In this document: one piece after another, positions 1 to 38,745 of the stretch
Numbering within the stretch: position 1 is the stretch's first letter
Layout: each line of letters starts with the position of its first letter
NCBI RefSeq assembly: GCF_001315985.1
Contig: NZ_BBBI01000021.1
Location: 1 to 38,745 of the forward strand
Reading direction: 5' to 3'
DNA from: Vulcanisaeta distributa JCM 11216
Lineage (GTDB): Archaea > Thermoproteota > Thermoprotei > Thermoproteales > Thermocladiaceae
Length of the DNA stretch: 38,745 bases
Position numbers and translations under genes: made by a program
The notes under the pieces: model-generated
Told to the model about the DNA's origin: nothing
What the model saw: the letters and a program-made list of their open reading frames with translations, nothing else
Databases searched by the model: none

Positions 1-90
1 GGCTCTTAAGGCAATGTCGATAAAGTTCATACTATTGTAATTAAGCCATATGACTGAGGTCTTGACCACGTTGTCTATTTCATGGTAATT

Positions 91-99
91 CATTTAAGC
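91..99 (+). promoter_or_regulatory. TATA box for the FkbM methyltransferase gene
   Basis: CATTTAAGC lies with its centre about 26 bases before the ATG at 120. This is the spacing of an archaeal TATA box to its start site, so the transcript should be leaderless. The 119 bases before the gene hold no other feature I can support. Confidence 0.5.
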
Positions 100-119
100 A
101 TTAACGCCTTAATGGGTTA

Positions 120-1094
120 ATGGGTTTGATTAGGGATTTGAGGGTTGCCCTAGCCAGTAGGCGACTGTTCAGGAATTGGCTCGTTGCGGGACTTAGGTAC
201 TTCCTCATTATGCATGGGTTGGCCAAGGGCCTCATAACCGTTAAATGCGGTAACGCCAGTTATGGGCTGAGCCCAAGCACATACTCACTCATAATTAACG
301 CCCACTATGATGGTTATGTAACCGGGTTTAGATGTGGTGATGCCTTGGAGGTTTTCCTTGGTGATGCCATAAGGCTTGTGGTTAATAAGGATGGCAATGT
401 ATTATTCGTAATGCCCGACGGCATTAGGCTCTACGCCGATTACCCGGATTTAACGGTACTCCCAGAGACTTGGCTTTATGATACTCACTTCCTCGGTTTT
501 GATCTCAGTGGTTGGCTTGTTTTTGACGTTGGCGCCTACGTTGGTGATACTCCGCTTTACTTCGCCAGGCGTGGTGCCTTCGTTGTTGCTGTTGAGCCCG
601 TGCCGACCTACTTCAATGCCATGCTCAGGAATCTCGAGCTTAACCCGGAGCTCAAATCCAGAATATTACCAATAAATGCCGCAATCGCTGATAGGGATGG
701 CTACGTGGAGATTGGGTTGGATGGTGAGGTTGATGGTGAGGCATCAATGTTCAAGGGAGGTGTTAAGAGGGTTAGGGTTAGGTCCTTCACACTGGGTTCG
801 TTGCTAAACCATATCAAGAATTTAGGCGTTGATATCAACTCATTTAGGGTTAGGGCTTTGAAGATGGATTGTAAGGGCTGTGAGTGGGACGTTGTCAACA
901 ATGAGTTGGATACCCTAAAACTATTCGATGTAATAAAGATCGAGTACAGCACATACCTGAGGAACTACCCAGTGAATGAGTTAATGGGCAGGGTGGAGTC
1001 GCTGGGATTCAAATGCAGGAGATATGCGCACAATGAAATAGCCGTGAAAATGGGACTAAACAAGCATGGAACAATAATGTGCATGAGGATATGA
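120..1094 (+). CDS. FkbM-family SAM-dependent methyltransferase
   Basis: Probable O-methyltransferase acting on a sugar or glycan. The 324-residue protein has the class I SAM-binding core near residues 135-165 (VFDVGAYVGDTPLYF, then the acidic strand end VAVEPVP) and the FkbM-type late segment with KMDCKGCEWDVV near residue 250 and VIKIEYS after it. The N-terminal ~100 residues are a less conserved arm. There is no signal peptide. The start is chosen because the TATA box is about 26 bases upstream. The neighbour downstream is a carbamoyltransferase, so the pair probably decorates a surface polysaccharide or glycolipid; the real acceptor cannot be told from sequence. The reading frame is intact. 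Confidence 0.85.
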   Translation: MGLIRDLRVALASRRLFRNWLVAGLRYFLIMHGLAKGLITVKCGNASYGLSPSTYSLIINAHYDGYVTGFRCGDALEVFLGDAIRLVVNKDGNVLFVMPDGIRLYADYPDLTVLPETWLYDTHFLGFDLSGWLVFDVGAYVGDTPLYFARRGAFVVAVEPVPTYFNAMLRNLELNPELKSRILPINAAIADRDGYVEIGLDGEVDGEASMFKGGVKRVRVRSFTLGSLLNHIKNLGVDINSFRVRALKMDCKGCEWDVVNNELDTLKLFDVIKIEYSTYLRNYPVNELMGRVESLGFKCRRYAHNEIAVKMGLNKHGTIMCMRI

Positions 1095-1117
1095 TTTCAT
1101 TATTATTTGCAGATAAT

Positions 1118-1127
1118 ACTTTTAAGC
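1118..1127 (+). promoter_or_regulatory. TATA box for the carbamoyltransferase gene
   Basis: ACTTTTAAGC is centred about 26 bases before the ATG at 1148. This supports that ATG over the in-frame TTG at 1142 and suggests a leaderless message. Confidence 0.5.
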
Positions 1128-1147
1128 CATGCATTTAATCATTGGTA

Positions 1148-2986
1148 ATGATTGTTATTGGTTTTAATTGGCCAGGGTGGCATGATCATTCTGTTGCGGT
1201 GATTGTTGATGGCGAGTTGGTTTTTGCGAGTGAGGAGGAGAGGTGGACAAGGCACAAGCACTCGCCAGACGAACCACCAATAAATGCCTTGAAGCAAGCC
1301 TTCGAATTCCTAAAGAACAAGTATGGGATAAAGCCGAAGGATGTAGATGCGTATGCTGTGAACTTCGACCCAAGTATATTACCTAATAAGCTATATATGC
1401 AAGCATTGAGAGGTATTATCATTAATTCTTTGCATTTTGGTTATTTTAGTGGATTTTATGGCTATCTCTCCATAATTGATTGGGTTAGGGCTTTGGTTGG
1501 TGCTGGTTTTCGTTTTGTTACTTGGTCTTTAGATAGAGGTACGATTCTAGTTTGGGCTGAGAGGTTTGTTAGGAAGGCTGTTTATGATCTTGGTGAGGAG
1601 TTGCCAAGTAGGGTTAGGGTTATTCCTGTTCCTCATCATCTTGCTCATGCTGCTTCGGCCTACTACTTCAGTGGTTTTAACAATGCTACCGTCCTTACCG
1701 TTGATGGTAGTGGTGAGTTTGAGTCCACAGTGGTTTGGCGTGTGAGGGATAGTGAGTTTGAGAAAATAGTCTCAATACCGACCTATTACGGATCACTCGG
1801 TCTCCTTTACGAGGAGGTTTCCTGGACAATAGGCTATGATCACCTCGAGGGCCCTGGTAAGGTCATGGGTCTTGCACCTTATGGCCAGAAGAGCAAGTAC
1901 TATGATAAGCTTAGGTCCTACTTCAGGTTCGATGATAAGGATTACCCGTACTACATAAGTGTTGATGGTTCTAGGCCTAGGGTAGTCAAGGGTGATGATG
2001 CTATTTATAGGAGGCCTTACCGCCTCATCGCTGAATCTTTGTTTCCTGGTCGTGTTCCTTGGGATCCCCGTGGCGAACTTAATCGTGACGCCACTGATTT
2101 GGCTTTTGCTGTTCAGGCCGTGACTGAGGAGGCCATGCTTAGGCTCGCTGAGTGGGCTAAAAGCCACACTGGTGAGCAGAATCTTGCCCTTGCAGGTGGT
2201 GTGGCCCTTAATGCTAAGGCCAACATGGCTATTCACTACTCCAAGTTATTCAGCGACTTGTTCATATTCCCAGCAGCGAACGATGCCGGGACCACAGTCG
2301 GTGCTGCGGCTTATGTCTATGAGCATGTTCTTGGTGGTAAGATGAGGAGGGGGGAGGCTTAGGACTGTTTACTTGGGGCCTGAGTACAGTGATGATGAGG
2401 TGAGGAAGGTTGTTGAGCGTAGTAGGTTCGAGGCTAGGTACATCGGTGATGATGTTAATGAGGTTGCTGACTTGGTGAGTAAGGGCTTTGTTGTTGCTTG
2501 GTATCAGGGGCGTGCCGAGCTTGGCCCTAGGGCCCTTGGTAATCGCTCGATTGTTGCTGACCCTAGGAGGCTGATATGTGGAGGTTGGTGAATAACATCA
2601 AGGGTCGTGAGTGGTGGAGACCACTGGCTCCTTCATTGCTTCTTGAGGACGCAAGCAAGTACTTCATTGACCCAGTCCCTCACCAATTCATGATACTAAT
2701 GCTCAAGTACAGGGAGGGAATGAAGGAGGTGGTTCCCGCGGTCTACCACGTTGATGGAACAGCCAGACCACAGACTGTTGCCAAGGACGAAAACCCAACG
2801 TGGTACGAACTAATCAAGGCATTCAAGGACCTTACTGGCGAGGGCATTGTACTAAACACAAGCTTTAACCTAGCAGGAGAACCACTAGTCGAGACCCCCC
2901 CAAGCGACGCACTAAAATCCTTCGCCTTCGGAGGATTCGACGCCATTTATATGCAAGGATGGCTAATAAGAAAGAGGTGTAGTTAA
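1148..2986 (+). CDS. NodU/CmcH-family carbamoyltransferase (frame broken twice)
   Basis: Transfers a carbamoyl group from carbamoyl phosphate, via a carbamoyl-adenylate, to a hydroxyl of a sugar or other small molecule. Visible marks are the N-terminal MIVIGFN strand and SEEERWTRHK, the metal-binding VPHHLAHAAS near residue 163, GPGKVMGLAPYG, LAGGVALNAKANMA, then the C-terminal domain with GRAELGPRALGNRS and WWRPLAPS. Total length of about 610 residues fits the family. The frame breaks in the G6 run at 2349-2354, where five G restore the reading, and again near 2570, where one more G gives DPRRADMWRL. A C7 run at 2895-2901 probably adds one proline. Both domains are complete once corrected, so I regard the gene as functional. 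Confidence 0.85.
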
Positions 2987-3114
2987 TGAATACGTTTGCA
3001 TTCAACAAGTTCGTTAGTGCGTATGAGTTCATTAAGTACTTGCATTATTATTTTAATAATGTTCAATTTAGAGGTGGTCCTCAAATTTACTTAGATAATA
3101 GGCTCAGGCCTTAG
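2986..3114 (+). CDS. possible 42-residue small protein or gene remnant
   Basis: An ATG overlaps the TAA stop of the carbamoyltransferase (TAATG), the arrangement of translational coupling. It opens a 42-residue frame beginning MNTFAFNKFVSAYEF and rich in aromatic residues. I recognise no family. It may be a small coupled protein, the start of a decayed glycan gene, or chance. The remaining bases to 3292 hold only short AT-rich sequence with no gene I can support. Confidence 0.3.
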   Translation: MNTFAFNKFVSAYEFIKYLHYYFNNVQFRGGPQIYLDNRLRP

Positions 3115-3292
3115 TATGAATATTGAGGAAATTGGATTAATAAAATGTGACGGAAAGGACTAACATAGATGTAGCCCTATTGTTAGGATTGATTCGAGCG
3201 CATTAAGCTTAGTAGCTCGCTGTAGATTTTATGGGGATTATGGTATTCCTAGCCTTAATATGTGGTGGCTTGTATTGCTTCGAGGATATTAA

Positions 3293-3902
3293 TTAATGTG
3301 TCTGGATAGTCCTGACTCTTTTATCTATACTGTTATTAAGTGATGATCTCTTATTCCACTTAATGGTCTTTTTTAATTGGTTTAGTGCATTCTCAAGTTC
3401 GTCATTCCACTTTGTCCTTGTTTTCAGTTCCTCTATTCGTTTTGTTAATTCCTTTATGAGTAGTTTTATGTCGTAGGCAGCTTCCTCCCTGTTTCTGTAC
3501 TTGCTCATTGCCATGTCCGGGTCCGGCCCATTATACTGATAGTCGTGTAGTTCCAGGGCTGTGTTTGTGGTGAAGGATAACCCTGCATGCCCGATTTCCT
3601 CGAGCATTTGTGATAGTGCCTTCATCCTACCCGTCGGTATTCTTGGGATTGCCCTCTCCATCAACCACTTCCTCTCATCCTCGGTCTTAGCCGCTTGAAT
3701 TAGTTTATCAAGCTCGAGCCTAAGCAAGGCAGCCAAAACGCCCTCCAGGCTGAAAAGCCTTACCAGCCGCATTCCTAACCAAACCCTCGTTAAGGAAGCG
3801 CAGGGCTAGACCAGCCTCAACCAAGGCCTCCAGCAGCCTTGCATTGATGTAGTCCTCTGTGGTTGGCTTGGGTAGTGGTTTTTCTAGGGTTTCTGTGTTC
3901 AT
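3293..3902 (-). CDS. PaREP1-family protein, copy 1 (frame broken)
   Basis: A member of the PaREP1 family (first named from repeats in Pyrobaculum aerophilum); as I recall, it is grouped with HEPN-like all-alpha proteins, and its function is unknown. The N-terminal part begins MNTETLEKPLPKPTTEDY; the C-terminal part holds the conserved LHDYQYNGPDPDMAMSKYRN and a charged helical end. The frame is lost near 3745-3772, in the segment that reads KAFQAW in the paralogues. Two missing bases (one in CAGGCC, one in a T run) would restore a full alignment; one extra T is an alternative. The start ATG at 3902 has a TATA box about 30 bases upstream. It is one of three copies within 3.4 kb. Confidence 0.75.
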
Positions 3903-3926
3903 GTTAATTCATTTAGTCGCCATTAG

Positions 3927-3937
3927 GTTTAAATAAC
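3927..3937 (-). promoter_or_regulatory. TATA box for PaREP1 copy 1
   Basis: On the minus strand TATTTAAACCT lies about 30 bases before the ATG at 3902. The same TATTTAA-like element precedes the other two PaREP1 copies, so each copy appears to have its own promoter. Confidence 0.45.
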
Positions 3938-3961
3938 TATGGTTCGACATGGTTGAGGTCC

Positions 3962-4974
3962 TCATGATGTCTGTAGCGCCCTTTTGATGGCTTCCCTATG
4001 GAGTGGTGTCTGCCAGGCCACGTACTTGCCAATGCCCAGCTCGGGATCCCTCTCGGGCGGTGGTTGGTCTATCCAAAACCATGGGTCTCTATCATGGAGG
4101 TTATAGAGTATTAGGTTCATCTTAATTAGTTCATTAATTAACTCTCCAGGTGCTTCGGGGGGGCTCCATAACACGTCTGGGTCCTCAACGGCTTCCTTGA
4201 GCCAGGTCCTCCACTTGTTGATGAACTGCGGCGTTATGCCCTTCTCCCTAATGAGTTCCCTTACTACGGCATCGACGCTCCAACCAGCCCTGTACAGTCT
4301 AAGGAGCATCCTCGGGTTCCCGCCTGTCTCCTGCCAAGCATCGTTAAATGGCGGTTTCCCGCCGGGTATTTGCTCGTAGAGTTTCTCGAATCCCCCCCCT
4401 TAGCCATGTTCCAGGTTGGTTTAAATTCAGCCCAATTATGGCGTCCTATTTCGCGTAGGCTTAATCCCTCGCTTGTCGCCACGACTGTTACCACCCTCTC
4501 ATACTCGACCGGCGGGTGTTCTAGAATGCCTAGGAGGCCCTTAACGTATATTGCTGCCTTGTCAATGCCTATGGCTTGGAAGATGTCGTCGACGATTACC
4601 GCCAGTCTACGGGTGCCAGCCTCAAGGGCCTCCCTGGCGATGTCAATAACAGCCCAAATGACCTTACCCCCCCAGGCGAGTTGGCCCATGGCCTCGCGTA
4701 TTAAGGCTAGAACCTTCTCGCGTAGGTTGGCAACGCCAAGCTCTGCCCTGGCGATGCTTTCCGTGGGATTTATATAAATAATGTCGAAGCCGTAATCCCT
4801 AAGCAACTCAATGGACTGTAGGAGCCATGCGGTCTTTCCGCAGCCCTCTGGGCCATAAACCACCTGCACTGGGAATGTGCCCCTCTCAGCCCAATCCCTA
4901 ACCTGCCCAAGGGCCCTCTCCCTATCAACGAACTCCACCTGCCGATCAGCAAAACTAAGCCTAACCCTCCTCAC
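3962..4974 (-). CDS. archaeal STAND-like P-loop ATPase (frame broken once)
   Basis: A member of the archaeal ATPase family typified by Pfam Arch_ATPase. Residues 41-48 are the Walker A loop GPEGCGKT; RLAVIVDDI near 123-131 is Walker B; the motif ATSEGLSLREI follows as a sensor-like strand. The C-terminal third (GGNPRMLLRLYRAGW onwards) is the usual helical domain. The frame is lost at the C8 run 4392-4399 (GGGGGGGG in the coding sense); a shorter run joins both parts as MAKGGFEKLY. C7 at 4667-4673 and G7 at 4157-4163 likely add one residue each. Length is about 335 residues. It sits between PaREP1 copies 1 and 2. The ligand or target is unknown. Confidence 0.75.
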
Positions 4975-5325
4975 TATATTAATCCCCCCCTAAGCCTACC
5001 TTTTATCCTCTTCCCAACTTAATTAAGGACTCCATGAGCATGCAATGAGCCACAAATCCATCAAGTGCATTGCGTAGGGCTCGGACGCATTAATGCATAC
5101 TCATAAATATCACTTCCCAATAGGGAAGTAATGATGTTGAAAATCACTTAACAATTAGGTAATTACTAAGAATGCCTAACTACAGGGGTTTAGGCCTTAA
5201 ACTGTGTTGCTCCCTACATGAGGGAATTTAAGGTATGTGGATTAATTATAGGTCGTTATTAGTATGGCTCTTGCAATGGCTTAGGTGCTTATTCCATATT
5301 CGTTAAGTCACTAAATCTATAGGGC
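4975..5325. other. intergenic stretch with two small inverted repeats
   Basis: No gene is visible in these 351 bases. They hold a C7 run at 4984-4990 next to the ATPase start, and two short inverted repeats, at 5112-5129 and near 5211-5226, both with a CCC arm and a GGG arm. Confidence 0.4.
5112..5129. repeat. perfect inverted repeat, 7-base arms, 4-base loop
   Basis: ACTTCCC-AATA-GGGAAGT. It lies 138 bases before the ATPase start codon and is not followed by a T run on either strand, so it is not an obvious terminator. It could be a protein-binding site or a small RNA hairpin. Confidence 0.4.
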
Positions 5326-5926
5326 CTACTCAACGTGAGGCTTTATCAATGAATTCGCTACCGCAATCCCTGGGGGCCACTTAATGGCTTTTCTTAATTC
5401 GTTTAGTGCGTTTTCGAGTTCGTCGTTCCACTTTATCCTTGGCTTTAGGTTCTCGATTCTATTCACTAACTCCTTTATGAGGCCCACCACGGCAACCGCG
5501 GCCTCCTCCCTATCCCTGAACTTTGACAAAGCCAGATCCGGGTCTGGCCCGTTGTATTGGTAGTCGTGTAGTTCCAGGGCTGTGCTTGTGGCGAAGTAAA
5601 TCCCCCCCGCATACCCAATCTCCTCGAGCAATTGCGACAACGCCTTCATCCTCGTTGTTGGAACCCTCGGAACAGCCCTATTGATTAACCAACTCCTCTC
5701 CTCATCAGTCTTGGCAACCCTAACCAACCTATCGATCTCGAGTCTCAATAATACAGCTAAAAATGCTCTCCAGGCTTGGAAGCTTTGCCGGCCGCATTCC
5801 TAACGAGACCCCCTACCCAGGAATTCGAGGGCGAGTTTAGCCTCAATTAAGGCTTCAAGTAACCTAGCCGCTATATAGTCCTCCGTACTTGGTTTTGGCA
5901 GTGGTTTCTCGAGTGCTTCTAAGTCC
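5326..5926 (-). CDS. PaREP1-family protein, copy 2 (frame broken twice)
   Basis: Paralogue of the genes at 3293 and 6068. The start is GTG at 5926 (VDLEALEKPLPKPSTEDY). The conserved core LHDYQYNGPDPDLALSKFRD is in the downstream part. A C5 run near 5809 (coding GGGGG, four expected: LGRGLVRNAAGK) breaks the frame first, and the second break is a missing T in GCTTTCCA at 5779-5786, which would read KAFQAWRAF. The same T is missing in copy 3. A TATTTTAA element lies about 28 bases before the GTG. Function unknown; an all-alpha, HEPN-like fold is assumed from the family. Confidence 0.75.
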
Positions 5927-5950
5927 ACGATTAAGCGTGCGTGGATTACT

Positions 5951-5958
5951 TAAAATAC
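5951..5958 (-). promoter_or_regulatory. TATA box for PaREP1 copy 2
   Basis: Minus-strand TATTTTAA within AAGTATTTTAAG, about 28 bases before the GTG start at 5926. The element closely resembles that of copy 3. Confidence 0.45.
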
Positions 5959-6067
5959 TTAGCTCCGTAATAACAACCCTGTAATTGGGGGGGTTGAAGG
6001 TAGGCATGAACCCAGCTTGATAATGGACTAGGGCGCGGATCATGAGGGTAATCGCCTTCGGCAAATC

Positions 6068-6636
6068 TTAGGGTTTCCCCCCCACCCTGTTAAGCTCATC
6101 CTTAAGCTCCCTGAGGGCCTCCTCAAGCTCACCACTCCACCTCACCCTCGGTCTCAACTCCTCAACGCGCCTAACCACCTCATTGACGAGCTCTAAAACC
6201 GCCGCTGCGGCTTCCTGCCTATTCCTAAACTTCGATAGCGCCATGTCTGGGTCCGGACCATTGTACTGATAATCGTGTAGGCTTAGGGCCAGTGCTGTGT
6301 CGGGTAGTAGGCCGGCGTGCCCAACGTCACTGAGCATCTTAGACAAGCCCATCATCCTACTCGTTGGTACCCGAGGCACAGCCCTATCCATTAACCATTT
6401 TCTCTCTTCATCACTATTAGCAACCTTCAATAATTTATCTAATTCAAGCCTAAGCAAGGCTGCTAGAAGGGCTCTCCATGCCTGGAAGCCTTACCGGCTG
6501 AGTTCCTAACCAAGCCCCCCCTGCTTAAGAACTCAATGGCGAGCCTAGCCTCGATCAAGGCCTCCAATAGCCTCGCATTCACATAATCCTCAGTGGTTGG
6601 TTTAGGTAAAGGCTTCTCAAGGGCTTCGGTATTCAC
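6068..6636 (-). CDS. PaREP1-family protein, copy 3 (frame broken once)
   Basis: Third PaREP1 paralogue. GTG at 6636 opens NTEALEKPLPKPTTEDYVNA. The core LHDYQYNGPDPDMALSKFRN is intact and the C-terminal helix ends in NRVGGKP. The frame is lost at 6474-6484 where GCTTCCA should read GCTTTCCA (KAFQAWRALLAALL), exactly the position of the break in copy 2. The C7 run at 6525-6531 adds one Gly in-frame (SRGGLV against SRGLV). A TATTTAAG element sits about 28 bases upstream. The copies are divergent paralogues rather than recent exact repeats, since their third positions differ throughout. Confidence 0.75.
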
Positions 6637-6659
6637 AGTTTAAGGTTGTGATTAACTTC

Positions 6660-6668
6660 CTTAAATAC
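6660..6668 (-). promoter_or_regulatory. TATA box for PaREP1 copy 3
   Basis: Minus-strand GTATTTAAG about 28 bases before the GTG at 6636. The bases from here to 6831 contain no gene that I can support. Confidence 0.45.
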
Positions 6669-6831
6669 TTACCTTGCGTTAATGCTTTATACTCTTCAGC
6701 CACGTTTAATTCCAGTACCTTAGTTCCTTGATTTATGTCGAGACTGCTGTGTAGGGATTTAGTGATATCATGGTTGAATTATTGTGAGGACTTGAAGGTT
6801 AGCGAGGCTTAGCACTAGGGCTGGTGCAGCG

Positions 6832-7443
6832 TTATTTCTGTTGCCTTAGCTTTGGGTATACGAAGACCACCTTAGCAATCATTGCGTAGTACCTGAGTTT
6901 CCAGGCGTACTCAATTAGGTCCCTCCTCTTCGTTTCAAAGCCCTCCTTCTCTATTAAATCTGCGATCTCATTCATCTGCTCGATATCCGCCATCGTGTAC
7001 TCATTCGGGTCCTTATCAAGTAATTGTTTAAGTTTCTCATAGACCTCCCACGTGTAGTACTTGGTCCTTGGCACCGGTAGTAGTGCCTTCACCATACCCC
7101 CCCTGAGGGTCAGCGCCTCCGTCGATGTGAATATGCCCTTGGTCTCCAATGCCGTTATGAGAACCTCGGAGAATTGCGTGAACGCGTTTTCAAGCCTTTC
7201 AATCCTAGCTTCAATACTACCAATCCTACTCTCAACCCCATTAATTCTATTCTCAAGCTCATTAATTCTACTTTCAATTCTATTGAACCTATCTTCAATT
7301 TGATTAAGCCTTAAATCAACATGGCTAAACCTGGACTCCACCTCCGTGAACTTCCCGCCGAGCCAATAGGCTAGGGATGCCGTTGATGATGCGATGCTCA
7401 CCACCACGGCGATTATCGTAGCAACATCAACCAAAGCCCACAC
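6832..7443 (-). CDS. membrane-anchored coiled-coil protein of unknown function
   Basis: The 203-residue protein begins with one hydrophobic segment (residues 6-28, ending YWLGG), which can anchor it in the membrane. It is followed by a long coiled coil (residues 33-90) built of seven-residue units such as RINELEN, RINGVES and RIERLEN. The last ~90 residues form a separate mixed domain (TKYYTWEVYEKLKQLLDK, then YAWKLRYYAMIAKVVF). I recognise no characterised family, although similar anchored coiled coils are common in Thermoproteales. A C7 run at 7097-7103 gives LRGGM where LRGM would fit the run-expansion seen elsewhere. It stands alone and is transcribed away from the epimerase. Confidence 0.7.
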   Translation of the reverse strand: MWALVDVATIIAVVVSIASSTASLAYWLGGKFTEVESRFSHVDLRLNQIEDRFNRIESRINELENRINGVESRIGSIEARIERLENAFTQFSEVLITALETKGIFTSTEALTLRGGMVKALLPVPRTKYYTWEVYEKLKQLLDKDPNEYTMADIEQMNEIADLIEKEGFETKRRDLIEYAWKLRYYAMIAKVVFVYPKLRQQK

Positions 7444-7521
7444 CTAATTAACAATAGCGTGCTTGATATAAATACCTTATTACGCTTTAAATAATAACGA
7501 ATTAATCCCAGAATTGGAAAT

Positions 7522-7530
7522 CCTTAAAAG
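7522..7530 (+). promoter_or_regulatory. TATA box for the epimerase gene
   Basis: CCTTAAAAG is centred 28 bases before the ATG at 7554, consistent with a leaderless transcript. Confidence 0.45.
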
Positions 7531-7553
7531 TAAATATTAATGTCAGCATTAGT

Positions 7554-8554
7554 ATGAGGGTCTTAATCACGGGGGGGTGTGGTGGTTACATAGGCACGTT
7601 ATTAACGCCATACCTAATCAGGAAAGGCTATAACGTTAGGTGTGTTGATAGGTTATTCTTCGGTGATGATGTGCTTAGGCACGTAATTGGCGAGAGGAAT
7701 TTCGAACTTATTAAGGCGGATACAAGGTCAATAAGTAAGGACGTACTTAACGGTGTTGACGCTGTTGTAGACCTTGCAGCATTGTCCAACGACCCAGCCG
7801 GTGAGTTGAACCCTCAGTGGACGCTTGATATTAATTATAGGGCTAGGGCTAGGTTGCTAAGCTTGCCAGTGAGGTTGGTGTCTCTAGGTATGTGCTTGCG
7901 TCAAGCTGTAGTGTTTATGGCAGGCAGAGTGGTATTGCTGATGAGAATACCGAGCCGAACCCATTAACGACGTATGCCAAGGCTAACCTGTTGGCTGAGA
8001 GGGATGTGCTTCCCCTGGCAAGTAGTAGGTTTACGGTAACGGCACTGAGGTTTGCCACCGTCTATGGACCATCGGTTAGGATGAGGTTCGACCTTGTGAT
8101 AAATGCCATGACGCTGTCCGCATTCACGGATGGCGTAATTTACGTTGAGGGTGATGGCATGCAGGAAAGACCTCTTGTTCATGTTATGGATGTCGTAAGG
8201 GCCATTGGTGCAGTACTCGAGGCACCAAGTGATAAGGTTAATGGTATGGTATTTAATGTGGGCTCTGATGAGCAAAACTTTAGGGTCATTGAAATGGCTA
8301 AAATTGTGCAGGGCATAGTTGGTGGTGAGGTCAGGTTCAGGGGGGGTGTGGTTGACGCCAGGAGTTATAGGGTTAGCTTTAGGCGCATTAGGGAAATGCT
8401 GAACTTCGCCGTGCTTTATAACGTGGATGATGGCGTTAAGCAGGTATACCATGAATTACTCACTGGTCACTTAAAGCCTGAGGATAGGTGGTTCACGGTT
8501 AGGTGGTATAAGAGGCTCCTTGAGCAGAATCCGAAGCTGCTGGATAGTTATTAA
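7554..8554 (+). CDS. NAD-dependent sugar epimerase/dehydratase (SDR, frame broken once)
   Basis: Extended short-chain dehydrogenase acting on a nucleotide sugar. The N-terminal Rossmann loop reads TGGCGGYIG because of a G7 run at 7571-7577; with four G it becomes TGCGGYIG, which fits the GxxGxxG motif exactly. AALSNDP follows, then the catalytic Ser region SSCSVYG and the YxxxK pair YAKANLLAE, then LRFATVYGP and the C-terminal substrate region ERPLVHVMDVVRAI and NVGSDEQNFR. The frame breaks near 7852, where one more G restores RARVAKLASEV. Length is about 332 residues. It converges on the nucleotidyltransferase and overlaps its end by four bases. The exact sugar is not determinable. Confidence 0.85.
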
Positions 8555-9630
8555 GTGGTGCTGATTATACTGTTGCCCTCGCCAAGTATTAAGCTATAAT
8601 TACCGCTGTTAAGCCTGACCCTTGATTTAGGACCAATAATGCTATCAACGAGTCTAGCCCTACCCAACTCAAGCAATGCATCACTAAGCACCAGTGACCT
8701 GCTCACTACCGCCATTTACCAACACGTTGGATTCAACATCGACGTAATGCTCGATTACGGTGTCCTTACCAATTACCGAACCTCTCCCGATATAGGCTGG
8801 TCCGTGAACCCTACCCTCAATTACGGCTCCACGTTCCACGATAATCCTACCATTAACCTCACCCCCCCTAACCTCACCCTCAATCCTCGGCTTAACCTCA
8901 TCAAGCATTAGATAGAGTAGGTCGAGTATGTCCTGGGGGGGTGTTCCCATGTCCTTCCACCAACTATTGGTTACCGAGTAACCAACCTTTTGCCATTATC
9001 AATGAACCACTGGATTAGGTCAGTTATCTCATACTCACCCCCCCTCGCCGACGGTTTAAGCGTACTAAAGGCCCTCTCCACATCACTGGAGTCTTTAAAT
9101 ATGTATAGCCCAGTCATAACGAAGCTATTGGGTGGCGGTTCCCTGGGCTTCTCGATAAGCTTCACTATCTTGCCATCCTTAATCACGGCATTACCAAACC
9201 GGGTTGGGTCCTTATGCCTGGTTAATACTACGTAGACGTCGTAATCACCCTCCCTGAACTCGCGGATGAACCTATCGAGCCCCCCCTCACCGAAGTAATT
9301 ATCGCCTAGGTGCACTATTAGCTCACCGTCTGCGCCCTCCTCAATGGCCCTATGAATTGCATGCGCAATACCAAGTCTCTCCCTCTGCTCGGCGTATTTA
9401 ATGCTCACGCCCATACCCGACCCATCACCGAGAGCCTGCCTAAACAGGAAGCCTAGGTGCCCAACAACCACGTAAATATTACTAATGCCGTTGCTCATTA
9501 ATCCCTCTATTATCCTCGTGACCAGGGGGGGCTTACCCATTATTGGTATTAATGGCTTTGGTAACGTATACGTTAACGGCCTGAGCCTGGTGCCTTCACC
9601 GGCAACGAGAATAACGCCGTTTATAGGCAT
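8551..9630 (-). CDS. sugar-phosphate nucleotidyltransferase, long form with beta-helix tail (frame broken twice)
   Basis: Activates a sugar-1-phosphate with an NTP, most like glucose-1-phosphate thymidylyltransferase of the long archaeal type. It starts GVILVAGEGTRLRPLT, has KPLIPIMGKP, HLGDNYF, IEKP and ITDLIQWFI, then WWKDMGTP and a left-handed beta-helix tail (VIEGRVHGPAYIGRGSVIG). Two breaks occur: near 8985, where one more A gives GKKVGYSVTNSWW, and near 8705, after which the tail continues VSRSLVLSDALLELG to a TAA at 8551. The full length of about 355 residues matches the family. In-frame G7/C7 runs add residues in MGKPPLV, DMGTPPQ and ARGGEYE. The start is supported by a strong ribosome binding site. 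Confidence 0.85.
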
Positions 9631-9635
9631 TAATT

Positions 9636-9642
9636 ACCTCCT
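9636..9642 (-). promoter_or_regulatory. Shine-Dalgarno site, AGGAGGT
   Basis: Minus-strand AGGAGGT lies 5 bases before the ATG at 9630 and fixes that start. Most genes here look leaderless, so this one is an exception. A TATA-like TTTAAAAT at about 9652-9659 lies further upstream. Confidence 0.6.
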
Positions 9643-9693
9643 TGTGGGATTAATTTTAAAGTATTTAATTTAGGGCTTCATTATTAACATCCA

Positions 9694-9704
9694 TAATATT
9701 TAAA
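9694..9704 (+). promoter_or_regulatory. TATA box for the flippase gene
   Basis: TAATATTTAAA is centred about 29 bases before the ATG at 9729. It is divergent from the nucleotidyltransferase promoter, so both genes read out of one 98-base gap. Confidence 0.45.
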
Positions 9705-9728
9705 ATGCCGGGTATGGTTGATTCGTGA

Positions 9729-11211
9729 ATGGTTAAGGAGAGTGCCGTTGTCGCCATTGTGCTTAATTACCTGCCCACTGTGGCCAATTACGCATTGGCG
9801 ATTGCCTACATAGTTGTTTTGACGAGGTACATACCGCTGACGCAGTACGGTTATTACAATGCATTATTTGCAATAATTAATTCAATAGGTGCCTTGATAC
9901 CGATACCGGGTATATCAGGCGCGATCGCGAGGGAGGGCGCCATTAAGTATGCCAGGGGCGGTGATGCCAAGCCCTACTTCTCAGCCATGATCCTAATGTC
10001 ATTGATTATGGCCATCGTCTATGACCTAGTGATTGTCCTGGCCACCCCCCCATTATACATGAGTAATGGCATACCTAGGTGGTTGTTTGGTACTGCGTAT
10101 ATCTATGTGGCCACGGTCTTCATACAATCAATAGCTGGCGCCCTTGGTCTTTATCTATGGTTAGTGGGTAGGGTTGCGTCCCAGGGCATGGGCTCGGCAA
10201 TCAACATGCTCGTAATGAGGGTGCTCCAGGTGTTGTTAATTATCGCTATGCGTAATGTCTATGCGCTGGCATATCCGTACTCCTGGGCTCATTGGCTCAG
10301 TTGCTTTATTATGTGGGCATCGTTAGGGGGGGCTTGGTAGATCCACTACTTGGTATTGACGTGATAAGGCGTGGTGTGAGGGGGGGGTTCCTGGAGTTTG
10401 GGTTTCAGTCATGGATACTTGGCTACATGGGTACGCTGAGCTTCAACTTAATTATGTACTTGGTCTACATTTACCTTGGCCCTGGATTTACGGGTATTTA
10501 CGGACTGGCAGCCGCAATAGCCAATGCCGTGACTGCCCTAGGCCCTGCCGTGTCCACGGTGATGAATAGCAGGTTGTCCCAGGGACTTGGCGTCGGCATT
10601 GACGTGGGTAGGGCATTCCGTGAGTACGCAATACCGTCCTTCATAGCCGCGTCACTGCTTGCCCAATTAATAGTCCTCGCGTTACCTGCCCTGCCGATGA
10701 TGGGCATTATTAGTGGTGAGTACGTTAAGTCAATACCCTACGCCTCCGTATTACTTGGTTATACTCCATTAGCCGTAATAGCCAGTATTTACACGTCCTA
10801 TTACTGGGTAATTGGCAGGGGGGTTGGTACGCATTGCTGGCAAACGTTGTTGGCCTCGGCCTTGGGGTGCTTGCTTACGTAGTTCTTCACTTCCTTGGGA
10901 TCTACATGGCCATAGTCAGTAATTACCTAATTTACATGTTGACACTCATAGCCTTTTGGTTCAGTGAACGGTGGAGTGTCAGAAGCATTAATGTGTTGGT
11001 TATTGGTTTGTTCCTGATCCTAACCATCGTCTCCTCCTGTGCCGTGCCAATTCCAGATCCGCCAATTACCTGGCCATTGGCTCAATTAATTAGCATGGCC
11101 ATACTGCTGATGGCCCTCTACCTAGTTAAGCCATTACCCAAGGCCCTAATTAATCAGGTTCCAGGGTTCGCGAGACCATTGATTACGCCTTTTATTAAGA
11201 CTGAGAGATAA
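9729..11211 (+). CDS. polysaccharide/oligosaccharide flippase, MOP superfamily (frame broken twice)
   Basis: A polytopic membrane protein of about 494 residues with roughly 12-14 hydrophobic segments. The start SAVVAIVLNYLPTVANYALA followed by VLTRYIPLTQYGYYNALFAI is the characteristic first pair of helices of Wzx/RfbX-type flippases (LxxxEYGxYxxl-like). It should export lipid-linked glycans across the membrane. Frame breaks are near 10285 (one more G: YSWGSLAQLLYYVGIVRG) and at the G6 run 10818-10823 (four or seven G give GRGWYALLANVVG). C7 at 10045-10051 and G8 at 10380-10387 are in-frame. It overlaps the thyX end by 17 bases. Context with the nucleotidyltransferase and epimerase supports a glycan role. 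Confidence 0.8.
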
Positions 11212-11994
11212 GACTGGCAATCCCCCCCTTCGGTATTTCTATTCCCCCCCATTTGTTGAAGGTTTCCTTGATGCTAACTATCCTGCAGTCGCTTGTTCCG
11301 TAGGCACCGCCTAGCCTGTCAATGCCCCCCCTGCAGTAGTCTGGGTGTAGCCTCGGTAGGTTATCCCAAACCCACCTGGCTATTATCGGGAACCTATCAA
11401 TCAACGAATCAAACATAAGCCAAGCAACAAGCCTAATCTCATGAAACGCACCCAAACCCGTCCTAAGCGGTACGAAGTTCAGGAAGAACTCCCTAGCATT
11501 CATCTGAACCCAAACCCTACTGGCCATTGCGTTTGGGAGTAGGTACCTGGCATCCTCGGGCGCTGATCCCTCCCTAGCCTTATGTAGGCCTGCGACATAC
11601 CGCCTAAATAACCAGTCCACTCACTGGCTAGGCTTGGCGGTAGTACATAGCGTAGCTGCCCCCCCTTTGTGTAATCCACGTACCTCTGGCTCTCCTGCCA
11701 GTAACTAGCCACCCTATGTCTAACGAGCTCATGCGTGAACGCCCTACTACCCTCAACAAGCCAACTCGCCCCCATGAACTCAAGGACACTGTGATGCCCA
11801 TCCCTAAGGAAGCCCGTTATCCTCCTGACCACGAGCTCGGGCCTCTCCCTAACCCTCCTCAGTGAGTCCTCAATGGAGTACGCCCTATAAACAACGTCGG
11901 TCATTGCCGCAACCAACTCCTCACTACCCCAGGTAAGCACAAGCTCAACCCTTGGTTTAATTATGCTAACCACATTTACCTTTACCTCCTGCAC
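11195..11994 (-). CDS. thyX: FAD-dependent thymidylate synthase ThyX (frame broken once)
   Basis: Makes dTMP from dUMP with a methylene-pterin, FAD and NADPH. The signature RHRxxSxxxxSxRY is complete at residues 92-105 (RHRVASYWQESQRY), GHHSVLEF precedes it, and EDARYLLPNA plus MNAREFFLNF and HEIRLVAWLM follow. The frame is lost near 11618: one more G (SEWDWLFRRYVAGL) restores it. Beyond the usual family end there is a tail of roughly 55 residues with DYCRGGIDRLGGAYGTSDC. C7 runs at 11222, 11244, 11325 and 11659 are in-frame and each likely adds one Gly. Start ATG at 11994 (MQEVKVNVVS) gives the normal N terminus. Tail-to-tail overlap with the flippase. Confidence 0.9.
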
Positions 11995-12094
11995 ACTTAT
12001 AAGCTAGGCATCGAATTAAAACTAAGTAGGAAATAAATTAAGAGGTATTACTACTATTGATACAGCCAGCAGGCAACCTGCCCATTATCGACCA

Positions 12095-14106
12095 TTATTT
12101 ACTAAGCTTCTCAAGCTCTGCCTTAAACTCCTCGTAAGCCTTCTTAACCTCCTCAACGCTGGCCTCGTCCTCAAGCGTGGTTACATCACCTAATGGTTGC
12201 CCAGTGACTACGGCCCTAACGAGTCTCCTCATTATCTTACCGCTTCTAGTCTTTGGAAGCTTCGTTACAAAGAAGATATTGGATAACGTGGCTATTGGCC
12301 CCACAAACTCTCTAACAGTGTTATTTAATTCGGCCTTTAATTGCTCAGAGGGTTGGTAACCCTGCTTTAGGACGACGTAGGCCACGGGAACCTCACCCTT
12401 AACTGGGTCAGGAACACCAACAACCGCGGCCTCAGCAACAGCCGGGTGCTGTATTAACGCTGATTCAAGTTCATACGTACCAAGCCTGTGGCCAGCCACC
12501 TTAATTACCTCATCAGCCCTACCGAGTACCCAGAAGTAACCGTCCTCATCCTTAACTGCGTAATCACCTGCGTAGAACATCCCAGGGAACTTACTCCAGT
12601 AGGTCTTGACGTACCTATCTGGGTCTCTCCAGATCGTCAATAGCATTCCGGGCCACGGTCTCCTAATCACTAGGTAACCTCTTTGCCCAGGTTGTATTGG
12701 GTTTCCATTATCATCAACAACATCGGCATCAATACCAAGCAATGGTGGTCCGTTAGTACCTGGCTTGAGTGGTACCAGGGCGAGACCTGGTGCGTGGGAT
12801 ATCAGTATGCCTCCCGTCTCTGTCATCCACCAGGTGGAGCCGAAGGGCACCTTCTCCCTACCAGCTAGTTTCCAAAGCCACCTCCAGGCCTCTGGGTTTA
12901 TTGGCTCGCCAACTGAGTGGATGAGCCTTATCGTGCTAAGGTCATGCCTCTTAACCCAGTCATCACCAAACCTCATGAGCGTCCTTATACCCGTGGGGGG
13001 GCTCGTGTACAGTATGGTCGCCCCCCCATACCTCTCCACAATCGCCCACCAACGATCTGGGTTTGGGTAGTCAGGCGCGCCCTCATACATTATCGTTGTC
13101 ATACCCTCGAGGAGCGGCCCAAACACTATGTAGCTATGCCCAGTTACCCAGCCGATGTCCGCGGTGCAGAAGTGGATGTCATCCTCCCTGGCGTCGAATA
13201 CCCACTTCATGGTTGCGTGGAGTAGTACCATGTAGCCGCCTGTGTCGTGAACAATGCCCTTGGGCTTACCCGTTGTACCGGACGTGTATAGGATATATAG
13301 CGGGTGCTCACTCTCCACAGGCTCTGGCTCAACGTATGTGTTTACCGGTACGTCACGCATTAATTCATGCCACCAGTAGTCCCTGCCCTTAACCATGTTA
13401 ATGTCATTAAGGCCAACCCTCCTGTAGACAATTACGTTCTTAACCGTGGGTGACTGCTCAAGGGCCTTGTCAACGATTTCCTTAAGCCTAATCACCCTAC
13501 CACGCCTGTAACCACCGTCAGCCGTTATCACCAGCTTAGCCTCGGCATCATTAAGCCTGTCAGCCAATGCCTGAGCCGTGAATCCGCTGAAGACCACTGT
13601 GAATATTACGCCGAGCCTTGCAGCCGCGAGCATCGCTATTGGGAGCTCGGGAATCATTGGTAAGTAAATACCTATGGTATCGCCCTTCTTAAGGCCGAAC
13701 TTATTTTTAAGTACGTAGCAAGCCTATTAACCTCGCGCCATAGGTCGTAATACGTGAGCTTACGAACCTCAAGTGGATTACCGTTTTGGTCAACCGGCTC
13801 ACCCTCCCAAATAATGGCCACCTTATTCTTCCTACCACCCTTAACATGCCTATCCAGTGCCAGGTACGACGCGTTCAACCTACCACCAACAAACCACTTA
13901 TAAAACGGTGGTTGTGGATCAGCGGCAAGTACCTTATCCCAGGGCTTGAACCACTCGAGTTCCCTGGCAATATTTGACCAGAAGGCCTCAATGTCCTTAA
14001 GACTCTCCTGGTGAATTCTTTTATATTCCTCGGGATCGACTGCCCTCTCCTTCCCAATCTCGGGGATTATTTTCTCTTTAAAGGGTAGAGCCCATGTAAC
14101 TGACAT
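12095..14106 (-). CDS. acs: acetyl-CoA synthetase, AMP-forming (frame broken once)
   Basis: Activates acetate (or another short acyl chain) to the CoA thioester through an acyl-adenylate. The 670-residue length is that of Acs. Present are the N-terminal Acs domain ([20 protein letters not shown]), the adenylation loop [37 protein letters not shown], and the hinge-Lys region [10 protein letters not shown] whose Lys is the regulated acetylation site. The break near 13668 is one A missing from an A run ([20 protein letters not shown]). G/C7 runs at 12995-13001 and 13021-13027 give TSPPTG and YGGATI where TSPT and YGAT are canonical. ATG 14106 is chosen over an earlier ATG because of the TATA spacing. 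Confidence 0.9.
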
Positions 14107-14130
14107 ACAAGGTAATACTAAGTTATAGAG

Positions 14131-14140
14131 TTTTATAAGC
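14131..14140 (-). promoter_or_regulatory. TATA box for acs
   Basis: Minus-strand GCTTATAAAA is centred about 30 bases before the ATG at 14106, supporting that start and a leaderless transcript. Confidence 0.5.
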
Positions 14141-14224
14141 TTTATCAACAATATATTATTTTATAATAATATAAAACGGCAATATTCAGATATATAATTA
14201 ATACTAACCAAGTCCTACTAAACA

Positions 14225-14812
14225 TTATTGAACGGACTTCCTACTACTCAGTATGTGCTCCACCTGCCTCTCTATGTAATTCACCGTAAGCCTCACGCTG
14301 TTGAACTTCTCATCAATCTCCTTAATCCTAGGCTTAATCTCCTCGTTATAGATCCTCCAGGCCCTGGGCTGAAGCATACGCACTAACTGCGCTGTCCTGT
14401 ACATGGCAACGATTTCGGTAGGCCTCAATTCCCAGGGAAGTCTCAACTCCTCGAGTCTCCTAGCTCTGACATACTTAGCCCTACCCATTTCAATAGCGTG
14501 CACGTGATGGGCAAATAGGTGGAGGAGTGTGTTCATGTCAATTCTGTAATTAATGAGTATTATTGACTCCTCTGGGAAGTACTTACCAGTAATCACTTGG
14601 CATTGTTGATCCCTATCCACGTACTCAATGCATTCGTTCGTGGGGGGGTTTACCGTGGCTATCACCTTGGGCTTCTCAATATTCATGCTTTCTGACAGGT
14701 TCTCGAGAATCCCCCCCTCGGCACTGCTCTCGATGTCCTCGAGGGGGGGTTTTAGGATTGAATTCTCGATCTCCATAATCACTTGGTTGATGAAGTCCCT
14801 ACCTGCGGACAT
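14225..14812 (-). CDS. unknown protein with a degenerate metallopeptidase-like HLxxH motif
   Basis: A 195-residue soluble protein with no recognised family name. Its middle reads MNTLLHLFAHHVHA, which resembles the HExxH zinc-binding helix of metallopeptidases but with Leu where the catalytic Glu should be, followed about 30 residues later by LRPTEIVAMYR, which resembles the third-ligand helix with a Glu. A fold related to a zincin that has lost catalysis, or a metal-binding protein, is possible. The C-terminal ~60 residues are helical and charged. Coding-strand C7/G7 runs at 14642, 14711 and 14743 are in-frame. A minus-strand GATTTATAAG element about 28 bases upstream serves as promoter. Confidence 0.6.
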   Translation of the reverse strand: MSAGRDFINQVIMEIENSILKPPLEDIESSAEGGILENLSESMNIEKPKVIATVNPPTNECIEYVDRDQQCQVITGKYFPEESIILINYRIDMNTLLHLFAHHVHAIEMGRAKYVRARRLEELRLPWELRPTEIVAMYRTAQLVRMLQPRAWRIYNEEIKPRIKEIDEKFNSVRLTVNYIERQVEHILSSRKSVQ

Positions 14813-14952
14813 GAACCTATTATTATTAATTCCGAGACTTATAAATCCTCCCTAGCCTTTACCTAAAATAGATTAATGCCATGTAATAGAGACCTATGCA
14901 AAAAATGCACAGTGTATTATGCCTAAAGTATACCAATACTCATTGACTGCTT

Positions 14953-15195
14953 GTGAGGTTTGGTGAGTTAACGGTTGACTTAAGGGGGGGTATTGGTTGC
15001 CCATACGGCAGTACACTTGCCATACAGAACTTCCGCGATGCGCCGGTGGGCTCCGTGATAACGTTTATACTCGATGATGAGGAGTGCTACCTAACATTGA
15101 AGAGGTTATTCCCACTGCTTGGGCAGAGGATCGTCAGGTCTGAGGAGCAGAATAGGGTGTATAAGCTCTCGGTCCTCAAGGTTAGGTTTTTCTAG
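14953..15195 (+). CDS. TusA/SirA-like small protein with a CPYG motif
   Basis: The 80-residue protein starts at GTG and reads LTVDLRGGIGCPYG, the TusA-family opening (DLRGxxCPxP) in which the Cys carries persulfide sulfur during sulfur relay, for example for tRNA thiolation or molybdenum cofactor. The second Pro is replaced by Gly (CPYG). The rest (PVGSVITFILDDEECYLTLKRLF, then LLGQRIVRSEEQNRVYKLSV) fits the two-layer fold. A G7 run at 14984-14990 adds one Gly to the normal LRGIGCP. It lies between the HLxxH protein (divergent) and the aminopeptidase. No sulfurtransferase partner is in the window. Sulfur-carrier function is inferred. Confidence 0.6.
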   Translation: MRFGELTVDLRGGIGCPYGSTLAIQNFRDAPVGSVITFILDDEECYLTLKRLFPLLGQRIVRSEEQNRVYKLSVLKVRFF

Positions 15196-15235
15196 ATTGG
15201 GTAATGCATATTAACTTCGTTTAACGCCATACCAC

Positions 15236-17775
15236 GTGTCCTTTGATAAGGCTGGTTACCTGATTGGTAGGAACTTCGTATACCCTGATTATAGGATTCA
15301 ATTCCCCAGGCACTACGGTTATGCCCTGAGGCACCTAAGGGCTCAAGTAAGGGTTAAGGCTAATGAGAAGGCAATAGAGGGGGGGCTGGCGGAATATAAC
15401 GTCGATGTACCACTAGGCAGGGACTATATTGAGTTTGATGCCGCCGAGATGAGGATAGTGTCGGTTAAGGTTGATGGACGAGACACCAGGTTTGAGTACG
15501 ATGGCAGGACGCTGAGGGTATACCTTAGCCCAGGTAGCCACATGGTACAGGTGGGTTACGAAACAAAGCCCAGGAAGGGTCTCTACTTCGTATTGCCAGA
15601 CGAGCATTACAGGGATAGGGTGCCCATGGTTTGGACGCAGGGTGAGAGTGAGGATAATCATTACTGGATACCAATGCCTGACTACCCAAATGTTAAGTTC
15701 ACAAGCGAGTTATTAATAATAGTTCCGAAGACCTGGACCGCGGTTTCAAACGGTGTTTTAGTGGAGACTAGGGACCTAGGTAATGAGGTGTTGTGGCACT
15801 GGCGGTTGGACAAGCCTCACTCGGCATACCTCGTGGCCCTTGCGGCTGGTGAGTTTGAGGTTGTTAGGGAGGATTGTGATGGAGTAACTATTGAGCACTA
15901 CGTGCCTAGGGGGTTACGGTGATAGGGCTAGGTTTAGCTTCTATAGGACGTGTGACATGATAAGGTTTTACAGCGAGTACACGGGCGTTAAGTATCCATG
16001 GCCCAATTATAAGCATGTTGCCGTTAGTGAATTCATTTATGGCGGTATGGAGAACACCACGGTAACCATAGTCACAGACACCACGCTACACGATGAGCAT
16101 GCCCACTGCCCAGGGTCCAGGTTCCCATGCCCAGGCATGGAGGACTTCACATCGGATGGCTTGGTCGCCCATGAACTTGCTCACCAGTGGTTTGGTGATT
16201 ACGTGACGACTAAGGACTGGGCTAATATATGGCTTAACGAGGCCTTTGCCACGTACTTTGAAGCGCTCTATATGGAGCATGCCAAGGGACGTGATGAGTT
16301 CCTATACGAGCTTTACCAGAACCTCAGGAATTACCTCAATGAGTACGGCAATAGGTACGCAAGGCCAATAGTCACGAGACTATATAGAGACCCTGAGGAG
16401 ATGTTTGATAGGCATACGTATGAGAAGGGTAGCCTAGTCCTGCACACCCTCCGTAACCTACTCGGTGATGAAACCTTCAGGAGGGGCATAAATCTGTACC
16501 TAACTAGGCATGCCCATGGTAATGCCGATACGGAGGACCTCAGGAAGGCCCTCGAGGAGGTTTCTGGGCAACCGCTTGATTGGTTCTTCACCCAGTTCGT
16601 ATACTCATCAGGTCACCCCCCCGTTATTAAGTATTCCTGGGGTTATGACCCAGGTAATAAACTTGTTAAACTAAGTATTAGCCAGGCCCAGGGGGGGGAT
16701 GACTCATACCCAATCTATAGATTACCTCTAGAATTCGAGATTAAGTACCCAAGTGGTAAGGTCGACATATTTAAGTTTGAATTGAGTGAGAGGGAAGCCA
16801 CGATATACATACCAGCCAGCGAAAGGCCACAGTACATATGCATTGATCCTCAATTCAAGGTAGGCGTTAAGTCCGTGAGCGCCGATAAGGGTGTTGAGGA
16901 GGCCATTGCAGAATTAAGTAGTGAAAACATGCCCTGTAGAGCTTGAGCTAGATGCATTGACCAGATGGTAGTACCAGGGCTGTTGAGGGGGGGTTGAGTA
17001 GGGCATTGATGAGTGACCCATTCTGGGGGGGTGTCAGAGCTGAGGCCGCCAGGGCACTTGGTAGTAGGTACGGAGGACGCACTCAAGGCGCTACTCAACG
17101 CATTGAATAATGAGAAGCACCCAAGGGTTAGGCAAGCCATCGTGGAGGCCCTGGGCAACTTCAAGGGTAATGGGGGGGACGTGGCTAGGGTACTTACGTC
17201 AATCCTTGAGAATACATCCGAGAGTTACTACGTCAGGTCAAAGGCCGCCCAATCACTTGGTAAGTTGGGGGGGATGCTTGATTACGTTGGAGAGCTCATT
17301 AAGGCCCTCGATTACCCAAGCCATAATTACGTAATAACCCAGGGCGCGCTACAGGGGCTTTCCGAACTGGGCACTGATGAGGCGATTGATACATTAGTTA
17401 GGTATACGGAACTCGGTAGGCCAACCCTCGTTAGGATGGTTGCGACCCAATCCCTGGGTAAGTTCGTGGGTGTTAGGAGGGTTTATGATAGGATTAGGGA
17501 GTTGCTTAAGGACCCGTATTACAGGGTTAGGTACGCCGCCGTGGCGGCTGTGGAGAGTTCCCTGGACCCGAGGTTCCTGGATGTTCTCGACGAATTAGCC
17601 AGTAGGGACTTGGATGGCCGTATAAGGCGTTATGCGAGGGACGTTGCCAGGAAGATTCGGGAGCAAATGCAGAGGGGGTGTTGAGTATGCGAGGTTGAGG
17701 GAGGAGATTGAGAGGATTAGGGAGGAGCAGAGGAGGATCATGGATAGGCTGGACAGAATGGAGGCGAAGGGCTAG
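15236..17775 (+). CDS. M1-family zinc aminopeptidase with C-terminal HEAT repeats (several frame breaks)
   Basis: Removes N-terminal residues from peptides in the cytoplasm. About 845 residues. The exopeptidase loop is GGMEN near residue 270; the zinc site is HELAHQWFGD (His near 312 and 316) with NEAF giving the third ligand near 335. After the catalytic domain come HEAT-like repeats (RQAIVEALGNF, RSKAAQSLGKL, RYAAVAAVESSL) and a short coiled-coil end (LREEIERIREEQRRI). Breaks: G5 at about 15909 (four expected, VPRGYGDRARF); a group between 16932 and 17075; G5 at about 17675 (four expected). The true stop is TAG 17773-17775. Each part aligns in order, so I call one functional gene. Confidence 0.85.
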
Positions 17776-18379
17776 CCCATGACTTTAGCCACATAGGCTA
17801 TGTAATTACCTGACTTAGCCAATCTCTCCACAATGTCGTAATTACCATATAGGATCTCCTCAAACCTCGACCTCAACTTCTTCGGCACCACAATCTGCAA
17901 TAGACCACCGGGTTTGAGGTGGTCCTTCGCCTCGATTATCAATCTCCTATTTAAGTCGAGACCCGCCGTTATTGGTGGGTTTGAAATGATAGTATTAAAC
18001 CTCTCACCCTGGACTGCGCTGTATAGGTCACTTAGTCGAACTTCCGCATTGTCCACCCTATTAATCTTAATGTTAATGGCTGCTAATTTAACCGCGAGCT
18101 TGTTTATGTCGACCATGACTACCCTACCCCCCCTCGGCGCTAGCTTCGCAGCCACAATACCGAGGACCCCCCCATAACCACATCCCATGTCGAGTATGTC
18201 CCAATCATTCATTATAACCATGTTCTCAGCCAATAACCTAGTCCCTGCATCCACGTCCTCGTTCGAGAAGACCCCCCCAGGTGCCAGCACAAAGGTTAAT
18301 GGAAACCCCCCCTAATCACGGTATGGATCCTCCTGACCCTCATCTCCTTAAAGACTGGTTCCCTATCGTAATAATGCAT
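17772..18379 (-). CDS. RsmC-like class I SAM methyltransferase (frame broken once)
   Basis: Probable rRNA or other RNA base methyltransferase of the small-methyltransferase group related to RsmC. Motif I reads LDMGCGYGGVLGI (one Gly added by the C7 run), the acidic residue follows in VVMVDINKLAV, and SNPPI is the NPPY-type catalytic motif of N-methyltransferases. The visible frame starts at MLAPGGVF, but upstream, in another frame, is MHYYDREPVFKEMRVR, typical for the family; a C7 run at 18306-18312 (five expected, RGFPLTFVLAPG) separates them. I therefore start the gene at 18379, about 202 residues. Its TAG stop shares the palindrome CTAG with the stop of the convergent aminopeptidase. Confidence 0.8.
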
Positions 18380-18440
18380 CAATACTCCAAAGACCCTTAG
18401 GGGCAAGCCTTTTATCCCTTTCATTGTCTTCAAGAGGAAC

Positions 18441-18450
18441 GGTTTTTAAG
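18441..18450 (+). promoter_or_regulatory. TATA box for the EamA permease gene
   Basis: GGTTTTTAAG is centred about 22 bases before ATG 18467 and 28 before ATG 18473; either would be leaderless or nearly so. Confidence 0.4.
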
Positions 18451-18466
18451 CACACCACAGCCGGCA

Positions 18467-19331
18467 ATGGTGATGAGGAAATCACTATTCATTGGTTACC
18501 TACTGATTTACGTATTCTCAGCATCATTTAATTACTTCTTCGTGAAATTCGGATTAAGATATGCAACGCCATTGGGCTACATGACGATTAGGTACGCAAT
18601 AGCCGGGGGGGCCTGCTGGCCATGGCAGCTGCATTAATCAATGGGAAGTACTACGTAATACTGAACAGGGACCTAGCCCTCCTGAGCCTATTCTCATCAT
18701 TAAGCACGGCGCTTTGGGCCTATGGCCTGGTTTACATAGACCCAGGATCATCAGCCATATTCGGCTACACAATGCCCCTATTTGCAATACCGCTATCGAT
18801 CATACTAATCCACGAGAGGCCAAGGACTCTTAACGTTATTGGAGCGGTTGTTGGGTTTATTGGCGTTATTATTTATGGTGCGTCCTCGATAATGAGGGGG
18901 GGCGTCTCATTAATTGGTGCGTTGCTCACGGTGGTGAATGCCATATTTTGGGCCTTATACAGTATATACTTTAGGAGGTTGGGTAATAATGATGGGTTGA
19001 TTGTCGTGTCCAACATGTTCATAGTTGGTTCAGTACTACTTGCCGTAATGGGATTATTACTTGATGGTCTCAGGGCGTTCACGAGTATTGAGTGGGTGCT
19101 GGATTCATCGATAATTTACTGGGCACCTCCGTGATCGGTGGTGCGGTTCTGTTTCTCGTTTGGTACCTACTTGTTAATTCTATTGGGGTTGCTAACTCAA
19201 CGCCGTATATATTCACAGTCCCTGCGTTGACACTCGTGCTTAACTACTTAATAATGGGTATTCAACCAACCATACCGGAGATTATCGGCTCAGCCGTAAT
19301 GTTTATCGGTATTTACCTCGCCTCGACCTAG
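18467..19331 (+). CDS. EamA/DMT-family permease (frame broken twice)
   Basis: An inner-membrane transporter of the drug/metabolite superfamily, about 287 residues with ten hydrophobic segments in two EamA halves. The first half includes NYFFVKFGLRYATPLGYMTIRYAIAG-type helices and PLFAIPLSIILIHERP; the second half includes ALLTVVNAIFWALYSIYFRR and PALTLVLNYLIMG ending EIIGSAVMFIGIYLAS, the usual EamA close. Frame breaks are the G7 run at about 18606 (five expected, IAGGLLAMAA) and near 19098, where one more G gives EWGAGFIDNLL. The G7 run near 18896 is in-frame. The substrate cannot be deduced. Confidence 0.8.
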
Positions 19332-19354
19332 CCGTGACTCATTGGCGTACTAAA

Positions 19355-19364
19355 AATTTTTAAG
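19355..19364 (+). promoter_or_regulatory. TATA box for rpl24
   Basis: AATTTTTAAG centred about 29 bases before the ATG at 19389. Confidence 0.45.
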
Positions 19365-19388
19365 TAATTAGCTTAAGCGGGTTCTTGC

Positions 19389-19879
19389 ATGGCCACATTA
19401 ACAAGGTCTAAGCAACCGAGGAAGCAGAGGAAGGCGTTATTCAATGCGTCACTCCATGTTAGGCATAGGTTAATGACTGCAAGGCTTAGTGAGGACCTAC
19501 AGAGGCAGTACGGCGTTAAGAGATTGCCTGTTAGGAAGGGTGATACCGTGCTTATACTCAGGGGGGTGACTTTAAGGGCGTTAGGGGGGGTAAGGTTGTT
19601 GATGTTGATTTGAGGAAGATGAGGATTTACGTGGAGAACGCAACCCTGAAGAAACCGAGTGGCGAGACTGTTTATTACCCAATACACCCGTCAAAGGTCA
19701 TGATTGTTGAGCTAGACACAAGCGATAAGAGGAGGCTTGAGGCCATTGAGAGGGCTAGGAAGCAGCGCGAGGAGTACCTGAAGAAGCTTGAGGAGGCTAA
19801 GGAGGCCAGGGCGTTGAGGAAGCCTGAGGTAATCGTCGTTGGTGGTCAGGGCGGTGGCAGTGAGCAGAAGCAACAGTAA
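19389..19879 (+). CDS. rpl24: ribosomal protein uL24 (L24p/L26e), frame broken in two G runs
   Basis: Large-subunit ribosomal protein. It starts [19 protein letters not shown] and has the KOW region [11 protein letters not shown], then [17 protein letters not shown] and the ribosomal-protein end [15 protein letters not shown], followed by a long basic/acidic helix that is typical in crenarchaea. The KOW segment is interrupted by G6 at about 19562-19567 (four expected, RGDFKGV) and G7 at about 19584-19590 (four expected, RGKVVDVD). With both runs at four G the protein is continuous and about 162 residues long. Being single-copy and essential, it is strong evidence that the breaks are not biological. 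Confidence 0.93.
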
Positions 19880-19889
19880 GCCTTTAAAT

Positions 19890-19905
19890 GGGGGGGTTCC
19901 CCCCC
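19890..19905. repeat. G7-TT-C7 palindrome before rps4e
   Basis: Seven G, TT, seven C, lying between a CTTTAAAT TATA-like element (19881-19888) and the ATG at 19919. If both runs were inflated from four like others here, the native site would be GGGGTTCCCC. It could be an operator or hairpin near the rps4e start. Confidence 0.4.
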
Positions 19906-19918
19906 ACGGTGATGCCTA

Positions 19919-20665
19919 ATGCCCAGTAGACACTTAAGGCGTTATCAAGCACCTGAGTGGTGGCCGATATCGACGAAGGAGGCCGTGTGGGTTGTTAGGC
20001 CGAGCCCTGGACCGCATCCACTGGCTAAGTCATTGCCGCTGGCATTACTCGTTAGGGATGTACTTAGGTACACGAAGACCCTCAGGGAGGCTAGGTACGT
20101 AATTGGTAAGGGGGGGGTTGATTAAGGTTGATGGTAGGGTAAGGAGGGATTACAAGTACCCAGTGGGTTTGATGGATATTGTTGAGATAGTACCAACCAA
20201 TGAGGTTTACCGAATGGTTCCACACCCGACTAAGTTCCTATGGCCAGTACCAATAGGCCAGGAGGAGGCTAGGTATAAGCTTTGTAGGATTGAGAATAAG
20301 ACAATGGTTAAGGGTGGGCAAATACAGCTTAACCTGCATGATGGCAGGAACCTACAACTACCCTATGAGGAGGGCAGTAAGTACAATACGCTTGACTCAG
20401 TACTCATTGACATTAACGAGGATAAGATCGTTGATTATATAAAGCTTGAGCTAGGCTCGCTGGGCTCATTGTTGATGGTAAGAACGTGGGTTACTACGGC
20501 AAGATAACCGAGATAATACAGACCTATAGGAAGAGGGAGTCCACTGTGAAGATTGTGACAAGTGATGGCAGGGAGGTCAGGACAATAGTGAATTACCTAT
20601 TTGCACTGGGTAGGGAAAAGCCCTCAATAACAATAATGCCGCAACAATTAACGCAATCTCAATAA
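19919..20665 (+). CDS. rps4e: ribosomal protein eS4 (frame broken twice)
   Basis: Small-subunit ribosomal protein of archaea and eukaryotes, here following rpl24 as in other archaea. The start MPSRHLRRYQAPEWWPI is diagnostic; GPHPLAKSLPLALLVRDVL, the S4-like RNA-binding turn IKVDGRVRRDYKYPVGLMD and the C-terminal KOW stretch (GYYGKITEI) follow. The G8 run at 20110-20117 breaks the frame (four or seven G needed, YVIGKGLIKVDG), and near 20464 one base is missing (LGLIVDGKNVGYYG). The protein then runs about 248 residues to TAA at 20663-20665, ending MPQQLTQSQ. It overlaps the end of mptE by seven bases on the opposite strand. Confidence 0.93.
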
Positions 20666-21315
20666 AATTTGACCACGATATTGATACTTGCGGATTTTCT
20701 AATGACCCTATTAATTAATGTTTTAGCAATATCAAGCTTTATTCTCTTTACATTATCGTCTCTCTTCACGACCTTGCCTGGATTAAAGCCATAAATCCTA
20801 ATTTCCCTGGCACCCATGTAATAAGCAAGATAAACAGCCCTGTCGCCATCGGTAAATCCAGGGATCAGTAATGAACAACCCCCCCTAGGCCATACCTGAA
20901 CCGTAGGTAGTAACTTCCTAACTCTGGACGCGTACTTAGGGTAATGCGTAATGTTATCTCCGTGCGCATGACCAAGCACTAAGCAATTACAATCAATTAG
21001 TTCCTCAGGCATGAAGTCAAAGTCCGTAATAGCAATGTCAGGGCTTAGTCCCCAATCACGAAGAAGCCTAACCGAGTAGCCCTCAACCGCGATCAACAGA
21101 CCATCACCACCAGGCCTTACCTCGGCTGGCGGCATCACTATATTAACCACATCCCACCGGAACTCCCTTAGATCACCTTCATACTTGCAAAAGCTGGGCG
21201 CCAGCTCGGCCGCCAGGTAATCACCCTTAAAGTTTAATTGGGGGGGAAGCATTGCCATGTAGTAATTCCTAATTAACAACCACTCCATTGGGTCAAGAAC
21301 AATGCCGCCACGCAT
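20659..21315 (-). CDS. mptE: 6-hydroxymethyl-7,8-dihydropterin pyrophosphokinase MptE-like (DUF115)
   Basis: Transfers pyrophosphate from ATP to hydroxymethyl-dihydropterin in tetrahydromethanopterin or folate synthesis. The 218-residue length fits archaeal MptE. Conserved marks are PDIAITDFDF (the strand with two acidic residues), CLVLGHAHGDN, IPGFTDGDRAVYLAYYMGA and IRIYGF. In-frame C7/G7 runs give MLPPQLNF and WPRGGCS where one residue fewer is expected. The ATG at 21315 lies 19 bases after the end of glyA on the same strand, so the two genes likely form an operon; the product feeds the pterin cofactor used by serine hydroxymethyltransferase. Confidence 0.85.
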   Translation of the reverse strand: MRGGIVLDPMEWLLIRNYYMAMLPPQLNFKGDYLAAELAPSFCKYEGDLREFRWDVVNIVMPPAEVRPGGDGLLIAVEGYSVRLLRDWGLSPDIAITDFDFMPEELIDCNCLVLGHAHGDNITHYPKYASRVRKLLPTVQVWPRGGCSLLIPGFTDGDRAVYLAYYMGAREIRIYGFNPGKVVKRDDNVKRIKLDIAKTLINRVIRKSASINIVVKFY

Positions 21316-21334
21316 TTTAACCTCAGTGCCTGCA

Positions 21335-22628
21335 TTACATTAGCATGTTTATGCCTACGTCAATACCAATATCCTTAAGCGTTAAGCCATACTTAACCTG
21401 TGTAAACTCCCTCCTAAACTCGATAACCTCCTTCCTAACACTACTCGGGTCCTCCCTCCTTATGAGGACCCGCGCCATGAATTCGGCAATAACCCTCATC
21501 TCATCCTTACCCATGCCGAACCTAGTCATCTCCTGAACACCAAGCCTAAGTCCACTTGGGTCCCTGAAACCCTTGTCCCAGGGAAGCGCGTTCCTATTTA
21601 CAATAATATTAGCCTCCTCAAGTAAAGCCGCTGTTTTCGTACCGCCACCAATCTCCGAAACATCGACAAGTACCTGGTGCGTTCTTGTGAAACCCTTGTT
21701 CTCAGCAACAACCCTGAAACCCACCGCATGTAATTCCTCTGCCAATGCCCTTGCATTATTAACAACCTGCTCTGCGTATGCCTTACCGAACTTCATCATT
21801 TCAATGGCAGTTACGGCAGTAGCGGCATACCTATGATGGTGATAATTAGAGGTTAGCCCAGGGAATACGGCCTTCTGAATCGCCTTAAATAAGTCCTCCC
21901 TGTTGGTGAAGATTACGCCGCCTTGGGGGGGTCCAGGGAATGTTTTGTGGGTCGATGATGTCATGACATCAGCGCCCAAGTCAAGTGGATTTGGAAATGC
22001 GCCGCCAGCTATTAAGCCAAGCACATGGCTGAGTCATGTAGTAATACCGCATTAACCTCATGAGAGACCTCGAGAAGCTCCCTCACTGGATGTGGAAATA
22101 GGTATACAGAACCACCAAGTATCACAATCTTTGGCTTAACTTCCCTAATCAACTTAATGCTCTCATCAACATCAACGTTGAACTCCTCATTATCCCATGG
22201 CAAATCCACAACCTTTAACCTGAAAATTCCAGGCGCGCCGGTTGTTTTATGGCTTATATGACCACCTGAGTTAAGTGGTACCGACACTATAGTATCACCG
22301 GGTTGCGCCAAGGCTGCATATACGGATGCATTAGCTATAGTTCCAGATATAGGTCTAACATCAACGAACTTGGCATGGAATAACTCACCCATTAGGTTTG
22401 CGAGGAGACCTTCAAGCTTATCGATATACTTAGTGCCTTGGTAATACCTACTACCCAACGTACCCTCGGCATACCTGCCCTCCATATCATTTAAGTAAAT
22501 GTACTCGGCCAGTGGTGACATTACGTTCTCGCTGGGTATGAGGTTTATCGTCTCTAGCCTACGCCACCTGTTATGCACCTTCACTATACTTAATACGTCA
22601 TTCAGGCTGAGTCCGGGTCTAATGGCAT
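21335..22628 (-). CDS. glyA: serine hydroxymethyltransferase (frame broken)
   Basis: PLP enzyme that converts serine and a tetrahydropterin to glycine and the methylene-pterin. [31 protein letters not shown], the PLP-lysine motif STHKTFPGP and [14 protein letters not shown] are present. The break near 22018 is one missing C ([19 protein letters not shown]). A C7-equivalent run near 21926 gives FPGPPQGG where FPGPQGG is invariant. Upstream of the visible GTG start the frame continues as [20 protein letters not shown] to ATG 22628 if one G is restored (ATGGCC); a TTTAATAG element about 25-30 bases before supports this. Corrected length is about 431 residues, normal for archaeal GlyA. Confidence 0.9.
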
Positions 22629-22738
22629 TTACTAAGGTTTAACGATAATCTATTAAAGCTTTAATGCCCTGCCCACTCGGCCTATTCTTAGGGTATTACG
22701 GAGCGGTGGATTAATTAATCTCTATAGTATGTATAAAC

Positions 22739-24578
22739 ATGATGTCTACTGTTAATAATGACATTAAGTTTCTGGATGTTGTAAAGGCTCTTGAAAGTAT
22801 TGAAGCAACCACGCAGAGAACCGTGATGGCGAAGCTACTTTCAACACTCCTCAAGAAGACCCCCACCCAACGTTATTGATAAGGTCATCTACTTCATACT
22901 CGGCCAGTTAAGACCTGACTGGGAAGGCGTGGAGCTCGGTGTGGCCGAGAAGCTCACCTTTAAGGCCATTTCTAATGCCACAGGGGGGGTATCCGTTAAG
23001 CAGGTTGAGGATCTTTACAAGAGACTTGGTGATATTGGCGAGACGGCTAGGAGAATAATGAGTAGTAAGCCTCAGCAGGGTGGTGGTAAGTCAATACTTG
23101 AGTTCTTCGGTGGTGGGGGGGGTGGTGAGGAGTTAACGATGGGTAAGGTCTACGATACGTTAATGTCGATAGCCAGGGCGAGCGGTGAGGGTGCCCAGGA
23201 CACTAAGGTTAAGCTCCTGACATACCTATTCTCGAGGGCTAAGCCTGAGGAGGCTAAGTACATTGCCAGGTTCGTAATTGGTAGGCTGAGGCTTGGTGTT
23301 GCTGACATGACAATACTAGATGCCTTGTCCGATGCCTATAAGGTGTCCAGGGACGCCCTGGAGAGGGCTTACCATATTTATCCAGACCTTGGTTATATTG
23401 CTAAAATGGTTGCTCAGGAGGGTCAGGATGCCCTGGGTAAGATACACGTAACACCTGGTGTACCAATACAGCCAATGCTTGCGGAGAGATTGAGCACAGC
23501 CACCGAAATATTGGCTAAGCTTGGTGGTACCGCAATGGTTGAGTATAAGTATGATGGTGAGAGGGCCCAGGTGCATAAGACCAGGGATGGCGAGGTTAGG
23601 ATCTTCAGTAGGAGGCTTGAGAATATAACTCATGCATACCCAGACGTTGCTGAATACGTTAAGGAGGCTATCGATGCTAAGGAATTCATTGTTGAGGGTG
23701 AAATAATAGCTATTGACCCAGACACGGGTGAGTTTAGACCCTTCCAGGAGTTGATGCATAGGAAGAGGAAGCATGATATTAAGGAGGCTATGAAGGAGTA
23801 CCCAGTTAATATATTCCTGTTTGATGTCATGTACGTCGATGGTCAGGACCTAACGAACCTACCACTCATTGATAGGAAGAGGAAGTTGCTTGAGATCCTT
23901 AAGCCCAGTGAGTATGTTCACTTGGCGACGTGGAGGATAATAAATGATGCTGAGGAACTTGATAAGTTCTTCCATGAGGCTATAAGTGATGGTTGTGAGG
24001 GCGTGATGTGTAAGTCCATTAAGGCTGACTCTATTTATGAAATGGGCGCCAGGGGGGGTTGGCTCTGGATTAAGTATAAGCGTGACTACAGGAGTGAGTT
24101 GACGGATACCCTGGACCTAGTTGTCGTGGGCGCCTTCTGGGGGGGCCGCGGTAAGAGGGCTGGCACATACGGAGCGCTGCTCATTGCGGCCTATGATCCA
24201 AAGACCGATCAGTTCTACACAGTGAGTAAGGTGGGTAGTGGATTCACTGACGAGGATTTAGTAAAGCTTAAGCAGATGCTTGACCCGTATAGGATACCTC
24301 ATAGGCATCCAAGGGTTGTTTCCAAGATGGAGCCTGACGTGTGGTTCGTGCCTGCCGTGGTCCTTGAAATAATTGGTGCAGAAATAACCCTAAGCCCACT
24401 CCATACTTGCTGCATGGGCGCCGTTAGGCCTGACGTTGGTTTGGCCATTAGGTTCCCAAGGTTTACGGGTCGTTATAGGACGGATAAGTCGCCGGAGCAG
24501 GCAACGACTGTTGATGAAATACTCGAGATGTATAAGGAGCAGAAGAAGGTAAAGGTTGAGGAGGGTGCCAATCCATAA
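22739..24578 (+). CDS. lig: ATP-dependent DNA ligase (frame broken near the N terminus)
   Basis: Seals nicks during replication and repair. About 612 residues, the normal archaeal length. The N-terminal DNA-binding domain ([13 protein letters not shown]) leads to [14 protein letters not shown], the nucleotidyl-lysine motif [12 protein letters not shown] (Lys near 270), [41 protein letters not shown] and the OB-fold end [25 protein letters not shown]5 run near 22862 (four expected, [19 protein letters not shown]) breaks the frame, so the start is ATG 22739, not the later GTG. In-frame G runs give ARGGWLW and [10 protein letters not shown] with one Gly more than canonical. Confidence 0.93.
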
Positions 24579-24581
24579 AAT

Positions 24582-25130
24582 TCATTGCTCACCGCCTTCC
24601 TCCTTCAATACCCTTTCTAGCATCCACCTCGCCGCCCTGATTATCTCCCTGAGTCTCTCATCACTCCTGTAATTCTTAATGACCATACTGACCACGTTAT
24701 CGCCATCAAGCTTAATCTCATAATTAAAGGCCTCCTCACGCCTTAATTGCCCATCCTTAACCAACTTATCATCCTCCTGCTTAAAGCCCTCAAGTATCTT
24801 ATCCCTGAAGAACCTCCTGAAGGCCGTGTTATCCTTATTGAAGGGCTTTATTGGCTTAATGCTCACCCCCCCATTCTCATAAACCTCGACAGTACCCAAT
24901 AACTCATTACCAACCCTAGACCTAATCTCCCTGGTCTCCACCAACTTACCAAGGTCCTGCGGCCTACTGACCAGTTCCGTGGCAGGGACTATTGACTGCG
25001 ACTTAATTATACTGTCAATTACGCTCTTGATCTCATTCAAGAGGTTAAGCTCCTCCTGAAGCTCCTTAATCCTACTGTCCAGTTTATCCCTAAGCTCAAG
25101 TAACCTCTTTACATCCACCGCATTATCCAC
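24582..25130 (-). CDS. conserved crenarchaeal-type protein with N-terminal coiled coil, function unknown
   Basis: The 182-residue protein starts with a coiled coil (LLELRDKLDSRIKELQEELNLL, written here in part: LRDKLDSRIKELQEEL) followed by a compact domain with LLGTVEVYENGGVSIKPI, RRFFRDKILEGF and a C-terminal helix RAARWMLERVLKEEGGEQ. I recognise the general look of crenarchaeal proteins of this size, but no characterised homologue. The C7 run near 24866 gives ENGGVS in-frame. It converges on the DNA ligase with only three bases between the stops, and it diverges from the sugar kinase by 37 bases, so both start regions share one promoter gap. Confidence 0.6.
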   Translation of the reverse strand: MDNAVDVKRLLELRDKLDSRIKELQEELNLLNEIKSVIDSIIKSQSIVPATELVSRPQDLGKLVETREIRSRVGNELLGTVEVYENGGVSIKPIKPFNKDNTAFRRFFRDKILEGFKQEDDKLVKDGQLRREEAFNYEIKLDGDNVVSMVIKNYRSDERLREIIRAARWMLERVLKEEGGEQ

Positions 25131-25167
25131 GGTTAAGAATTAATAAGTCCAGTTAATAAAGCTACGC

Positions 25168-26139
25168 GTGAATAATAAACCAATAGTACTCTCAATAGGT
25201 CATTTAAACCTGGACATTTATGTGAAGACTGATGCGATACCAAGGCCCGATGAGTCTGTTGACGCATATGAGACATACATGGGTGGTGGGGGGGGTTCCG
25301 CAGCTAATTTCTCAGTTGCCGTGGCTAGGCTTAGACTTGGTTCTAGATTTCTTGGGTCTGTGGGTAATGACCAATTTGGTGATATGTTGATTAAGGAACT
25401 GGAGACCGAGGGTGTGGACACAAGGTTCATTAAGCGTATTAGTCATGAGAGGACGGGCACCGTAATAGTCATTGTCGGCCTTGACGGCTCTAAACGAATG
25501 ATTAGGTACTCAGGAGCTAACCTGGGATTGACGCCCAGCGATGTGGACACTGGCGCTATGAATGGTGTCTCGCATATACACGTTGCCCTTGGTAGGACCG
25601 AGATAATCGATGCCTCAAAGCGCATTGCTAGGTCCATGGGATTAACAATATCCGTTGATGGGGGGTACGTCGTTGGCTAAGAAAGGGCTTGATGTGATTA
25701 GGGATGTGATGAATGATGTTGATATTTGGTTCATGAATAGCTTTGAAGCAAAGGAACTGGGCCATTCGGAAAATGTTGTCAGGGCCGCGGAGAACATAGC
25801 GAGTAAGGTTAGGGTTAGGGAGTTAATAGTTACTCTTGGTCCTCGTGGCGCATTACTTCTTAGGGATGATGAGGTTAAGTACTCGGACGCATTTAAAGTT
25901 CCCCCCCTGTGGATACCACAGGCGCTGGTGATACATTCGCAGCCGCCTACGTCGTTGCCTCGATACTCGACCTAGACCCAATAGATAAGCTTGTCTTCGC
26001 TAACGCAGCAGCATCGCTTAAGGTCACAAGGAGAGGCGCTAGATCATCGCCTAGGTTAAATGAGGTCGTTGAATTCCTGGAATCCCTCGGTTATGTCAAA
26101 CTAGCTAATGAGGTAATGAATAGACTTGGATCTACCTAA
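25168..26139 (+). CDS. PfkB-family sugar kinase (frame broken twice)
   Basis: Phosphorylates a sugar or nucleoside with ATP; ribokinase-like fold. Residues from VLSIGHLNLDIYVK, the PfkB signature-1 region GGGGGSAANFSVAVARL, then the catalytic signature DTTGAGDTFAAAY with the base Asp are all present once the frame is mended. Breaks: G6 at about 25660 (five expected, SVDGGTSLAKKGL) and C7 at about 25902-25908 (five expected, KVPPVDTTGAGD). The G8 run near 25288 is in-frame and lengthens the Gly stretch of signature 1. Total about 322 residues, usual for the family. The start GTG at 25168 gives a natural N terminus. The substrate is not determinable. Confidence 0.85.
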
Positions 26140-26163
26140 TCAGCTGGTTTAGTAATGGAAAAA

Positions 26164-26174
26164 ACTTATATATG
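26164..26174 (+). promoter_or_regulatory. TATA box for the Cys-rich protein gene
   Basis: ACTTATATATG lies about 46 bases before the GTG at 26215, so this message should carry a leader of around 20 bases. That leader contains a G7 run (native GGGG likely) 6-7 bases before the start codon, which can act as a Shine-Dalgarno site. Confidence 0.45.
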
Positions 26175-26214
26175 TAAGGAAACTACTGAGTATTAGGGTT
26201 AGGGGGGGATTACC

Positions 26215-26553
26215 GTGTCTAAGGTTAATGTCCAGGTTAAGGTTAAGTATTGTGACGGTACTTGGTGCAATTTCCAGTACTTCAGGTGCGCCAAGAAGGC
26301 ACTGAAGGTCGTTAGGCAGGGTAATAAGGTCACCACCCAATGCACGTTATTCGGTGGGTCCTGCATTGGTTATAAATGCCAATACGCTGTCTGTGAGGCG
26401 CACGTGATGGCTCCTGACGGTAGGTGCCTGCTTGATCTTAGGAATATGGAGGCTAAGGAGAGGGATATTGTTGAGGAGGCTAAGAAACTCGATCAGCAGG
26501 CCTCGGTGATTAATAGGCATTTAAAGAAGCTTGGGCTTAAGGACTACATGTAG
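26215..26553 (+). CDS. small Cys-rich protein, function unknown
   Basis: The 112-residue protein has eight Cys (residues 13, 18, 25, 43, 50, 55, 60 and 71) and a nearby His in the first 71 residues, including VKYCDGTWC and CIGYKCQYAVC, followed by a highly charged helical tail (KERDIVEEAKKLDQQASVI). The spacing suggests one or two metal sites or several disulfide bonds. I recognise no family. The GTG start is preceded by a G-rich site. The nucleotidyltransferase follows after six bases, so the two are probably co-transcribed. Confidence 0.6.
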   Translation: MSKVNVQVKVKYCDGTWCNFQYFRCAKKALKVVRQGNKVTTQCTLFGGSCIGYKCQYAVCEAHVMAPDGRCLLDLRNMEAKERDIVEEAKKLDQQASVINRHLKKLGLKDYM

Positions 26554-26559
26554 ATCCCA

Positions 26560-27249
26560 ATGATTAGAATAGTAATATTGACGGCCGGATTAGGCGAGAG
26601 ACTTAGACCCCCCCTTACTTACTTTGTCCCTAAGCCATATTTACCGCTCCGTAGTGGTTTAATAATAGAACGCATAATAAATTGGGTTAGATCACAGGGT
26701 TTGGATTATGATGATATAATCATAGTAACTGCATACATGGCCGATAGAGTACTTTCATTATTGAAGGATACGTTGATTGGCGTCAAGTTCGTCGTTGCCG
26801 ATCAATTACTGGGTACTGCTGGGCAGTTATGGTATGTGCGGGATTTGGTTGATGATAATGATGACGTTGTTGTAATAAATGGTGATGTAATAACCAGTGT
26901 ATCCCTGGCAAAGGCCTTTGAGTATCACAGGTCGAGTAACGCGGATGTCACAATAATCTCGATTAGGTACAAGATAACCGCTAGGTATGGGGGGGTACTT
27001 GATGTGGGTCCCGGTGGTGAGTTCAGGGGTTGGCTTGAGAAACCCACAATTACCTTACCAATAGTTGTTGGTATGTACGTGATGAAGGGTTCATTAATTA
27101 GGAGATTGAACAAGGAAAGACTCGATATGAATAAGTACATTGAGAATTTGCAGAAAATGGGCCTAAGAATCATGGTATTCCTATCAGATGGCGATTATGT
27201 AGACCTTGGGGGGGTACCTCAGGACTACTTGAATTCATTAGTACCGTGA
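26560..27249 (+). CDS. sugar-phosphate nucleotidyltransferase, short form
   Basis: A 229-residue NDP-sugar pyrophosphorylase with only the catalytic domain. It begins IVILTAGLGERLRPPLT; the canonical signature is GxGxRLRPLT, and the additional Pro comes from a C7 run near 26610. VPKPYLPL, VVINGDVI with the metal-binding Asp, the sugar-contacting WLEKP and DYVDLGGVPQDYL are present; G7 runs also give YGGVLDV and LGGVP where one Gly is usual. There is no C-terminal beta-helix, unlike the enzyme at 8551-9630, so the two are not duplicates. It may supply activated sugar for the glycosyltransferase further downstream. The frame is intact. Confidence 0.8.
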   Translation: MIRIVILTAGLGERLRPPLTYFVPKPYLPLRSGLIIERIINWVRSQGLDYDDIIIVTAYMADRVLSLLKDTLIGVKFVVADQLLGTAGQLWYVRDLVDDNDDVVVINGDVITSVSLAKAFEYHRSSNADVTIISIRYKITARYGGVLDVGPGGEFRGWLEKPTITLPIVVGMYVMKGSLIRRLNKERLDMNKYIENLQKMGLRIMVFLSDGDYVDLGGVPQDYLNSLVP

Positions 27250-27278
27250 CCATTAATCAATAAATCAATGAACGCAAC

Positions 27279-27290
27279 ATATATAAAACA
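27279..27290 (+). promoter_or_regulatory. TATA box for the coiled-coil gene pair
   Basis: ATATATAAAACA is centred about 29 bases before the ATG at 27314, supporting a leaderless start and a separate transcription unit for the two coiled-coil genes. Confidence 0.5.
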
Positions 27291-27313
27291 ATAAAGTATA
27301 TGAATTACCAATA

Positions 27314-28099
27314 ATGTCCAGGGCTGTTTGTCCAGGGCTTGAAAGGACCGCAAGTGGTTATGTGTGTACTTATGCACAACGCCCAATTAATCCATTCCAG
27401 TGGTATTGCTTTGGCGATTATTTTGAGTGCCCAATATACGTACAGTACATGAAGACAAAAAGTGCGCAAGCAAAGGCTGAGGTCAAACCATCACAAACTG
27501 TTCAACCATTACAGCAAGCCCAACAACAGACACAACAGGTAGTTACAGCTCCAGTTACTGTGACTACTACACGTGTTGAGACCACGGGTGACGCTGAGGA
27601 CGAGTTAATTAGGAATAGCGAGTCAATAATATCAAAGTTCGAGGGCAATGCTAAGGCGCTTAATGATAAGTGGAAGGATTATGAAAACTCCGTGCAAGCA
27701 ACCAGGCAGAGCTGGGAGTTAGAGAAGGCTAGGCTAAAGAGATACATTATTATTCTTGAGAGAATTCGTAATAAGTATAGTGAGGATCTTAAGGAAATTG
27801 AACTCAGGAAGAACATGGGCCTTATTAACGATGATGCCTATAATAAGCTTAGAGACAGTATTCAGAAGAAGCTTGATAAGATTAGCGATAAGCTTAAGGA
27901 GCTAAACTCTAGGTATCAGGATGTTGAGACAACAATAACACAGCACTACAAGAGACTTTTGATGACTACGGTAACGCCCGAGGTCAGTAAGCTCAAACTC
28001 TCGCTGGCCAAGCTCGAGGAAATGTATAGGGATGGTAAGATTAGTAAGGAGGTTTATGAGAAGCTGAAGGCCGAGATTGAGGGGGGGGTGATATCATGA
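27314..28099 (+). CDS. coiled-coil protein with N-terminal four-Cys head
   Basis: The 261-residue protein has four Cys at residues 6, 18, 32 and 39 (CPGLERTASGYVC, then YCFGDYFECPIY), a pattern of crenarchaeal zinc-binding heads. A Gln/Thr/Val-rich linker (residues 55-92) leads to a long coiled coil with two hairpin-like units, MGLINDDAYNKLRDSIQKKL and MYRDGKISKEVYEKL, of the kind seen in SHOCT-like modules. No signal peptide or membrane segment. Its stop overlaps the next ATG (ATGA), so the two are translationally coupled. The second gene is a paralogue of the coiled-coil part. The G8 run before the overlap lies where the ribosome binding site for gene 2 would be. Function unknown; a scaffold or filament role is only a guess. 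Confidence 0.65.
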   Translation: MSRAVCPGLERTASGYVCTYAQRPINPFQWYCFGDYFECPIYVQYMKTKSAQAKAEVKPSQTVQPLQQAQQQTQQVVTAPVTVTTTRVETTGDAEDELIRNSESIISKFEGNAKALNDKWKDYENSVQATRQSWELEKARLKRYIIILERIRNKYSEDLKEIELRKNMGLINDDAYNKLRDSIQKKLDKISDKLKELNSRYQDVETTITQHYKRLLMTTVTPEVSKLKLSLAKLEEMYRDGKISKEVYEKLKAEIEGGVIS

Positions 28100-28659
28100 G
28101 CGAGGAAATGCTAAGGATCTATGAGGAACTGTTAAGGCAGATTAATAAGACATATGACAGTTATACAGAACAGGTAAAGCGTTTGAATAGTATGTGGTCT
28201 GATTACAAGACCGCGGTTAGTAATGTTAAGAGAAATTGGGACGCCGATAACATATTATTAGCACTTAGGGTAAATGAACTCAAGGCTAGTATTGATTCAA
28301 TACGCGAAGAACTTGACATGCTTAAGGTTAAGAGGGAACTTGGACTTGTTGATGAAGAGGAGTACTCAAAGTTATCGACTGAATTAACAGATACATTAAC
28401 AAAACTAACTAATATGTATGATGAAGCTAAGTCTAAAATTGATGAAATTGATAAGGGCATTAAGGAACACTGGTTCAGGTCAATGGATGTAACATCGTTA
28501 ACCACCGAACAAGTCGATAACATGATTAAGGAGCTTGAGGATAGTAAGGCTAAGGGTGAAGTACCTGAAGATGTATATATCAGGGTTAAGGCGGACCTAG
28601 AACTTGTAAGAAGAGTTGTTCAAGCCCTAGCACTAATAAAGACGGAAACAAAATCCTAA
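28096..28659 (+). CDS. coiled-coil protein, paralogue of the upstream gene without the Cys head
   Basis: The 187-residue protein is almost wholly helical. It repeats the plan of the upstream coiled coil: SMWSDYKTAVSNVKRNWD corresponds to DKWKDYENSVQATRQSWE, and RELGLVDEEEYSKL to KNMGLINDDAYNKL. The final helix pair (IKELEDSKAKGEVPEDVYIR) matches the end of the partner. It is translated from an ATG inside the ATGA overlap, which suggests fixed stoichiometry and possibly a hetero-oligomer. No catalytic motif is seen. The frame is intact. Confidence 0.65.
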   Translation: MSEEMLRIYEELLRQINKTYDSYTEQVKRLNSMWSDYKTAVSNVKRNWDADNILLALRVNELKASIDSIREELDMLKVKRELGLVDEEEYSKLSTELTDTLTKLTNMYDEAKSKIDEIDKGIKEHWFRSMDVTSLTTEQVDNMIKELEDSKAKGEVPEDVYIRVKADLELVRRVVQALALIKTETKS

Positions 28660-28696
28660 ACTAACTAAATAATGTTCATTAGATTAAATACTAAAT

Positions 28697-29718
28697 TTAT
28701 TGAGATTTCATATTTTTATTTAATGCTGAGGAGTTTAGTCTATGTAATTTAACGGCCTCCTTATACGACCTTATTATGCCGTATAGGCCAATTATACCAA
28801 CCACCGATATCACCAGTAGGAAGCCTATGTCTATTGCGTCTAGGTTTGGTATTGGTATCCCGGTGCTTATTGCCCAGGCATCAATTTGTGGCAGGAATAT
28901 TATTAATAAGCCAACTAGGGCAAACACGATTCCTCCGTAATAAAGCGTTATTCCCGCTGTCTTCCTACCAACGTACTTAACCTCCTCCTCCGTGAACTTC
29001 TTAGCCCTTAGCAAACCGCCAAATATTGCACCAAGTATTATCTGCATTATCATTGTGCCTATACCAAACATTAAGCCAGGCAATGGCGCATACCAAATGC
29101 TTGGCATCTGCGGAGCAAGTACAAACGTTATTATAGATGCGTAAGCACCAAAACCGAAGCCTGCTATTAATCCATGGACAATGGTCATCTTTATCGGTAC
29201 CTCCCTTGGGTGGGCCTCATGAAGCGGTATTCTCCTAGCCTCATTAGTGTGGTGCTGGCGTCCACCAAGCAGTACATCAATTGGTAGGTGGAAGTACCTG
29301 CCCTTTAATATGTATGAACCCGCTACCGCCATTACTAAACCAACTACGAAGTAGACTGGCCCATCTAGGTTATACTTCATGTAGAAGTAGGCGAGCCCTA
29401 CATAACCTAATGTCGTTAAGAGGGCCCTCTGTATTGTGAAGCCCAGTGAGAATAGGAAGCCTGCCTTCATGCCTCCCTTTGTACTATATTCACCAACTGC
29501 GTAGCTGAAGGTTATCGGCATGTGTGCTCATCAGGTGTTATTCCATGAAGCATTCCTAGAAACAGGGACACTATTAGTATTTCAATGACGGGTAGTTGGC
29601 TTGGCGGGTGCAGCAGGAAGTTTATGTTGAATATTCCAAGCCCAAGCACCACCATGGCTAGTGCAAGCAATACTAGGTTCGCCGATTGTATTAGCCCAAT
29701 TCCTGTTTTTGGCATCAT
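28697..29718 (-). CDS. polytopic membrane protein resembling NicO-type metal permeases (frame broken once)
   Basis: About 340 residues with eight or so hydrophobic segments. The region LGMLHGITPDEHTWPITF recalls the His/Asp-containing helix of nickel-cobalt transporters (HxxxDxDH type), and later HTNEARRIPLHEAHPREVP is a His-rich cytoplasmic loop near residue 155. I therefore suggest metal transport, with moderate certainty. The break near 29518 is one missing G (ACATGGCCG); the two parts read DEHTWPITFSYAVGEY. It is divergent from a CDF exporter with an 87-base gap, which supports a metal role. A palindrome lies on its predicted transcription start. Confidence 0.55.
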
Positions 29719-29732
29719 TAGGGTTACCCTAA
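29718..29732. promoter_or_regulatory. palindromic operator candidate at the start of the NicO-like gene
   Basis: TTAGGGT-T-ACCCTAA is a perfect inverted repeat with 7-base arms. It begins at the first base of the ATG of the leftward gene, and a minus-strand TATA element GGTTTATTAAT (29740-29750) is about 28 bases upstream of that ATG. A protein bound here would cover the predicted transcription start, as expected for a repressor. The rightward CDF gene has its own TATA box 36-44 bases further on. Confidence 0.5.
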
Positions 29733-29767
29733 AGTTGGGATTAATAAACCCTTCTTCAGCAGTTAGT

Positions 29768-29776
29768 TTTATAAAT
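29768..29776 (+). promoter_or_regulatory. TATA box for the CDF exporter gene
   Basis: TTTATAAAT is centred about 34 bases before the ATG at 29806, so a very short leader is likely. Confidence 0.45.
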
Positions 29777-29805
29777 TGATATCGGATCAGTTATCGATTT
29801 AGAGC

Positions 29806-31245
29806 ATGCCTAAAGATAGGTTAATTAGCAATTCTCGGGATAATGAGGTAGGCATGAGAGGTCTTTACACGTACATGAGTAATGAGAAGACTAGGGTCGC
29901 CCTATTCTCATTACTAGCGTCAGTGCTAATAACCGCTATGAACATAATCGCATGGCTACTCACGAATTCCCTCGCAGTCCTTGCAGAGGCCATGCACACA
30001 TTCCTTGATATTCTCGTAACAACGATAACGTTAATTGCCGTTAATGTAGGCTCCAAGCCTCCCGATAAGGAGCACCCATTTGGCCATGGTAAGGCTGAGA
30101 GTATTGGCGGGCTTTTTGGCTCTTTATTCATAATCGTGGCTGGCATACTCATTGGGTATGAAAGTGCTGAGCGCATAATAACTAGGACGCCGTTTAGCCC
30201 CGATGTTATTGCCATAATCGTTATGGCAATAGCGATAGCCATTGACGTAAATAGGTCAAGGGCATTAAGGAGGGCAGCGACTAAGTGGAATAGTAGGGCC
30301 CTTGAGGCTGATTCTTACCACTTCCTGAGCGATGTAGCCATCGAGGTTTCCGTCGTTGCCCTTATGATCATTGGCCTATTAATGGAGAGATTTAGAGTTG
30401 GCTTATTTAATGAGTGGGGGGGTACTACGATTGATGCCTTAGTCGCCTTTGCAATAGTCATTTACTTCTCAATAATTGGTGCACGTATAATGAGGACCTC
30501 AATAGATGAGTTAATGGATAGATCCTCTGAGGAACTTACTAATAGGGTCGCTAACATAGCTAAGTCCGTGCAAGGTGTCGTCTCGGTGAAGGACATTAGG
30601 GCTAGGAGGATTGGTTCAATAGCGCATATAGAGGTTACAATAGGTGTTTCTGATCATTTAGGCATCGCTGAGGCGCATAGTATTGCTGATAATGTGGAGT
30701 CAGCGATAAGGCGTGAGGTTGGCCCATCAATAGTCATGGTCCACGTGGAACCCGAGCTCCGTGAAAAGATAGAGAGGGCGCTCGCCAATGTCGGTGATCC
30801 GTTAATTATTAATATTCATGAATTGAACATTATGAGGTCGCAAAGTGGTGCAATAGTTAGTATGCACATGGTTATTAGGGGGGGCGATGCAAAACTAAGC
30901 GATGCCGATAAAGCCATAAATGAGGTGAAGAATATCATAAGGCAGATATTACCCAATGCCTTGGTTTGGGTTCACCTTGAGCCTGACATGAAGATAATAA
31001 ATACGGATGATATAAGAAGAATTGCTGATCTTGTTTGCTCTAAGTATGGTGGGCATGTCGGCGATATTAACGTTATCAATATTGAGGGTGTTAATGCCAT
31101 ACATATTCTTGTGTATTTACCGCAGAATATGAACATTGTTGAGGCACATAATGTGGCCACCGAAATAGAGAGCGAGATAGCTAAAATCTATAGCATGCCT
31201 CATCATGTGACTGTTTCGGTACTACCCGATACCAAAGCCTTATAA
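29806..31245 (+). CDS. cation diffusion facilitator with long C-terminal cytoplasmic region
   Basis: Exports divalent metal (Zn, Fe, Mn, Co or Ni type) from the cytoplasm in exchange for protons. Six membrane helices span residues 30-240. The metal site pairs are His64/Asp68 in AEAMHTFLD and Asp169, His172/Asp176 in ADSYHFLSD. KEHPFGHGKAE is the family's conserved loop. At 479 residues it is about 180 longer than usual: after the normal ZT-dimer domain (ending MVHVEPE) there are two further domains ending WVHLEPD and VTVSVLPD, which look like repeats of the same fold. The G7 run near 30417 gives EWGGTTIDALVAF with one extra Gly. The frame is intact. Confidence 0.85.
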   Translation: MPKDRLISNSRDNEVGMRGLYTYMSNEKTRVALFSLLASVLITAMNIIAWLLTNSLAVLAEAMHTFLDILVTTITLIAVNVGSKPPDKEHPFGHGKAESIGGLFGSLFIIVAGILIGYESAERIITRTPFSPDVIAIIVMAIAIAIDVNRSRALRRAATKWNSRALEADSYHFLSDVAIEVSVVALMIIGLLMERFRVGLFNEWGGTTIDALVAFAIVIYFSIIGARIMRTSIDELMDRSSEELTNRVANIAKSVQGVVSVKDIRARRIGSIAHIEVTIGVSDHLGIAEAHSIADNVESAIRREVGPSIVMVHVEPELREKIERALANVGDPLIINIHELNIMRSQSGAIVSMHMVIRGGDAKLSDADKAINEVKNIIRQILPNALVWVHLEPDMKIINTDDIRRIADLVCSKYGGHVGDINVINIEGVNAIHILVYLPQNMNIVEAHNVATEIESEIAKIYSMPHHVTVSVLPDTKAL

Positions 31246-31273
31246 CCTATTGTCTATATCACAAGTATGATCA

Positions 31274-31918
31274 ATGGTGCACAGAAAATTCGTGTTTGTA
31301 TTCAATAGTATGGATGAGGCGTTAACGTTCATAGAGACAATTACTAATAAGATCAAGAGTAAGGAGCTGCTTATTCGGTACGATGTAGGTAATGGCATTA
31401 GGGTTTGGGTTTCAATGCAGGGTGAACCTCATGAAATTGAGCTTTACTCCATGGAGATCAAGCGTGCTTATAATGATATTAAGTTAATGAGAGGTAAATT
31501 CGGCGTCCGCACATACGACATTTCACTAATACTTAGTAAGGCCAGACTTAGTGCCGCCATACCCATTGACTTGATAATCGACCTTCTCCACATTAAGGGC
31601 ATAAATGCCGAGCTAAATGGCTCTAAAATAAGAGTTGTCGGTGATATTAAGCTTGAGGACTTGGTAAATCTCGTTGAAAGAATATCTAATATCTATAATG
31701 AGTTAATTAACGTTGATGTATCCGCACAGGCCAAGAGAATAATCACGCTCTATTCATTATTAATGAATATAGATACCAAGGGTAGCATTAGGGATTTACT
31801 CGATAAAGGATTACTCTCTAGGTATGGTGATACGGATTTGATCGTGCTTTCCATGGATTATAAGCACGCATTATCTAAACTACAGGAAATTACGGAGAGT
31901 AGGAGTAATGCATATTAA
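31274..31918 (+). CDS. DUF2067-type archaeal protein, function unknown
   Basis: A 214-residue protein, mixed alpha/beta, opening MVHRKFVFVFNSMDEALTFIE and containing GEPHEIELYSMEIKRAYNDIK and ILSKARLSAAIPIDLIIDLL followed by a small basic strand-rich part (LNGSKIRVVGDIKLED). This order and length match the uncharacterised archaeal DUF2067 family as I remember it. It follows the CDF gene by 28 bases with a TATA-like CCTTATAACC just upstream, so it may have its own promoter. No catalytic residues are apparent. Confidence 0.55.
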   Translation: MVHRKFVFVFNSMDEALTFIETITNKIKSKELLIRYDVGNGIRVWVSMQGEPHEIELYSMEIKRAYNDIKLMRGKFGVRTYDISLILSKARLSAAIPIDLIIDLLHIKGINAELNGSKIRVVGDIKLEDLVNLVERISNIYNELINVDVSAQAKRIITLYSLLMNIDTKGSIRDLLDKGLLSRYGDTDLIVLSMDYKHALSKLQEITESRSNAY

Positions 31919-31948
31919 GAGGAATGTACTAATACTTGGCATTACGTA

Positions 31949-33530
31949 ATGAGCAATAGTGAATATACCGGGCTTAAGGAATTACTATTGAAGCAGGTAA
32001 TTCAGCAATACATAATGAATCAATATCCCTGGGGGGATCATAACAAGGCCACTAACACCAATGGCATTAGTTATACTATCAATAGCGTATGCAGTAACGG
32101 TTGCAATGCTCATGTTAAGCATGATGCAGATAGCGATGCTGATTAAATATGGTATAGTAAATTTAATGTATATGAGGGTACACGGTAATAGGGTTCATGA
32201 ACGCGATAAAGCCAATACCGTGCCGGCGCATAAATTACCATTCGTATCCATACTAATACCCATTAAAAATGAGAATATAATGACCATAGAAAGAAGTCTG
32301 CAGGCCATAGCATCGCTTAACTACCCTAAGGAATTATTTGAGGTTTTATATATAAGTGATGACCCTGAGTATTACGTAAACAGCCTTACGAAGATAATAA
32401 TCCCCCCCATGTCACGTAGGCTAGGTATAAATGTTAAGGTACTACGCAGGACAGTTAATAAGGGCTATAAAGGCGGTGCCCTTAATTACGGTATTAAGCA
32501 TGCCAAGGGCGATGTAATCGCCGTATTTGATGTAGATACAATAATGCCCAGTGATTATCTTCAAAAGGCTGTGATCGCATTATTGAATGGCTATGACGCA
32601 GTCACTGCGGTGTGGAGAGGCTATTACACAGTTGATAATTCAGTTTCAAGACTTTTGAAATTCATGTATGACCTGTATAGCGATGTTTTCATAAGGGGTA
32701 GATTTCTCGGCAATGGTTTCCCAATAATAACCAGCAATAATTTAGTGATTTGGAGAAAGGTCCTTGACCTTGTTAATGGATTCTGCGAATGCACGGGCGA
32801 GGACCTTAACCTTACTATCAAATTAAGGTCAAGGGGGGGGTATAGGATAGGATTAATAGATTCCATTGTTTACAGTGAAGTACCACAGACATACCTAGCA
32901 TTTAAGAAGCAATTTAGTAGATGGTTATTTAATGGCATTTGGAGCTTAAAGCATGATTTAAAACTAATACTAACATCTAGGGAGGTCACGATTTGGGAAA
33001 AGATAGATAGTATACTCTGGATGTTGCAGATCCCAAGTACGTCCTTTGTTCCCTTATCAATACTAATAACAATAGTATTATCAGTAATAGGTGTTTTAAT
33101 TCCACCAATATCAATAACTCTTCTCGAGATATTAAACACCTCAATCTCAGCGATTTTAGGCATAATCCTACTGCTATTCTTTAAGAAAATGGGCTATAAA
33201 ACTTGGGATTTTCTGACGAACATGGCAAAGGCAATTTCACTTATGATACTTATTTCATTTCCAATGCTTGTTTACTCAATAGAATCATTAATAACTGATG
33301 AGTGGGAATGGATACCAACGCCAAAGGGACCGTCTCCTCACCATATGCGCATAGGTTCGTTTAAAGACTTAGTACATGAACTTTTCGCCATTTTAATTTT
33401 GGTAATAGCTATGGTAGTCCTCATTCTCTATAAGCAATTACTAACAACAATATATGTGCTAAGCATAATGTTAATAATGATGTATAGCCTTAGATTTACC
33501 ATACCACAAAAAGCATTAGTTAAGCAATAG
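31949..33530 (+). CDS. processive GT2 glycosyltransferase, membrane-bound (frame broken once)
   Basis: Family 2 glycosyltransferase of the cellulose/hyaluronan-synthase type, about 526 residues. A membrane helix near residues 40-65 precedes the catalytic domain, with DVDT (the DxD site, near 194), TGED (general base, near 282) and QFSRW (QxxRW, near 321), then four membrane helices. It should add sugars from a nucleotide sugar to a lipid or growing glycan. The break is a G6 run at about 32031-32036 (five expected, YPWGIITRPLTP), so the start is ATG 31949. The G8 run at about 32833 gives RSRGGYRIG in-frame where RSRGYRIG is canonical. Confidence 0.85.
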
Positions 33531-33564
33531 ATAATAAGGGGATGCAGGAGCATTACGGTAGGGC

Positions 33565-34718
33565 ATGGATATTATGTATGATGCAATAATAGTCGGTGCT
33601 GGACCGGCAGGATCTATTGCAGCCTACGTGGCTTCAAAACTTGGATTTAAGGTACTTATTATTGATAGATTTCGCTTTCCAAGGTTTAAACCCTGCGGTG
33701 GAGGATTAACCCAAAAGTCCATTTTATTGCTAAGGAGCCTTGGTCTTGACTTAAATGGTGTAGTTAGGGATGAGTGCCGCAGAGTCGTTGTTATTAATAG
33801 TGCAGGTTCTTTCATCCTTACAGACAATGACCCAATAATAACCGTGGTTTCTAGAGACGAATTCGATAATTACCTACTATCCAATGCCCTGGAGCTGGGT
33901 ACTGATTATATCGTAGATAGGGTGGTTAGTGTTCGTACTAATGGGGGGGACCACGTAAATGTTATTGGCATGGATAACACGTATATTGGTAGATACGTAA
34001 TAGCGGCTGACGGCGCTAATTCCATAGTTGCCAAGTACCTTGGCAATGACATAAGGAGAAATACAGCAATGGCATTTATGACCATAGCACATGGGAATTA
34101 CTTTGATAATACATGTGTAATAGATATGACGAGAATTAAGTGGGGGGGCTACTCATGGATATTTCCGAGGGGGGGTGGTGGTGAATATGATGTTGGTATT
34201 GGTTCGATACATTGGGATAACTATAGGGCTCAATTAATTAGGTATGTACGTGACGCTGGATTACGGGAAGGGGAAATACGTGGTCACCCTATACCGATTA
34301 AATCCCGCGAAAGAATAACCTCTAAGCGCATAGTCCTGGTTGGTGATGCTGGTGGGTTTGCAGATCCAATCACGGGGGGGAGGGCATTTTCTACGCCATG
34401 TATAGTGGCGCCTTGGCTGCATTGGCATTAAAGCATTCAAGCAACCCAACTGAGTTCGTAAATAATTACCTGAGGTCCATTAGGCCATTAATTAAAAACT
34501 TGTCATTGGCGTATTACTTATCACTGGGCACCTATGGGATTGATCATTTAGTTATGGGAAGGCTCGGCTTGAGCGCATTCTCCGTGGCCAGTACCAGGAA
34601 TTTAATAAAGAAGGTAATGAAGGGAGGTACTTGGTACTATCAAATGCCAATTTCCATCATTAAATTCTCAATATCGAAGGGACCTCGGTTAATGCTCGAA
34701 AAAATACTACACGGATGA
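33565..34718 (+). CDS. geranylgeranyl reductase family flavoprotein (frame broken once)
   Basis: FAD enzyme that saturates the isoprenoid chains of archaeal membrane lipids or of a prenyl carrier. The dinucleotide loop GAGPAG is at residues 11-16, the family motif KPCGG at 42-46 and VLVGDAGGFADPITGEG near 265. The break is at the G7 run 34374-34380: observed TGGRAF, whereas five G give TGEGIFYAMYSGALAAL, the conserved family wording. G7 runs at 34142 and 34165 give KWGGYSW and FPRGGGGEY in-frame. Length is about 383 residues. It follows the GT2 gene by 34 bases and may be co-transcribed; together they point to lipid or lipid-carrier glycan synthesis. Confidence 0.85.
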
Positions 34719-34753
34719 TTTTTAGATTATCAATAGAGGGTAAAGCCCCCCCG

Positions 34754-35100
34754 TTATTCCTCAGATTCTTCTTCAAACCCTTCAGTTCCCATTTCCTCAG
34801 TGCCCTCTGGCGATTCCTGCGAAGACTCGGCTCCTCCTGTGTAACCTCAGCTACAGCGTATGATCTACCAACCCTCGTTATCTTAACCTTAACCTTATCC
34901 CCCCCCGGCTTTGTATTGGGCACGAAGATCACGAAGCCCTTCACCCTGGCTATACCGTCACCTCTCTTAGACGTCTCCACTATGCTTACCTCTATTACAT
35001 CACCAACATTTACTGGCTTAGGACCCCCCCGTGGACCTCTACCCCCCCTACCTCTTTGAAAGTTTCTCCTTCTCGGTCTTTCGGACTCGGACGTAGTAAC
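34754..35100 (-). CDS. TRAM-domain protein with acidic tail (frame broken, start unresolved)
   Basis: Small RNA-binding protein. The TRAM domain reads KPVNVGDVIEVSIVETSKRG and GDGIARVKGFVIFVPN, then KVKVKITRVGRSYAVAEVTQEE. An Arg/Gly-rich N-terminal arm (RPRRRNFQRGRG) precedes it. In the visible frame the end is odd, but one more base near 34837 gives an acidic tail (SSQESPEGTEEMGTEGFEE) and a stop at 34754, which is far more typical and removes an overlap with the reductase gene. No clean start codon is in-frame upstream; a minus-strand TTTATAAA at 35132-35139 predicts transcription from near 35110. TRAM proteins of this kind act as RNA chaperones in some archaea. Confidence 0.75.
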
Positions 35101-35131
35101 CGCCTTACAAGTGATGCTGTGCGAGAACCCC

Positions 35132-35139
35132 TTTATAAA
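35132..35139 (-). promoter_or_regulatory. TATA box for the TRAM gene
   Basis: Minus-strand TTTATAAA within GATTTATAAAGG. It predicts transcription from near 35110, where a TTG occurs, but the frame immediately after it is closed, so a sequence error in the first codons is likely. Confidence 0.45.
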
Positions 35140-35152
35140 TCATTCTGGTTCA

Positions 35153-35163
35153 ATATATTTAAA
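35153..35163 (+). promoter_or_regulatory. TATA box without a protein gene behind it
   Basis: ATATATTTAAA on the plus strand. About 26 bases downstream is GTGATGA (35184-35190) and no open reading frame of useful length follows, so the promoter may drive a small RNA. Confidence 0.45.
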
Positions 35164-35179
35164 CCACCTCACTAGTGTA

Positions 35180-35240
35180 GGCATGTGATGAACACCTCTG
35201 ATTAGGACTCATGACTGAGCCAAGCCCCCCAGACTGAGTG
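35180..35240 (+). ncRNA. candidate C/D box sRNA
   Basis: A C box GTGATGA at 35184-35190 and a D box CTGA at 35233-35236 are 42 bases apart, the size of an archaeal C/D guide RNA. Inside are a D'-like CTGA (35197-35200) and a weak C'-like CTCATGA, but the first guide would then be only six bases, which is too short. The second guide, next to the D box, contains a C6 run that may be overlong. The TATA box upstream places the transcript start at the C box. If real, it would guide 2'-O-methylation of rRNA or tRNA. Confidence 0.35.
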
Positions 35241-35265
35241 GTTCATTTCATAATTGCATAAGGTA

Positions 35266-36206
35266 TTACGAAACACCAACGATATTGAGTGATTCGCCAT
35301 CGAGCAGTATTACATGAGGCTCCGCTGCACTATAAGGACCGGCCCTAGACGTGAATATTGTCAAGACCTTATTCCCATGGTTCCACTTATAACCCCCCCG
35401 TGGTGTGTATTCGTGGCCTCGAATAATAATCCTTAACCCACTGCTATTGAGAAAGTTTTCCGTTAATACAGGCCCAAATACGTATGTACCTGGTCCTCTA
35501 ATAACGTTATGTTCATAGTACTTAACTTCATCTGATGGGTCGTTCCATAACAATTGAAATGTTATTTCATTGCTAGGTATTTCGTCGGGTTTTGGTAATT
35601 TGGCTATACTATCAATGCTAATGTTGTTTATGGGCAAGCCTCCATGCACTAGGAAGTACTTATCATTTAGGATGACTGATATGGGCATTGCGCAAATACT
35701 TCCTTTAACTTATCATATACGTAATCACCATCATAATGTCCAAACTTTCTTAGTAATTCCGTGTAGAAACCATACTCGTAATTCGTCAACGGTGATTCAT
35801 GATTACCCCCCCTCAATAATATGGCCTTATGCTCAAGAAAAAGCCTTAACGCAAGGTATAGCGTCTCTATTTGATGCTCGCCCCTATCCACGTAGTCCCC
35901 AAGCATTATGTAAATCCACTTGTCCGGTGAATAATTATTTATTATTCGTAGTAGCGTATCCACATCGCCGTGTAGATCACCGATGATCACGGCCTTATCA
36001 GCCGTAATCCTGAGCAATGGCTCGTACGTACTAAGTTCACTATATACCCTATCAATATTCTCCTTAAGGAATCCCTTAATTGTTAGGATATCCACGTTAT
36101 AACGTATTAATATGGAATTTAAATAAGTTATACCTAGGTTCAGGGACTGGTAATCGACGTAGTGACGATCAAAATCAGTTGATAAGTTTTTAAATTTTAA
36201 TTTCAA
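35266..36206 (-). CDS. PPP-family Ser/Thr protein phosphatase (frame broken once)
   Basis: Metal-dependent phosphatase of the PP1/PP2A type. GDLHGD (76-81), GDYVDRG (103-109) and LRGGNHE (131-137) form the binuclear site; canonical is LRGNHE, the additional Gly coming from a C7 run at 35806. VHGGLP and RGHEYTP carry the remaining ligands. The N-terminal ~65 residues are a helical arm (DRHYVDYQSLNLGITYLN). The break near 35696 is one A missing (KEVFAQMPISVILNDKY). Total about 313 residues. The start is TTG at 36206, in an AT-rich gap of 11 bases from the divergent unknown gene, so the exact start is uncertain. Its target proteins are unknown. Confidence 0.85.
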
Positions 36207-36217
36207 TCATTAATTAA

Positions 36218-37156
36218 ATGAATGCGCTTGAGATACTAGTGAGGATTAGAAAGATAGTTGAGGATATGGTTAAGGAAACCTTCATAGTAAAGGCGCTTAA
36301 GGAAGGCTCAATAATGTCACTCAGCACGGAAGACATTATCAATTTATACCCATATAACGCATACGACTATCGCGTTGATGGCAAGAACATAGATTATATA
36401 ATTACTGAGGACTCAGTAACACTACTCGCCGACCTTGCCAAGATAAATAATTGGTCTATTGATAACATTAAATATGCAGAATTCAATGACTGCTTGTCAA
36501 TAAGCGTTAATGAGGGCGTATTATCAGTAACGTGTAAGGATAAAACAATACGTGAGGGAGAGAGGGTTGCGTATGTCGACAAGATGCTAATGAGGAGGTA
36601 TGGTATTGAAATTAAGTTAAGGAACATTAATGGCGAACAAATAGCACCGCTTGAGAAGTTATTTGAAAGACTAACAAGCATAGATGTGGAGAGCTTAATA
36701 ACATTACCCATATACTTCGTAATAAACCCAACGCACTTAGGCCTTGATGTCCTAGCTGACACCTACATATACCTCCTGACCAAGGGCTTGAATAGGGTAC
36801 CCACGAATACTGACGCTGCCGAGTACTTGATAAATAATAATAAATTGAATGACAATTACATAAAGGCGTACGTACTGAAGGAAGATATTGACATGCTTAA
36901 GGAGTACTTCGATATCAAAATTAATGAGAAAGGCCATACCACTGAGTATTTAATAAATGGCGAGTATGCCCTTACGGTGTCGACCGTTCAAGGAAGTATT
37001 AATCCTAACCTCCTCAAAATAACCTGGATTAATCTAGAAACACTTAAGATTAATGGTATTGGAATAAACCTGATTGACTTAGGAAGCACCAACGTGCTTG
37101 ATTGCTCAGAGATGCTCATTGAGAAGATGAAGCAGGAATTCCGCGGGATTCTATAG
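36218..37156 (+). CDS. unknown 312-residue protein
   Basis: A soluble, acidic and Asn/Ile-rich protein with an intact frame (start MNALEILVRIRKIVEDMVKE) and no G7 run at all. Two similar-looking parts may exist: a first half with DRVDGKNIDYII-like strands (YRVDGKNIDYIITEDSVTLL) and a second with KLFERLTSIDVESLITLP followed by FVINPTHLGLDVLADTYIYL. No signal peptide, membrane segment or catalytic motif is visible and I recognise no family. It diverges from the phosphatase across 11 bases and converges with a P-loop ATPase over 6 bases, so the three genes are tightly packed; whether they work together is unknown. Confidence 0.6.
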   Translation: MNALEILVRIRKIVEDMVKETFIVKALKEGSIMSLSTEDIINLYPYNAYDYRVDGKNIDYIITEDSVTLLADLAKINNWSIDNIKYAEFNDCLSISVNEGVLSVTCKDKTIREGERVAYVDKMLMRRYGIEIKLRNINGEQIAPLEKLFERLTSIDVESLITLPIYFVINPTHLGLDVLADTYIYLLTKGLNRVPTNTDAAEYLINNNKLNDNYIKAYVLKEDIDMLKEYFDIKINEKGHTTEYLINGEYALTVSTVQGSINPNLLKITWINLETLKINGIGINLIDLGSTNVLDCSEMLIEKMKQEFRGIL

Positions 37157-37792
37157 TACTACATTGCCATCATTAAGTACCCTACTTAGCGCCGAATCGT
37201 TATTACCACTCAACCTCCTAAAATTCCTTAATACCATACCTGGGGGGGTTCTCATTATTGGTCTAACATAGTCAATACCGATCCTTTGCGCAAAAGCCCT
37301 TAGCTCATCATCGCGATACTCAATGGCAACCCTAGACGCTGAACGTAAAAGCATTATTAATGGTTCAAGCATCTCTAAATCATTACTCACTAACAACGGT
37401 ACTGTTAGTGTGGCAACTATGGTACCATTGAACCCCCCCAATACCTTATTGACGAAGCCCTGGGCAATCTTAGGCACCGCAAATGCGGCATCAATATCAT
37501 CAACAAGGAATACCCTTGCGTTTGAATCATTATGGCAATCAACAAGCTTTATAGACTTAAGCCCAAGTTCATTGTATGAGTTTACATAGGCCACCGGTAT
37601 CCCTAACTTCCTTAGTCTATTCATTATCGCCAACAACGCCGTAGTTTTGCCACTACCGCTCTCACCCATTATAACCAAAGCTCTTTCTTTCCTCATTATT
37701 TTATCCACGGCCCAATTAATGATCTCCTTAATCGATGCGCCAACCAATGAATCCTCGTTAACCCTTCCACAATTAATTACGTAATCATACAT
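37151..37792 (-). CDS. small P-loop ATPase, DnaA/Cdc6-like in layout
   Basis: The 213-residue protein holds Walker A GESGSGKT at residues 43-50 and Walker B VFLVDDIDAAF near 94-104, then a sensor-like strand IVATLTVPLLVSND and EYRDDELRAFAQRIG, which resembles the start of an AAA+ lid. It looks like a stand-alone loader or STAND-type module rather than a transporter ATPase. I start it at ATG 37792; a TTG one codon earlier is also possible. A C7 run at 37433 gives VLGGFNG and a G7 run at 37241 gives RTPPGM, both in-frame. Partner unknown. Confidence 0.65.
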   Translation of the reverse strand: MYDYVINCGRVNEDSLVGASIKEIINWAVDKIMRKERALVIMGESGSGKTTALLAIMNRLRKLGIPVAYVNSYNELGLKSIKLVDCHNDSNARVFLVDDIDAAFAVPKIAQGFVNKVLGGFNGTIVATLTVPLLVSNDLEMLEPLIMLLRSASRVAIEYRDDELRAFAQRIGIDYVRPIMRTPPGMVLRNFRRLSGNNDSALSRVLNDGNVVL

Positions 37793-37861
37793 CAATTACC
37801 AGTAATTATACGAAATAAAATTATCATATACTTACAATAATCGATAATTCATTAAGAATAC

Positions 37862-38032
37862 ATGAATAATATAGTTAGGACGAGAAAAGGTATATCCTAT
37901 GGATTACTCCATCCGAGACTGACGGTGTCAATAATCACGTTATGTTCAGGCAATATAATAAATGTAATGCCTTCAGCTGGAATTTACCTCATATCTAAAG
38001 AACCACCTGCAATTGATGAAGGTTATGAATAG
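37862..38032 (+). pseudogene. truncated flavin-reductase-like remnant
   Basis: A 56-residue frame starts at ATG 37862 and contains YGLLHPRLTVSIITLC, NIINVMPSAGIYLISKEPPA, closely resembling the start of flavin reductase-like (FMN-binding split barrel) proteins, which continue for over 100 more residues. Here it stops at TAG 38030-38032. No continuation with the right wording is found in the following 160 bases in any frame that I could read, so it is probably a decayed or truncated gene rather than a simple frame error. The rest of the gap to 38193 contains a short hairpin (GACCT-AAGAA-AGGTC) and no other gene. Confidence 0.5.
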
Positions 38033-38162
38033 GTTAGATGTTGGTGAGAGTATGTTAGTCGTTGATGATTAAAGTATTGATTTTAACAGGGTAGACCAGC
38101 ACTACATGGTTCTGGCAGGGTTTTCATAGTGTTGACCTAAGAAAGGTCCTTGCAAAGAAATC

Positions 38163-38170
38163 ATTTAAAT
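38163..38170 (+). promoter_or_regulatory. TATA box for the Gfo/Idh/MocA gene
   Basis: ATTTAAAT is centred about 28 bases before the ATG at 38194, which supports that start. Confidence 0.45.
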
Positions 38171-38193
38171 AGATCGTATCTTGTGTTAAATCG

Positions 38194-38745
38194 ATGACCC
38201 TTAAAATCGCTGTTATTGGGTGCAGGGGGGGTTTTGGCAGGGTTCACCTAAATGCATTGTCGAAGTTACGTAATAGGTATGGGTTGGAGATCTACGTGTT
38301 TAGCAGGACTGAAGAGTATGCGAAGGATTGCTATAGGGAGTATGAGGCGAGTGGATACTTTACGAGGTATAGCGATGTACTAAGGTCTAATGTCGATGTT
38401 GTGGATCTCGTGGTTAGCCATGATGCGCACATGCCAATGAGTATAGCCGCCCTTGAGGCTGGCAAGCACGTGATGCTTGAGAAGCCTATAGCGAGAACAA
38501 TCGAGGAGGCCATGAGCATCATAAGCATGGTTAAATCAAGCGGTAAGAAATTCATGGTCCTAGAGAACCATTTCTTCGATACATCAGTGTGGAAGGCCAG
38601 GGAGCTAATGAGACAATTGGGCAGGGTCTCAATGATAATAGTTAGGAAGCTTCAGTATAACTCGCCAGGTGGTTGGAGGAGGATTAGGGAGTTAATGGGG
38701 GGGGTGGTGGTGGCGCTTATTGGATGGGGGGGGTATTCACTACGG
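38194..38745 (+). CDS. Gfo/Idh/MocA-family oxidoreductase, partial at window end (frame errors near the end)
   Basis: NAD(P)-dependent oxidoreductase, probably on a nucleotide or cyclic sugar. It begins MTLKIAVIGCRGGFGRVHLN (one Gly likely added by a G7 run at 38225; GCRGFGRVH fits the dinucleotide loop better), has VDVVDLVVSHDAHMPMSIAA and the family motif LEKPIARTIEEAM with the catalytic Lys. Near the window end the expected GGGALLDGGIHY is scrambled: G8 runs at 38697 and 38726 and one missing T between them disturb the frame. The C-terminal half lies beyond the window. It fits with the sugar-modifying genes elsewhere in the segment. Confidence 0.8.
   Translation, partial: MTLKIAVIGCRGGFGRVHLNALSKLRNRYGLEIYVFSRTEEYAKDCYREYEASGYFTRYSDVLRSNVDVVDLVVSHDAHMPMSIAALEAGKHVMLEKPIARTIEEAMSIISMVKSSGKKFMVLENHFFDTSVWKARELMRQLGRVSMIIVRKLQYNSPGGWRRIRELMGGVVVALIGWGGYSLR

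Follow-up and report, generated by a model that had tools for sequence, protein, structure and literature searches.

Introduction

Homopolymer-length errors are familiar from flow sequencers, and in their textbook form are mostly of one base either way. Long G tracts are also found as genuine features of genomes; the phase-variable poly-G tracts of Campylobacter are longer and few in number, and their length differs from cell to cell. The Ion Torrent PGM is noted for frequent homopolymer errors in the available part of one source (PMC3446914). For archaea, the available text of another describes GnNiGn repeats (n > 7), 'up to several 100', in three distant species, all JCM strains, which its authors set aside (PMC8044849).

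The window analyzed here is a stretch of 38,745 nt, contig 21 (NZ_BBBI01000021.1) of the 65-contig, 2.42 Mb draft genome of Vulcanisaeta distributa JCM 11216. A first-pass annotation of its sequence reported about 85 runs of 6–8 G or C, most of them exactly 7 bases long, and considered a homopolymer-length error, made in sequencing or in the consensus, more likely than a genuine tendency to expand G tracts. The observation is confirmed here, and the shorter runs found in relatives support that preference: the seven-base runs are not a real feature of the genome, and are almost certainly absent from the DNA of the organism.

Genomes and Comparisons

The main reference was Vulcanisaeta sp. JCM 16159 (contig 9, NZ_BBDN01000009.1), a draft from the same collection that is colinear with the window at about 96% identity and aligns to positions 17,029–38,744 at 93–96% identity. 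The other comparators were V. distributa JCM 11217 (NZ_BBBJ01000009.1 among its contigs), the complete genome of V. distributa IC-017 (2,374,137 bp), a complete genome of a congener (G003), a further congener (G004), and loci from four metagenome bins (L057–L060). Outside the genus, G020 belongs to another genus of the same family, and G014 is an unaffected member of the genus of G020. Sites were considered well flanked when at least 10 of 12 flanking bases matched. A confusion table of run lengths, from JCM 16159 to JCM 11216, was compiled over 64,270 aligned bases, from alignments no shorter than 400 bases and no less than 88% identical, at flank-matched sites only. The wider survey tallied exact G7 and C7 runs across 401 different Thermoproteota genomes, 398 of which were drawn evenly from a larger group.

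Homopolymer Runs in the Window and the Genome

The runs in question span nearly the whole window:

2349..38733, 87 G/C runs of 6–8 bases (36 G7, 34 C7, 9 G8, 2 C8, 5 G6, 1 C6)

Seventy are exactly 7 bases long, and the spacing is about one run per 420 bases, close to the earlier estimate of one per 450. The four runs that had been cited as examples (beginning at 7571, 13021, 14984 and 34142) are all exactly 7 bases (G, C, G and G, respectively). Such runs had been expected to be nearly absent, and a first-order Markov model indeed predicts only about 5.5 G and C seven-runs where 70 are observed; the same model predicts about 220 four-runs, and 29 are observed. The first-pass annotation was right that runs of 5 are rare (6 are left), while its 'dozen or so' runs of 4 was too low a figure. 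For lengths 4, 5, 6, 7 and 8, the window holds 16, 3, 5, 36 and 9 runs of G and 13, 3, 1, 34 and 2 runs of C, with none of 9 or more bases. Runs of A and T are normal, with a maximum length of 6.

Exact sevens make up 55 of the 92 G/C runs of at least 4 bases that lie inside ORFs and 15 of the 30 outside (the split is based on 47 hand-picked ORFs of the window's 62), so both kinds of sequence are affected, as had been noted. The distribution has the same shape in a 300 kb sample of the genome, where runs of 4, 5, 6, 7 and 8 bases number 179, 59, 16, 351 and 49 for G and 167, 52, 18, 245 and 21 for C, and no G/C run of 9–13 bases was found. The complete 2.42 Mb draft contains 4803 exact G7 or C7 runs.

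Run Lengths at the Same Loci in Relatives

Examination of the same loci in related genomes had been suggested as a check. At 36 well-flanked seven-runs of the window, the run in JCM 16159 is shorter by 3 bases at 33 and by 2 at 3, so that 0 of 36 sites share the seven-run with this closest relative. Two of the 38 aligned runs were left out of this set: the run at 30416 is likewise 3 shorter, and that at 19899, which has another run next to it, is 6 shorter. Well-flanked seven-runs were exactly 3 bases shorter at 29 of 32 sites in G003, 39 of 44 in IC-017 and 15 of 20 in G004, the remainder being 1–2 shorter; two poorly flanked sites in G003 (9525 and 33943) showed no length difference. In the metagenome bins, 26 of 28 well-flanked sites were 3 shorter and none had 7. 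The longest run in a relative was often below 4, i.e., interrupted or diverged. Both complete genomes, IC-017 and G003, agree with the draft reference JCM 16159 on the shorter lengths. Individual sites are as follows:

7571..7577, G7; 3 shorter in IC-017, also 7 in JCM 11217
13021..13027, C7; 3 shorter in JCM 11217, G003 and IC-017
14984..14990, G7; 3 shorter in G003 and IC-017, 2 shorter in JCM 11217
28081..28088, G8; 5 in JCM 16159 and G003, 8 in JCM 11217
32695..32698, unexpanded G4; likewise 4 in JCM 16159
34142..34148, G7; 4 in all five comparators, including the affected JCM 11217
34374..34380, G7; 5 in JCM 16159, a 2-base difference that therefore shifts the frame
35042..35048, C7; 4 in all five comparators
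35225..35230, C6; 4 in JCM 16159, G003, IC-017 and G004, 7 in JCM 11217

Across the confusion table, 88 of 147 G/C four-runs of JCM 16159 have 7 bases in JCM 11216, and 127 of 128 A/T four-runs are unchanged (A4, 60/61; T4, 67/67). The G4 runs became 3 (1 run), 4 (18), 5 (6), 6 (1), 7 (61 of 89) and 8 (2), and the C4 runs 3 (2), 4 (21), 5 (6), 6 (2) and 7 (27 of 58). Longer runs behave similarly, with G5 going to 6 (2), 7 (4) or 8 (9), that is, 13 of 15 to 7–8, and C5 remaining at 5 (2) or going to 7 (3 of 5). Runs of three were kept almost throughout (G3, 551/561; C3, 480/482), although three G3 runs of JCM 16159 have 7–8 bases in JCM 11216; these, like the two G003 sites without a length difference, count against the explanation favored below. 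From this table the onset lies at a true length of 4, and only G and C are affected. Since relatives have about 4 bases at the same loci, homopolymer lengths in the deposited sequence are systematically wrong.

Two other features of these alignments were noted. Identity to JCM 11217 is 91.2% over positions 12098–20665, 82.8% over 20668–33328 and 76.5% over 33561–37878, and the drop at about 20.67 kb may mark a recombination boundary. At 38053–38059, JCM 16159 has 46 extra bases (3 and 43), at a point within the part of the window (about 37.9–38.1 kb) skipped by the alignments of JCM 11217, G003, IC-017 and G004.

Conserved Genes: 23S rRNA and DNA Ligase

The 23S rRNA gene of JCM 11217 was compared with that of IC-017 over 2184 aligned columns, with JCM 16159 against IC-017 as the control; no 23S gene was found in JCM 11216 or G020. 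Taking IC-017 lengths as true, G/C four-runs are read in JCM 11217 as 3 (1), 4 (12), 5 (7), 7 (20) or 8 (1), five-runs as 5 (3), 6 (1), 7 (7) or 8 (6), and six-runs as 7 (1) or 8 (3), so that 21/41, 13/17 and 4/4, respectively, end at 7–8. All 21 A/T runs of 3–5 bases are unchanged, and the control kept 65/66, 25/25 and 7/7 of its G/C runs of 4, 5 and 6.

A DNA ligase ORF with Pfam domains (22929–24578, forward strand) carries four runs in the window, each adding a glycine relative to six homologues. Three of these glycines lie opposite a gap in 6/6 homologues and one in 5/6:

22983..22989, G7 in the DNA ligase ORF; 4 in JCM 16159, extra glycine at a gap in the six homologues
23115..23122, G8 in the DNA ligase ORF; 5 in JCM 16159, extra glycine at a gap in 5/6 homologues
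24052..24058, G7 in the DNA ligase ORF; 4 in JCM 16159, G003, IC-017 and G004, 7 in JCM 11217, glycine in a strongly conserved stretch
24139..24145, G7 in the DNA ligase ORF; 4 in JCM 16159, G003, IC-017 and G004, 7 in JCM 11217, glycine in a strongly conserved stretch

The expanded runs thus fall in conserved genes for RNA and for protein alike, whatever their function (23S rRNA of JCM 11217; DNA ligase).

Shape, Context and Independence of the Runs

True runs of 4, 5 and 6 all end at 7–8, indicating convergence on that length and not a fixed addition of 3. A constant +3 is ruled out by the six-runs of the JCM 11217 23S gene and the upper limit on run length in the 300 kb sample. In the confusion table, 97 of the 128 changed G/C runs of true length 4–6 differ by 3 bases and 31 by 1, 2 or 4; these 31, together with the same shape outside ORFs, rule out selection for preserved reading frames. 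Changes other than 3, with one-base indels, may plausibly account for some of the ORF fragmentation and the low completeness.

At 50 well-flanked sites with 7 bases in JCM 11216, the longest run in JCM 11217 is 7 at 16, 5 at 7, 4 at 6 and 3 or fewer at 21. Of 18 sites with 4 bases in JCM 11216, five have 7 bases in JCM 11217 and one has 6. The expansions in the two genomes are not inherited as a set. Sequence context was rejected as a determinant, as the 15 bases on either side do not separate surviving four-runs from seven-runs (AUC 0.49–0.50 in JCM 11216, 0.51–0.53 in JCM 11217 and 0.54–0.55 in G020). No clustering along contigs was found, adjacent runs agreeing no more often than expected. 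The error depends on the base and the run length, independently of neighboring sequence.

Distribution among Thermoproteota

An excess of exact seven-runs occurs in 3 of the 401 genomes, from two genera: JCM 11216 (4803), JCM 11217 (3857) and G020 (7958). The next-highest count is 340 (G163). Of the 11 other members of the genus, the ten apart from JCM 11217 have 0–5 such runs each. The error follows the assembly and not the phylogeny, with JCM 16159 free of it at 96% identity and JCM 11217 and G020 affected. Completeness values are 67.75 for JCM 11216, 67 for JCM 11217 and 47 for G020, and low completeness is unspecific, since JCM 16159 (63) and G006 (54) lack the error. A single C10 was seen in a 275 kb sample of G020.

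Separately, several near-complete genomes of a second family of the order (G025–G044) have 100–310 exact seven-runs, far under the artefact level and above the window's family; these are possibly genuine G tracts.

Origin of the Error

We consider it very probable that the draft contains a systematic length error in which G and C homopolymers are called as 7–8 bases once the true run reaches 4. In the cell, the tracts would mostly be 4 G or C, and some 5 or 6; base calling would then report 7–8 for G/C runs of at least 4, leaving runs of 1–3 and all A/T runs untouched. The outcome at each site (7 or the correct 4) resembles, at a guess, a vote among mixed reads; about one-quarter to one-third of true four-runs survive. 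For JCM 11216, JCM 11217 and G020, the underlying data would have come from the Ion Torrent PGM, a flow sequencer, as part of the JCM program of draft genomes, and the presumed cause is that the flow signals of G and C were badly calibrated for runs of at least 4 bases; the software step at which this arose is a guess. Miscalibration of Ion Torrent G/C homopolymers in drafts from the JCM culture collection is the most likely cause. The platform is documented for one sister draft, that of V. souniana JCM 11219 (BBBK01000000), which was sequenced on the Ion Torrent PGM; the same source also lists an Illumina draft (BMNM00000000) and a complete genome (AP026830) of that strain (PMC9872577). BBBJ (JCM 11217) is the adjacent accession prefix according to the available part of another source (PMC5069417), and the accessible text of a JCM-related announcement from 2014 gives Ion PGM with Newbler 2.8 (PMC4241665).

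A separate A/T length error at length 6 is present in JCM 16159. Over 422 kb (L036, L037 and L142–L161), its runs of 5, 6, 7 and 8 number 182, 8, 20 and 4 for A and 206, 5, 18 and 5 for T; all five of its A/T seven-runs that align to JCM 11216 have 6 bases there, and two of two T6 runs of IC-017 are 7 in JCM 16159. Errors that are base-specific, set by a length threshold and different among drafts fit miscalibrated flow signals at homopolymers. In Torrent software, homopolymer recalibration started at a length of 4; as a search on the name of that recalibration parameter found no paper, we treat it only as a lead.

An unlikely alternative places the fault in the consensus: the reads would be correct at 4, and the assembler would have misregistered two groups of reads at G/C runs and written their union. 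That most four-runs gain exactly 3 bases (88/147) has the look of such a fixed shift, and Newbler appears in the available text of JCM-related announcements of the period. A fixed shift, however, predicts 9 for a true 6, where 7–8 was seen in 4/4 cases and runs of 9–13 were lacking in 300 kb, and it leaves the sparing of A/T runs unexplained.

Native modification of G/C tracts, misread by nanopore or a similar single-molecule method, would accord with the three affected genomes all belonging to one family, and is given little credence. The Ion Torrent PGM, the platform of the sister draft BBBK, reads amplified DNA; moreover, JCM 16159 is unaffected at 96% identity, and sequence context plays no part.

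Real expansion of G tracts in cells, by a mutator or directed insertion, is the least probable reading and as a biological alternative very unlikely, although unstable G tracts have been reported in Pyrobaculum aerophilum and the prevalent change of 3 (97/128) keeps frames. Insertions would have had to accumulate by the thousand after divergence from a strain that is still 96% identical, and to do so in three genomes, for the most part at different sites, with insertions inside the 23S rRNA gene and conserved DNA ligase stretches and the same shape outside ORFs.

Consequences for Genome Comparisons

Drafts with the error serve as species representatives. Its effects are spurious codons, some frameshifts and an inflated apparent density of G-quadruplexes. 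Matches to G7-N1/2-G7 (overlapping matches counted) number 369 in G020, 43 each in JCM 11216 and JCM 11217, 9 in G017 and 1 in G014, and none were found in JCM 16159, IC-017 or G003. The nine in G017 are overlapping matches within a single G run of at least about 23 bases (contig C27, 2063–2085). A rough G4Hunter-type score gives 3.3 regions per kb in JCM 11216 and 3.4 in JCM 11217, and 1.5 in both JCM 16159 and IC-017; the unaffected G014 already has 3.3, with 6.1 in G020 of the same genus, which cautions against over-reading the G-quadruplex link.

In the available part of one survey, Thermocladium modestius JCM 10088 is listed in a table of high G-quadruplex density, mostly of non-JCM genomes, at 7.381 and 53.14% G+C (PMC7565180). 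The 369 paired-run matches only suggest that G020 may be this strain, with a sampled G+C of 50.8% against the published 53.14%. As two G-quadruplex surveys, in the parts available, single out JCM drafts, the error may have found its way into published work, and its links to published reports of G runs and G-quadruplexes are probable. With some reservation, we favor the view that a conversion of 4–6 to 7–8, which our searches did not find described, affects a set of culture-collection drafts of unrelated archaea, that false biology has been published from it (G-run repeats or G-quadruplex outliers in T. modestius JCM 10088, Methanogenium cariaci JCM 10550 and Thermogymnomonas acidicola JCM 13583), and that some of these drafts still serve as species references. 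Such assemblies could be screened for simply, by a run-length histogram with a dip at 4–5 and a peak at 7 for G and C only.

Comparison with Known Systems

A search of the literature, mostly at the level of titles, found no title describing this error or its software cause. The closest likeness is to the homopolymer indels of flow sequencers such as the Ion Torrent PGM, the errors being confined to homopolymers; in contrast to the textbook case, true runs of 4–6 become 7–8, only G and C are involved, and the change is of genome scale and present in the consensus. Phase-variable poly-G tracts, as in Campylobacter, are similar in that long G/C homopolymers lie within genes, but there are thousands of runs of the type seen in the window, some of them in rRNA, and the nearest relative lacks them. 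The GnNiGn repeats resemble the present runs, as far as their published description goes, in that several hundred paired G runs were seen in JCM strains, much as in G020, and differ in that the paper has n > 7 where the runs here are of 7–8 bases.
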